This document shows, in pieces, positions 1 through 46,999 of a stretch of DNA of 46,999 bases. Source of the DNA: a virus; the IMG/VR virus record IMGVR_UViG_3300009503_000043, positions 1 through 46,999 of that record. One strand, written 5' to 3'. A program made the translations under genes and the position numbers. A model generated the notes under the pieces. The model saw nothing but the letters and a program-made list of their open reading frames with translations. It did not search any database and had not been told where the DNA came from. Each line of letters begins with the position of its first letter. Position 1 is the first letter of the stretch.

Positions 1-264
1 CACAATTACGACAGAACTCTGCCTCCAAGCGTAATTAAGCAATTTCCCCACATCTTTAGTAGTCACGCAGAAAACCAAAATAAGTGTATAATATATCGTG
101 TTACGACAAAGGATGTTATTAGTGAGATTATCTTGGTGAAGGAAATTGAAGCGCCTCCGTTATCAGGTCTTGAACAAATAAGTAACAAGAATAAGTTACA
201 AGAGACCGGCATCGAGCTTTGGTGTGATTTTATTACTCATTTAGAGGACAAACTTAGTAAATAG
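1..264 (+). CDS. C-terminal end of an unknown protein (5' end outside window)
   Basis: An open frame runs from the first base to a TAG at 262-264, giving 87 residues with no stop. The visible part starts HNYDRTLPP and ends LEDKLSK. It has no recognisable domain, signal or membrane segment. The next gene starts 61 bases downstream on the same strand with its own ribosome binding site, so this is probably the end of an upstream gene of the same left-hand block. A TATAAT-like string near base 90 lies inside this frame and is therefore not counted as a promoter. Function unknown. Confidence 0.6.
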   Translation, partial: HNYDRTLPPSVIKQFPHIFSSHAENQNKCIIYRVTTKDVISEIILVKEIEAPPLSGLEQISNKNKLQETGIELWCDFITHLEDKLSK

Positions 265-325
265 AATGATGAATATGGGGATGTTCACGAATATCTTGAA
301 AATATCTAAACGAAGGAGAGGTACA

Positions 326-1045
326 ATGAGCTTAGTTGAAGATACCCCCGCGGGAGAAGAATTGACAACTTTTGAAAGTTTAACATTTAGCGAGCGACAA
401 CGTATGGTATCCGTCATTGTTAGTAAGGCTGGATACTCCACGCTGCAGATCTTCGACGGCGAGACCCGCCATTATCAGCATCGGTATGCTTCTCCAGAGG
501 AGCTTGCCAAGGATGTCATAAAGTGGGTTGAGGAGGCGCTGTATGATTCAAGACGAAATCAGCTCATTACAGGAGAAGTTTCATCGCCAACGCTTGACGA
601 CAATTACCAAGTTTACACATTTTCTGATCTCGCAAATCCGAATGTGAAAACTTGGAACGGTGTTGGAGAAGCGGTACGAAAAGCTCTGGAAGATCGGAAG
701 AAATTAAATATAAAGATGGCGGTGGATGTATCTCCTGAAATTGTGCGAGAATTAGAGGTAACAGTCTCGAAAGGCGAAGAAGGATTGATTTTAACCATGA
801 CCAGAAACACTGGAACTGTTGAAGGGCGCATTGTATTCAGTAAGCGCGGTTCTGTTAATCTTACTTGGGTACATCGCCTTGGAGGAACCCTTCGGCTTCC
901 TGATCCACAATACTTGTTTCTTAATCTCTTTGCTTGGGATGCGAACGAGCGAGAACGCAACAAGATCAGAGAAACGATAGAGAGGATGTATGAGGATATT
1001 CTATATTTGTACGATCACAGATATGGAGATGTTGTCCATGTTTAA
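326..1045 (+). CDS. Unknown 239-residue protein
   Basis: The start at 326 is chosen because AAGGAGAGG lies just upstream (313-321). The same frame is open from an ATG at 266, but that start has no ribosome binding site. The product is soluble and mixed in charge, with no transmembrane segment. Its middle part (about residues 95-200) alternates short strands and helices, and the C-terminus is helical and charged. I do not recognise a family. It overlaps the next gene by 8 bases, so the two are probably translationally coupled in the DNA-metabolism block. Confidence 0.7.
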   Translation: MSLVEDTPAGEELTTFESLTFSERQRMVSVIVSKAGYSTLQIFDGETRHYQHRYASPEELAKDVIKWVEEALYDSRRNQLITGEVSSPTLDDNYQVYTFSDLANPNVKTWNGVGEAVRKALEDRKKLNIKMAVDVSPEIVRELEVTVSKGEEGLILTMTRNTGTVEGRIVFSKRGSVNLTWVHRLGGTLRLPDPQYLFLNLFAWDANERERNKIRETIERMYEDILYLYDHRYGDVVHV

Positions 1046-1256
1046 GAAGAGACGGAAAAATAGGTCCGAAGTTAGATTTGGGGCAATAGGCATGGTCGAG
1101 GATTTAGCTTCTGTTACTCTTTATAAGGGGGATGAACTTATTGCTACGATCGATCTTCATCGAGACGGAACTGTTATTACTTATGTAAAAGTTAAAGACT
1201 CCATGAGATTCACCGAATCCAAAGATTTCTTTAAATATCTCAAAAAGTATTTGTAA
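1038..1256 (+). CDS. Small basic protein, unknown function
   Basis: A 72-residue product starting MFKKRRKNR. The ATG at 1038 is preferred over in-frame ATGs at 990, 1023 and 1029 because GGAG lies 8-11 bases upstream and the resulting 8-base overlap with the previous gene is typical here. The N-terminus is strongly basic (KKRRKNR). The rest reads as a small beta-rich fold ending in a lysine-rich helix. No family is recognised; the basic tip would be compatible with nucleic-acid or membrane-surface contact, but this is only a guess. Confidence 0.6.
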   Translation: MFKKRRKNRSEVRFGAIGMVEDLASVTLYKGDELIATIDLHRDGTVITYVKVKDSMRFTESKDFFKYLKKYL

Positions 1257-1276
1257 TATTAATTTTGGAGGTGCTG

Positions 1277-1828
1277 ATGAGAATAGCAATTTCAGGGCCG
1301 CAATCAACAGGGAAAACAACCCTTATACAAGAGTTAAGAAAGCGTGTTCTTTATGCTGAGCTCGCGCCGGAAGTTGCTCGTGCAGTACGAGCATTTGCTC
1401 CGATTAATGAAAAGGGAAATAACATCACACAATTGATGATCTTGGCTCGTCATTTTATGAATTTAACTCTGGACAAGGCGCCGATTATTCTGTATGATCG
1501 CTGCCTGCTCGATGGCATGGTTTATACGAGTTATTTACACGATCGTCACAAGGTTAGTGACAGTGTTTATCGTTTCTGTTATACAGCGTTTACCCATTTT
1601 ATTTCAGAGTACGACATTATTTTTGTTACGACGCCTCTTGATGTATTAGAAGATGATGGCGTGCGCTCGACGAGCAAGCGCTTTCAACAGGCAATCGCGC
1701 AGAAGTTTGACGAGTTTTCGAAACTCGCTCGCTCCAAGACAAAGGTGATCCAACTTCCCAAAGATCATAAGGAGAGAGTAGAGTTAATTGAGGGAGCAAT
1801 AAAATCCTTTGCGCAACAGCGCGGTTAG
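1277..1828 (+). CDS. P-loop nucleoside/nucleotide kinase (NadR / AAA_28-like)
   Basis: The start at 1277 (MRIAISGPQSTGKTT) is chosen over TTG at 1265 because the GGAGG at 1267-1271 then serves as ribosome binding site. The Walker A loop GPQSTGKT sits at residues 7-14. A DRCLLDGMVYTSYL segment follows near residue 77, resembling the 'DRxxLD' lid/substrate region of NadR-type and deoxynucleoside-monophosphate kinases. At 183 residues it has the usual size of a single-domain kinase. The setting among dUTPase and repair genes suggests deoxynucleotide supply, while NadR-like nicotinamide riboside phosphorylation is the main alternative. Substrate cannot be read from the sequence. Confidence 0.65.
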   Translation: MRIAISGPQSTGKTTLIQELRKRVLYAELAPEVARAVRAFAPINEKGNNITQLMILARHFMNLTLDKAPIILYDRCLLDGMVYTSYLHDRHKVSDSVYRFCYTAFTHFISEYDIIFVTTPLDVLEDDGVRSTSKRFQQAIAQKFDEFSKLARSKTKVIQLPKDHKERVELIEGAIKSFAQQRG

Positions 1829-1882
1829 TAAGTGTATAATAGAACATAAGGCGATGCAAACTAAAAATAAAGGAGGTAAACA

Positions 1883-2524
1883 ATGCCTATAGTAACATTC
1901 ACAGAACCCCAGAATACAGTGATACCTGCGGGTACTTATTTTGTACAATTAGTGGGCTGCAAAGAGCTCGCAAACAAGAAGGACGGAACTATCTTTCTTT
2001 CTTGGGAATTCGAAGTACTAGAAGGTGAGCATGCCGGTGAGCATTTTTCAATCCCAACTAGCACAGTCTTTTCCCCGAAAAGTAAGAGTTATGCCCTTTT
2101 GTCCGCGACGGGTAAACTTCCTAATTTATCCGTCAATACTTCGATCGACACAGATGATTTCATTGGTTCTCAGCTTTATGTTACCGTTTTTGTAAAAGAT
2201 AATCAAAATGGTGGACAAAACAATGATGCTGAGATGACAGGATTTATGTCGGTTGAACGAGCGCATCAACTTGCGCAGAGCATAGTAAAGCCCCGCGCTA
2301 CAAACACGGCTCAGCCAGCTGCTCAACCGTCGCGACCTGTTAATCAGCCGACAGCAAGGCCTACAGTTGTGCCGCCGCCTATACCAAAGAAGACAGCGGC
2401 TGCTGTATCACAAGCGCAGTCTCAACAGTCACAGGCGCCCGCGAAGGCACAGCCTGCTGCGCAGTCCTCAGCTGCAAAGATACAGCCCCAGGCGCAAACA
2501 TTATTTCCGGATGAAGAGCTATGA
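1883..2524 (+). CDS. Single-stranded DNA-binding protein-like (OB-fold plus acidic tip)
   Basis: A 213-residue protein with three visible parts. A beta-rich N-terminal domain of about 130 residues has DGTIFLSWEFEVLEGEHAG and other strand patterns of OB-fold replication proteins. A long Pro/Ala/Gln-rich linker spans about residues 140-200. The acidic, hydrophobic C-terminal tip is LFPDEEL. That order (OB-fold, disordered linker, acidic tip that docks partners) is the layout of bacterial SSBs and many phage SSBs. A very strong AAAGGAGGTAAACA ribosome binding site precedes the ATG, as expected for a protein needed in bulk. It overlaps the next gene by 4 bases. The SSB call is inference from layout, not from a named motif. 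Confidence 0.5.
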   Translation: MPIVTFTEPQNTVIPAGTYFVQLVGCKELANKKDGTIFLSWEFEVLEGEHAGEHFSIPTSTVFSPKSKSYALLSATGKLPNLSVNTSIDTDDFIGSQLYVTVFVKDNQNGGQNNDAEMTGFMSVERAHQLAQSIVKPRATNTAQPAAQPSRPVNQPTARPTVVPPPIPKKTAAAVSQAQSQQSQAPAKAQPAAQSSAAKIQPQAQTLFPDEEL

Positions 2525-3168
2525 GTCGATTAACCGCGGTACTTAGCGTTCTCCCGAAGCGACTTTTCAACTACCCACAAAATTTGGAGTCTCTTTTTAA
2601 CAAACTGAACAACAAGATCGCTTCTTCGATGCGGGAAGAAGGGAAAGCCGCCAATATTCTTGACATTGAGCGTAACACCGCGTTTTTCAATCCCTCATTT
2701 GCGAGCATACGAGCAATTGCGGTTAATTTGTTTGTTGACGATCAGGAAGGGGATACATTCTATTTAGATGCGTGTGATGAAGACGAAGCGTTAGGTTTAA
2801 ACCAGTTTAATGAGCTCACGCAAAGTGCGCGACAATTTGTTACATTTAACGGGTTTAACTTTGACATCCCATTTTTAAGGGTGCGACTTGCTCTTCACTC
2901 GATACGACCTTTAAATCCTACGTTTCCCCTTCTCACTGCTCGTTACAGATCTGTACCTCATTATGACATATTTCAGATGTACGGTGATTGGGGACGATAC
3001 ATGCCTTCGCTGGAGATTCTCGATGCGGTCTTTAATCAGAACCGGCTCACACCCTGGATTAATAAAGAGTATTGGGAGATACCAGACCAGGAGCTGCAAG
3101 AGTACGCTCTTGCGAGGTTAGCTACGATTAAAGCAGTCTATTTAACCATGTCAAAAGTATTGGTGTAA
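2521..3168 (+). CDS. DnaQ/PolB-type 3'-5' exonuclease-like protein, probably degenerate
   Basis: 215 residues resembling stand-alone DEDD exonucleases of the PolB-exonuclease type. Motif I is LDIERNTAF (D-x-E, near residue 48) and motif II is FNGFNFDIPF (N-x3-D, near residue 109). The aligned motif III region, EYALARLATIKAVYL near residue 194, should read Y-x3-D but has Arg where the fourth metal-binding Asp is expected. Either the alignment is shifted or the enzyme has lost catalysis and acts as a DNA-binding or accessory factor. It follows the SSB-like gene with an ATGA overlap and precedes a resolvase-like nuclease, so a recombination or repair role is likely. Confidence 0.6.
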   Translation: MSRLTAVLSVLPKRLFNYPQNLESLFNKLNNKIASSMREEGKAANILDIERNTAFFNPSFASIRAIAVNLFVDDQEGDTFYLDACDEDEALGLNQFNELTQSARQFVTFNGFNFDIPFLRVRLALHSIRPLNPTFPLLTARYRSVPHYDIFQMYGDWGRYMPSLEILDAVFNQNRLTPWINKEYWEIPDQELQEYALARLATIKAVYLTMSKVLV

Positions 3169-3170
3169 GA

Positions 3171-3734
3171 ATGAAAGCGGGCAGAGGAAAAGAGAAAGGG
3201 TCTTCTTACGAGCGTTTTATTTCCTCCGTTCTTGATACATGGTGGGAAGTAGAACCAAAAACCTTTTGGCGCAGTGTAAACTCTGGTGGTGTTTGGGATG
3301 CAGGAGATAATATTGCACGAAAAGCCGGAGCAGAGGATTTTCCATTTGTAACAGAATGTAAGCATTACAAAGATATGGATCTGCTCGAACTGCTCTATGC
3401 ACGAGGTCAGGCCTTGTTTATGCGCTGGTGGGAACAAGCCTATCGAGCAGCTAGTAAGGTAAAGAAGGTTCCTATTCTCTTTTTCCGCCTGAACTACAAA
3501 AGCGATTTTGTAGTGTTACCCTATGTTGATCAGTTCAAGTCACTTCTTGAAGACAATCGTAAATCATGCATCATAGTCCATGCTCCATCTTCAAATGCGA
3601 TTGTAAAGGAAGCTGCAAAGAGGAGCTCCACGTCAGAAATTTTTCCTGTTGATGTAATTATTTTTCGACTTTCCAGTTTTCTCCTTTGGTATCCGAAGGA
3701 GAAAATTCTCGAAGTCTTCAAAGAAGACCATTAA
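3171..3734 (+). CDS. Holliday-junction-resolvase-like PD-(D/E)XK nuclease
   Basis: 187 residues. The N-terminal half carries the pattern of archaeal-type Hjc resolvases and related endonucleases: KGSSYERF (early Glu, residue ~14), FWRSVNSGG (Arg/Ser), then AEDFPFVTECKHYK near residue 54-67 with the Asp and the E-C-K catalytic strand. The C-terminal 90 residues are mixed alpha/beta and not recognised. Starting 2 bases after the exonuclease-like gene and preceding dUTPase and SbcC/D genes, it fits a branch-resolving or repair nuclease. Ribosome binding site is weak, suggesting coupling to the gene upstream. Confidence 0.55.
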   Translation: MKAGRGKEKGSSYERFISSVLDTWWEVEPKTFWRSVNSGGVWDAGDNIARKAGAEDFPFVTECKHYKDMDLLELLYARGQALFMRWWEQAYRAASKVKKVPILFFRLNYKSDFVVLPYVDQFKSLLEDNRKSCIIVHAPSSNAIVKEAAKRSSTSEIFPVDVIIFRLSSFLLWYPKEKILEVFKEDH

Positions 3735-3756
3735 TCACAGAGGAGTATTTATATCG

Positions 3757-4278
3757 ATGCTCAAGTATTTTTTAATATTTCTATTAGTACTATGGTTGTA
3801 TTTTCGTTATGTGCGCATCATAGTCACTTTTCAGCTTCTTTCACCGAAAGCGAAAAAACCGACAAGAGCTTATCATCGCGCCGCTTGCTATGATTTTTAT
3901 AGCATCGAACCTGTCGTCATACCTGCTGGACAGTGGCGAGAGATAAGGACAGGAGTAGCCTATGCAGCTTGGCCACATATTCATATTTTTGGGCTCACGT
4001 TTACTCCGTTCGGCAATGTCGCTTCGGAGATTTTAACACGATCGAGCTTTGCGTTAAAGGGTTTACGTGCCCATCTCGGTGAAATTGATAATGATTATCG
4101 AGGAGAAATAACGGTAATCATGCACAATCACCGCACCGACCACGCTATTACTATTCCTGCAGGAAAGAAAGTAGCACAGATTAAATTTTATCGTGTTGCT
4201 CCCGTAAGTTTATTTGAGACAAAGAAGTTAAGTCGTAGCCAAAGAGGTACAAACGGATTTGGGAGTTCGGGAGAGTAG
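3757..4278 (+). CDS. dut: dUTPase with an N-terminal membrane anchor
   Basis: All five trimeric-dUTPase motifs are present in order. They are AACYDFYS (motif 1, ~res 43), RSSFALKG (motif 2, ~95), GEIDNDYRG (motif 3, ~108), GKKVAQIKF (motif 4, ~145) and RGTNGFGSSG (motif 5, ~163). The enzyme converts dUTP to dUMP, keeping uracil out of DNA and feeding dTMP synthesis. Unusually, the first ~25 residues (MLKYFLIFLLVLWLYF...) form a hydrophobic membrane segment followed by basic residues. There is no other Met before the catalytic core, so the anchor appears genuine. GAGGAG lies 11 bases upstream of the ATG, slightly far. A secreted or anchored location for dUTPase would be odd. Confidence 0.85.
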   Translation: MLKYFLIFLLVLWLYFRYVRIIVTFQLLSPKAKKPTRAYHRAACYDFYSIEPVVIPAGQWREIRTGVAYAAWPHIHIFGLTFTPFGNVASEILTRSSFALKGLRAHLGEIDNDYRGEITVIMHNHRTDHAITIPAGKKVAQIKFYRVAPVSLFETKKLSRSQRGTNGFGSSGE

Positions 4279-4281
4279 CTC

Positions 4282-5529
4282 ATGGCTCAGATTTTAGCGA
4301 GTCTTCACCTACAAAATTTCCAGTCACACTCAAACAGCCGCATAGAATTCAGTCCAAGAGTAACTGCAATAACTGGACATAATAACAATGGGAAATCCGC
4401 CGTAGTGCGCGCTCTTAAGAAAGTTATAAGAGATACACCAGATGGTAGCACTTTTGTGAGAGATGGTGCCGATTTAGCTCGAATAACCGCTGTTTTTGTT
4501 GATGGTGCATCCTCTGAACGATTTGAGATAATAAGAGAGGTGCCAAGCAGTACAAGTAAAGAAGAAAATAAGTATATAATTATCGATCCCCAACAAGATG
4601 TTCAAGAATTTGTCAAATTTTCTCGTTCTGGCATTCCCGCAGAGGTGATAAGTAAGATGGGTTTCGATGTACCTGTAGAAATTGCTGGGGAAATGATTGA
4701 TCTCAATATACAGATGCAGCTAGACGAGCTATTTTTAGTTCAAGGTACAGGCTTACCATCATTTCGTGGGAAGGTAATAAGCAAGATTACCGAGATTGAT
4801 GTTGTTAATAACGCGATACAGGAAATTTCGTTGGAGCAAAAGAGGCTGAGCTCGAGCTGTAAGAGCTACCAACAGCAGTTGGATGAGCTTGCTCCTGAAC
4901 TCAAGAAATACGAGCACTTCGCCGAGATTACTCGTGTTCACAGTGTTATTTCAGGTTTTGTAGCTCAATTAGGGGACGAGGTTGAGTTATACGAGGCGAT
5001 CTCGTCTCATTTGCCAAAGATTACTGCGCTGGTTGAAAAGGCAACAAAATTAAACGAGGCATATAGGCAACTCCGTGATGTCGATCCCCTTGAGAGAAGG
5101 ATCGAACAGGTAGAGAGTGATGTACAATTGCTGCAGGAACACCTATTACCACTATTTCGCATGCAGAAGCGGCTTGAAGAGTTGGAAAACGTCGAGTTCT
5201 CGCTGCCTTCTCTGGAAGATCTCGATAAGGAGGTAGATGCTTTGCTCCAGCTCGAGCAGTTAAACGAGATTTATCAAAGAGATCGAGCCAGATTGCAAGA
5301 GTTACAGCAAGCAGAGTTCAATCTTCCTGTAATTACAATCGATGACTCTGTTAACCTCCTCGTGCAGTTAAAGAATCTTTCTGAAACAATAAAAGATTTG
5401 AGCAACAAGCAGCAGATGATGGAAACGAGTATTGAAATTGCACAAAAGGAATTGTCAGGCTCGCAGCAAGAACTCGAAATGTTTGAAAAACAATTAGGTG
5501 TATGTCCTGTATGCAGAAGGGCATTTTAG
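4282..5529 (+). CDS. sbcC: SbcC/Rad50-like ATPase, N-terminal half ending at the zinc hook
   Basis: 415 residues. The N-terminal P-loop is GHNNNGKSAVVRAL (~res 32-45) after the usual LQNFQSH strand, as in Rad50/SbcC. Long heptad-like coiled coil covers roughly residues 175-405. The protein stops a few residues after GVCPVCRRAF, the zinc-hook Cys-x2-Cys that normally sits at the coiled-coil apex in the middle of the chain. Walker B and signature motifs are therefore absent here and are found instead in the gene at 7633-8352. In the family the SbcC-SbcD complex tethers and degrades DNA ends and hairpins. The SbcD partner follows 13 bases later, in the same operon. Confidence 0.85.
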   Translation: MAQILASLHLQNFQSHSNSRIEFSPRVTAITGHNNNGKSAVVRALKKVIRDTPDGSTFVRDGADLARITAVFVDGASSERFEIIREVPSSTSKEENKYIIIDPQQDVQEFVKFSRSGIPAEVISKMGFDVPVEIAGEMIDLNIQMQLDELFLVQGTGLPSFRGKVISKITEIDVVNNAIQEISLEQKRLSSSCKSYQQQLDELAPELKKYEHFAEITRVHSVISGFVAQLGDEVELYEAISSHLPKITALVEKATKLNEAYRQLRDVDPLERRIEQVESDVQLLQEHLLPLFRMQKRLEELENVEFSLPSLEDLDKEVDALLQLEQLNEIYQRDRARLQELQQAEFNLPVITIDDSVNLLVQLKNLSETIKDLSNKQQMMETSIEIAQKELSGSQQELEMFEKQLGVCPVCRRAF

Positions 5530-5542
5530 CTGAGGTATTAAA

Positions 5543-6517
5543 GTGATAAAGTTTGGATTTTTTACAGACCCACACGTAAGAGCTGATACACCAGAAGGCC
5601 GCACTGACGACTTTCGAGTTGCGATTCTCCAGAAGTTGGAGGAGTGTACTGATATTTGGCAAAGAAACTCAGTTGATTATGTTTTATGTGGTGGCGATTG
5701 GTTTCATACTCCTGATCCCCCCAACAGCATAAAATGTGATGTGATTGATATTCTTAAGCGCTGGAATAAACCTGTGATTGGTACTATAGGAAGTCACGAT
5801 TACTACGGCTACCAAATACGCTCCTTAAAAAGAACTGCGGTGGGGGTGTTGTATAAGGCGGATGTTGTCCAGTTAGTAGGTACAGGCGGATCCAAAGATA
5901 TTTTACCACCTTACGTTGATTTGGAGTCTTCGTTGGGCAAGGTAAGAATTGTCGGGACAAACCATACTTATTGGCTGGACAAGTCCCCTGCAAACTATTA
6001 CGCATTAAAAGATTCTTCGATAAGTTATCAAATTCAGCTCGTGCATGGAAATCTTTTACCGTTTGAGAGTATGCCATTCCCTTTTACGAAAATAGAAGAT
6101 GTTAACACGGCGAGCGACCTGGTTTTAATAGGGCATTATCATCCAGGTTGGCAAAATATTATCAAACAGCTCAATACACTTTATATCAATCCTGGATCTC
6201 TTGGTCGTGTTGAAAATACTAGCGTATACCGCATTCCTCGTGTGTGTATAATATCATTAGATAACTCAGGTTCAGAAATAGTGAGCAAAGTGGAATTTGT
6301 AGAGTTAACCCATTGTGAAAAACATCCATTTAAACCGAAACAAGAGAAGGAAGTTGAACAAGTTCAGGATCTGGAGAAGTTGATGAACTTATTCATTAGT
6401 ACAGACGTAAAAGCTGTAGATATAAAAGAACAGCTCAATCGACTCGCTGACGAGTTTAAGTATTCGAGAGAAGTTGTTGAGACAGCTTTTTCATACATAG
6501 AAAAACAAAGGAGCTAA
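5543..6517 (+). CDS. sbcD: SbcD/Mre11-like nuclease subunit
   Basis: 324 residues, GTG start with GAGGT 7 bases upstream. Calcineurin-type metallophosphoesterase motifs are in order: FTDPH (D9, H11), GGDWFH (~50), GSHDYYG (~84), QLVHGN (~168) and IGHYHPG (~198). A C-terminal ~100-residue extension is charged and helical, as in the Rad50-binding part of Mre11. The third motif is GSHD rather than the usual GNHD, so the metal-binding Asn is replaced by Ser. It lies between the two halves of the split SbcC gene, and the complex presumably processes broken or branched phage DNA during recombination-dependent replication. Confidence 0.85.
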   Translation: MIKFGFFTDPHVRADTPEGRTDDFRVAILQKLEECTDIWQRNSVDYVLCGGDWFHTPDPPNSIKCDVIDILKRWNKPVIGTIGSHDYYGYQIRSLKRTAVGVLYKADVVQLVGTGGSKDILPPYVDLESSLGKVRIVGTNHTYWLDKSPANYYALKDSSISYQIQLVHGNLLPFESMPFPFTKIEDVNTASDLVLIGHYHPGWQNIIKQLNTLYINPGSLGRVENTSVYRIPRVCIISLDNSGSEIVSKVEFVELTHCEKHPFKPKQEKEVEQVQDLEKLMNLFISTDVKAVDIKEQLNRLADEFKYSREVVETAFSYIEKQRS

Positions 6518-6520
6518 TAG

Positions 6521-6778
6521 ATGGTAAAGGTAAAGGTCACATACAAGAGCAGCGTGAACCAGCCAAGTTTCTCGGAGGAGATCGATGCTACTTATTTTAC
6601 ACTCAATGCAGGCGTAGCGGAAATCTGGGTTGAACAAGCACAGACGACACACATTATCTACATACCGCCTGGAGAGTACACACGACTCGATGTCGTTTCT
6701 GAGAGACGGGAATCCCCGAAGCAAAACAACAATCATGATAAGCGGAATTTTAGACATAGTAAAGAAAGGTGGCACTAA
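6521..6778 (+). CDS. Unknown 85-residue protein
   Basis: Starts 3 bases after sbcD with AAAGGAGCTAATAG upstream of the ATG, so it is certainly translated with the operon. The first ~60 residues look like a small beta barrel or sandwich (VKVKVTYKSS..., EIWVEQAQTTHIIYIPPGEY). The last 25 residues are polar, basic and probably disordered, rich in Asn, Lys and His. No family is recognised. It is one of two genes that separate sbcD from the C-terminal SbcC gene (the other is queD), and nothing in it suggests a Rad50 part. Confidence 0.6.
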   Translation: MVKVKVTYKSSVNQPSFSEEIDATYFTLNAGVAEIWVEQAQTTHIIYIPPGEYTRLDVVSERRESPKQNNNHDKRNFRHSKERWH

Positions 6779-6780
6779 CA

Positions 6781-7374
6781 ATGTGGATTATATCAAAGCA
6801 ATTCGATTTTGAGTACGGTCACAGGGTTTGGACACAAACTCTTAATGAAGAGTATAGCTGTGACGGCGCCTGTACGTGCAGGGGGCTGCATGGGCACAGC
6901 GGTCGGGTTATAGTAAGCCTATACTCTGATACGTTGCAAAATAACATGGTTACTGACTTCAAGCATTTGAACTGGTTTAAGAAGTTCCTCGATGATAACC
7001 TCGACCACAAATTTTTAATTGATGAACATGATCCAGCACTGCCACTGCTGTTATCATGGATGCAAACCGATATTAAGCTCAGTGAGCCTGATCCCCTAAG
7101 TTCGATAAGAACCGTTGTGTATACTTCTCCACAATTGCCCTCTCTTTTTGCCGCAGAGGTTTTGAATAGTTTTGCCGTTCTACCTTTTTGCCCAACCTCC
7201 GAGAATTTAACCAAATGGTTCTTTGAGATTGTCGACAGTAAGATGTCAAAATTGGGAGTAACAGTACAGGGCGTACAGTTGTTCGAAACGGCGAAGTCGC
7301 AGGCTAATTACATTGCAGTCCCAAAAGTGCTTCGGCCATTTAATTATTTAACAAATGAAAAGGAGGAGAAATGA
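6781..7374 (+). CDS. queD: QueD-like 6-carboxytetrahydropterin synthase
   Basis: 197 residues. The ATG at 6781 is preferred over GTG at 6769 because AAGGTGG then lies 8 bases upstream. Family signatures are FDFEYGHRV (first zinc His), CTCRGLHGHSGRV (catalytic Cys plus the HGH zinc ligands), MVTDFKHLNWFKKFLD, DHKFL and PTSENLTKWFF. QueD makes 6-carboxy-5,6,7,8-tetrahydropterin, the second step from GTP towards preQ0. Phages use this pathway to place 7-deazaguanines in their own DNA. It is longer than typical bacterial QueD (about 120-140 residues), with an insert of about 40-50 residues between the DHKFL and PTSEN motifs. queC lies 7 kb away in another operon. Confidence 0.85.
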   Translation: MWIISKQFDFEYGHRVWTQTLNEEYSCDGACTCRGLHGHSGRVIVSLYSDTLQNNMVTDFKHLNWFKKFLDDNLDHKFLIDEHDPALPLLLSWMQTDIKLSEPDPLSSIRTVVYTSPQLPSLFAAEVLNSFAVLPFCPTSENLTKWFFEIVDSKMSKLGVTVQGVQLFETAKSQANYIAVPKVLRPFNYLTNEKEEK

Positions 7375-7658
7375 TACAGAAGACGGTATCAGTAGATGTC
7401 AATTCAGACAAGGCGGCGAGGCTTGCTTCGTTGCACCAACGTGTTGATATGCTGAAAGAGAAGCTGATTGGTATTCAGAAAGAAAGAGCGCTTCTTAAAC
7501 AGCAATACCAAGCCGAACTTGAAGAGATCAAGAAATACGGAGTTGACGAAACCAATATAGAGGAGAAGATTCAACAGCTGGAGCTGCAGATTGAGCAGGA
7601 ATTGCAAGAATTGGAACAAGAGGTAACGAGACTTGAACATCAGGCAAGCGCTTTCTGA
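7371..7658 (+). CDS. Coiled-coil protein, probable middle piece of split SbcC
   Basis: 95 residues, almost entirely heptad-patterned coiled coil rich in Glu, Gln, Leu and Lys (EEKIQQLELQIEQELQELEQ). It begins at an ATGA overlap with queD and has a strong AAGGAGGAG ribosome binding site. It ends inside the start of the next gene, which continues with more coiled coil and the C-terminal ATPase lobe. There is no Cys, so no zinc hook. Most likely it is an arm segment of the C-terminal half of the split Rad50-like ATPase. It may be a separate subunit, or it may be joined to the next frame by frameshifting in the 26-base overlap. Confidence 0.7.
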   Translation: MIQKTVSVDVNSDKAARLASLHQRVDMLKEKLIGIQKERALLKQQYQAELEEIKKYGVDETNIEEKIQQLELQIEQELQELEQEVTRLEHQASAF

Positions 7659-8352
7659 CCTAAATGCTCGCCTAGACGATCTAACGATTCGGTTAGCTCG
7701 GCATAGCGGCATTCAGCAATCTCTCGAGCTGCGCCAAGAACGACTGGAGGACAGCATTAACGAGGCGCAAGCGAGGATTGAATTGCTCGATCGCACTTCC
7801 GAGCTTCTGAAGCTGTTGATAAGAGGAAACGAGGCGAGTTTACGTTCTTATATCGAACCAGTTGTAACCGAAGCCTTGCAATTCGTTTTCGAACAACCCC
7901 TCTATTTCCATCTCGTGATTGCAGAGAAACGAAATCAAATAGAAGTGGAATTTCTCGTGTTGCGTAACGATGAAGAAGAGCAACAGTATCAGGAGTTTAT
8001 TCTGCACCCGAACGATTACAAGGACCAGTTCGAAGATCTTGTAAGGTCGACAAAGAATTTAAACTATAACTATGGAGGCGCGATTAATCAAGTATTGAGT
8101 TTGATACTGCGGCTTGTAATTGTTGAATTGCTGCACATAAAGGGACCAATAGTACTAGATGAGCCTTCAGGGTTTGTTCATGAAACGTATAACAGTAAGC
8201 TCGGTAAATTGATCTCGTCACTTAGCGAAAGATTTAATCGTCAGTATATAATCATAACACACTCTTCTGCACTTGCAAGCGCGAGTGAGAAGCAATATAA
8301 CGTCTCGTTAGTAGACGGTGTTTCAAAAATACAGGAGATAGACAATGAGTAG
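7633..8352 (+). CDS. SbcC/Rad50-like ATPase, C-terminal half
   Basis: 239 residues read from TTG at 7633, with AGAGG about 9 bases upstream; there is no in-frame ATG. A coiled coil covers the first ~75 residues. Then follow a beta-rich lobe, a signature-like segment YNYGGAINQVLSLILRL (~res 150), Walker B GPIVLDEPSGF (~175) and the H-loop IIITHSSALA (~213). Together with the protein at 4282-5529, which carries Walker A and the zinc hook, it would rebuild one complete SMC-type ATPase head. The family's signature motif usually reads S-G-G; here it is YGGA. The 26-base overlap with the preceding coiled-coil gene invites a check for programmed frameshifting. Confidence 0.8.
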   Translation: MNIRQALSDLNARLDDLTIRLARHSGIQQSLELRQERLEDSINEAQARIELLDRTSELLKLLIRGNEASLRSYIEPVVTEALQFVFEQPLYFHLVIAEKRNQIEVEFLVLRNDEEEQQYQEFILHPNDYKDQFEDLVRSTKNLNYNYGGAINQVLSLILRLVIVELLHIKGPIVLDEPSGFVHETYNSKLGKLISSLSERFNRQYIIITHSSALASASEKQYNVSLVDGVSKIQEIDNE

Positions 8353-8611
8353 AAAGCGACAGCCAAGAATAGGAGCGATAGCCTTCGATGAAAATGGTTA
8401 TCTCGGCTTAATTACACAAGAAGCTGAAACGTTTACACAAGCTGGTGGTGGGCAACACACTGTATGGAGAGGTATACACTTAGAAAACCATATGGAAGTT
8501 GACCATGGTACCTTTAAGTCGTCTATTTTTATAGGAACGACTTGGGAAAGTAGTTCACCTTTAGTGGTTGGTTATACATCTGACTATAAATTTCCAAATA
8601 AGCAAGAATAA
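8345..8611 (+). CDS. Unknown 88-residue protein
   Basis: Starts at an 8-base overlap with the SbcC C-terminal gene, with CAGGAGATAGACA upstream of the ATG. The product looks beta-rich, with a Gly-rich middle (TQAGGGQHTVW) and a basic N-terminus (SRKRQPR). No family is recognised. Being coupled to the recombination ATPase, it could be an accessory factor, but the sequence does not show how. Confidence 0.55.
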   Translation: MSRKRQPRIGAIAFDENGYLGLITQEAETFTQAGGGQHTVWRGIHLENHMEVDHGTFKSSIFIGTTWESSSPLVVGYTSDYKFPNKQE

Positions 8612-8621
8612 AGGGGAAGAT

Positions 8622-8993
8622 ATGCAACTAAATGCAATAGCTTATAATGTAAAGACAAATGAAATTTCTATACGGTATGTTGACGATGCGGGAAAAAAGA
8701 AATCGCTAACTACTGATGAAGATTGCGTCGAAAATGTATCGCCTTTTGAAGCCATGCAGCAATTCATGGCCATTCTTGGCCCTCGCTGTGATATAGCTCC
8801 GAGCGTGACATTGATGATTGTGAAGATCACTGTTAGCAAAAAGAAAATCTCTGTAAAGGCTGCAGCTCAGAGTAGCAGTAACTCAGATACCGTTCCTTAT
8901 ATTATTCAAGCAACATTTTCTATAGAGAGTTGCGCTGATAAGTTTAAAAATCTACTTGCTACCGTCATAAATTATTTACCAAAAGCAAGTTAG
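8622..8993 (+). CDS. Unknown 123-residue protein, last gene of the left plus-strand operon
   Basis: The ATG at 8622 is chosen because AAAGGGGAAG lies 4-7 bases upstream; the same frame is open from 8568, but that start overlaps the previous gene by 44 bases and lacks a ribosome binding site. The product begins MQLNAIAYNVKTNEISIRYVD, resembling the N-terminal strand pair of KTSC/WYL-like small phage proteins, and its last third is helical. No firm family is recognised. A bidirectional terminator at 9030-9071 follows directly. Confidence 0.6.
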   Translation: MQLNAIAYNVKTNEISIRYVDDAGKKKSLTTDEDCVENVSPFEAMQQFMAILGPRCDIAPSVTLMIVKITVSKKKISVKAAAQSSSNSDTVPYIIQATFSIESCADKFKNLLATVINYLPKAS

Positions 8994-9029
8994 CCCTAAT
9001 AGCTTAACATAGCATAGCTCGCCTCCAAG

Positions 9030-9071
9030 CCGTGCAGCAGTCGCCAAGGGCCGCTGCACGGTATTATTTTT
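9030..9071. terminator. Bidirectional intrinsic terminator between converging genes
   Basis: A perfect 9-bp stem (CCGTGCAGC at 9030-9038 with GCTGCACGG at 9053-9061) encloses a 14-base loop and is followed by TATTATTTTT. It sits in the 70-base gap between the plus gene ending at 8993 and the minus gene ending at 9064. It would stop plus-strand transcription clearly. In the other direction the stem is followed by a mixed, less T-rich sequence, so termination of the minus operon is probably weaker. Confidence 0.8.
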
Positions 9072-9573
9072 GTTCTAGCAATTGCTCGAGAGTTTTTGGC
9101 GTATAATCAAGTTTTTCACAACAGATATTGATAGCTTTTGGCAGCACAGTGAGCACTTCACTATCTCTTGTATGTACGTGACCAAACAGAAAAACTTCAC
9201 ATTCACTATAGAGGGTTTTTACTGTTTCGTTTCGTTCTATATAAGGGTAATGAAATACCAACACTTTTCCGTCGTAGTAGTAGTCGACTACTTCGTTGAA
9301 GCCAATCTCCAGCATACTCTTTTTCGATCTGTCATGATTTCCATGAACAAGAATTTTATATCCGTTAAGCCGATGGCAGATGCTAGTGGCGATATCCTTT
9401 TTGCAAAGCGCAAAATCTCCTCCGTGTATTACTACATCGTCTGATGAGACGACCGAATTCCACCTTTGTATTAAATACTCGTCCATTTGCTCAAGACTGG
9501 CAAATGGACGGTGTTCATATCGGATGATATTTTTATGTCCAAAGTGTGTATCACTGAGGAAGAAGGTTTTCAT
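9064..9573 (-). CDS. Small calcineurin-like metallophosphoesterase
   Basis: 169 residues with a full set of metal-binding motifs: FLSDTHFGH at the N-terminus, IHGGDFAL (~res 50), LVHGNHDRS (~78), LVFHYPY (~106) and FGHVHTRD (~130). Single-domain enzymes of this type are phosphodiesterases or phosphatases, common in large phages and usually of unknown substrate. The protein starts inside the end of the gene at 9551-9919 with no clear ribosome binding site, so it is probably translated by coupling. It is the last gene of a five-gene minus-strand operon. Confidence 0.85.
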   Translation of the reverse strand: MKTFFLSDTHFGHKNIIRYEHRPFASLEQMDEYLIQRWNSVVSSDDVVIHGGDFALCKKDIATSICHRLNGYKILVHGNHDRSKKSMLEIGFNEVVDYYYDGKVLVFHYPYIERNETVKTLYSECEVFLFGHVHTRDSEVLTVLPKAINICCEKLDYTPKTLEQLLEQK

Positions 9574-9919
9574 GCCATGTGTTAAATTGTAGTTGTTCCT
9601 TATATCGCAGGTAGATGTAAATACCCATGTCTTTCCCGCAGTAGAATTTACGTTCTACAACAGCGAAGTCTATTGGAATATTTACTCTTTGTGACTCCCA
9701 ATTATGTAACCACGGCGCAGGGACAACGAGAGGCTGTGTTTTTCCGTCACATCTAACCGCCACATACTCACTCTTCGAACCTCCCGCCCAGTTGAGATTA
9801 TGAAGAATGACATGATCGGTTTCAATCAATCTTATTCTTCTTCCTGTGTAATCTGGAAATGTAAGCTCAAGAACTCGCTTTGCTTGTTTACGCGTTAGTT
9901 TAATCTCTTGCTCTGACAT
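9551..9919 (-). CDS. Unknown 122-residue protein
   Basis: Starts MSEQEIKLTRKQAKRVLELTFPDY with AGAGGTTAAA just before the ATG. It has a short helical N-terminus, then a beta-rich body with several aromatic residues (NLNWAGGSK, VVPAPWLHNW) and a single Cys. It has no membrane segment or known catalytic motif. It overlaps the phosphoesterase gene by 23 bases and lies 1 base from its upstream neighbour, so it is a member of the minus-strand operon. Function unknown. Confidence 0.65.
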   Translation of the reverse strand: MSEQEIKLTRKQAKRVLELTFPDYTGRRIRLIETDHVILHNLNWAGGSKSEYVAVRCDGKTQPLVVPAPWLHNWESQRVNIPIDFAVVERKFYCGKDMGIYIYLRYKEQLQFNTWHENLLPQ

Positions 9920-9920
9920 T

Positions 9921-10208
9921 TTAACCTCTGCCTTTTTCTCGATTAAATTCGGTTATCCAGGCCAGGACAGGATCATCCTCAACTACAAGGAATACTCTTT
10001 CCTCATATTCTTCTCCTTTCGGAGTCAGCATGTAGTATTTCTTGATTTCTATAGAGACTCGATCAACGCCCAACCAGTCTTCGAGCCAGGGAGCTTCGTA
10101 CCGTTCAAGGTTGCGAACGGAAGATAAAGTATCATTACTTGCTACCGAGTCCTCGTAGAGCCTTATTAGCTCTGCTCGGTCTATAACAAAATGATGGGTA
10201 AATTTCAT
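9921..10208 (-). CDS. Unknown 95-residue acidic protein
   Basis: The ATG has a strong GGAGGTGTAGATTAA in front, which overlaps the end of the preceding gene. The product is acidic, with a helical N-terminus (DRAELIRLYEDSV) and a beta stretch ending VFLVVEDDPVLAWITEFNRE. No family recognised and no membrane segment. It sits in the middle of the minus-strand operon. Confidence 0.65.
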   Translation of the reverse strand: MKFTHHFVIDRAELIRLYEDSVASNDTLSSVRNLERYEAPWLEDWLGVDRVSIEIKKYYMLTPKGEEYEERVFLVVEDDPVLAWITEFNREKGRG

Positions 10209-10982
10209 TTAATCTACACCTCCTTCCGGAACAGGGTGCTGTAAGAGCCACCATCCCTCATCGAGCTGCACCGGCTCGAGTGGATGATCAGGACTTGTGA
10301 TCAGCCCTTGGTAATGTGGATCTTTGATATAGACCAAGCGCTGATTATCAAGCGCGACTACCTTCTCCGCAAAGACTGCGTGGTTGTACAAAGTGACGGG
10401 CCTATTAGGGCGACGGACAAGATGTTCAAATTTTTCTGGTAGCCTCCAGCTCCAATAGTCCTCCTCTTCTTTAAATTTGGAGATATGTTTAACCTCCAAA
10501 TGACCCTGATAGAGAGGTTTGGCATCAGACTCCATGTAAAGACTGTCAAACAAGACCCTCCTATCCTCACGAAACGTACAGTCCTCCGCTCTTGCGGCCA
10601 TGACAAAAGCCGGGCTATCCACGAGTGTTCCTCCCCATATCACCCAATATGGGCGGATGTCTTCATTAACTGCTCCCAATCGCTCACCCGACCACGATTG
10701 GGGGTCCTCAACGAAACGTATGTTGGGATGATTCGGCTTTTCGTGGTAGCCAAGAGTATAAATTTCCACGTCCTCTAGGAGGACGTCAAGGTAAGGCTGG
10801 AAAGGAGCTGCATTCATCAGCTCTCGAAGAGGCCGCGAGGCGAGCCAGCTATAATTATTGCCGGCTCTTGTTGACTCGAGCCTCCCAAACAGTCTAGCTC
10901 TGTCCAACTTGAAAAATCCAGGGATCGGTGGAATAAAGACTTCTTTCTCACCATCCGACGTGATTTGATGAATTTTAATCAT
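10209..10982 (-). CDS. Unknown 257-residue protein
   Basis: The start at 10982 (MIKIHQITSDG) is chosen because AAAAGGAGGTAATAAA lies directly upstream and the ATG forms an ATGA overlap with the stop of the repeat-protein gene at 10979. A longer in-frame start at 11021 has no support. The protein is rich in Trp, Pro and acidic residues (for example GWWLLQHPVPEGG near the end), suggesting a compact beta-rich enzyme or binding protein. No motif I can assign. It is translated together with the repeat protein upstream. Confidence 0.65.
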   Translation of the reverse strand: MIKIHQITSDGEKEVFIPPIPGFFKLDRARLFGRLESTRAGNNYSWLASRPLRELMNAAPFQPYLDVLLEDVEIYTLGYHEKPNHPNIRFVEDPQSWSGERLGAVNEDIRPYWVIWGGTLVDSPAFVMAARAEDCTFREDRRVLFDSLYMESDAKPLYQGHLEVKHISKFKEEEDYWSWRLPEKFEHLVRRPNRPVTLYNHAVFAEKVVALDNQRLVYIKDPHYQGLITSPDHPLEPVQLDEGWWLLQHPVPEGGVD

Positions 10983-11422
10983 TTTATTACCTCCTTTTTT
11001 GTTAAGTTTTCTTTTTTCCACTGCTCGAACTTTTCGTCTGTGAATCCGACGGCGCTACGGCCGACATATTCCCCGCTTACATACCACTCTAGATTACCAT
11101 TCCAACTCTCAACTGCGGGGCCGTCCAATCTATGCAATTTACCTTCTACCCACCATTCTTTAGTGCCGTTTGCGTATTCAACGGCTGGTCCATTGAGACG
11201 ATGCCTTTTGTCGTTTACCCACCACTCCCGGCGATCGAGCACATCAAAATATTCTGGTCCATCGATTCCGTATAGATTATCCGCTTTATACCATACAGCT
11301 GTATTATGGATAATCTCAATTGCTGGTCCGTCTTCTTGGTGCAGCTCTCCGTTTTCATTAAAGTGCCTTGTGATGATACGGGTCTCTCTTACAGTAACGA
11401 TTCGGTTGTTGTCTACTTCCAT
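10979..11422 (-). CDS. H-R-x-D-G-P-A repeat protein with C-terminal cap (MORN-variant-like), copy 1
   Basis: 147 residues with four repeats of about 23 residues (LHQEDGPA, LYGIDGPE, RHRLNGPA, LHRLDGPA), each followed by G-x-K/L-E-W-W/Y-V. It closes with the family cap VGRSAVGFTDEKFEQWKKENL. The repeats resemble the 'MORN repeat variant' of the YwqK family, short beta-hairpins forming a solenoid; that assignment is by eye. It is the first gene of the minus operon, with GGAGGTAAAA before the ATG and a promoter at 11457-11485. Promoter, leader and about 70 bases of coding sequence nearly match the gene at 45213-45848. Function unknown; a protein-binding role is plausible. Confidence 0.8.
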   Translation of the reverse strand: MEVDNNRIVTVRETRIITRHFNENGELHQEDGPAIEIIHNTAVWYKADNLYGIDGPEYFDVLDRREWWVNDKRHRLNGPAVEYANGTKEWWVEGKLHRLDGPAVESWNGNLEWYVSGEYVGRSAVGFTDEKFEQWKKENLTKKEVIK

Positions 11423-11456
11423 TTTTACCTCCTTTATTTTATCTTATTACATATAT

Positions 11457-11485
11457 AATATAATACATTTATCTTCAAAAGGCAA
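11457..11485 (-). promoter_or_regulatory. Promoter of the minus-strand operon (copy A of a repeated promoter)
   Basis: Reading the minus strand, TTGCCT (11485-11480), a 17-base spacer and TATATT (11462-11457) form a sigma70-like promoter. The sequence continues ATATATGTAATAAGATAAAATAAAGGAGG into the repeat-protein gene. The stretch from -35 to ribosome binding site is almost identical to 45847-45912, and its core matches 12217-12255. Confidence 0.65.
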
Positions 11486-11492
11486 CCCCTAT

Positions 11493-11520
11493 TTGTGGGT
11501 TGTGGATTCTTTTGTATAAT
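11493..11520 (+). promoter_or_regulatory. Candidate promoter for the lytic transglycosylase gene
   Basis: TTGTGG (11493-11498), 16-base spacer, TATAAT (11515-11520). The -10 ends only 8 bases before the ATG at 11529 and there is no ribosome binding site, so the transcript would be leaderless or nearly so. It is divergent from the minus promoter at 11457-11485. Confidence 0.45.
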
Positions 11521-11528
11521 ACTATATT

Positions 11529-12212
11529 ATGAATGATTCTATGAACCCATTGTTATTTATTGTAATTTTTCTTGTTTTTGTAGGCTGGATAGCTACACAC
11601 CCGCCTATATCATTGCCTGCATATTCTGAACAAAAAGGAGATTTACATACTCTTACTGATAGTATTCAGGCCGTGAAGACGTTATATGAAAGTAATAAAG
11701 ATATATATTCATTGTTGCATTACGAAACGTTATTACGTACTCTTGATTCTGTCGTAACATATCGCATCGATAGCTTGAATACAGCCCCTTTCACTGACGC
11801 ATATATGTCTTTTGCGAAGCAACTCGCAAAACAGGACTCCCTCGACTGGAGTATTCTTTATGCTATTTGGTGGAAAGAGAGTGCTCTTTACCCACATGCA
11901 AAGGGAGACGGATCCAAGGGCGTATTTAGAGCCTTCGGAGCCGGACAAGCTCATCTCTCAACAGCGCGATTATATTACAATCCGACCGTAACTGAGCAGC
12001 AACTCCTTGATCCTATAATAGGAGCGCAGGCTAGCGCTGCTATTTTAAAAGCTTGTTTGCAAAAGACTGGAAATTATAAGTATGCAATTTCAGCCTATCA
12101 ACAAGGTATTACAGCAGCTCTTCGAGACCAAAGAGAACACAGATTATCAAATCCAGAATATGTATTAGAAGTACTGGATTTCGCTCTGAATTTAAAACTC
12201 AGGCAAAAATAA
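11529..12212 (+). CDS. Membrane-anchored lytic transglycosylase (SLT-like)
   Basis: 227 residues. One N-terminal membrane segment (LLFIVIFLVFVGWIA, ~res 8-22) is followed by an extracytoplasmic helical stretch and an SLT-type domain. WWKESALYPHAKGDGS (~res 114-129) carries the catalytic Glu, followed by AFGAGQAHLSTARLYY, the G-x-G-Q-x(4)-T-A signature, and a helical end with AISAYQQG. The enzyme would cleave the glycan strand of peptidoglycan from the periplasmic side. It lies alone behind its own promoter, away from the GH108 endolysin, so it may serve wall remodelling or entry rather than final lysis. An alternative start is ATG at 11541. No ribosome binding site is visible. Confidence 0.75.
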   Translation: MNDSMNPLLFIVIFLVFVGWIATHPPISLPAYSEQKGDLHTLTDSIQAVKTLYESNKDIYSLLHYETLLRTLDSVVTYRIDSLNTAPFTDAYMSFAKQLAKQDSLDWSILYAIWWKESALYPHAKGDGSKGVFRAFGAGQAHLSTARLYYNPTVTEQQLLDPIIGAQASAAILKACLQKTGNYKYAISAYQQGITAALRDQREHRLSNPEYVLEVLDFALNLKLRQK

Positions 12213-12216
12213 GTGG

Positions 12217-12245
12217 TTGATTTTTTTGAATAGATTTATTATATT
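12217..12245 (+). promoter_or_regulatory. Promoter of the HTH/sigma operon (copy C of a repeated promoter)
   Basis: TTGATT (12217-12222), 17-base spacer, TATATT (12240-12245), continuing ATATATGTGATAAGA. Spacing and -10 are the same as in the two minus-strand copies at 11457 and 45884, and the string TATTATATTATATATGT is shared by all three. It would transcribe the tandem-HTH genes, the sigma factor and probably queC onward. Confidence 0.65.
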
Positions 12246-12277
12246 ATATATGTGATAAGAAGAAAAGAGGCAATTTT

Positions 12278-12346
12278 GTGAGCCGAAAGCTTTTGTATTT
12301 TATTTATTGTATGATATACATAAAACATAATGGAGGCGTAATATGA
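12278..12346 (+). CDS. Possible 22-residue leader peptide
   Basis: GTG at 12278, with AGAGG 7 bases upstream, opens a short hydrophobic frame (MSRKLLYFIYCMIYIKHNGG...). Its TGA overlaps the ATG of the next gene (ATGA at 12343-12346). The position in the leader between promoter and first gene would allow translational coupling. Too short to be sure; it may be chance. Confidence 0.25.
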   Translation: MSRKLLYFIYCMIYIKHNGGVI

Positions 12347-13230
12347 GATCGTACTGTACTGAATGTGGGACGAGTTTTACAGGAGAGGTTTGCCCTGTCA
12401 ATGCTAGTCATTTTACGATGCCAATTCTTGAACCTTCACAAGAACCAGCGTCTTTTATTCCAGCGAAGAAGGCAGAAGAAGGACGTATCTATTCACTCTA
12501 CCAGAGTAACGACTATTCTAGCTTGTATCTCATTGTGAAAAAAGACATTGTAGATGATGAGGTATTATCTGTCATAGCTCGGAGGCTCCAAGATGCGAGC
12601 TGGCAAACAGTATCTATTTCCCCCTATACTCAGTTCGACAAAGATCCCGTCACTGACGAGATAGTCGAACAAAGGAAGAAAGCATGGATGCCTGCACAAA
12701 AGCCTGTCCGCGGGGTCGGGGAAGAGGAGCAGGATATTGCACCTGCGAAGGTTAAGAGAGGCGCAAGGACAGAGATATATCGTATGCTTGATGAGGGAGC
12801 CACTGAAGAGATGATTCGATCAGCTTTTCCCTCAATTCAACCCGCTACACTTAGAACCTACTTATATGTTTACAATCGTGCCCACAACAGATCAGAGGGA
12901 GCGAGCGGTCGGGAGTTTGGAAAGCCACAGCCTGGAATGAGAACCGAAATATATCGTATGCTCGATGAGGGAGCTACTGAAGAGATGATTCGATCAGCTT
13001 TTCCAAAGGCACATCCAGGAACGATCAAGTCCTATATATATGCTTATAACCGCGCTCATGGTATTACGTCAACAAAGGCTAAGAGAGGCGCAAGGACAGA
13101 GATATATCGTATGCTTGATGAAGGTGCTACTGAAGAGATGATTCGATCAGCTTTTCCGGCGATCCAGCCAGCAACACTTAGGTCTTATTTATATGCCTAT
13201 AAACACTCACACAACAATAAACTAAATTAA
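12343..13230 (+). CDS. Zinc-finger-like protein with three tandem helix-turn-helix repeats
   Basis: 295 residues. The N-terminus YCTECGTSFTGEVCPVNASHF looks like a Cys3-His zinc knuckle. It is followed by a ~90-residue alpha/beta domain. Then come three copies, starting near bases 12754, 12930 and 13081, of a ~42-residue unit of the type R-T-E-I-Y-R-M-L-D-E-G-A-T-E-E-M-I-R-S-A-F-P ending in T-L-R-S-Y-L-Y-A-Y. Helix, turn and recognition-helix spacing fits homeodomain-like HTH. Copies 1 and 3 are nearly identical in DNA, indicating recent duplication. It is a probable DNA-binding protein that can contact several adjacent sites, first in an operon with a sigma factor. GGAGGCG precedes the ATG. 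Confidence 0.7.
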   Translation: MRSYCTECGTSFTGEVCPVNASHFTMPILEPSQEPASFIPAKKAEEGRIYSLYQSNDYSSLYLIVKKDIVDDEVLSVIARRLQDASWQTVSISPYTQFDKDPVTDEIVEQRKKAWMPAQKPVRGVGEEEQDIAPAKVKRGARTEIYRMLDEGATEEMIRSAFPSIQPATLRTYLYVYNRAHNRSEGASGREFGKPQPGMRTEIYRMLDEGATEEMIRSAFPKAHPGTIKSYIYAYNRAHGITSTKAKRGARTEIYRMLDEGATEEMIRSAFPAIQPATLRSYLYAYKHSHNNKLN

Positions 13231-13558
13231 AAGGAGGTCTATTATGCAAGAACAGCAGTCAGTCAATACGGCCAAGCGTGGAATGCGCGCCGAGGTATAT
13301 CGTATGCTCGATAGCGGAGCCACTGAAGAAACGATTCGATCAGCTTTTCCATCTGCGAATCCTGTAACTCTCAGGTCTTACTTGTATGCGTACAATCACT
13401 CTCACGGCATCGTAAAAGCACGTCAAGGAATGCGGGCTCAGGTATACCGCATGCTTGACGGTGGAGCAACTGAAGAAGAGGTTCGTGCTGCTTTTCCGTC
13501 CGCGAATCCCGTAACACTTAGGTCTTATTTATACGCATATAAACACCGCGTTGGCAAA
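12754..13558 (+). repeat. Five HTH-coding repeats across two genes
   Basis: Units begin near 12754, 12930, 13081 (first gene), 13274 and 13421 (second gene). The first and third share a run of about 75 nearly identical bases (12754 and 13081). Pattern R-x-E-[IV]-Y-R-M-L-D-x-G-A-T-E-E is kept in all five. The last two diverge together (S-A-N-P-V-T-L-R-S-Y). Confidence 0.85.
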
Positions 13559-13573
13559 CCAGATGCACAGTAA
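13244..13573 (+). CDS. Small protein of two tandem helix-turn-helix repeats
   Basis: 109 residues made almost only of two copies of the HTH unit seen in the preceding gene (RAEVYRMLDSGATEE, RAQVYRMLDGGATEE), each ending T-L-R-S-Y-L-Y-A-Y. A strong AAAAGGAGGTCTATT precedes the ATG. The spacing between units (about 49 residues) matches that in the first gene, which would place recognition helices at regular intervals along DNA. It is likely a split-off or duplicated partner of the upstream protein, acting as a transcription regulator or DNA-architectural protein. Which one cannot be told from the sequence. Confidence 0.7.
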   Translation: MQEQQSVNTAKRGMRAEVYRMLDSGATEETIRSAFPSANPVTLRSYLYAYNHSHGIVKARQGMRAQVYRMLDGGATEEEVRAAFPSANPVTLRSYLYAYKHRVGKPDAQ

Positions 13574-13624
13574 TTAATAGTATAATATTATTTTCTTTAA
13601 ATCCAAAACAAGCGGAGGTATATA

Positions 13625-14332
13625 TTGGCTAATCAACAAGCATTACTGTCAAAGATTGATTCTCTCGCTGAAAAAGCCTGTACACTTATGCAAGAGGATG
13701 AAAAGGAAGAATTCTTTCGCAGCATCGAACAGAGCCGGTTCCGGTTTAAAGTACGATTGCTGCGAACTTATTACAAAGGCCCGCGAAAGGGACAACCTCG
13801 GGAACTTTACAAGGTTGATGGTGTCATCTTCAATCAGTTATGGGAATTGTTGCAACCCTACGCGGCAAAGTCTGCTTATCACAGTCACTACGGCAGACCA
13901 GACAGTGCAGCCGATATAGAGGACGACATTGCAGAGATTCGCTACTCGGTCTTCAGCATTCTACAGAAGTACGGACCGACACCTAATAACCAGAAGTTTT
14001 CACAGTTCTTCAAACGACTGGTTATTGAGATCTTACGAAACAGTGCCAATCGCGATGGGAGGTCAAATAAGAATAAGAGGAAGCAGGAAGTGCACAATCC
14101 CATTTCACTTGATCGCACTACTGATGAAGATGGAAATCCTCTCCTCAACACAATCCCAGTGGAAGAAAATGAATACCCTGAGTTTTGGTGCTCCCTTCCT
14201 GAGCAGCTAATTCCCGCAGTTAGATTAATTGTGACAGGAAGTTTGACACTGAAGGAAGCCGCCGATGAGTTACGGATTCCCGTCGTGGAGCTGAGAAGTC
14301 AGTTAAAGTCTGTAATAGCCAACATTGCGTAG
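13625..14332 (+). CDS. Phage RNA polymerase sigma factor (sigma70-like)
   Basis: 235 residues from TTG at 13625, with GCGGAGG 6 bases upstream. Around residues 98-143 the pattern DIEDDIAEIRYSVFSILQKY, then KFSQFFKRLVIEILRN, fits sigma region 2. NPISLDRTTDEDGNPLL (~159) is the typical linker before region 4. LTLKEAADELRIPVVELRSQL (~211) is a region 4 HTH for the -35 element. The product would redirect host RNA polymerase to phage promoters, probably middle or late ones. It lies in an operon with tandem-HTH proteins, making this the transcription-control module. The promoter it reads is unknown; the repeated TATATT promoter is a candidate. Confidence 0.7.
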   Translation: MANQQALLSKIDSLAEKACTLMQEDEKEEFFRSIEQSRFRFKVRLLRTYYKGPRKGQPRELYKVDGVIFNQLWELLQPYAAKSAYHSHYGRPDSAADIEDDIAEIRYSVFSILQKYGPTPNNQKFSQFFKRLVIEILRNSANRDGRSNKNKRKQEVHNPISLDRTTDEDGNPLLNTIPVEENEYPEFWCSLPEQLIPAVRLIVTGSLTLKEAADELRIPVVELRSQLKSVIANIA

Positions 14333-14352
14333 AAAGGAATGCAAGAAACATT

Positions 14353-15069
14353 ATGAAAAAGAGCATTTGTTTATTAAGCGGTGGATTGGATTCAAGTACC
14401 ACACTTTTTGTTGCTAAATCAGAAGGTTACGATCTCTATACCTTGTCCTTTCTATATGGTCAGAAGCATAAGAGAGAGCTTTCCTGCGCGGAAGAGCTCT
14501 CTCTTATTGTCGGTGCGAAGATGCACAGGGTTGTCACATTACCAACTCCAACTGGCACCTCGTTGACTGGTAAAGCAGTACTCCCCACCGACAGAACTCT
14601 TGAAGAGATGTCAGTGGAGATTCCTACCACATACGTACCTGCTCGGAATACACTTTTTATAGCCTATGCTCTTCAGTTCGCAGAGGAGGTAGACGCTGAT
14701 GCCATTTTCATCGGGGCTACAGCGCAGGATTTTAGTGGCTACCCTGATGATAGGCCTGAATACATAGAGGCTTGGCAGAAGCTGATAAATCTTGCTACAA
14801 AGAAGACGGTAAGTGGTGGGACAATTGAACTCAAGGCGCCGTTACTACATCTGTATAAAGCAGAAATTGTCGAATGGGGTCTCGAATTAGGAGTTCCCTA
14901 TGAAAAAACGTGGTCATGCTATGCTGGGGGGAGCAAGCCTTGTCTCGAGTGTGATAGTTGCCAGCTGCGTATTAAAGGTTTCAAAGAAGCAGGACAACGA
15001 GACCCGCTAGTTGATGAAATAACCTGGGATCGGTTGCAAAAGATCGATAATAGGTATAGGTTGGTCTAA
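14353..15069 (+). CDS. queC: QueC, 7-cyano-7-deazaguanine (preQ0) synthase
   Basis: 238 residues. The PP-loop ATP-pyrophosphatase motif is LLSGGLDSSTT (~res 7-17). QueC signatures include YGQKHKRE, TYVPARNTLF, GATAQDFSGYPD, WSCYAGG and the zinc site CLECDSCQLR near the C-terminus. The enzyme converts 7-carboxy-7-deazaguanine to preQ0 using ATP and ammonia. With QueD encoded at 6781 it points to 7-deazaguanine synthesis for phage DNA modification. It overlaps the glutamine amidotransferase gene by one base (TAATG), so the two are tightly coupled. Confidence 0.9.
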   Translation: MKKSICLLSGGLDSSTTLFVAKSEGYDLYTLSFLYGQKHKRELSCAEELSLIVGAKMHRVVTLPTPTGTSLTGKAVLPTDRTLEEMSVEIPTTYVPARNTLFIAYALQFAEEVDADAIFIGATAQDFSGYPDDRPEYIEAWQKLINLATKKTVSGGTIELKAPLLHLYKAEIVEWGLELGVPYEKTWSCYAGGSKPCLECDSCQLRIKGFKEAGQRDPLVDEITWDRLQKIDNRYRLV

Positions 15070-15761
15070 TGTGCGGTATAACAGGTATACTGGTCGGAGG
15101 TGACGGTGCAGAAGCGAGAGCCATCTTTAAGCAACTACTGATTGCTTCAGAAATACGTGGACAAGATGGCACCGGAATTACGATCGGTCAAGTTGATTAC
15201 GATGAACTCAAAACGCAAGTTCAAGTTGATCGTAATCAACTTGTAACTTTTCGATCTCCTCTAAAAGCCTCACAAGCTGATCTTGATACTTACCTTAAGT
15301 ATATTGGGCATGCTTCGATGGCCATTGCTCAGAATAGACTTGCAATCTTTGGATTGGGGCATGAGAATGATCAACCTCTCGTAAACGATAAAGCTAATGT
15401 TGCTATTGTGCATAACGGCAACCTAATAGCGTATGAAGAGAGGTTTAAGTACTGGAAACTGCCTCGAAAACTGCAAGTGGATTCTGAGTTAATTCTTCGT
15501 ATTATCGAGATATTTGGGATTGAACTAGCTGAGGATTATCTCAATGCTCTTGATGGCGACATGGCTATTTTAGCACTTGCTGATAATGAACAACATGAGT
15601 CAGCAATTTACGCATACCGACGCTATAAGCCCCTCTTTACTGTTGTCGTAAATCGTAACCGATATTTCTTCTCAACTGAAAGAATAGGAAGAAAAGTCTT
15701 TTCAGCCGGAATAGAATTTCACAAAATAGAAGCCAATCGGCTTCACAAGTATACCATATAG
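15069..15761 (+). CDS. Class II glutamine amidotransferase (Ntn), partner of QueC
   Basis: 230 residues starting MCGITGIL, with Cys2 as the N-terminal nucleophile of class II amidotransferases. Further family marks are RGQDGTG (~res 31), GHASMAIAQNRL (~80), VAIVHNGNLIAYEE (~112) and a Ser-Glu pair in VDSELILR. Length fits a lone glutaminase domain with no synthetase domain. In archaea and some phages a Gat-QueC fusion converts preQ0 to archaeosine (G+). Here the same two activities appear as neighbouring separate genes in reverse order. The likely role is therefore ammonia supply for making G+ or related bases. General GlmS/PurF-like use elsewhere is the alternative. Confidence 0.75.
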   Translation: MCGITGILVGGDGAEARAIFKQLLIASEIRGQDGTGITIGQVDYDELKTQVQVDRNQLVTFRSPLKASQADLDTYLKYIGHASMAIAQNRLAIFGLGHENDQPLVNDKANVAIVHNGNLIAYEERFKYWKLPRKLQVDSELILRIIEIFGIELAEDYLNALDGDMAILALADNEQHESAIYAYRRYKPLFTVVVNRNRYFFSTERIGRKVFSAGIEFHKIEANRLHKYTI

Positions 15762-15768
15762 AGCATAA

Positions 15769-18438
15769 GTGAAAGAATATCTACCTTCTCATCACCAGGA
15801 CAACTGTCAAGCTTGTCCTTTAGCACAGCTTGGGAGAACACAGGTTGTGCATTCCGTATTACCGAAAGATGCAGAGGTTCTTCTTATAGGAGAAGCTCCA
15901 GGCGAGCAAGAAGATAAACAAGGAAGGCCGTTTGTTGGTCCTGCAGGCGATGAACTAACCTCCGCTTTACTGTCTGCGGGGTTCACAAGAGACGCAGTTG
16001 CTGTAGTGAATGTTTGTAGTTGTCGCCCGCCGGCAAATCGCGCGCCTACGCGAGAGGAGGCGAAGGCCTGCTTTGAGTTTCTTGATAAAGAAATACAAGA
16101 ACTGAAGCCAAAGGTTATCGTTACACTGGGTACAACCGCATTAGCAAGTTTGATTCCTGGCGCAAGAGGCATTACGCAGATGCGCGGTCGATGGTTTGAG
16201 AGTGAGAGATATAATTGTTTAATTCTCCCTACTTACCACCCAGCTTATGTTCTCCCCATGCGCCATCCCGAAGCAAAATCGTTATTGATCGGGGATCTAA
16301 AGAAAGTAAAAGACTATTTAGATGGTAAGATAACAGTAAATGCGCGGCCAGAGTTTACACAGTACCAGATAAAGACGGAGAGACAATTAGATTGGCTTGT
16401 TGATGTTTTGAATAACGTTGATGTTTTCTCCTGTGATACAGAGACGACGAGTCTTAACCACCTCCTCGCCAAAATTTTTATCATTTCCTTCTCTTGGGCG
16501 GATGCAGTCGGTGCGTTTATTGATACGCGCTATATTAATTTCCCTGAGTCGGTATTATGGGAGAAACTGAAACTAATATTGGGAAATCCAGCGAAGAAAA
16601 TTTTTCAAAATGGGAGTTTCGATATTAAGGTCTTTATGCGCTACGGCATTAAGGTGCGTAATTACTATTGTGATACATTATTAATGCACCATCTCTTGCA
16701 AGAAAATAGCAATCACGGACTGGATATTCTTGCTATGGAGTATACAAATTATGCTGGGTACTCCATTCCATTGGATCAGTATGTGACACAGCATAAACAT
16801 GACGACGACTTTGACTACTCGCAGATACCGATTGAATTGCTTCATCCCTATGCTGTTCTTGATGCAATTGTGACACTCGCTTCTTACAACGCAATGCTCC
16901 CGTTGATTTACGAAGAGCATCTAGATGAGTTGCTCTTTACTCGTGTGATGCCCGCACAGAAATTATTGATGCAGGTTGAGTATTATGGGGTAACCATTGA
17001 CAGAGAGTATTTAACTCAGTTGCAGCAGCGCTACGAAAAGGATTTGAAGCACAAGATGGATCTTATTATGCGCGTTCCCGAAGTTATGAACTACAAGAAC
17101 AGCAAGGAGATTGCTATAAGAAGAGAGCTTGAACGAACGTATGCGCAACGTTTTGTTAAATCAGCAAAGTTTCAGCGCGATTTCCCGACCTTTCAAAGTT
17201 ATTTTGATTCATTACCAGAACACAAGAAGACGTTCGTTTTTAATCCTCAGTCTCCTACTCAGCTAAGAGAACTGCTCATCGATCGAATGCACTTACCTGT
17301 ATTGAAATCGAAAACTAGCTCAAAGGGAGAAAATCCCAGTCTTGACAAATCCGTCTTAGAGGAGTACGCAAAGACAAACAAGTTTTGCTCATTATTAGCT
17401 GAACACCGGAGCTTAGCAGGTTTGAAGGCTAAGTTTGTCGACGGGATGCTTGAGGCAAGCGCTATTGATGGCAAGGCTCACACGGAGTACTTACTCTTTG
17501 GTACAGTAACGGGGCGTCCGTCAAGCCGCAATCCAAATCTTAATAACATACCAACGACATCTACCTCAGCTGAGATAAAGAATCAGTTCATACCAGACAG
17601 TCCCGATGACTGGATTGTTGAAGTTGACGGATCACAAATGGAATTTCGTACCTGGTGTAATTACAGCCAAGATCCTCAAATGTTACACGATCTTGAACAA
17701 GGTGTAGATATACATAAGCTTATGGCTGCTGCAGGTAAGGGTGTAAATATTCCGAAGGGGGATTTGTCAGATCAGGTTTATAAAGAGATTGTAAAAGATG
17801 TTACAAAAGCACAGCGTCAAGAAGCAAAAGCAATTGTTTTTGGAGTCATGTATGGGCGCAGTTCAAGAAGTGTGGCGGCACAACTCGGCATCAGTGAAGC
17901 TGCGGCTCAAAAAGTAGTAGATAAGTTTTTTGGGCGCTATCCTGTAGCAAGAACGTGGATATTGAAGACGCAGGGGTTTGCACGCGTTAATGGGTATGTT
18001 GTTAATCTGTTCGGGCGGAGACGCCGGCTGTTGAAGATTAATTCGAAGATACCCGCTGAGCGGGAGGAGGCACTGAGACAAGCGGTTAATAGTCCTATCC
18101 AAGGCGGAGCTTCTGATATAGTTCTCGGGGCTGGTATACGTATTTACAGGAGATTTGCAGAAGTGGCGCGTACAGAGGGCCTTCTTACATTCCCTGAAAA
18201 TCGTTTAATTCTAACGGTTTACGACTCGCTGTGCTATACTCTCCAAGACAAAAGCGCAGATAGGGGAATTGAGATAATATATGAAGAGATGACGCGACAA
18301 ACAGAGAAAATTACCGTTAAGTTAGATGCATCGATAAAAATCGGAAAGCGTTGGGGTGAAACATTAGAGTTTCCTAAGCCAACACCTAATTGGCGTGAGC
18401 TATATTATGAATTCATACAAAAAGGGAGGTCAGTATGA
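15769..18438 (+). CDS. polA: Family-4 uracil-DNA glycosylase / 3'-5' exonuclease / PolA DNA polymerase fusion
   Basis: 889 residues, GTG start. Residues 1-185 are a family-4 UDG with [4Fe-4S] ligands C13, C16, C85 and C101, motif GEAPGEQED (41-49) and TYHPAYVL. Residues ~210-390 are a proofreading exonuclease with CDTETTSL (~221), FQNGSFD (~280) and YAVLDAIVT (~361). Residues ~450-889 are a family A polymerase with motif A VEVDGSQMEF (~617), motif B RQEAKAIVFGVMYG (~684) and motif C LTVYDSLCY (~815). Motif C has YDS where bacterial PolA has HDE. It is the probable replicative polymerase. The fused UDG could scan for or stall at uracil in the template. It follows the amidotransferase by 7 bases. 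Confidence 0.92.
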   Translation: MKEYLPSHHQDNCQACPLAQLGRTQVVHSVLPKDAEVLLIGEAPGEQEDKQGRPFVGPAGDELTSALLSAGFTRDAVAVVNVCSCRPPANRAPTREEAKACFEFLDKEIQELKPKVIVTLGTTALASLIPGARGITQMRGRWFESERYNCLILPTYHPAYVLPMRHPEAKSLLIGDLKKVKDYLDGKITVNARPEFTQYQIKTERQLDWLVDVLNNVDVFSCDTETTSLNHLLAKIFIISFSWADAVGAFIDTRYINFPESVLWEKLKLILGNPAKKIFQNGSFDIKVFMRYGIKVRNYYCDTLLMHHLLQENSNHGLDILAMEYTNYAGYSIPLDQYVTQHKHDDDFDYSQIPIELLHPYAVLDAIVTLASYNAMLPLIYEEHLDELLFTRVMPAQKLLMQVEYYGVTIDREYLTQLQQRYEKDLKHKMDLIMRVPEVMNYKNSKEIAIRRELERTYAQRFVKSAKFQRDFPTFQSYFDSLPEHKKTFVFNPQSPTQLRELLIDRMHLPVLKSKTSSKGENPSLDKSVLEEYAKTNKFCSLLAEHRSLAGLKAKFVDGMLEASAIDGKAHTEYLLFGTVTGRPSSRNPNLNNIPTTSTSAEIKNQFIPDSPDDWIVEVDGSQMEFRTWCNYSQDPQMLHDLEQGVDIHKLMAAAGKGVNIPKGDLSDQVYKEIVKDVTKAQRQEAKAIVFGVMYGRSSRSVAAQLGISEAAAQKVVDKFFGRYPVARTWILKTQGFARVNGYVVNLFGRRRRLLKINSKIPAEREEALRQAVNSPIQGGASDIVLGAGIRIYRRFAEVARTEGLLTFPENRLILTVYDSLCYTLQDKSADRGIEIIYEEMTRQTEKITVKLDASIKIGKRWGETLEFPKPTPNWRELYYEFIQKGRSV

Positions 18439-18695
18439 AAAAGGGACTTACTTGGGCAGTGAGAGAGGTTGCAAAAACCGAACCCTGCTCCCAGCATCCT
18501 CATCAAATGAGCTGGTGGTTGAAACACGTTCATTTGAAACTCGGCGAACCAGTATTATACAAGCCGGAGAAACATTTATTTAAAGCGCTAGAGCGTTTAT
18601 CAAAGGATGGTAAACAGCCAGCAGTTGTACGAAGAGTAAAGCGGGGAATTTATAAATCAATCGGTTACAAGCGTCGAAATACAGAAGATTTGTAA
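18435..18695 (+). CDS. Small basic protein, unknown function
   Basis: 86 residues, very rich in Lys, Arg and His. The GGGAGGTCAGT ribosome binding site lies inside the end of the polymerase gene and the ATG forms an ATGA overlap with its stop. Because it is the size of GroES and lies just before groEL I compared it with GroES. It has no mobile-loop or barrel pattern (its middle reads HLKLGEPVLYKPEKHLFKAL), so that is rejected. The charge suggests DNA or RNA binding or a structural role next to the polymerase. Confidence 0.6.
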   Translation: MKKGLTWAVREVAKTEPCSQHPHQMSWWLKHVHLKLGEPVLYKPEKHLFKALERLSKDGKQPAVVRRVKRGIYKSIGYKRRNTEDL

Positions 18696-18734
18696 TATAG
18701 TTCAAGAGAAACAGGAAATTAGAAAGGAGTTACA

Positions 18735-20387
18735 GTGGACAAAATTTTAATCTATAGTAAGGAAGCAAGAGAAAGATTAAAGCAAGGTGTTGATAAAGTT
18801 GCTAATATGGTAAAAGTAACGCTCGGTCCAGGAGGACACGTTGTTGTACTCGATCGAGTATTTGGCTATCCTGCGGTAACAAAAGATGGAGTTACTGTTG
18901 CAAAAGATGTTGACGTTGGTGATCCAGTTGAACGTTTAGGAGTAAAGCTTGTTCAGCAAGTAGCACAAAAGACCGCTGAAGATGCTGGTGATGGAACAAC
19001 AACAGCCACACTTCTCACTCAGATGATGCTGAATGAGGGGTTGTTAATGCTCAATAATGAAGTTAATGTGGTAAAGCTTGCAGAGGGGATACAACGCGCT
19101 GTAGATGAAGCGATACGTTTTCTTGGGCAAAAGCGAGTTCCTATTGAAACATTAGATCAGATTTCCCAGATCGCTACTATTAGTAGTAACAACGATGCAG
19201 AGATAGGAAATTTGATCGCGAAAGCTTACAATGAGGTGGGCAACGATGGAGTGGTAAGCTTAGATAACTCGCGTACTTCCGAGACTACAGTTGAGATTAA
19301 TTCGGGAATGCAGCTCGATAGAGGCATGGCTTCTATTCACTTTGCCGATACACCAACGTCAATGAAAGCGGAGTTGAAGGATGCTCTCGTTATTTTATAT
19401 GACGGAAAGCTAAGCGATCAGAGGCGTTTGTTAGATTTCTTCAATCCAATGATGCAACAATATCCTGGTGTACCTGTATTACTCATTGCGGATGAATTTG
19501 ATACATTCGTTTTGCAGGTGCTGGCCGCGAATAATGTGAAGGGTACAGTTAGAATACTCGCAGTGCAGACTCCAGGCTTTGGTGAGTATCAAGATGAAGT
19601 TATGAATGATATCGCAGCAGTTGCAAAAGCTATTCCCTTCTCAGAGAACGCTTTCAGGTCATTTACCTATGAAAATGCGCATTGTTTAGGAAGGGTTGCT
19701 AAAGTTACCGCAACAAAGAACGAAACTGTGATAGTTGGTTATTCCGATAATGCGGAAAGAATAACAACACGCGCTCAGGAGATAAAGGAGCAGATTGAAA
19801 ATGCTCCTACTCAGTATGACAAGCAAAGAATACAGGAAAGACTTGCGAGATTGACCGGTGGTATTGCAGTTATACGAGTCGGAGGTGCTACTGAGGCTGA
19901 GCAGAAAGAGAAAAAAGATCGTGTTGAAGATGCTTTGCATGCAACGCGAGTAGCCATTCGCAGCGGCGTGCTTCCTGGCGGCGGTATTTCTTATTACCGA
20001 GCCTCCGAAGCAGTATACAGGCTTATGGAGAGAAATCCTGATAAGTATGGCACGGACGTACTTAATGGAATGGGTATTGTTGCACGCGCCTTAAAATCGC
20101 CTCTAAAGACGATTTTAAATAATGCTGGATTGAATTATGAGACAGTTGTTGAAAAGCTTAATAGTACAGACTTGGCAGATACAGAAAAATTTTCCTATGG
20201 AATAAATGTAAAAACCTTACAATATGGAGATTTGCACAAACTTGGTGTGATTGATCCTTACGAAGTTGTTAAGTCTGTTATAGAAAACGCAGCTTCTGTT
20301 GTAAAGTTGCTGCTCATTACGGAAGGCGCAGTTGCAATGACTGAAAAAGACAAGAAAGAGCTGATTCAAGATCCAAAATTACACTAA
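18735..20387 (+). CDS. groEL: GroEL-type (group I) chaperonin, phage-encoded
   Basis: 550 residues, GTG start behind AAAGGAG. ATPase features are complete: VTLGPGG (29-34), VTKDGVTVAKD (48-58), AGDGTTTATLL (84 on, Asp86 equals E. coli Asp87) and the late GVLPGGG. The apical domain is divergent: where E. coli has GYLSPYF, this protein has GMASIHF, so two aromatic residues used for substrate and GroES contact are changed. The C-terminus lacks the GGM-repeat tail and ends KDKKELIQDPKLH. No GroES is encoded in the window. It probably folds phage proteins such as the capsid protein; use of host GroES or independence from it is open. Confidence 0.95.
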   Translation: MDKILIYSKEARERLKQGVDKVANMVKVTLGPGGHVVVLDRVFGYPAVTKDGVTVAKDVDVGDPVERLGVKLVQQVAQKTAEDAGDGTTTATLLTQMMLNEGLLMLNNEVNVVKLAEGIQRAVDEAIRFLGQKRVPIETLDQISQIATISSNNDAEIGNLIAKAYNEVGNDGVVSLDNSRTSETTVEINSGMQLDRGMASIHFADTPTSMKAELKDALVILYDGKLSDQRRLLDFFNPMMQQYPGVPVLLIADEFDTFVLQVLAANNVKGTVRILAVQTPGFGEYQDEVMNDIAAVAKAIPFSENAFRSFTYENAHCLGRVAKVTATKNETVIVGYSDNAERITTRAQEIKEQIENAPTQYDKQRIQERLARLTGGIAVIRVGGATEAEQKEKKDRVEDALHATRVAIRSGVLPGGGISYYRASEAVYRLMERNPDKYGTDVLNGMGIVARALKSPLKTILNNAGLNYETVVEKLNSTDLADTEKFSYGINVKTLQYGDLHKLGVIDPYEVVKSVIENAASVVKLLLITEGAVAMTEKDKKELIQDPKLH

Positions 20388-20390
20388 AAT

Positions 20391-21200
20391 TTGAATAATT
20401 TACAAGAAATTACTGAAAATCTCGATAAAATAGTTGTAGCCTATTATTATCGGACTGATATTTTAGCTAAACTCGCACAGTTTTTTGAGCAATCTTTGCA
20501 AGAAAATGCGCGTGCGTTGAATTATCTCACTTCTGTACGCGGTTTAAGTCATGAAATTCTTAAAAAATATCGCGTTGGTTACTGTCCCTCAACGGATTTA
20601 GTGCTGAAATTTGCACAAGATAACAATATTGGTATTGCAGATCTTGTGTCAACAGGCGAATTACACCTTTTGGAAGACGGAACATACAGAATGAGACAAA
20701 GTGGCAGAGTTGTTTTTCCTTATACTGATTTTGAAGGGAGAATTACAGCCTTTTTTGCTCGGAGTTTAGAAGAACACCCCCAGATTAAGTATATAAATAG
20801 TCGCAACAGCTTAACCTTTTTTAAGGGTGCAACTTTTTACGGACTATCTCAAGCCTTAGATGCCATTAAACAAGAATGCTGTGCTATTCTTGTAGAAGGA
20901 AGTATTGACGCTCTATCGATGGCAAATGCTGCTTTTGCAAATGTGCTCGCTGTTGGTACAGCCGGCTTGACAGAATATCAAGTTCTTTTATTGAAGTTAC
21001 TTACTAATAAGGTTATTACAATCTTTGATAATGATGCCGCCGGAAGAAAAGCAACCACTGTAACCGCTAATCTTTGCCGAAGTTATGCCTTAGAACACAT
21101 TTCTATTGATATTTCCCCCCTTGCTGTAAAGGATATTGACGAGGCGTTGCGCAAGTTTGGCGCGCAGCCGATTGCGCAAATATATGCTACTCTTCGATAA
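20391..21200 (+). CDS. DnaG-like primase core (Toprim) without zinc-binding domain
   Basis: 269 residues. Matches to the DnaG catalytic core in order are SVRGLSHEILKKYRVGYCP, GRVVFPYTDFEGRITAFFAR, KYINSRNSLTFFKG, YGLSQALDAI, the Toprim Glu in AILVEGSIDAL, and the acidic loop TIFDNDAAGRKA. The CHC2 zinc-finger domain that starts normal DnaG and the C-terminal helicase-binding domain are both missing. It would synthesise primers if a separate zinc or helicase partner exists. The start is read as TTG at 20391, 3 bases after groEL, with no ribosome binding site, so translation probably depends on ribosomes finishing groEL. Confidence 0.75.
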   Translation: MNNLQEITENLDKIVVAYYYRTDILAKLAQFFEQSLQENARALNYLTSVRGLSHEILKKYRVGYCPSTDLVLKFAQDNNIGIADLVSTGELHLLEDGTYRMRQSGRVVFPYTDFEGRITAFFARSLEEHPQIKYINSRNSLTFFKGATFYGLSQALDAIKQECCAILVEGSIDALSMANAAFANVLAVGTAGLTEYQVLLLKLLTNKVITIFDNDAAGRKATTVTANLCRSYALEHISIDISPLAVKDIDEALRKFGAQPIAQIYATLR

Positions 21201-21279
21201 GATTTCCACTCCTACATTTTGAATCTTTGCCAGTTTCCATCTAACTATCATAGAAGTAATAAGATAAGAGAGAAAGAAC

Positions 21280-23424
21280 ATGAGCCTCAATCAAAGTATA
21301 CGCAGTTTTTACAGTATTACGAAGAGTATGCAGCAGAAAATTGATGCTGTAAACAGTATGCTCAAGAAGGGAAACGCCCCTATTCGTAAGACCGCCTCAA
21401 AAACCGCAGTGAGAGAGATATTGCTGAAGGAAGCTTTAGCAAGCAAACGGTTCAGCAGTATCGGCTATGGTTTGTATAAAGAAGCGGATACGGCTGACGA
21501 CTACGGGCGAATTTGGGTCAAAAAAGTATTCGAGGATCCAAAGACGGGCAGCAAGGAAGAGTGGCTTGTTGTGTACTCTGACGATAAGGATGACATAATC
21601 CGCCAGCTTGCAAGCGAGCAATGGAGGGGATTGCGTAAGCAAGCGGGTTACGATGATGATATACGCAAAAGGTGCCCCTACTGCGAGGTTGAAATGGTCG
21701 AGACTCCCGATGGAGAAGATTTAGAGTGTCCGGAATGTGGATATACAAGAAGCAAGCGAGCTTCACTTCAGAGGGCTGCAGGTGTCGTTGAAGAAGAAGT
21801 TGAGGTAGAAGTTGAACCTGAGGTTGAACCAGAGGTTGAACCTGACATAGAACCAGAAGTTGAGCCTGATGTTGAACCCGATATAGAACCAAATGAGGAA
21901 CCAAATGAACGTCCGAGTCCGTTCAGATTTCCTCACATACATCCAGAAGAAGCGCCCAGACCAAAGGCATTTCAGCGTTTAGCGCACATTGTAAGAGAGG
22001 ATGGAAAGTGGTATGTTTACAACAAGGACAAGTCGAAGAGGCTGAGCAAGGGGTATAAGGATCGAAAGGATGCCGTTAAGAGATTACAACAGATAGAGTA
22101 TTTTAAACATCGTAAAGCAAGTTTGGAGAAAGAAGCTGTTCATCCTCCAGGAAGAAAGCACGAGGTGGAAGAGTTGAAGAGACTAAATATACCAGAGGGA
22201 GAGGCTTTTGCCATCTCCTGGAAACAGTATAATCAGTATGGCGAACCAAAACATCATACTGAATACTACAAGAAACATCACAGAAAGAAAGAAAAGAAGA
22301 GCGCGCGCGAGGAGTTGGTTGATTTGCTCATTAAACAAGCTTCTACCGAGGTTATCGATGTTGAAGGAACGAAGACATGGTTTACCGATGGAGAGGTAAG
22401 TCGTCTTGATGGACCTGCGATTATACATACTGATGGAAGCAAAGAGTGGTGGGTAGACGGCAACTTTGTTGGCGCTTCTATAAAAGGCTTTACGGACGCA
22501 GATTTTGAACAGTGGAAGAAAGCACACTTCGGTAGATCTTCTTCCGCTAAGATGGCGGCTTCTCAAGTAAAGCCGAGTGACATACCTCTTGCTCCTGGAA
22601 TAAAAGAGAAAGAGATAGAGATGCGAGAGAGTGGCGGTCAGCAAAATGCTACAGTCTCTGTAACTTTTAACGATGCAGAAAAGGGGCTGGATTTCTATTT
22701 AAACAATATAGCAGAGGCTCCGAAGCCAGCAGAAGTGCCACCAATGGTTAGCCAGCAGCTAGCGCAAGCTCAGACACCTCCTCCACCACCGCAGCCGCAG
22801 CCACAGAAACAACAATCAACGATTCTCACTTCGAGAACGGGGATTCCGGAGGTAATGCTTTATCGCGACTATATTAACGGCATAGTAAGATACAGTTATG
22901 TAGATGAGTATGGTGATGAACAATTTGTTCCGATGCCAAAAATAGAGCGAAAAATAGGAAGCCTTATACAGAGGCCAGATAGACATGGAATGATGCGAGT
23001 AGCTGGCTTTATCGATCGTAAGTTTCTGCCAAAAGAGGATCTGATAGCAAAGTTAGCAGAAGATGTTTCCGATACAGTACCGCCAATGGCCTGGACAACA
23101 GGAAATGGTAACGATGTTGGTAGACCCGCTGGAGCCGGAGCACCATTGCCCCAGCAGCCAGAGCTGAAGAAAGATCAGCAAGAAGATGAGAAGGTTTTGT
23201 ACGATAGCGAGGAAGCAGAAGAGGAGGGGCCGGAGTATCTAGTAAAAGTGCATCCGGATGATAAAAGTGTGACTGTCAAGTTTGAAGAGAATCCAGAGGA
23301 AGAGAATCTACATAAAGCTTTAGAACAATCACCTCCTCCACCTCCGTCAACACCGCCAATGCCGATCGTTAACCAGCCTGAGACGAACAATGCAGGCGTT
23401 CCCAATTCAAACGTGGAGTTTTAA
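21280..23424 (+). CDS. Large multidomain head-region protein with zinc ribbon, EP repeats and an embedded H-R-x-D-G-P-A module
   Basis: 714 residues. In order: a basic helical N-terminus; a zinc ribbon CPYCEVEM...CPECGY (~res 128-150); an acidic E-V-E-P repeat tract (~172-210); a KWYVYNKDKSKRLSKGY...RLQQIEYFKH module (~240-278) of a kind I associate with large-phage structural proteins; a basic stretch; one complete repeat-and-cap module (SRLDGPA ... GFTDADFEQWKKAHF, ~360-412); a Pro/Gln-rich region; and an acidic, Pro-rich end. It has five [I/L]-x-K-x-A motifs (IRKTA, LLKEA, LYKEA, LEKEA, LIKQA), possibly protease sites. First gene of the morphogenesis block; probably an internal or minor virion protein. 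Confidence 0.6.
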   Translation: MSLNQSIRSFYSITKSMQQKIDAVNSMLKKGNAPIRKTASKTAVREILLKEALASKRFSSIGYGLYKEADTADDYGRIWVKKVFEDPKTGSKEEWLVVYSDDKDDIIRQLASEQWRGLRKQAGYDDDIRKRCPYCEVEMVETPDGEDLECPECGYTRSKRASLQRAAGVVEEEVEVEVEPEVEPEVEPDIEPEVEPDVEPDIEPNEEPNERPSPFRFPHIHPEEAPRPKAFQRLAHIVREDGKWYVYNKDKSKRLSKGYKDRKDAVKRLQQIEYFKHRKASLEKEAVHPPGRKHEVEELKRLNIPEGEAFAISWKQYNQYGEPKHHTEYYKKHHRKKEKKSAREELVDLLIKQASTEVIDVEGTKTWFTDGEVSRLDGPAIIHTDGSKEWWVDGNFVGASIKGFTDADFEQWKKAHFGRSSSAKMAASQVKPSDIPLAPGIKEKEIEMRESGGQQNATVSVTFNDAEKGLDFYLNNIAEAPKPAEVPPMVSQQLAQAQTPPPPPQPQPQKQQSTILTSRTGIPEVMLYRDYINGIVRYSYVDEYGDEQFVPMPKIERKIGSLIQRPDRHGMMRVAGFIDRKFLPKEDLIAKLAEDVSDTVPPMAWTTGNGNDVGRPAGAGAPLPQQPELKKDQQEDEKVLYDSEEAEEEGPEYLVKVHPDDKSVTVKFEENPEEENLHKALEQSPPPPPSTPPMPIVNQPETNNAGVPNSNVEF
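21793..21909 (+). repeat. E-V-E-P / D-I-E-P coding repeat tract
   Basis: About ten tandem units of 12 bases (gtt-gaa-cct-gag type) encode an acidic, proline-containing, extended spacer inside the 714-residue protein. Such tracts form stiff disordered linkers and change length easily by slippage. Confidence 0.8.
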
Positions 23425-24588
23425 ATGATTATACCACCAATTGACGGCCCAATGAAAGAACACAAACCCGACTGGTTTAATGAACAGGAAATAAGAGAAG
23501 CTGCTAAACCGATTCTAAAGGCTCAAATAAGAAAGTCAGCTTCTTCAAGGGGCAGTGAGCCTATTACTGCACAGTATTTCTGTTCAGATTGTCGGAAGGT
23601 TTATCAAGCAGACGATAAGAGACTGGTTTTTCAGAAGAACGCTTCAAAGAATGCTTCATTAACTTGTCCACGGTGTGGAAAAGAGCTACGCATTTACAGG
23701 CAGGTTCGAAAGATTGAGCATGCGCAGCCCGCCGAGAGACAGATAGTAAAGAAAGCCGCTCTAGGTGATGCTAAAGGACAAACCTATAATACATATGTCG
23801 ATCAGGTGTATTACTGGAAAGCCATTGATGCTCTTCAGAGCCACGTGGCTCGTATGGGATTTCCTCAAGCGAGGGTACGCTATATCTCAAGCGAGCACAC
23901 AAAACAAGCTGGTCAAGCTTATCCGACCCTTAACACGATTAAATGTGCGATTCAATGGGAATATGCTAAAAAGTCGAATGCGATATCTTTTGCAACCGCA
24001 AAAGTATATGCCTCTGTTTCTTTTGATGAGGCTGGCCATATCAATCTTCCTACCGTATTTACGAATGCACAAGGTGTACAGTTCCCGTTTGATAAGCAGA
24101 ATTTAGAAGCACAGCAAGGTATGCAACGAGAACCGAATGTGGGAATGAGATTTGATCAGCGTGGTGGACAGGTTCCTGTTACTTATCGCGAAAGAGAGAT
24201 ATGGCAATTTAGAGCGGCTGCACAACATCGAGGAAATAAGCTTATAAAGCAAGCATCTAGTACCGCTAAAGAGGAAGTCCATGAAGTAAACGGTCAGCTG
24301 CATAATACAAAAGGACCAGCGGTTGTACATAAAGACGGCTCCAAGGAATACTGGTTTGAGGGACAGTTGCATAGAGAGGATGGCCCTGCTTTAGAAGGGA
24401 GTGACGGCTTCCAGGCTTGGTATAAACATGGATCCCTGCATAATACAAATGGTCCTGCTGTTGTATATGCAAATGGTGATAAGGAATACTGGGTTGATGG
24501 AAGGTTTGTTCGCAAGGTAAGTGCAACTCAGGAGAAGAAAGCCGATTTTGGCGATTATATTGAACACAAAGACTTAAGGCAGATGTAG
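23425..24588 (+). CDS. Head-region protein with zinc ribbon and C-terminal H-R-x-D-G-P-A-type repeats
   Basis: 387 residues, starting directly after the previous stop with GGAG upstream. A zinc ribbon is formed by FCSDCRKVY and LTCPRCGKEL (~res 52-90). A middle domain of about 150 residues is alpha/beta and unknown. The C-terminal ~90 residues hold three repeats (LHNTKGPA, LHREDGPA, LHNTNGPA) with the usual G-S/D-K-E-Y-W spacing. The family cap is not intact: after the last repeat it reads GRFVRKVSATQEKK. Three [I/L]-x-K-x-A motifs (IRKSA, IVKKA, LIKQA) are present, the last one just before the repeat domain. Likely a virion component, sharing layout with its upstream neighbour. Confidence 0.6.
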   Translation: MIIPPIDGPMKEHKPDWFNEQEIREAAKPILKAQIRKSASSRGSEPITAQYFCSDCRKVYQADDKRLVFQKNASKNASLTCPRCGKELRIYRQVRKIEHAQPAERQIVKKAALGDAKGQTYNTYVDQVYYWKAIDALQSHVARMGFPQARVRYISSEHTKQAGQAYPTLNTIKCAIQWEYAKKSNAISFATAKVYASVSFDEAGHINLPTVFTNAQGVQFPFDKQNLEAQQGMQREPNVGMRFDQRGGQVPVTYREREIWQFRAAAQHRGNKLIKQASSTAKEEVHEVNGQLHNTKGPAVVHKDGSKEYWFEGQLHREDGPALEGSDGFQAWYKHGSLHNTNGPAVVYANGDKEYWVDGRFVRKVSATQEKKADFGDYIEHKDLRQM

Positions 24589-24589
24589 A

Positions 24590-26590
24590 ATGGGTGCTAT
24601 TCAGAGACGATTCTTTAAGAAACAAGCCGATGGGAGTTGGACTCCAAATCTGACTCAACCACAGCAACCACAGACAGCTCCTACGCCGTCACAAACTGTG
24701 CAGCCTGGACAAAAGATGATGAATATGCAGACTGGAGAAACTTATAATGTCGTTCGTCAGGTTCCAGGAAAGGGAACAGTAGTCCAGAACGCGCAGACAA
24801 ATCAACAAGGAATAATTCCTGAGAACCAGCCAAATCCCAATCTCGTCAATGTAGTTACAAAACAAACATTGGTGGATGCTTTAGCTAAGCAGGCTACGGA
24901 CGGCACATCGAAAACTTCCGATCTTGACAAGGTACTTAAGGGAGTACTAGATGAGGTACTACCTGATTCCGAGCGCAATATTCCTGCTCAAGAGTTGCGA
25001 GAAGCGGAACAAAACTTTGATTCCAGTCTCGACGACTTAGAGGAGATTCATAGAAGTCCTGATGAGGCAACTATTGACGAAGAACAAGATGAAATAGCCG
25101 ATAGATTGGATATGGCAGAAAAAGATCTTGAGGGTCCTTGGGATAGTGATCATGAAGAACAGGAAATTAACAAACTTGTTGATATGAGCAAACGTGATAT
25201 TAATTATTTGAAAGATGAGTTACCTGATACAAAACCAGAACAGGTTCAAGAAGAGAGAGATGAGGTCTTGAAAAACTTATCACAAGCTAAAGAAGATGCT
25301 CAGGAAAAAGAGAAGAAAACTTCTCCCGCAGCTGCGAAAATAGTGGATGTTCTCGGAGTAAAGAGTTCTTGGGAGCAGAAAAAGAAAGAGCTTTTGGCAA
25401 AACAGGCGGCAGATCCTTATACTGTCGGTTATACAAACAAGCGCAGGGTTGATGAGAAATTGAAGAAAGAAGCCGCTTACAGTGCTCCTGACCCCAGACA
25501 CATCAAGGATATTCATGGACACGATCCCGCAACAAATGCTCCAGTCCGAGAAACCCGCGACATACGAATAAGGCTCGATAATTTCCCAATTGGGGAATCA
25601 GAGGCAGATTCTAGTGGACTCCCGACTGATCCGACGAAGCAGAAGGGGTATCGAATCCCGTTTAGAGAGATGGATGAAAAGCAGGTAAGAGAAAGAGAGC
25701 ATTTTCCCAATCAAGATAAATTACCGCTTTACAATATGAAGAGAGAGGAAATAAGTCAGTATTTAAAGAACTCCAATCCTGAGAGAAATTACGGTATTGC
25801 AAATTCTACGGAACCGCATGAAGAAGAAGCTATAAAACAAGAAAAGAACAAGTTCAGTACAGAAGAGCTTGAGTTGAGGGAAATAATCGGTATTTCCAAA
25901 GTGGCGGACAAGGAAGAGTCTGCAGAGGAAGAGGAAGGCGTGAAGGAGGGCCCGATTCAGTTTAAGGTTCTGCAGAAGGCTCCGCCAATAAAAGAATATG
26001 AGGAGCCTGCTCTTATAGGGCCAGCGAAAGATAAGGTAAAGGAAGCGATAACAAAGTTGCACAATGCTCAGAAGGAGCTGGCCGATATTAAAGCAGAGCT
26101 AGCAGAGAAATTAAGACCTCTGCAAGAACAGTCACTTGAAATAACGAAAGAGTATAATCCTAAAATAAAGAGTGCAGAAGACAGTGTAGCATCTTATCTG
26201 AAGATGTTGTACGAGCAGATCAGCGAAACAGAAAGTAAAGTTGTTCACTACGAAGATTTTATAATCGCTCGTGTAGAGCGTATGACCAACCCAACGAAGA
26301 CTCCAACGTTAAACGAGGTGATTGAGAGAGCAGGTCAAATAAGCAAGGACCTGCAGAGTCAGATTATCGAGATCAAGAAGAAATTGCAGGAAGAGAACAT
26401 GTCTTCCGTTCTTGAGCGATATCTTTACAAGTATCCAATTTCTAAATCTCATGAGAAGAAGATTACCTCCTCTTTGAGTTCTGCCGATCCTGTTTTTTCT
26501 ATTATTTCCTGGCTAAGAGGGGTAATAAAGAACTTCCTGGATATAAATGAGATGTTAGATCAGGAATTGGAAGAACAAGACGCTTTTTGA
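24590..26590 (+). CDS. Large acidic coiled-coil head-region protein
   Basis: 666 residues, starting 1 base after the previous stop. The N-terminus is Gln/Pro-rich, with long charged helices over about residues 110-230 and 480-600 and polar linkers in between. No enzymatic motif or membrane segment is visible. It carries four [I/L]-x-K-x-A motifs (LAKQA twice, LKKEA, ISKVA) spaced along the chain, plus FKKQA near the N-terminus. Size, charge, coiled coils and position before the terminase suggest an internal head, scaffold-like or ejected protein that is cut during head maturation. That role is inference. Confidence 0.55.
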   Translation: MGAIQRRFFKKQADGSWTPNLTQPQQPQTAPTPSQTVQPGQKMMNMQTGETYNVVRQVPGKGTVVQNAQTNQQGIIPENQPNPNLVNVVTKQTLVDALAKQATDGTSKTSDLDKVLKGVLDEVLPDSERNIPAQELREAEQNFDSSLDDLEEIHRSPDEATIDEEQDEIADRLDMAEKDLEGPWDSDHEEQEINKLVDMSKRDINYLKDELPDTKPEQVQEERDEVLKNLSQAKEDAQEKEKKTSPAAAKIVDVLGVKSSWEQKKKELLAKQAADPYTVGYTNKRRVDEKLKKEAAYSAPDPRHIKDIHGHDPATNAPVRETRDIRIRLDNFPIGESEADSSGLPTDPTKQKGYRIPFREMDEKQVREREHFPNQDKLPLYNMKREEISQYLKNSNPERNYGIANSTEPHEEEAIKQEKNKFSTEELELREIIGISKVADKEESAEEEEGVKEGPIQFKVLQKAPPIKEYEEPALIGPAKDKVKEAITKLHNAQKELADIKAELAEKLRPLQEQSLEITKEYNPKIKSAEDSVASYLKMLYEQISETESKVVHYEDFIIARVERMTNPTKTPTLNEVIERAGQISKDLQSQIIEIKKKLQEENMSSVLERYLYKYPISKSHEKKITSSLSSADPVFSIISWLRGVIKNFLDINEMLDQELEEQDAF

Positions 26591-26633
26591 GAGCTCCTCA
26601 CAATAGAGCTTTACAACACAGTCGGAGTCAAAT

Positions 26634-26813
26634 ATGATAAAGTTAACAAACTTTTTTAAGGATTGTCCTAAGTGCGGGCGCCCTTTAAGACTCGATTACA
26701 CGGAGCAAACAAGGATTTGCCCAAACTGTAAGACAGAAGTACGGTTGGCAGAAAATGAACGAAGATTTGTCGAGAGGAGAGCGTTGGATAATAGAAAATC
26801 TGCGCAAGCATAG
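26634..26813 (+). CDS. 59-residue zinc-ribbon protein overlapping the next gene
   Basis: An ATG at 26634, preceded by CGGAG at 6 bases, opens a 59-residue frame. It holds two Cys-x2-Cys knuckles, DCPKCGRPL and RICPNCKTEV, followed by a basic helix (ERRFVERRALDNRK). Two intact knuckles with correct spacing and a good ribosome binding site make chance unlikely. It overlaps the following gene by 59 bases in another frame. Small zinc ribbons of this kind act as nucleic-acid-binding or translational regulators; here the target is unknown. Codon phase in the overlap cannot be judged by eye. Confidence 0.65.
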   Translation: MIKLTNFFKDCPKCGRPLRLDYTEQTRICPNCKTEVRLAENERRFVERRALDNRKSAQA

Positions 26814-27609
26814 TGATAGCGTGCAGATTCCTAGAAGGCGACTCTGCAAGATTTGTCAAGTCTTTAAGGATGATGAAGAGACCTTTGCAGAAATAACTCT
26901 AGATATCGTCCTGCAACGTAGGACCTGGGTGGAAATAATGCAGGTCTACAATCAAAAGCTTCCTCCTGGAGTCCCTCCCATTACAGAGATAAATATAAAT
27001 TCCCATCGTCGTCATACTGATCCAGCACTCGTTGCTATGGCATTTTTACATAGCAAGGGGCAGCCAGTAAATGAGGCCGAGCTGTTGAAGGAACTTTTTC
27101 GACAGAAGCTAAAAAAGGAAATCGATCAGAGGCTTATTCATAATGAGATTTTCAGACAGAGAATAAGCAATGTTGAGGCGATACAGACACGAATAGAAGG
27201 CTTAAAAGAGAAGCTAAAATCGTCAACGATTGATGATAGAGAGTTAAGAGAGCTCGATCGTCTCATAGTAACGGCTGATGCCATTTATGGGGAAATACAA
27301 AAGATAGTATTAAGAAGCAAAGAGATAGAGAAGGGCACACCTAATACTCTTATTCAGATCAATCAAAACTTTATTAATAATGTAGAGGCCACTTTGCAAA
27401 CGTACGCAAAGGAGGTCGCGGATTTCTTGCTACTTGATGTATTCAAGGACGATCCCGATAAAGGGAAACAAGTAGCTCTTACTCTTATGCAAATGTTGCA
27501 GAAGCTTGTCACTCCGTTGTTGCCGAAACCACAGGAAGTAGCACAGCCGGTCGAGTATAAGGAGGTTACACAGATTGAACAACCCTCCGAGATTAAAAAC
27601 AACAATTAG
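26755..27609 (+). CDS. Probable terminase small subunit
   Basis: 284 residues directly upstream of the large terminase. The N-terminal ~100 residues include a Cys-x2-Cys (RLCKICQVF) and helical DNA-binding-like segments. The middle is a long helical coiled-coil region. The C-terminal ~80 residues include a helical bundle pattern (VALTLMQMLQKLVTPLL) and a Pro/Gln-rich tail. That layout (DNA-binding head, oligomerisation helices, tail) and the position fit a small terminase that recognises the genome and stimulates TerL. The ATG at 26755 has no strong ribosome binding site and lies inside the zinc-ribbon gene. The call rests mainly on context. Confidence 0.45.
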   Translation: MNEDLSRGERWIIENLRKHSDSVQIPRRRLCKICQVFKDDEETFAEITLDIVLQRRTWVEIMQVYNQKLPPGVPPITEININSHRRHTDPALVAMAFLHSKGQPVNEAELLKELFRQKLKKEIDQRLIHNEIFRQRISNVEAIQTRIEGLKEKLKSSTIDDRELRELDRLIVTADAIYGEIQKIVLRSKEIEKGTPNTLIQINQNFINNVEATLQTYAKEVADFLLLDVFKDDPDKGKQVALTLMQMLQKLVTPLLPKPQEVAQPVEYKEVTQIEQPSEIKNNN

Positions 27610-27621
27610 CATTAGGGACAT

Positions 27622-29532
27622 ATGATAGATCTTACGTCTACCATTGAAAAGCGAGCTAATGAGCTTCAACTAATCCTTCCGAGGGAAGTTCCCGATGCGT
27701 TTCAATTTCTTGTTGCAGATAGTAATTATGTTAATATCGATGCTACTCCTTTTCAGAGACTCATAATAAAGCTTCGTTACAATCTATTTGAGCAGTATCC
27801 TCCTGATGAAGAAGAGCAGCGATTAATCAAACTTGAGAAGGATCTTTGGGGAATTACTCTCCCCCTTACACAAACCCAGCGAATAAAGTATCTAACGCTT
27901 ATAGTTGGAAGACGAGGGACTAAATCGACAATCTCTGCTATGATGGCAGCTAATGATATGAAGGATTTGATTTGTCTTGGAAATCCGCAGCAGTATTACG
28001 GAATGCAAGAACGTTATCCGATCCATATTCTGCATGTTGCAGCAAAAGAGAGTCAAGCGCAGGATATGTTTGCTATTACAAAGAATATTATAAAAGGAAC
28101 GAAGTTTTTTGATCGTTACATAAATTTCAAAGACGACAATACGCAGGAACTCGGTTTCTTCTCACCATATGACCTGTTAATGAATGAACGCATTAAACGG
28201 GAAAATCTCATGCTGCCGAGAGGGGTGCAGCGAAAGAATTTATTACCTGGTAGTCTCAAGATTGAATCTGTCACAACTTCTGGTGCGACCAATAGAGGAA
28301 AGGCAATAAAAACGCTGATCCTTAGTGAGCTGGCACACTTTCAATTTGCAAGAACCGACGATCTAGATTCAGTGTATTCAAGCAGCAATCAAACCGATCA
28401 CGCTATTGTTACAGCTCTTGTGCCTTCTGTGAAGGACTTCGGCGAGGATGGAGTTGTTATAATTGAAACCAGCCCATCAATAAAGGCCGGTGAAGCATAC
28501 AAGTATTATTGCTTATCAGGCGGTAAGGAACAGGATTTACCTGAAGGAATGCACCCAGATGATATTAAACCACTGGAAGGCTATCAATGTGTGCAATTTG
28601 CTACTTGGGAAGTGTCGCCCATTATAACATCAAAAGAACAGTTGCGTGATGAATTTATAAAAGATCCGGTATTCGCGGAGATGGAGTATGGTGCTCATTT
28701 TGGCAACCCTGCTGCTCAGTTTGTTCCCGAAGCGGTTATTAATTTAGTTCCTGTTCCAGGAAGATCAATATCTCGCTTTAACAACGGAACGATTCGTTAC
28801 TGTATTACTCTCGATCCTGGTGGGAAGGCAAAAAGAAAAGCAGCGGATACCTATGCAATAGCTTGGGGACACTATGAGTATGAAGATTATGACCAGAACA
28901 AGGTGCATTATTATGTCGATGGAATGCATGGATTTGATGCGGAGTTACGTCAGCTACCAGGAGGCGCGATAGAACAAATTACAGTCGATCCCGATGTAGT
29001 AATTAACTTCGTATTAGATCTCGTAAGGGATCTCGGTGGAGCAAACTTCATTGACGAGATAGCTTTCGACCAATTTGAAAGCACTGCTCCAGTTTCAAGA
29101 TTACAGTCTGTAGGCTTGCCTGCAATAGAAACAACATTTACAAATAAGTACAAAATGGCCATTTTTGGCGCGCTCCTCTCAGAAATGGAGACGGGACACT
29201 TGCATATGTACGGAGACGATGCAGGAGGCTATGTTGCTCGATGGAAATTAGAGATGAAGTATTTACAGCGTGTCATTTCTGGCAATTATATTTTTTATTC
29301 TCATCCTACAACAGGCCCAGTACAGCATGATGACTTCGCCAGTGTAGTGGCCAATCTTGTATATCGCCTCTCATTAAGAGCAAAGCCAACGAAACAGACG
29401 ACGCAGGAACTTGCCCGAAAAGGCTCAAAACCTGTATACTCTCCGCAACATCTTGTGCCTATTGCTGGGCCGAGGTTATTTAGTACAGGAGGTGTAACTC
29501 CGATTGATAGATTGCGGAAAAGAGGAAGGTAA
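27622..29532 (+). CDS. terL: Terminase large subunit (ATPase and nuclease)
   Basis: 636 residues. The ATPase has a deviant Walker A, VGRRGTKST (~res 95), as expected for terminases. The Walker B-like strand KTLILSELAHF (~231) keeps Glu but has Ser in place of the first acidic residue. The C-terminal RNase-H-fold nuclease shows ITLDPGGKAKRKAADTYAIA (~395), EIAFDQFES (~478) and VQHDDFASVVANLVYRL (~570), matching the three acidic positions. It pumps DNA into the prohead and cuts concatemers. AGGGACAT precedes the ATG; the small-subunit candidate ends 12 bases upstream. Confidence 0.9.
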   Translation: MIDLTSTIEKRANELQLILPREVPDAFQFLVADSNYVNIDATPFQRLIIKLRYNLFEQYPPDEEEQRLIKLEKDLWGITLPLTQTQRIKYLTLIVGRRGTKSTISAMMAANDMKDLICLGNPQQYYGMQERYPIHILHVAAKESQAQDMFAITKNIIKGTKFFDRYINFKDDNTQELGFFSPYDLLMNERIKRENLMLPRGVQRKNLLPGSLKIESVTTSGATNRGKAIKTLILSELAHFQFARTDDLDSVYSSSNQTDHAIVTALVPSVKDFGEDGVVIIETSPSIKAGEAYKYYCLSGGKEQDLPEGMHPDDIKPLEGYQCVQFATWEVSPIITSKEQLRDEFIKDPVFAEMEYGAHFGNPAAQFVPEAVINLVPVPGRSISRFNNGTIRYCITLDPGGKAKRKAADTYAIAWGHYEYEDYDQNKVHYYVDGMHGFDAELRQLPGGAIEQITVDPDVVINFVLDLVRDLGGANFIDEIAFDQFESTAPVSRLQSVGLPAIETTFTNKYKMAIFGALLSEMETGHLHMYGDDAGGYVARWKLEMKYLQRVISGNYIFYSHPTTGPVQHDDFASVVANLVYRLSLRAKPTKQTTQELARKGSKPVYSPQHLVPIAGPRLFSTGGVTPIDRLRKRGR

Positions 29533-29568
29533 TGAAAGTTAGTGTATTATAATAAATGAGAAACGCAT

Positions 29569-29865
29569 ATGGATCTAACAACAAATTTCGACGCAGTAGC
29601 AACCGCTATTAGAAATAAGTTGCAGGTATCACTTTCCTATCAAAAGAAGACCACAGGCGAGATTGTTCAACATACTGGAGGAATCTACGAGATAGGGGCT
29701 AATAAATCTGGTGAAACTGTGATTTGGCTATGGGACACTATGAGAAATGATACCATAAGACAGTTCTTAGTCAGCAATATTATCGATTTTCAAGTTCTTA
29801 ATATTCCGTTTCAAACAAACGGAATGTGGCCACTAAAGATCAACGGAGAAATTGTAGGAGTGTGA
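29569..29865 (+). CDS. Small WYL-like protein
   Basis: 98 residues. The pattern VSLSYQKKTTGE...GIYEIG...VIWLWDT...RQFLVSNIIDFQVL resembles one WYL-type SH3-like beta barrel, which elsewhere senses ligands or nucleic acid ends. There is no HTH attached. It lies between terminase and unknown head-region genes. The ribosome binding site is weak, and an AT-rich stretch with TTATAAT (29548-29554) lies upstream and could be a promoter. Assignment is tentative. Confidence 0.5.
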   Translation: MDLTTNFDAVATAIRNKLQVSLSYQKKTTGEIVQHTGGIYEIGANKSGETVIWLWDTMRNDTIRQFLVSNIIDFQVLNIPFQTNGMWPLKINGEIVGV

Positions 29866-30543
29866 ATGAAAGTCATTTTATTTTTTAATGAGCAGCAAGT
29901 TACATTTGAGGCTTCCTCTCTTGAAGCCGTGTATGGTGGGATAGAGGGGGCAGATTTAGCCTTCTCTTTCTCCCTCGAAGACAAGGCGGTCGAGAAAGCG
30001 GTACAGGATGTAGCGAAAAGACTCGCTACACTAGGTTCCGCTGCCGAGCCAGAGTCGCAAGCGGAAGGCGCGGCATCCGAGGAGACAGTACAGCAACGTA
30101 ATGAGAGGTTAAAAGCGAAAAATATTCCTGCTCTCGGCGTGGCGTCTCCGACCGAAGTAGATAGTCTGAGTTCACCTGTTCAGTCCTTCAGTTTTCAAAA
30201 TCTTATATTCAGCCCTTTGCATCAGAGTAAATTAAAAGCCTTTCGAACAACCAAAGCAGTTGAGTTTATGTCTACTCCTGTTTCGGGCATGCGAATGGTA
30301 GGAGAGACATTTCTATCGACAAATGCTCATGCGTTTGAAGAAGAGAACTGTGTAGAGAATGCAATTTCTGAATTGGTAGATCTTGAAGCAAATTACTTAA
30401 TAAAGCTAAGAGAAGCTTATCCTGAAGCCAAGTTGTGGCAGGGACACATGCCCCAGTTTACGCCAGCTCCTCCTAATGAAAAAGATCGTGAAACCTTTAA
30501 AGTAACAGAGAAGATAACAGCCTATGCGCTCACACCACGTTAA
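29866..30543 (+). CDS. Unknown 225-residue protein
   Basis: Starts immediately after the previous stop with GTAGGAGTGTGA before the ATG. It has a short beta N-terminus, an acidic helix-rich middle (VEKAVQDVAKRLATLGSAAEPE), a polar linker, then a mixed domain ending in PQFTPAPPNEKDRET. No membrane segment and no recognised motif. It is probably a minor structural or assembly protein because of its place between terminase and lysis genes. Confidence 0.55.
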   Translation: MKVILFFNEQQVTFEASSLEAVYGGIEGADLAFSFSLEDKAVEKAVQDVAKRLATLGSAAEPESQAEGAASEETVQQRNERLKAKNIPALGVASPTEVDSLSSPVQSFSFQNLIFSPLHQSKLKAFRTTKAVEFMSTPVSGMRMVGETFLSTNAHAFEEENCVENAISELVDLEANYLIKLREAYPEAKLWQGHMPQFTPAPPNEKDRETFKVTEKITAYALTPR

Positions 30544-30853
30544 ACAAGCTGATTTATACTTTAACACTGTTTTTACTGTTGTGCCAGCTGGATTCAATCC
30601 AGTAGCATTCGGTATCCTTCCACAAGACCAGCACATCAATCGCAAGTATGTGGTTGTATGGGCTGATTACGACTCTATAAAGGGTTTTGATGACAGAGAG
30701 AAGTGGAGCATTTGGGAAATACGATTGTCAGATAAGGACAAACAAGAGCTTGTGCATCTGCCAGGAAACAGTGTGTTTGGATTGCAGTATGTTTCGAATC
30801 GATGGCCAATGCGACAGATCAAATCAAGACCTGCAACTGACAAGGAAGACTGA
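30524..30853 (+). CDS. Unknown 109-residue protein
   Basis: Overlaps the previous gene by 20 bases and starts at the only in-frame ATG; the ribosome binding site is weak. Its sequence is beta-rich with several aromatic residues (KYVVVWADYDS, EKWSIWEIRL), suggesting a compact single-domain protein. No family recognised. Its stop is immediately followed by the GTG of the next gene. Confidence 0.5.
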   Translation: MRSHHVKQADLYFNTVFTVVPAGFNPVAFGILPQDQHINRKYVVVWADYDSIKGFDDREKWSIWEIRLSDKDKQELVHLPGNSVFGLQYVSNRWPMRQIKSRPATDKED

Positions 30854-31705
30854 GTGCTTGTAAGTATAATACATTGGATGAACAATCCCCCTTGGAAATG
30901 GCTGGTTGTTCTTATCATCGGGCTAACTACTTCACTCGTAATTGTTGTACGTACCATGCAAAGGCAAGCAAGAGAGCTTGCATTGATAAAACAGCAATCG
31001 CATCAAAATGAGTTAGCCTACCAGCAACAGCTGCAACAAAAGGCGGATTCAATACAAATTCTTGCTGTGCTAAGTACAAATCTTGAGCATGACAAGAAGA
31101 AGATGTTAATATACATCCAGCAGATGCAGGTTGTGTTGGATAGTTTTAAAAATAATGGCAATGCGCTTGCTAATACTCTCAAGGATAGCGCAGGAAACAA
31201 GTACGTCAGAGTCAATTTTGAGGGACAGGTAAATAAAGTTTTCTTTTACCATGGTTACACGGAGTATTATTTGCCTCCTTCGACTCTCGCTCCCTCCTAT
31301 CAGTTAACGGGTGTATTTGCACCTATTCTTACTACTGACTCATTATTTTATGACTATGCAAATAAATTGCTCCTATCAAAGACCTCTTCTCTTGTTCCTG
31401 GGATCAAGATACAAAATGTACATGTTTACATCGATTCGAGCGTGTATAATGGTCTCATGACCGTGGTAGAAAACAAAACTGTGCAGACAGTACGCGCTTT
31501 TCCTCCACTTGGCGTGCTTTTGAGAGCGAATTTAGGTTTTGACAACGTAAACAGTAGCAATCATACCATCAATCTTAACCTTGATGCAAGTGCCATGTTG
31601 TATTATAAGTATATGAACATCACTTATTACCCCTTTGCTAGGTATGTATCACTTGGCGTATTTTACAATCTTGACATAGCAAAAATAGCTTCAAAGCTCT
31701 TTTGA
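30854..31705 (+). CDS. Membrane-anchored coiled-coil protein, possible inner-membrane lysis or spanin partner
   Basis: 283 residues from GTG, with AAGGAAG upstream. One membrane segment (WLVVLIIGLTTSLVIVV, ~res 16-32) is followed by a long coiled coil (~40-105) rich in Gln, then a beta-rich C-terminal domain of about 170 residues. Topology would be N-in, with the coiled coil in the periplasm. That resembles an i-spanin at its N-terminal half, and the next genes are an endolysin and a lipoprotein. The large C-terminal domain is unlike classical i-spanins, so an adhesion, channel or assembly role remains possible. Confidence 0.5.
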   Translation: MLVSIIHWMNNPPWKWLVVLIIGLTTSLVIVVRTMQRQARELALIKQQSHQNELAYQQQLQQKADSIQILAVLSTNLEHDKKKMLIYIQQMQVVLDSFKNNGNALANTLKDSAGNKYVRVNFEGQVNKVFFYHGYTEYYLPPSTLAPSYQLTGVFAPILTTDSLFYDYANKLLLSKTSSLVPGIKIQNVHVYIDSSVYNGLMTVVENKTVQTVRAFPPLGVLLRANLGFDNVNSSNHTINLNLDASAMLYYKYMNITYYPFARYVSLGVFYNLDIAKIASKLF

Positions 31706-31763
31706 TTCTTTTCGCTATAATAGCTAATTATAAGAGAATCAAATTGTAAAACTTAGGTAGCAT

Positions 31764-32162
31764 ATGGCAGATTTTAAGCAAGCATTTAAAGACACAAGTA
31801 GCAATGAAGGAGGTTATAGTAATAATTCAAGCGATTCTGGAGGGGAAACCTACAGAGGAATAGCTAGGAAATGGCATCCGGACTGGAAAGGCTGGACTCA
31901 CATTGATGCCATAAAGCAGCGTCTTTCTATAACGAATACGTTGGACTGTGACAACGATACCCGTCGAAAGCTCGAATTGGCACTTAAAGCTGATGAAGAA
32001 TTGTCCACCCTTGTACAAGAGTTTTATAAACAGAATTATTGGGATGCTCTTAATCTTGACAATGAGGTTAGCCAACAAGTTGCAAATAAGCTGTTTGATG
32101 TTGCGGTAAATATGGGTTTGGCCACTGCGAGAAGTTTCTATAAAGAGGCAAAGCAGGCATGA
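31764..32162 (+). CDS. Endolysin, GH108-type lysozyme
   Basis: 132 residues. The N-terminus NEGGYSNNSSDSGGETYRGI holds the catalytic Glu15 in the E-G-G-Y signature of glycoside hydrolase family 108. The C-terminal part YWDALNLDNEV...LFDVAVNMGLATA matches the peptidoglycan-binding half. It is somewhat shorter than family members I know (about 160-190 residues), with the end of the binding domain trimmed. It would cleave peptidoglycan for lysis. TAGGTAG precedes the ATG. There is no signal peptide, so a holin or equivalent must release it. It overlaps the lipoprotein gene by ATGA. Confidence 0.85.
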   Translation: MADFKQAFKDTSSNEGGYSNNSSDSGGETYRGIARKWHPDWKGWTHIDAIKQRLSITNTLDCDNDTRRKLELALKADEELSTLVQEFYKQNYWDALNLDNEVSQQVANKLFDVAVNMGLATARSFYKEAKQA

Positions 32163-32494
32163 CGAGATACTTATTTATCTTTTTTGTTTTTTGTTTCTTT
32201 TCTTGCGGTTCTGATGGTAATCGCGGGGGTGTTGCAAATGAGAAACCCGCTGTGCAATATGTCAAAGATCTTCAACACGAGAATGACAGTCTACGTACAC
32301 TTGTTGACAGCCTGAGCAAGTTCTGCGACAGTCTAAAAGTTCTATATAACGGACAAATTATGACATGTAAGATAACAGAACTGCAAATTAAGCGTTATGC
32401 AAAAATTGTTAAAAACAATCCAAGACAAGCGATCTTTTTAGAGGGCTGGATAGACAGAGCCTTTAGAGACGCTATAGGAAGGCCATTAAAATGA
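32159..32494 (+). CDS. Lysis-associated lipoprotein (outer-membrane spanin-like)
   Basis: 111 residues. The signal peptide MTRYLFIFFVFCFFSCGSD ends in a lipobox (F-F-S-C), giving a lipidated Cys followed by Gly-Ser-Asp. A short coiled coil follows (NDSLRTLVDSLSKFCDSLKVL) and then a helical end. Size, lipidation and coupling to the endolysin (ATGA overlap) fit an outer-membrane spanin that joins with an inner-membrane partner, perhaps the protein at 30854. The Ser-Asp just after the Cys recalls surface-export signals in Bacteroidota, hinting at the host. Both points are inference. Confidence 0.65.
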   Translation: MTRYLFIFFVFCFFSCGSDGNRGGVANEKPAVQYVKDLQHENDSLRTLVDSLSKFCDSLKVLYNGQIMTCKITELQIKRYAKIVKNNPRQAIFLEGWIDRAFRDAIGRPLK

Positions 32495-32826
32495 AGCTAA
32501 ACGCGGTAGCTACCTTCGAGGTAGAAAATATCTCCTTCGGCGAGTTAACGGGAAAAGAAAGACGATGCGCGGAATGCCATCAGTTAATTACGGAAGGAGA
32601 GGAAGTCGTTATATTCTGCTTAACAAAGTATGAAAACGATAAAATAGAGTTGAACGATAATCTCATCTTTCTTCACTTAGCGGCTCCTTCTCAAAAAGGT
32701 TCCTGCGTTGCTGAGTATGTCGAAAAGGTTATCGCAAGCACCGAGTATGAAACTCCGACGCAAAGCAATGCCTTGCCTCCAGCAGAGAAAAGTGACTCAG
32801 CCGCCACACCAGCAACTGGTTCGTAA
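32491..32826 (+). CDS. Unknown 111-residue protein with a Cys pair
   Basis: ATGA overlap with the lipoprotein gene. The N-terminal half has a treble-clef-like start (RRCAECHQLITEGEEVVIFCL), where Cys-x2-Cys plus later Cys/His could bind zinc. The last 30 residues are Pro/Ser/Ala-rich and disordered. It has no signal peptide. The role is unknown; it may belong to head assembly rather than lysis. Confidence 0.55.
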   Translation: MKLNAVATFEVENISFGELTGKERRCAECHQLITEGEEVVIFCLTKYENDKIELNDNLIFLHLAAPSQKGSCVAEYVEKVIASTEYETPTQSNALPPAEKSDSAATPATGS

Positions 32827-32830
32827 GACA

Positions 32831-33334
32831 ATGCGTAGACGAGCGAATACATATCAAGATACAACACCTGATACTGGAAGACAACCAGAGGATATGGACT
32901 TTGCGCAACCTTATGACGATGAAGAGTTGCGCAGAGGCGGGCCTAACAAACAACCATATCAGTTTAATACCGACTGGTATGCTTATGCAGATGAAGATCA
33001 GCTGGAAGACAGTAGTCCTAGTAATAGATACGACAATGACATCCGACTTGTTAGTTCGCTTAAACTTGTATCTTCACAGGATCCTAGCTTTGATTATGAT
33101 ACTACAAGGAACAATTGGCTTTGGGAATATGAACCTACTGCGCCTGCACTAGATAACAGTACAGATAGACAAATCTATGATAGTGATAAGAATCCTGATG
33201 TCGGAGAACAAAACTGGGAGCATGATATAAGGGAAGATCTCGAACATATGGATGAGGAAGACAGGAGGAATTTACAGCTATGGACAGCAGGTCTTGATTG
33301 GTATAATGTCTTGGTTAAGAAAGGTGTTGGGTAA
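32831..33334 (+). CDS. Acidic protein upstream of the portal gene
   Basis: 167 residues. ATG at 32831 is chosen, 4 bases after the previous stop, instead of long in-frame extensions from 32708 that would overlap the previous gene by 119 bases. The protein is very rich in Asp, Asn and Tyr, apparently disordered, with WLWEYEP in the middle and DWYNVLVKK at the end. The protein at 37651 has a similar composition (DWLWGEP) and a similar end (SWYESLTKR). It overlaps the portal ATG by one base. Possible role as a head-assembly adaptor; inferred only from place. Confidence 0.55.
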   Translation: MRRRANTYQDTTPDTGRQPEDMDFAQPYDDEELRRGGPNKQPYQFNTDWYAYADEDQLEDSSPSNRYDNDIRLVSSLKLVSSQDPSFDYDTTRNNWLWEYEPTAPALDNSTDRQIYDSDKNPDVGEQNWEHDIREDLEHMDEEDRRNLQLWTAGLDWYNVLVKKGVG

Positions 33335-35259
33335 TGTCTTATTTAATTGGTGGTAAAACAATTATACCTGGAACTGAAGCGGCTTTTAAGCAAGCAAAGC
33401 AACAGCTAGAGGCTAGTTCTTCAGTTCAGATGGGCCCAAAGATGCCTGGACCGTTGCCTGTTTATGGCAATATGACTACGCTTGGCCCAAAAGCACAAGA
33501 AAAGTTCGGAGCTCTTGACATAACAAGAAATGCTCCTACTTTTAATGACCCACGCTATACTTCCTCGACATTAGCGATACCAACTGATGAGCGCACCTTA
33601 CATGGACTATATCGCTTTTTCGCAGAAACTGACCCAATAGTTGGCGCGGCACTTTCAATACACCGAGAGCTCCCACTGGCAGAGGTTAAACTCGGTCAGT
33701 GTGAGGATGCGGGAGTGCAGCAGCATTATGAGGAGATGTGGGATCGGATAGGTGGCGTAAAGCTTCTTGGAGATATAGTTGGGGAGTATTACGAGATTGG
33801 TAACGTGTTTCCCTTTGCTGCTTTTGATACAGATGCTTATATGTGGGAGCAGGTGGCCATTCTCAATCCGGATTTCGTTAAAGTTGAGAGTACGTGGGTT
33901 AACCAGACGCCTTTAATCAAACTCATTCCTGACGAGGCACTAAAAAAAGTTGTAACAACACACTCGCCAAAGTTTATTTTTGAGCAATTGCCGCCGGAGC
34001 TTGTAAAGTATGTGCTCTTTAATCAAGAAATACCTCTCGATCCGAATAACGTATTTCTTATTGCACATGCGAAGAGGCCGTACGAAACAAAAGGCAGATC
34101 GCTAATAAAGCGCATTCTGAAATGGTTGATGCTGGAAGACCGTTTTAACCAAGCCTACTACGCCCTTGCCACGCGCCACGCTGTACCGATTACCGTGATA
34201 AAAGTCGGAGATCCCTCTACTGGGTGGCTTCCACAAGCAGAGGAACTTGAAGAGGTAAGAAATCTCTTTAGTGCTTATGAGTTAGATCCAAATTTTTCCA
34301 TTATATATCACTGGGGCATCGATGTGGAGTTTTACGGAGCCAATGGAAAAACATTTCCTGTAGGCCCTGAACTCGACAGGATCTGGAAATTAAAAATGAT
34401 CGGGCTGAATGTACACGAAACACTACTTCAGGGAGGCGGCGGAGCTTATTCTCAAGCGTATGTCTCACTTGAGGTGCAAAGACAACGTTATCTCAATTTG
34501 CAGCTCAAGCTGGAGAACTTTGTTCACAATGGCTTATTTAAGCCTGTTGCTGATCTCTGCGGATTTTATCGATTACCAAAGGCTCTTTCTGGGCCTGCAC
34601 ACAGCTCTTCGAAATCGTACGGCGCTGTCGAAGAAAAGAGCTTAATACAGAGCGCATTAAGGCAATTTACGTCGCTTCGCGATTTTAAGGACAACGAGGA
34701 GTTTCAACGATTTATAGCTGTAAAGGTTGCTGAGCAGCGAAAAATTGATCAGCGAAAAGAGTACGTATTTCCCGAGCTAGACTGGGGAGCCCTTTCAATG
34801 GCTTATGATGAAGGGCTGAAAAACTACATTCTTAAATTGAGGAACATAGCTCCACACCTAGTCGATGACGGCACCCTTGCACGTCTTGCCAAGCTTGATA
34901 GGGATACACAGATAAAGGCATATAAGGCAGATTTGGTAAGGAAAAAAGAGCTTTACACTGAGATCGCTCGGGAGGGGTTACAGCCCTTTGTAGGGGCAAA
35001 AGGTGTTGCAGGAGGAGGGGACATGGGAGAGCTCGATCTCGGAGGGCTCCCAGAGGGGCCAATTGGTGTTGGTGGTGGCCCTGCACCTATTGGTGCAGGA
35101 GGCCCGCCGGAGACTGCAAGCGGCGAGGTCTCTTCAGCTCCTGCTTCAACTCCAATGATGTCTTCCGAGGAGCGCGAGTTACATAGACAAATATTTGCTG
35201 ATGATAGCTTTATAAAGCATGAAAATCTTAAGATGCTAAAAGAACGGAGGAGCAAGTAA
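33334..35259 (+). CDS. Portal protein
   Basis: 641 residues with AAAGGTG before the ATG. The layout is that of large-phage portals. A polar N-terminus is followed by GLYRFFAETDPIVGAALSIHR (~res 90), the typical 'wing' start. Then come beta segments (PDFVKVEST) and the stem/clip helices around KRILKWLMLEDRFNQAYYALA. The C-terminus is helical and ends in a Gly/Pro-rich tail plus a charged helix. The dodecameric ring forms the DNA gate at one head vertex and docks TerL. Its neighbours (terminase upstream, prohead protease and capsid downstream) fit well. No cleavage-like [I/L]-x-K-x-A motif was seen in it. Confidence 0.8.
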   Translation: MSYLIGGKTIIPGTEAAFKQAKQQLEASSSVQMGPKMPGPLPVYGNMTTLGPKAQEKFGALDITRNAPTFNDPRYTSSTLAIPTDERTLHGLYRFFAETDPIVGAALSIHRELPLAEVKLGQCEDAGVQQHYEEMWDRIGGVKLLGDIVGEYYEIGNVFPFAAFDTDAYMWEQVAILNPDFVKVESTWVNQTPLIKLIPDEALKKVVTTHSPKFIFEQLPPELVKYVLFNQEIPLDPNNVFLIAHAKRPYETKGRSLIKRILKWLMLEDRFNQAYYALATRHAVPITVIKVGDPSTGWLPQAEELEEVRNLFSAYELDPNFSIIYHWGIDVEFYGANGKTFPVGPELDRIWKLKMIGLNVHETLLQGGGGAYSQAYVSLEVQRQRYLNLQLKLENFVHNGLFKPVADLCGFYRLPKALSGPAHSSSKSYGAVEEKSLIQSALRQFTSLRDFKDNEEFQRFIAVKVAEQRKIDQRKEYVFPELDWGALSMAYDEGLKNYILKLRNIAPHLVDDGTLARLAKLDRDTQIKAYKADLVRKKELYTEIAREGLQPFVGAKGVAGGGDMGELDLGGLPEGPIGVGGGPAPIGAGGPPETASGEVSSAPASTPMMSSEERELHRQIFADDSFIKHENLKMLKERRSK

Positions 35260-36297
35260 ATGCTGTATAAAGTATGTAATACGGTAACTACTATAAAACC
35301 TGTAAGGTTGTACAAAACCTCATCGGAGGAACGAGTTCGGAGGGTAATTCCTGTTAATACAGACGAGTTTCGATACCTTCGCTTCAGAGCGATTGGCTGC
35401 ATGGAGTGGCCGACTTCAGGACCAAATGGTAATGCTGATGGGTTTCCCTACGAAGGCTTTGAGGACGACAGGCCTGGTTACGGCTATCGCTCTTTTATAA
35501 ACAAACGCGCACATGTAGAACACAATTCACACGAGGGATATGCGGGCAGTATTGGCGATTTGCCTGATGCTTATTTGGACGCGTTTATTTTTCCTCCTGA
35601 ATACAAGGGGAAGAAGTGGGCAGATCTTATAGCTCCCGAATTTAACTCGGTGAGGTCCTCTATTCTTTCAATGCCCAATCAAAGGGACGGATCCATTGAA
35701 GTGCTCATGCGAATCGATACTCGGTTGGTTGAAAGTGCGCAGTCTAGCTCACAGCTAAACTCGAAGACCAAGGCAGTTCTTAGTAGACTGATAAGAATGA
35801 TTGATACAGGTCAGAAACTTGCATGTTCAATGGGAGCAAACATTGATTACTCTGTTTGCAGTGTATGTGGAAATAAAGCGAGATTTGCCAATGAGTACTG
35901 TGAACACATAGCACATAAGCGTGGGACCTATGTAATGACTCCTAGCAACCAGTTGAGAGATTTACTTACCGCCGGCACACTTCGACCTGAGTGGATCCCA
36001 CATCTTGTAACATCTAAGTATGATGCAGATAATCTTATAAATGGCCAGTCAAACAAGATCGTACTTACAAAAGCCGTCGAACTTAATTTTGGGCCGCAAT
36101 TTTTTGAGCTCTCCGTTGTTGCTTTTCCTGCCTTCTCACGTGCTTGGCAGCTCGAGAAGTTAGCGCGGAAGCAAACGGAAGACAGAAAAGAGTACTTAAA
36201 AAGGATTGCAAGCGAACTCGGTGATGACGACCTATTAGATCTTTACTCACTGTTGCAGGAAAGAGGATTGATTTCAACCCAATGTGCAGTTAGTTAA
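35260..36297 (+). CDS. Probable prohead protease with zinc-knuckle insert
   Basis: 345 residues starting immediately after the portal gene, with GGAGGAG upstream. KRAHVEHNSHEGYAGSIGDL (~res 83-102) fits the catalytic His region and KLACSMGANI (~187) fits the catalytic Ser-x-Gly of the HK97/T4 prohead-protease fold. Just after it, CSVCGNKARFANEYCEHI (~200-217) forms a CCCH zinc knuckle, a feature I associate with proteases of large phages. It would cut scaffold and core proteins and the capsid N-terminus during maturation. An LEKLA site near its own C-terminus could be a self-processing site. Confidence 0.6.
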   Translation: MLYKVCNTVTTIKPVRLYKTSSEERVRRVIPVNTDEFRYLRFRAIGCMEWPTSGPNGNADGFPYEGFEDDRPGYGYRSFINKRAHVEHNSHEGYAGSIGDLPDAYLDAFIFPPEYKGKKWADLIAPEFNSVRSSILSMPNQRDGSIEVLMRIDTRLVESAQSSSQLNSKTKAVLSRLIRMIDTGQKLACSMGANIDYSVCSVCGNKARFANEYCEHIAHKRGTYVMTPSNQLRDLLTAGTLRPEWIPHLVTSKYDADNLINGQSNKIVLTKAVELNFGPQFFELSVVAFPAFSRAWQLEKLARKQTEDRKEYLKRIASELGDDDLLDLYSLLQERGLISTQCAVS

Positions 36298-36343
36298 GTG
36301 TTGTTGTATTACGCATTATAACATTCAATCTATAAGGTGAAAG

Positions 36344-36622
36344 ATGAAGACCGTAAAAGGTATAAAAATTGTCTCTCTACGTGACACAAGTACAGGCCTA
36401 CAGATCCCCGCAAGAGTACAGAAAGTTATTGAAGCATTAGAGAAGTTTCCTGCTGATGCCGTTTATAATCCATACGATACTGCTGCAAAGATTCACAAGA
36501 GTATCGATGTAGTGAACGAGGCGGGGAAACATCCGTACGTAAAGAAGTACCACAAGGTAGTTATAAATCACAAGGCGTATTTTGGTTGTCGCGCTGCAAT
36601 AGAACAATTAAAGAGAAAGTAG
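36344..36622 (+). CDS. Small basic DNA-binding-like protein
   Basis: 92 residues with AAGGTGAAAG before the ATG. The helical pattern ARVQKVIEALEKFPADAVY...TAAKIHKSIDVVNEAGKHP resembles a winged-helix fold, followed by a basic strand pair and helix (YHKVVINHKAYFGCRAAIEQLKRK). It lies 3 bases before a protein that itself starts with a winged helix, so the two may work together on DNA. Target unknown. Confidence 0.5.
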   Translation: MKTVKGIKIVSLRDTSTGLQIPARVQKVIEALEKFPADAVYNPYDTAAKIHKSIDVVNEAGKHPYVKKYHKVVINHKAYFGCRAAIEQLKRK

Positions 36623-36625
36623 AGT

Positions 36626-37654
36626 ATGCCTAAAATTTCAGAAGTCCGAGAACCCAAGTCGGTTACCGCTATAAAAAGTCTCGCTTTAAAGAACACAATA
36701 ATTGAATTATTGAGGCACCAAAAGATAAACTACATCTCCGAAATCGCCAAGTCACTTGATCTGAAGGTTTCCGATGTAAAGAAAATTCTTGTCGATATAA
36801 AGCGAGAAGGCTACGTAACTGAGTTTTCGAATCATGATATAGTTGAACTTAGAACAATTTTACCGAAAGCTCCTCCACAGCGTATTGATGTGGCTAAATT
36901 GACCAGTGGAGGGCACATCAAGATAGGCGTAGTATCAGACAATCATCTTGCTTCGCAGTATGAGCGCATGGACATACTCAATGCTCTATATGATATCTTT
37001 GCTCAAGAAGGCGTAACTGAGGTTTATCAAACAGGGAATATAGTTGAAGGTGAAGCCGAGTTTAACATGTACGATTTAAAGGTCACTGGATTATCGAGGC
37101 AGACTGATTACCTGATTGACAACTTTCCCGTAAGAAAAGGCATTGTTACGAAGTTTATAACAGGAGACGATCATGAGGGCTGGTGGACGCAGAGAGAGAA
37201 AATCGATGTGGGGAGATACATTGAGAATGAAGCGATGAGGCAAGGCAGGGAGGATTTAAAATATCTCGGCTACCTTGAGGCAGATGTAGAATTTAAGACC
37301 TCGCGCGGCGCTGTGATAATGAGGCTCTTTCATCCGAGTGGAGGAGTGCCATATGCTATATCTTACCCTGTGCAGAAGATTGTTGAAAGCTATACAAATG
37401 ATAAACCACACATTCTTCTTTGTGGGCATTATCATCAAGCAGGGTATTTGCATATAAGAAATGTGCATACGATCTTAACCGCAACAACAAAAGATCAGGA
37501 CGTGTATTTGAGAAAGAAACATCTTGCACCACAACTAGGCGGGTGGATTCTAGAGTTTCATCTTAGTCCTGATGGTACTGTTCCAAGATTTAAGCAGGAG
37601 TTTATTAGCTTTTTTGATAGTAACTATTACAAGAGTAGGGGATTTTACAGATGA
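36626..37654 (+). CDS. Winged-helix plus metallophosphoesterase fusion
   Basis: 342 residues. The first ~75 residues form a winged helix (IIELLRHQKINYISEIAKSL, then KKILVDIKREGYV). From ~95 on there is a calcineurin-like domain with GVVSDNHLAS (motif I), YQTGNIVEG (motif II, Asn where Asp is usual), ITGDDHEGW (motif III, in place of G-N-H-D), RLFHPSGG and LLCGHYHQAG (motif V). Two of five metal motifs therefore deviate. The winged helix suggests it acts on DNA, for example as a nuclease or a DNA-end phosphatase. It sits inside the head gene block, so a packaging link is possible. Confidence 0.75.
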   Translation: MPKISEVREPKSVTAIKSLALKNTIIELLRHQKINYISEIAKSLDLKVSDVKKILVDIKREGYVTEFSNHDIVELRTILPKAPPQRIDVAKLTSGGHIKIGVVSDNHLASQYERMDILNALYDIFAQEGVTEVYQTGNIVEGEAEFNMYDLKVTGLSRQTDYLIDNFPVRKGIVTKFITGDDHEGWWTQREKIDVGRYIENEAMRQGREDLKYLGYLEADVEFKTSRGAVIMRLFHPSGGVPYAISYPVQKIVESYTNDKPHILLCGHYHQAGYLHIRNVHTILTATTKDQDVYLRKKHLAPQLGGWILEFHLSPDGTVPRFKQEFISFFDSNYYKSRGFYR

Positions 37655-38103
37655 GAACTTTTGTCACAAAATGGGAAGACGGTCAGTATTATATTGGGCA
37701 AAAACCTGTTACTAAAGAAATTTTGACCCACTTGCTCGATACTGTGAAGGTTGCAGAGAAAGAGCAATGGTTTGAGCGGCTTGATAAAGAAGGGCATAAC
37801 ATTATTCAAGATACTTCACTTGTAAAATTTGCAACAAGCGGCATAACGACAGATCCATATAGTTATACTACAGGTAGTGATATTGACGAAGATGCACAGG
37901 AGTTTAACGACAGATCGACAGTGTTTGATCAGGAAGATGCAACTTATATGGACAAAGGCCACGACTGGCTTTGGGGTGAACCGAATCCCCATGATTTTCC
38001 ATCGACAATGGTTTACCAGCAGTTAGACGAAAAACAACCCGCAGCAAATACAGCTCGTGCTAGCAAAGAAGAAAGTTGGTATGAAAGTCTTACAAAGCGA
38101 TGA
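37651..38103 (+). CDS. Unknown acidic protein
   Basis: 150 residues, ATGA overlap with the phosphoesterase gene, GGGGA upstream. The first third is ordered (KWEDGQYYIGQKPVTKEILTH). The rest is Asp/Thr/Tyr-rich and probably disordered, with HDWLWGEPNPHDF and a C-terminal SWYESLTKR. The protein at 32831 has matching short motifs, and the gene at 40780 starts with a similar NWYTLLTSK. One LVKFA motif is present. It is probably a small head-assembly or virion component. Confidence 0.5.
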   Translation: MRTFVTKWEDGQYYIGQKPVTKEILTHLLDTVKVAEKEQWFERLDKEGHNIIQDTSLVKFATSGITTDPYSYTTGSDIDEDAQEFNDRSTVFDQEDATYMDKGHDWLWGEPNPHDFPSTMVYQQLDEKQPAANTARASKEESWYESLTKR

Positions 38104-38237
38104 TGAAGTTAATTAAATTTCTATTGCTTTTCATTCTTCCCGTTTTCGCCCTTTTCATAATAATTCATAATTTACTAAAGATAACCCCAAACTCCTTCTT
38201 TCTCAGAGAATTCGACGAATTTGACATTTTTAAGTAG
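38100..38237 (+). CDS. 45-residue single-span membrane protein
   Basis: ATG at 38100 overlaps the previous stop (ATGA). The product is one hydrophobic helix (FLLLFILPVFALFIIIH) with a basic N-terminus (MMKLIKF) and an acidic C-terminus (LREFDEFDIFK). The charge pattern gives N-in, C-out topology. Size and shape would suit a small holin or antiholin or a membrane regulator, but it is far from the endolysin gene. It is too short for further inference. Confidence 0.55.
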   Translation: MMKLIKFLLLFILPVFALFIIIHNLLKITPNSFFLREFDEFDIFK

Positions 38238-38279
38238 GTAAATACCTACCTCTTACCTTCTTTGTGTAATATAATATAG
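38234..38279 (+). promoter_or_regulatory. Inverted repeat and -10-like region before the phosphatase gene
   Basis: A perfect inverted repeat GTAGGTA-AA-TACCTAC (38234-38249) is followed by TTTGTGTAATATAATATAG, which ends at the ATG (38280). The next gene has no ribosome binding site. The -10-like TAATAT lies 7 bases before the ATG, so a leaderless transcript under an operator is possible. Confidence 0.35.
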
Positions 38280-38990
38280 ATGATTATAATAGGCGATCTT
38301 CATGGACATATCGATCTTTATCGAGAGATCAAACGGCAATTTCCCTTAGAAACTCTTGTAACTGTTGGGGATTATGTGGATTCACAAAAGACTACTCGAA
38401 ATCAACAGTTAAGGCTTGTAAAAGAATTGTTGCAAGATGTAGAAAGTGGGAAAACTATTGCCCTTCTCGGCAACCATGAGTTGAGTTATTTATATCCTTC
38501 GAGTCTCCGAGCATCGGGCTATGAGCAGGATTTTGCAGATCAACTCAAACCTTATTTTTCGGAGATGCGGAGTAAGTTTGTTAAGTACCATATTCTCGAG
38601 CAGCACAAAATACTTATTACCCATGCTGGATTATCACTTGATCTTTTGTTCGGTGGGCTTACTGATTTAGACTTGTTGCAGCAGTTCCTCTCTGACGCAA
38701 GTACCGATCTCGATTCTTGCCTTTACTGGATCGGTCGAGCAAGAGGCGGAGAGCACGAAGTGGGCGGAATTTTCTGGTGTGACTATAATTATGAATTCAG
38801 TGCGATACCTGGAATAAAACAAGTATTTGGGCACACTCCGTCGAAGCGAGGTATTCTCAAGCTCGATGAAGAGAATTATTGCATCGACTGCTTGGAGTAC
38901 TCGAAGAAAAAGCAAGTATTGGAAATTGATTCAGAAGGCATCATGAGTATACGTTCGCTGCAAAAGAATTTTAATAAAAGGAGCCGCTAA
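38280..38990 (+). CDS. PPP-family protein phosphatase-like enzyme
   Basis: 236 residues. All PPP signatures are present: IIGDLHGH (res 3-10), VTVGDYVDSQ (~34), LLGNHELSY (~62), LITHAGLSLD (~114) and QVFGHTPSK (~182). This is the lambda-phosphatase type of Ser/Thr (or Tyr) protein phosphatase, or a diadenosine tetraphosphatase of the same fold. It may modify host proteins during infection. No ribosome binding site is visible, the same as in the gene at 11529. The following repeat-protein gene starts 1 base after it, so the two are likely co-expressed. Confidence 0.85.
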   Translation: MIIIGDLHGHIDLYREIKRQFPLETLVTVGDYVDSQKTTRNQQLRLVKELLQDVESGKTIALLGNHELSYLYPSSLRASGYEQDFADQLKPYFSEMRSKFVKYHILEQHKILITHAGLSLDLLFGGLTDLDLLQQFLSDASTDLDSCLYWIGRARGGEHEVGGIFWCDYNYEFSAIPGIKQVFGHTPSKRGILKLDEENYCIDCLEYSKKKQVLEIDSEGIMSIRSLQKNFNKRSR

Positions 38991-38991
38991 G

Positions 38992-39555
38992 ATGAGTGCA
39001 CCTGTTTTTGACGACATAATGATCGATGCTAATGGAACTATCACATATCGTAACGAAAATGGCTTGTTACACCGGCTCGATGGCCCAGCAGTTGGACGTG
39101 CCAACGGAGACAAGGAGTGGTGGGTAAATGGCAAAAGGCATCGTCTCGATGGACCTGCAATAGAAAGAGGAGATGGTAGCAGGGCCTGGTATAAAGATGG
39201 TGTTTTGCATCGAGAAGATGGTCCCGCAATCGAGGATTCCAAAGGAGACAAGCGTTGGTATATTAATGGGCAGCTGCACAGAGATAACGGGCCCGCGCTT
39301 GAGTATAAAGATGGAACAAAAGCTTGGTGTAAACATGGCCTTTTCCATCGTTTGGATGGACCTGCTATTGAATTTTCCGACGGCAGCAAAGAGTGGTTTG
39401 TGGAGGGTAAACATCATCGCTTGGATGGACCTGCTATTGAGAATAGAGATGGATATAAAGCATGGTGGGTGAATGGTAAGTTTGTTGGAAGTACCGGCGG
39501 AATTGGCGGATTTACAGATGAGGAGTTTGAGAAATGGAAGAAAGAAAACCTATAA
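38992..39555 (+). CDS. H-R-x-D-G-P-A repeat protein with cap, copy 2
   Basis: 187 residues, AAAAGGAGCCGCTAAG before the ATG. Six repeats of about 23 residues (LHRLDGPA, RHRLDGPA, LHREDGPA, LHRDNGPA, FHRLDGPA, HHRLDGPA) are joined by G-D/S-K-E/R-W-W/Y segments, then the cap VGSTGGIGGFTDEEFEKWKKENL. Its fifth repeat is almost the same in DNA as the second repeat of the next gene. It is coupled to the phosphatase gene upstream. The regular hairpins should form an elongated solenoid with aromatic and charged faces suited to binding another protein. Confidence 0.8.
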   Translation: MSAPVFDDIMIDANGTITYRNENGLLHRLDGPAVGRANGDKEWWVNGKRHRLDGPAIERGDGSRAWYKDGVLHREDGPAIEDSKGDKRWYINGQLHRDNGPALEYKDGTKAWCKHGLFHRLDGPAIEFSDGSKEWFVEGKHHRLDGPAIENRDGYKAWWVNGKFVGSTGGIGGFTDEEFEKWKKENL

Positions 39556-39878
39556 AAGCTCCGCCTGGTCAGGTGCTATTTCCCTACATGGAAATCGACG
39601 ACGAGGGAACAATTAAATTCTATGACGAAGAGAGGAGATTACATCGCCTGGATGGGCCTGCTATTGAATGGTTAGATGGCACCAGGATGTGGTGTGAGCA
39701 TGGCCTTTTCCATCGCTTGGATGGACCGGCCATTGAATTTTCCGATGGTAGTAAAGAGTGGTTTGTAAAGGGTAATCTTATAGGTAGCTCTATGAGTGGC
39801 TTTACAGATGAAGATTTTACAAAGTGGAGGGAGAAATATGATAAGCGTGGTGACGAGATATTTCACGTATCAGATTAG
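39534..39878 (+). CDS. H-R-x-D-G-P-A repeat protein with cap, copy 3 (short)
   Basis: 114 residues. The start lies inside the cap codons of the preceding gene (22-base overlap) with GAGGAG 8 bases upstream. An N-terminal ~35-residue segment (EIDDEGTIKFYDEE) is followed by two repeats (LHRLDGPA, FHRLDGPA) and the cap IGSSMSGFTDEDFTKWREKY. About 75 bases around 39700-39775 nearly repeat 39345-39420 in the upstream gene, showing recent copying between neighbours. Confidence 0.75.
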   Translation: MEERKPIKAPPGQVLFPYMEIDDEGTIKFYDEERRLHRLDGPAIEWLDGTRMWCEHGLFHRLDGPAIEFSDGSKEWFVKGNLIGSSMSGFTDEDFTKWREKYDKRGDEIFHVSD

Positions 39879-40197
39879 TTGGTCGAAGGCAAAGGTGCGA
39901 AAGGATTTCTGGTGGAAACGCCATATAGTAAGACAGGGATCTTTTCGAGTTACTTGCAAGGTGTTCAGGCTCAGTGAACGTGATTCTAATGTATATCTTG
40001 TAACCGGATCCGCTTTTTGTGCTCCGGAAGATGATTATAGTCATTTTATAGGAGAAAGACTTTCTCTTAAGCGAGCTCTTGAGGGGCGTGTAGTATTAGG
40101 TCGTCCGTTTGCATCGAAAGAAGCTCGAACAAAGATCTGGAAAACTTTTCTTGCACACTATGGTTATTCTAATAACAAAAAACGAAAAGGAGGTTAA
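39838..40197 (+). CDS. Unknown basic 119-residue protein
   Basis: ATG at 39838 is chosen for its GGAGGGAG ribosome binding site; it overlaps the previous gene by 41 bases. The product is strongly basic (SWSKAKVRKDFWWKRHIV; end NNKKRKGG), with a beta N-terminal half and a helical C-terminal half. No membrane segment and no recognised family. Possibly a nucleic-acid-binding protein. Confidence 0.5.
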   Translation: MISVVTRYFTYQISWSKAKVRKDFWWKRHIVRQGSFRVTCKVFRLSERDSNVYLVTGSAFCAPEDDYSHFIGERLSLKRALEGRVVLGRPFASKEARTKIWKTFLAHYGYSNNKKRKGG

Positions 40198-40201
40198 GAA
40201 A

Positions 40202-40342
40202 ATGTCTTTTATTTGGAAAGCGGTTATTGCAGCTGCAATTATTTGGGTTATAGGAATGGTCTGGCTAATTTATGAAATTATACATGCGCCAGAAGGATAC
40301 GAAGATGAAACTGGATTCCATGAAGGAAAGAGACCAAAGTGA
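40202..40342 (+). CDS. 46-residue membrane protein
   Basis: ATG at 40202 has a perfect AAAAGGAGGTTAAGAAA upstream. One transmembrane helix (AVIAAAIIWVIGMVWLIYEII) is followed by an acidic and then basic tail (EGYEDETGFHEGKRPK). It is coupled by a GTGA overlap to another single-span protein. The pair could be holin-like or membrane-modifying, but no known motif proves it. Confidence 0.6.
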   Translation: MSFIWKAVIAAAIIWVIGMVWLIYEIIHAPEGYEDETGFHEGKRPK

Positions 40343-40488
40343 CAGAAGTCTCTCTTGAAGATGCGTTACGAACTGCAATCGCGACAGTTTTTTACAGCTG
40401 GGTTGTTTTGCAAGTTCTTGTAATTTTGTATGCAGTCTGGGCCACGTTGAAAGACAAAAGTAATTTACACGAAAGGGAAAGAAAATGA
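40339..40488 (+). CDS. 49-residue membrane protein
   Basis: GTG at 40339 overlaps the previous stop (GTGA), with GGAAAGAGACC upstream. The frame encodes MTEVSLEDALRTAI, then one membrane helix (VVLQVLVILYAVWATL) and a charged tail (KDKSNLHERERK). Its stop overlaps the next ATG (ATGA), so three small genes form a coupled run. Topology is probably the reverse of its neighbour, judged from the acidic N-terminus and basic C-terminus. Confidence 0.55.
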   Translation: MTEVSLEDALRTAIATVFYSWVVLQVLVILYAVWATLKDKSNLHERERK

Positions 40489-40712
40489 AAGAAAGTCAGG
40501 CAAAGGAAATAAGGATCGCCGAAATTAAGATAATAATCGGCTCTCAGGAAGTTCATTTGACCGTCGAAGAAGCAAAACGTTTACTGCAGGCTTTACAGGA
40601 GCTACTTAGTGAAAATGATGCAAAGGAAGAGCATCATTACCATTGGCATACTTCTCCTCTTCCCACATCACCGCTTTACCCCATCACTTCTCCGTGGACG
40701 CTCACGATTTAG
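40485..40712 (+). CDS. Small soluble protein, unknown function
   Basis: 75 residues, AAAGGGAAAGAAA before the ATG. The first 50 residues look like a beta-hairpin plus helix (IAEIKIIIGSQEVHLTVEEAKRLLQALQELL), typical of small phage regulators. The end is His/Pro-rich (EEHHYHWHTSPLPT), which could bind metal. No family recognised. Confidence 0.5.
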   Translation: MKESQAKEIRIAEIKIIIGSQEVHLTVEEAKRLLQALQELLSENDAKEEHHYHWHTSPLPTSPLYPITSPWTLTI

Positions 40713-40779
40713 CAGGTAATATTTGTGCTGATATTGTAGAAAAAAGTTGAATTTTTGATACCAGGTGCCTACTTATACT

Positions 40780-41073
40780 ATGAGTATGGTAAACTGGTAT
40801 ACTTTATTAACTTCCAAAAAAGACACGCCGCAGAAAACTGCTTCCGCTGCACAAGATGATACAAAGCAGTGGGAAATTGACAAAAGGGGGAATTTTTCAC
40901 TTATCGGATTTGAATGCACCAAGTATGCCGGTGTAAAGATAAAGGATGGGGAGGACCAAGATCTCGAGACTTACACTGTTTTGAAACAGGGGAGAGATTG
41001 GCGGTCACTCATTAGTCAGAGTGTTTGGCAATCAAAATTAGAAGAATTTAACAAAACATTAGGAAAGGCCTAA
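40780..41073 (+). CDS. Small head-region protein upstream of the scaffold-like gene
   Basis: 97 residues from ATG at 40780; GTG at 40765 or ATG at 40786 are equally possible, as the ribosome binding site is unclear (AGGTG at 40763). It begins MSMVNWYTLLTSKKD, echoing the W-Y-x-x-L-x-x-K ends of the proteins at 32831 and 37651, then QKTASAAQ. The remainder is a compact domain (WEIDKRGNFSLIGFECTKYAG). It lies 1 base before the large acidic gene and likely belongs to head assembly. Confidence 0.5.
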   Translation: MSMVNWYTLLTSKKDTPQKTASAAQDDTKQWEIDKRGNFSLIGFECTKYAGVKIKDGEDQDLETYTVLKQGRDWRSLISQSVWQSKLEEFNKTLGKA

Positions 41074-41074
41074 A

Positions 41075-43090
41075 ATGCAGAATACGAAAGAAGCTTTGGC
41101 TGCAATGATAGCCGACTTAAAAATCGCGAAAGCAAAAGTACAAGACCTTAAGCAAGGCTTGAAAGATTACGAGCCAGAAAATTATGATTTTGAAGCAGAA
41201 GCCGAAGAGCCTGCTGAAGGTGAGGAAGTAGAAGAGAGTGAAGAAGTAGAGGAGAAGCCGGAAAAGCCGAAAATTGAGACAAAAGAAGATGCAAAGAAAG
41301 TACTCGAAGAGGCAAAGAAGGACGTCGAAGATGTAGAGGAAGCGCTTGATGGCATTCTCGGAGAAGCAGAAGAGGAAGAGAAAGTTGCCTCTTTTAAGCG
41401 CGCGTCCTCACAAAGCAATCAGGACAGACTTGCAACTTTAGCAAATCAAGCAAAGAATGCCATTGCAGATGCAAAGGATTGTGTATCGCATTGGTCGTTC
41501 CTTATGAAGCATAAGATTGGAAAATCAGCTGCGTCGTCAATTGCCTCTGGATCTGATATCAGGAAAGCAGAAGAGACATTGAAAGAAGCGGTTGGATTTG
41601 TCCAACGTGCGAAGAATTTCCTTGGGTTGGGAAAACAGTCGACAGCAGTTCCACCAGACCGCTCCGAATTTACAGGAGACAAATGGCCAGGTGGAAAGAA
41701 TCCTGCAGAAGTAGAACTTCGGCATTGGCAAGCAGGTGCATCTGAATTCAAGCGTGTTAACAAGAAGTATAACGAGATGCCAAATCCTGCGACAGATGAG
41801 CGCTATACAGATGAAGGCAATCCTGACAATCCGAAGCCGTATGTTAATGCAACTTTGTATGTCGATCAGGCAAACAAATTCGCTTCTTATTGGGACGTAG
41901 TTGATACAAAGAGTGGCAAAGGTATGCGTGTTAGTTACGCTGACCTCCCAGATGAAATTGGACCAAAGAATGCGAGTACTTTTGGGCAGTTCACTTCCAA
42001 GACATATGGTGCGGCTATCATAGATAACGTGATGGCACGCGGAATAGAAGATACTGCCTCTGAGCTCAATGCTCGTCCACTGACTGGTCGCATGGTAACA
42101 GCAGCAAAGAAAGAGCATGTTACTGATTATGGAAACATTACATCTTATTATGCTGATGCGTATGGTGATCGTGCTTACGCTCGTAAGCTCACCGCTACAA
42201 AGGGCGGAGCTTATGAAGGAATGGAAGTAAATTACAAGCCCGAACACGATGACGTCTCCTCAACAAACAAGAGCGAGGAATTCGGCAAAGCAAAAGATGG
42301 ACCAGGAAAGTTAGGCTCGAAGGAGGAAGAGGGAGTAGATGAAAGAGGCCCCTATAAACTTGATCCCGAAGGAAGGAAGTGGCGCGGTGGTCTCTGGACT
42401 GTCTATCCCGATAGGGGAGACGGAGTAGATGAAAAAGGCCCCTATAAACTTGATCCCGAAGGAAAGAAATGGCGAGGTGGTCTCTGGACTGTCTATCCTG
42501 ACCGAGAAGAGGAGGAATCAGGAAAGTTAAGCTCGTATAAATTAGATGACGATGATGATGCTGAAGATGGCTTCGAAGAAGAGATTGATGAAAAGGAGCC
42601 GACTGGTGAAACAAAGAAAGAAATTATCCGAGCAAAGGCTCGTCGAGCAGTAGACCTTGCTCTTAAATTCGCTGCTGTCGGTCAGATAGAGTTTAACAAG
42701 CAAGCCGTTTATAATAAGGCAAAAGAACTTCTGAAATTGACAAGTGCAGACTTCTTAGCAACGGAGAGAGTGCTCGATGGCTTCCCCATTGTAAATGAGG
42801 CTGCTCTTAAGACCTCTCACATACCTGATGTAGAAAGCGGTATTGTTGGAAATAGGAAAGAGGGAGTTTCTGAACCTAAAGCAACCGTAAAGACAGAAGA
42901 TGTTAATTCCGGAGTCGAAAGGGATGCAAAGATTAGCTCTCAGAAAGTAGCTTCCGTTGTTCCTCAATTGACCACATCCGGCAGTGAGGGGATGCGTCCA
43001 GCGTTACAAATAACAACGTTACAAGAAAAGCTACAGAGAGCTGGTATAAGCGGTGCAAAACTCCGATTACCAGTTTACAAGCAGCGCTGA
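41075..43090 (+). CDS. Large acidic scaffold- or core-like head protein
   Basis: 671 residues, AGGAAAGG before the ATG. The N-terminus is helical, then very acidic (EGEEVEESEEVEEKPEKP) and coiled-coil. A central alpha/beta region is followed by a direct 30-residue duplication (GPYKLDPEG...WRGGLWTVYPDR, twice), another acidic stretch (DDDDDAEDGFEEE) and a helical end. IGKSA and FNKQA are possible processing sites. Position immediately before the decoration and capsid genes and the acidic coiled coils suggest scaffold or head-core function. The central domain is larger than in simple scaffolds. Confidence 0.5.
   Translation: MQNTKEALAAMIADLKIAKAKVQDLKQGLKDYEPENYDFEAEAEEPAEGEEVEESEEVEEKPEKPKIETKEDAKKVLEEAKKDVEDVEEALDGILGEAEEEEKVASFKRASSQSNQDRLATLANQAKNAIADAKDCVSHWSFLMKHKIGKSAASSIASGSDIRKAEETLKEAVGFVQRAKNFLGLGKQSTAVPPDRSEFTGDKWPGGKNPAEVELRHWQAGASEFKRVNKKYNEMPNPATDERYTDEGNPDNPKPYVNATLYVDQANKFASYWDVVDTKSGKGMRVSYADLPDEIGPKNASTFGQFTSKTYGAAIIDNVMARGIEDTASELNARPLTGRMVTAAKKEHVTDYGNITSYYADAYGDRAYARKLTATKGGAYEGMEVNYKPEHDDVSSTNKSEEFGKAKDGPGKLGSKEEEGVDERGPYKLDPEGRKWRGGLWTVYPDRGDGVDEKGPYKLDPEGKKWRGGLWTVYPDREEEESGKLSSYKLDDDDDAEDGFEEEIDEKEPTGETKKEIIRAKARRAVDLALKFAAVGQIEFNKQAVYNKAKELLKLTSADFLATERVLDGFPIVNEAALKTSHIPDVESGIVGNRKEGVSEPKATVKTEDVNSGVERDAKISSQKVASVVPQLTTSGSEGMRPALQITTLQEKLQRAGISGAKLRLPVYKQR
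42331..42510 (+). repeat. 90-bp tandem duplication
   Basis: Two adjacent 90-base units (42331-42420 and 42421-42510) begin GGAGTAGATGAAA and encode the same 30-residue block with few changes. The DNA is nearly identical, so the duplication is recent. Confidence 0.9.
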
Positions 43091-43152
43091 GGTTCAGAAG
43101 TGAATAAATGTATTAATAACAAGTTTAGTTTAATTCAAAGGAGAAAGAACAA

Positions 43153-43620
43153 ATGAGTCACGTCAACCTTATCAGGGTCAATGTTACTGATTCCGGAACG
43201 CCGTCTCCAGCACAGAGCGCTTCTGGTTGGAAAGGTGGAGCTCCTATGTGTTTTGACTCGACAGGCAACTACATTCAGTTAGCCACTGGTCAGAATACAA
43301 TGTTTGTCGTTGTAGAAGATTCCACTTATACAACTTCGGCTCTTTTCAATAATCCGCCTTCTGGCAAGCTGGTAACAACCGTTTACGGTGGTGGAACAGT
43401 AATTGAAATTGATCATGCCGCTGAAGTTGCAGCCGGCGACGCTTCGCGTGTGTATGATGCTTCAGTTGCCTCTGCCTCGCCCAATGCTGACATTTATGTT
43501 AGTGCGAGCGGGCTTTACACTACGGCTTCTGGATCAAGTACTATGCCGCTGTTCAAGCTTACGAAGGTTCCGTCTGCAAGCAACAATTACACAATCGGTT
43601 TGAAGTTCATTAATGTCTAA
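43153..43620 (+). CDS. Probable capsid decoration (cement) protein
   Basis: 155 residues, CAAAGGAGAAAGAACAA before the ATG, nearly the same leader as the capsid gene. It is a small beta-rich protein with Gly/Ser/Thr-rich loops (GTPSPAQSASGWKGGAPMCF; ALFNNPPSGKLVTTV) and no helices of note. It is encoded directly before the major capsid protein, the normal place for head-stabilising or decoration proteins. High expression is expected from its ribosome binding site. The call is by context and composition. Confidence 0.55.
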   Translation: MSHVNLIRVNVTDSGTPSPAQSASGWKGGAPMCFDSTGNYIQLATGQNTMFVVVEDSTYTTSALFNNPPSGKLVTTVYGGGTVIEIDHAAEVAAGDASRVYDASVASASPNADIYVSASGLYTTASGSSTMPLFKLTKVPSASNNYTIGLKFINV

Positions 43621-43654
43621 CCGAATTAAAGTTTAACTAAAGGAGAAAGAAGAA

Positions 43655-44590
43655 ATGAGTAAACCTGGAAATGGTTTCGCAATAAGCAAGGAAGCCGATT
43701 CGGTCCCCGTTAACGATGCTTACCAGATGTATGGCAATGCTTTCGGTAACGATGAAACTTTCCGGGCGTTGACAACAGAAGCCGGTCGTCAAGCACTTGG
43801 TGCACAGATGGCGGTACCTATTCGTCAAATGCTCGATTATGTCGGCACAAGTCGAAAATTCTTTGAGATTGATGTCCTTGCTCAAGGTCAAATTGCACGC
43901 TACGATAAGGATATTAATGTCAATGCCTACGTTGTAGCTGAATTAGGAACTGCACAGAGCTGGTTTATCCATGCTGATTATGTTGAGCCTCCTACTTGGG
44001 AAGTTTTTGCACCAGCAGAAATCCGCTTGAAAGAGATTCAAGAGCGTAGGTTCAATATTCTTGATCGTACTCAGGAATGGATCAGAATTGCAACTCAGAT
44101 TCAAGAGGATACGCAATTCTTAACTCTTCTGAATACGACAGCTTCTGGCAACGTGTCAGTGAATCCTGCGCAGACTAGCACTGGCGGTGTTAGTAAGAGC
44201 TTCTTGAACTATCTCACAGCAACCGTGATGAACCACGATCTTCCGTGCTACGGTATTCTTATGCACTTCAACGGATTTAAAGATCTGCGTGGCTGGGGAA
44301 CTTCAGAAGTCGATCCCGTCACAATGCGTGAGATCATGGAAACTGGTTTATACGGGCAGATCTGGGGCATAGACATAATTGTTTCTCGTCTGGTAGGAAC
44401 AGGAACTGCTTATGCAATGTCAGAGCCAAGGTTCTTTGGTGTTCTGCCTATCAGAACAGAGTTCATGGTTATGCCTGATGATAACCCAAGAAGGGCTACC
44501 ATCGGGTATGTCGGGTATGAGCAGATCGGGCAGGCCATTGTTAATGCAAACGGCCTTGCATCCGGATCGTTCTCCGGCGTCGTGTCCTAA
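43655..44590 (+). CDS. Major capsid protein (HK97 fold)
   Basis: 311 residues, AAAGGAGAAAGAAGAA before the ATG. Helix-strand order fits an HK97-type capsid protein: a short N-arm, an E-loop region around VLAQGQIARYDKDINV, a long spine helix (IRLKEIQERRFNILDRTQEW), the peripheral domain, and a C-terminal axial domain with GIDIIVSRLVGTGTAYAMS and RATIGYVGYEQIGQAIVN. The N-terminus carries FAISKEADS, a match to the [I/L]-x-K-x-A motif found in other head-region proteins, so the first ~14 residues may be removed on maturation. A terminator follows at 44622. Confidence 0.8.
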   Translation: MSKPGNGFAISKEADSVPVNDAYQMYGNAFGNDETFRALTTEAGRQALGAQMAVPIRQMLDYVGTSRKFFEIDVLAQGQIARYDKDINVNAYVVAELGTAQSWFIHADYVEPPTWEVFAPAEIRLKEIQERRFNILDRTQEWIRIATQIQEDTQFLTLLNTTASGNVSVNPAQTSTGGVSKSFLNYLTATVMNHDLPCYGILMHFNGFKDLRGWGTSEVDPVTMREIMETGLYGQIWGIDIIVSRLVGTGTAYAMSEPRFFGVLPIRTEFMVMPDDNPRRATIGYVGYEQIGQAIVNANGLASGSFSGVVS

Positions 44591-44621
44591 TTAGTTAGCG
44601 ACCCCACTTTGCGGTAGTAAT

Positions 44622-44665
44622 GGCAGGTCCAGGCAACGGATAGAACTGGGCCTGCCTTTTGTTTT
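44622..44665. terminator. Intrinsic terminator after the major capsid gene
   Basis: A 10-bp stem (GGCAGGTCCA at 44622-44631 with TGGGCCTGCC at 44647-44656, one G-T pair) and a 15-base loop are followed by TTTTGTTTT. It lies between the plus-strand capsid gene and the converging minus-strand gene ending at 44664, whose stop codon lies in the T-run. Confidence 0.85.
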
Positions 44666-44939
44666 AAAGCAGCTTCATTAGTATTACAGCCACAGTAAAT
44701 GCTGGTAGGCGACTTAGCACGTCCTCAATACTCCATCCGTTAGGATCAACAAACCTTTCGTATAATATGCTTATGAGGTTAAATATTATGAATGTGAGAA
44801 GCACTGAGTTGTGTAAAAGGAGCATGAATACGATTCCTCCTACAAATCCTGCCAGCGACTCGTTAGCCCAACTATTTTCAACGAGAAACTTCGGTTCTAT
44901 TGAATAGACCCACAACATGAATTTCCTCAACAATTTCAT
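44664..44939 (-). CDS. Small membrane protein with two or three spans
   Basis: 91 residues. Hydrophobic segments are near residues 29-42 (LAGFVGGIVFMLLL), 44-60 (SVLLTFIIFNLISIL) and the C-terminus (PAFTVAVILMKLL). A basic N-terminus (MKLLRKF) sets its orientation. ATGA overlap with the upstream gene. It is the last gene of the right-hand minus operon and reads up to the shared terminator. A holin-like function is possible, but it is distant from the lysis genes. Confidence 0.6.
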   Translation of the reverse strand: MKLLRKFMLWVYSIEPKFLVENSWANESLAGFVGGIVFMLLLHNSVLLTFIIFNLISILYERFVDPNGWSIEDVLSRLPAFTVAVILMKLL

Positions 44940-45202
44940 TGCACAACCTCCTCCCTTTTTGTTAAATTTGCTGCTCGCGTAAAGAACTCTTTGATCGTTT
45001 TGAAATTCAGTTCGTACTCATCCTGCCAAGGGGTTGTGAAGTCCTTACCGAGCAGTGAGACTTGCCCTTCATAGTCAATAGTAATTGACCCGATAAAGCT
45101 TGAAAATTTGTCGAAGAATATCAGGTCTATGCTATTGTCTTTCAACTCGAGCTCTACGCGCCCCCGTTTATGATTGAAGTCTTGATATGAATTGTGATGC
45201 AT
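44936..45202 (-). CDS. Unknown 88-residue protein
   Basis: AAGGAGGTAGAA precedes the ATG. The N-terminus is polar and basic (HHNSYQDFNHKRGR), the middle beta-rich (IDLIFFDKFSSFIGSITIDYEGQ), and the end helical (TIKEFFTRAANLTKREE). No family recognised. It lies between a repeat-protein gene and a membrane-protein gene in one operon. Confidence 0.55.
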   Translation of the reverse strand: MHHNSYQDFNHKRGRVELELKDNSIDLIFFDKFSSFIGSITIDYEGQVSLLGKDFTTPWQDEYELNFKTIKEFFTRAANLTKREEVVQ

Positions 45203-45212
45203 TTCTACCTCC

Positions 45213-45848
45213 TTATTGATTTGTTAAATTTTCTCTCTTCCACTGCTCGAAATCTTTGTCAGTGAATCCTTCTAAGGACCTGCCTACAAGTTCACCATTC
45301 ACCCACCATTCTTTAGCACCGTTACGCCGTATAACGGCAGGCCCATCTAAGCGATGCCGCTTACCATTTACATACCACCATTTATTACCATTCCAACTCT
45401 CAATAGCGGGGCCGTCCAATCTATGCAATTTACCTTCTACCCACCATTCTTTAGAGCCGCTCGCATATTCAGCGGCTGGACCATCTAATCTGTGTAACTT
45501 ACCTTTTTGATACCACTCCTTAGTGCCGCTTGCATATTCAATGGCTGGTCCATCGAGACGGTGGAGTTTGCCTTTTTGATACCATTCTTTAGTGCCAGTT
45601 GCATACTCGACGGCTGGTCCGTCAAGTCGATGCCTTTTACCGTTTACCCACCATTCCTTATCGCCGTTCCACCATTCAATGGCGGGGCCGTCTAAACGGT
45701 GACGGTTGCCTTCTACAAACCACTCCTTAGTACCGGCAGCCTGTATGAGCGCAGGACCATCCAACCTGTGTAGGTTGCCTTTCTTATTGAAATATCTTAC
45801 GTTACCCCAGCTATCCTTCCGCGCTTCCAAAGTCTCATTTGATTCCAT
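45213..45848 (-). CDS. H-R-x-D-G-P-A repeat protein with cap, copy 4 (longest)
   Basis: 211 residues with seven repeats of 23 residues at very even spacing (RHRLDGPA or LHRLDGPA in all), then the cap VGRSLEGFTDKDFEQWKRENL. Several repeats are near-copies at DNA level, for example the YQKGK units. About 70 bases around 45384-45454 match the gene at 10979 almost exactly, as does its whole promoter and leader. GGAGGTAAAA precedes the ATG. The variable positions lie after D-G-P-A (x-E-x-x-x-G), while the H-R-L-D-G-P-A core is fixed, as expected if the repeats present a changing surface on a fixed scaffold. Confidence 0.85.
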   Translation of the reverse strand: MESNETLEARKDSWGNVRYFNKKGNLHRLDGPALIQAAGTKEWFVEGNRHRLDGPAIEWWNGDKEWWVNGKRHRLDGPAVEYATGTKEWYQKGKLHRLDGPAIEYASGTKEWYQKGKLHRLDGPAAEYASGSKEWWVEGKLHRLDGPAIESWNGNKWWYVNGKRHRLDGPAVIRRNGAKEWWVNGELVGRSLEGFTDKDFEQWKRENLTNQ

Positions 45849-45883
45849 TTTTACCTCCTTTATTTTATCTTATTTACATATAT

Positions 45884-45912
45884 AATATAATATATTTATC
45901 TTCAAAAAGCAA
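45884..45912 (-). promoter_or_regulatory. Promoter of repeat-protein copy 4 (copy B of the repeated promoter)
   Basis: Minus strand: TTGCTT (45912-45907), 17-base spacer, TATATT (45889-45884), then ATATATGTAAATAAGATAAA and GGAGG. Over about 68 bases it differs from the copy at 11423-11490 at only a few positions. The -35 lies in the last codons of the neighbouring repeat gene. Confidence 0.65.
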
Positions 45913-46231
45913 CCCCACATAATTTCGGATGTTTTTGCTTCCACTGCTCGAAATCTTTGTCTGTGAATCCATCAAATGTGCAGCCTATAAACTCATTGTT
46001 TACCCACCATTCTTTATCGCCATTAATCCACTCTCTTGCAGGGCCATCAAGACGATGGAGTTTGCCATGCGCATACCAAGCCCTATCACCGTTTATCCGC
46101 TCAACAGCGGGTTCGTTAAGTCTGTGGCGTCTTTCTTGTTCATCGTAATAAAATATATCTCCCTTAACACTCATTTCTACATCATAAAAAGCTGGTTTTT
46201 CTGTACGGAATTTTAAATTAAAAATTTTCAT
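45902..46231 (-). CDS. H-R-x-D-G-P-A repeat protein with cap, copy 5
   Basis: 109 residues from ATG at 46231, chosen because it forms an ATGA overlap with the stop of the upstream gene and lines up with the start of that gene's product (MKIFNLKFR versus MARLKFRPA). A start at 46252 would overlap by 25 bases. It has an N-terminal strand segment, two repeats (RHRLNEPA, where Gly is replaced by Glu, and LHRLDGPA), and the cap IGCTFDGFTDKDFEQWKQKHP. It is part of a run of at least three coupled repeat genes read from the right-hand edge. Confidence 0.75.
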   Translation of the reverse strand: MKIFNLKFRTEKPAFYDVEMSVKGDIFYYDEQERRHRLNEPAVERINGDRAWYAHGKLHRLDGPAREWINGDKEWWVNNEFIGCTFDGFTDKDFEQWKQKHPKLCGVAF

Positions 46232-46593
46232 AGTCTGTATTTCTTTTTCCATCGTTCGAAGTCTTTAGCCGTAAAGCCTTCTAAGGACTTGCCTACAAGT
46301 TCACCATTCACCCACCATTCTTTCCTCCCGTCAGTCCTCTCAATTGCAGGTCCGTCTAATCTGTGCAAAAAGCCATTCAGGTGCCACTCTTTTGTACCAT
46401 CAATGTAGGTTAGAGCAGGGCCGTCAAGACGATGTAACTTATTATTTTGATACCACTCCTCGTAGCCGTTAGTATGTATAACAGCAGGTCCATCTTCTCG
46501 GTGGAGCTGACCTTTCTCGTTGTAGTATTTTACAGTTCCATATTCATCAACTTTTATACTAGGTGAAGCAGGCCTAAATTTTAATCTAGCCAT
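46228..46593 (-). CDS. H-R-x-D-G-P-A repeat protein with cap, copy 6
   Basis: 121 residues. ATG at 46593 (MARLKFRPASP) lies 1 base after the stop of the upstream gene; the longer in-frame start at 46668 would overlap it by 74 bases. It has an N-terminal ~30 residues (VDEYGTVKYYNEKG), three repeats (LHREDGPA, LHRLDGPA, LHRLDGPA), then the cap VGKSLEGFTAKDFERWKKKYRL. The N-terminal segment is shared in style with copies 3 and 5. Confidence 0.75.
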   Translation of the reverse strand: MARLKFRPASPSIKVDEYGTVKYYNEKGQLHREDGPAVIHTNGYEEWYQNNKLHRLDGPALTYIDGTKEWHLNGFLHRLDGPAIERTDGRKEWWVNGELVGKSLEGFTAKDFERWKKKYRL

Positions 46594-46594
46594 T

Positions 46595-46999
46595 TCATTT
46601 TTCTGACTGGTGTTCTTTCTTCCACTGCTCGAACTTCTCGTTTGAGAATCCTGATTGTGTATCATCAATAAATACGCCGTTTACATACCAAGCCTTAAAA
46701 CCATTGGCATACACGACGGCAGGCCCGTCAAGACGATGTCTTTTACCGTTTACCCACCATTCTTTGTAGCCGCAAGCTCCTTCGTATGCAGGCCCGTCAA
46801 GACGGTGCAGGTGGTTGTTTACATACCATTCTTTAGCTCCGTTGGCCCACTCAACGGCAGGACCGTCCTCTCTGTGCAGCATACCATTTACATACCAGGC
46901 CTTTACTCCGCCAATGCTTTCATAAGCGGGGCCGTCCTCTCTGTGTAACTTATCATCTCGATACCACGCTTTAGTTCCATCAGCCCACTCTTCTGCAGG
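46595..46999 (-). CDS. H-R-x-D-G-P-A repeat protein with cap, copy 7 (5' end beyond window)
   Basis: The frame is open from base 46999 to TGA at 46595, so the ATG at 46882 is internal and the gene begins outside the window; 134 residues are visible. It shows the end of one unit (PAEEWADGTKAWY), four further repeats (LHREDGPA twice, LHRLDGPA, RHRLDGPA) and a cap variant IDDTQSGFSNEKFEQWKKEHQ. It is the upstream-most visible gene of the right-hand repeat-gene run. Confidence 0.8.
   Translation of the reverse strand, partial: PAEEWADGTKAWYRDDKLHREDGPAYESIGGVKAWYVNGMLHREDGPAVEWANGAKEWYVNNHLHRLDGPAYEGACGYKEWWVNGKRHRLDGPAVVYANGFKAWYVNGVFIDDTQSGFSNEKFEQWKKEHQSEK

What the first reader, a model, noticed from the sequence alone, without database searches (positions are those of the whole stretch)
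10979..46999. A dispersed family of capped 23-residue repeat proteins in one phage
At least 32 repeats with core H-R-x-D-G-P-A and a following G-x-K-E-W-W-V-N-G occur in nine genes. Seven are stand-alone (10979, 38992, 39534, 45213, 45902, 46228, 46595); two are built into probable virion proteins (21280, 23425). Eight of the nine loci keep a C-terminal cap of the form [V/I]-G-x-S-x-x-G-F-T-D-x-D-F-E-Q-W-K-K, so the unit is a defined module with a variable number of repeats. The repeats recall the MORN-variant/YwqK family, which includes predicted antitoxins, but a multi-gene, capped, phage-borne system of this size has no function known to me. Fixed core and variable outer positions suggest a set of binders, for example against host defence or surface proteins.
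Basis: partly seen in the sequence, partly recalled or inferred. Interest (0 to 1): 0.85.

Follow-up and report, generated by a model that had tools for sequence, protein, structure and literature searches.

The report
Viral family of MORN-like repeat proteins
This environmental phage carries nine copies of a small stackable protein module whose predicted shape matches MORN repeats; the module recurs across many unrelated phages and giant viruses and is most likely an exchangeable set of protein-binding parts whose targets are unknown.

Summary
Nine loci carry 34 HMM-detected 23-residue units (none in 50 shuffled proteomes), and eight of nine keep the GFTDxDFEQWKK cap. AlphaFold2 predicts a regular beta solenoid (pLDDT 96) whose cap is a C-terminal helix. 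The nearest solved structures are MORN repeats (T. brucei MORN1, E 1e-9), although no Pfam MORN or MORN_2 model matches.

The family is not peculiar to this phage. At least 62 distinct IMG/VR loci, several phage records, giant viruses, a few plasmids and some bacteria carry it, often as tandem arrays of paralogs. Within a virus the paralogs share a C-terminal tail; different viruses have different tails. In the window, silent sites between copies are saturated while repeat and cap residues are kept, so the set is old and under purifying selection rather than a recent expansion or artefact.

It is accessory. Related phages of about 130 kb keep homologues of the two host genes (21280, 23425), terminase, portal and capsid but lack every repeat.

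Most likely these are diversified MORN-type protein-binding modules at the phage-host interface. Targets are unknown, and virion location and the antitoxin analogy are unproven. It is a new variant of a known repeat kind.

The parts
10979..11422 (-). Stand-alone repeat protein, 147 aa, 4 HMM units (one degenerate), capped; units 2-3 are closest to units 5-6 of the 45213 gene
21280..23424 (+). 714-aa protein upstream of terminase with an internal one-to-two-unit module plus cap (residues about 358-416)
   Evidence: the 947-aa homologue in the related phage lacks the module
22354..22527 (+). Module inside 21280, beginning just after the linker motif LIKQA|S
23425..24588 (+). 387-aa protein: zinc-ribbon/alpha-beta N-terminal part, low-confidence linker 268-282, then a 3-unit module (residues 293-361) without the standard cap
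   Evidence: AF2; relative keeps the N-terminal part and has another C-terminal domain
24226..24516 (+). Module inside 23425
   Evidence: pLDDT about 91-97
38992..39555 (+). Stand-alone repeat protein, 6 units, capped, in a variable cargo site between the 35260 gene and the 40765/41075 genes
39534..39878 (+). Stand-alone repeat protein, 2 units, capped; unit 2 is 86% identical in DNA to unit 5 of 38992
45213..45848 (-). Stand-alone repeat protein, 7 units, capped; structure predicted at pLDDT 96.2
45902..46252 (-). Stand-alone repeat protein, 2 units, capped
46228..46593 (-). Stand-alone repeat protein, 3 units, capped (start corrected from 46668)
46595..46999 (-). Stand-alone repeat protein, at least 5 units, capped, cut by the contig end

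Best explanation
The locus set is a family of MORN-type beta-solenoid modules. Each 23-residue unit adds one short-stranded rung held by invariant H-R-x-D-G-P-A, G and W residues, the array is closed by a C-terminal helix (the cap), and repeat number sets length (shown by sequence and prediction). The family is accessory, old and maintained by selection in this phage (shown by comparison). Inferred: the proteins work by binding other proteins along the solenoid, as solved MORN proteins do; the variable outer residues set different targets; the stand-alone copies act on host proteins during infection, while the two fused copies present the same module on conserved phage proteins. The cap is inferred to be a shared folding or docking element, because it is kept among old paralogs of one virus but replaced in other viruses.
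For: Regular solenoid with helix 197-207 as cap, pLDDT 96.2, pTM 0.86. Foldseek to T. brucei and T. gondii MORN1, E 1e-9 to 1e-7, and to junctophilins and MORN4, repeats described as protein-protein interaction modules (PMC7725318). Invariant core and variable positions 3, 8, 10, 11, 14, 16, 19, 22 over 530 distinct units. Silent-site identity between genes 0.40 against 0.39 expected for units and 0.50 against 0.48 for caps, so silent sites are saturated while protein positions are kept. Tail similarity within a virus 0.56 against 0.20 between viruses. No widely recurrent neighbour family across distinct viral loci and presence in phages, giant viruses, plasmids and bacteria fit exchangeable accessory binders. 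Relatives of the phage lack them at conserved loci.
Against: No target, interaction or expression is known. TM-scores to MORN1 are only about 0.46-0.52 with large rmsd, so overall curvature differs. The units lack the canonical GxG and YEGEW motifs and no Pfam MORN or MORN_2 model matches. Module genes show no excess variation between two samples, so there is no sign of a present arms race. Single-copy relatives sit upstream of apr-like genes in some alphaproteobacteria, which points to non-conflict uses as well. Variable surface residues may reflect weak constraint instead of diversified binding.
Confidence: 0.5

Rival explanations
1. Virion-associated set: the modules are carried in the particle, fused to conserved morphogenesis-region proteins or docked through the shared cap, perhaps released by the head protease and delivered with the DNA.
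For: Two copies are fused to conserved genes directly upstream of terminase. Copies 38992 and 39534 lie between a possible head-maturation gene and the capsid gene, and the relative G003 has its one capped module directly upstream of portal. Both fused modules begin shortly after LIKQA|S in linker sequence. hxKxA motifs are enriched in 21280, 23425 and 24590 (17 against about 2.8 expected) and one lies at the capsid protein N-terminus.
Against: No PHROG or fold assigns 21280 or 23425 to the virion. The protease match covers only 45 residues. hxKxA enrichment is weaker in the relatives. The 10979 gene and the 45213-46595 array are on the opposite strand, outside the morphogenesis operon.
Confidence: 0.2
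2. Antitoxin or immunity proteins resembling YwqK: the phage carries an array that neutralises host toxins or abortive-infection effectors.
For: MORN_2 proteins include YwqK, paired with the LXG toxin YwqJ (PMC8321402; that YwqK is MORN_2 is from memory). The unit piece W-Y-x-N-G-K resembles MORN_2 (recalled consensus). Arrays of diverse paralogs fit immunity sets.
Against: No MORN_2 match at E<=1, no PADLOC match, no toxin family in the scanned neighbours, no recurrent partner.
Confidence: 0.12
3. Non-adaptive repeat proliferation: unequal crossing-over and intragenomic copying spread an easily folding repeat without function.
For: Some recent exchange between 10979 and 45213 and between 38992 and 39534; assembly breaks inside repeats.
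Against: Silent sites are saturated while the protein signature and cap are kept and all frames are open; no differences in the stand-alone copies between samples.
Confidence: 0.08
4. Membrane or lipid binding, the classical idea for MORN repeats.
For: Historical assumption for MORN proteins.
Against: Re-evaluation found no good evidence of lipid binding for MORN1 and protein-protein roles instead (PMC7725318). No transmembrane or signal segment is evident by eye in the stand-alone copies.
Confidence: 0.05

Closest known systems
MORN repeats (T. brucei/T. gondii MORN1, junctophilin, MORN4)
   Same: 23-residue period, serial beta hairpins, aromatic and glycine core, solenoid detected by Foldseek at E 1e-9
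   Different: Signature is H-R-x-D-G-P-A...G...W instead of GxG...G...YEGEW; no sequence-profile match; helical C-terminal cap
MORN_2 / YwqK (PF07661)
   Same: Similar W/Y-Y-x-N-G-K piece and period (by eye, from a recalled consensus)
   Different: No HMM match at E<=1; no toxin gene found beside it
DUF6745 (PF20530)
   Same: A short stretch of its profile (positions about 63-84 of 206) matches the unit; E 1e-5 in window proteins, up to 2e-16 in a relative
   Different: Below curated cut-off in the window; the rest of the domain is absent
Uncharacterised repeat proteins of Atu_ph07, Celeribacter phage P12053L, uncultured Caudovirales, Powai lake megavirus, mimivirus R871
   Same: Same repeat by sequence or predicted fold, 28-51% identity
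   Different: C-terminal tails differ from the window cap where inspected (P12053L, Atu_ph07)
Contig IMGVR_UViG_3300013125_000008 (G003)
   Same: Related phage with the same repeat and the same cap GKSDNGFTDEDFEKWKQ
   Different: Only one such gene found, with about 96 residues after the cap, placed upstream of portal

Membership tests
MORN repeat | 23-residue repeat of serial beta hairpins forming a solenoid | tested here: met
   719 unit spacings are exactly 23, next commonest 24 with 39; AF2 solenoid; Foldseek to MORN1 E 1.3e-9
MORN repeat | GxG, G10 and YEGEW sequence motifs (PMC7725318) | tested here: not met
   GPA and G...W in place of GxG and YEGEW
MORN repeat | Match to a Pfam MORN model, or sequence-profile link to solved MORN proteins | tested here: not met
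   None at E<=1; profile of 38 homologues finds no PDB sequence
MORN_2 / YwqK antitoxin | PF07661 match | tested here: not met
MORN_2 / YwqK antitoxin | Neighbouring cognate toxin gene | tested here: not met
   No toxin family among the ten window genes scanned, including neighbours of the modules
MORN_2 / YwqK antitoxin | Neutralises a toxin | not testable with these tools
   needs co-expression
DUF6745 | Score above the curated cut-off over the domain | tested here: not met
   25.5 against 27 bits, about 20 of 206 positions
Viral HRxDGPA repeat family (unnamed) | H-R-x-D-G-P-A-x(5)-G-x(3)-W-x(3)-G unit in tandem with a C-terminal tail | tested here: met

The most novel reading that the evidence does not exclude
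The virus-specific C-terminal helix is a common docking tag and the repeats are interchangeable binding surfaces. Each virus would then run a 'one dock, many binders' set of MORN-like proteins, some carried on cleavable particle proteins and delivered with the genome.
Probability: 0.12. Interest if true: 0.8.

Novelty: new variant of a known kind. Interest (0 to 1): 0.5.

Why it matters
A large, almost unannotated family of MORN-fold proteins is shared by phages, giant viruses and some bacteria, is missed by the standard family models, and appears to break assemblies. The finding that paralogs share a tail within a virus but not between viruses gives a testable idea about how such sets are deployed. 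An HMM for the unit would let these genes be counted and tied to hosts and defence systems.

Tried and rejected
Assembly artefact: rejected, because the genes recur at 99.8-99.97% identity in contigs from other samples. Recent expansion or ongoing homogenisation as the whole story: rejected by silent-site saturation, though two pairs show more recent exchange. Hypervariability between samples: none seen in the stand-alone genes. Conserved operon partner: none widely shared among 251 neighbour proteins. Searches that led nowhere: PF07661 and PF20530 in host genomes, where the controls were silent too; profile search of PDB sequences; Foldseek of the 23425 model; PADLOC; Rfam and tRNA scans.

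Full report
What is there. The window is one complete IMG/VR contig of 46,999 bases. An HMM of the 23-residue unit finds 34 units in them; a strict pattern gives 31 complete units, one further unit is cut by the contig end and at least one is degenerate. Fifty shuffles of the window proteome give no hit. Eight loci carry the cap; 23425 does not. The same phage is present in another contig of 71,944 bases, 99.97% identical over the first 10.5 kb compared and 99.8-99.9% elsewhere, and in a third contig at 99.8%, so the genes are real. The window and the 71.9-kb contig both end inside repeat genes. This fits a published observation that MORN-type repeat proteins are 37 times more frequent in long-read than in assembled marine viral data (PMC9238414).

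Fold. AlphaFold2, given 38 aligned homologues, predicts the 45213 product as a regular solenoid of short strands with a C-terminal helix at 197-207, which is the cap (mean pLDDT 96.2). Foldseek's best solved matches are MORN1 of Trypanosoma and Toxoplasma, then junctophilins and MORN4. No Pfam MORN or MORN_2 model matches, and a sequence profile finds no PDB chain. The solved MORN repeat is defined by 23 residues and by GxG, G10 and YEGEW motifs (PMC7725318); the period and hairpin fold are met here, the motifs are not. Works like a MORN array: likely. Member of the Pfam families: not met.

Spread. The first-stage view of a special system in one phage is too narrow. A scan of viral contigs finds 253 confirmed stretches; the best 71 loci hold arrays of up to a dozen or more paralogs, and 34 of 62 distinct loci have three or more. 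Annotated carriers include Agrobacterium phage Atu_ph07 and Celeribacter phage P12053L; predicted structures of megavirus, mimivirus and Orpheovirus proteins match; a few plasmids and bacterial genomes carry it, in Duganella beside what look by eye like mobilisation genes. Each virus tends to have its own tail after the last unit: normalised similarity 0.56 within and 0.20 between viruses. Many tails start like a helix cap (155 of 199 against 74 for shuffled tails).

Age and selection. At codons with the same amino acid, third positions agree between genes of the window at 0.40 (expected from codon use 0.39), and at 0.50 in caps (expected 0.48). The copies are therefore old, and repeat core and cap are kept by selection. 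Two pairs show later exchange: 10979 units 2-3 with 45213 units 5-6, and 38992 unit 5 with 39534 unit 2. Two samples show no difference in the stand-alone genes, although only about three would be expected at the background rate.

Accessory nature. Relatives were found by the gene at 33334 (portal by PHROG). The 130-kb relatives have homologues of 21280, 23425, 24590, terminase, portal and capsid but no repeat at all. In their 23425 homologue the N-terminal 237 residues are kept and the C-terminal part is another domain with an S-W-C-T motif; a similar W-C-T-A domain is fused in front of the same repeats in contigs L030 and L073 (likeness judged by eye). In their 21280 homologue the conserved blocks occur in a different order and the module is missing. 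The nearest capped relative, G003, has one module gene, upstream of portal. The stand-alone copies 38992 and 39534 lie in a site whose content differs in every relative compared.

Mechanism. Shown: modular sequence, predicted solenoid, variable number, cap helix, accessory distribution, maintained sequence. Inferred: protein binding along the solenoid with copy-specific targets, acting at the phage-host interface. In 23425 the module is a separate confident domain (pLDDT about 91-97) after a low-confidence linker, and in both fused cases the module starts shortly after LIKQAS. Motifs of the form hxKxA are enriched in the three genes upstream of terminase (17 against about 2.8) and one sits near the capsid N-terminus. 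That could be a head-protease site, which would let the module be freed inside the particle; it is a lead only, because the protease match is 45 residues long and the enrichment is weaker in relatives.

Verdict. The claim of a unique system is wrong, and virion location, antitoxin role and host-defence targets remain open. It is a new variant of a known repeat kind, of moderate interest for its breadth and its virus-specific tails.

Noticed in passing
21280-26590 (three genes upstream of terminase), capsid gene 43655: Recurrent hxKxA motifs (IRKTA, LLKEA, LIKQA, LAKQA, ISKEA) far above shuffled expectation in three adjacent genes and at the capsid N-terminus; possible head-protease cleavage sites.
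   Followed up: partly
L115:10418-11968 and L030:2480-3709: An apparently shared domain with S/R-W-C-T motif replaces the repeat module in the 23425 homologue of a relative and is fused in front of the same repeats in other contigs; no Pfam match.
   Followed up: partly
L122 and L141: A single repeat gene lies upstream of genes that look by sequence like aprM-aprB-aprA in two alphaproteobacterial genomes, a conserved chromosomal setting.
   Followed up: no
L134, L135, L137, L138, L142: A Neisseriaceae MAG carries long tandem arrays of divergent repeat genes (11 in a row in L134).
   Followed up: no
L119-L121: A Lokiarchaeota MAG contig (JABXKB010000001.1) is packed with tandem repeat genes sharing one tail; possibly viral sequence in the bin.
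   Followed up: no
L128:4056-8403: Duganella array of six repeat genes sits between genes that look like mobC and a relaxase.
   Followed up: no
window 15769-18438: DNA polymerase A fused to an N-terminal uracil-DNA glycosylase domain; a GroEL-like gene follows at 18735.
   Followed up: no
window 36626-38990: Two metallophosphoesterase genes lie just upstream of the 38992 repeat gene; a phosphatase-like gene also neighbours repeats in L024 and L056.
   Followed up: no
L081:6203-12406: A 2067-aa viral protein joins a NUDIX domain, a PBECR5 nuclease-like match and 17 repeats.
   Followed up: no
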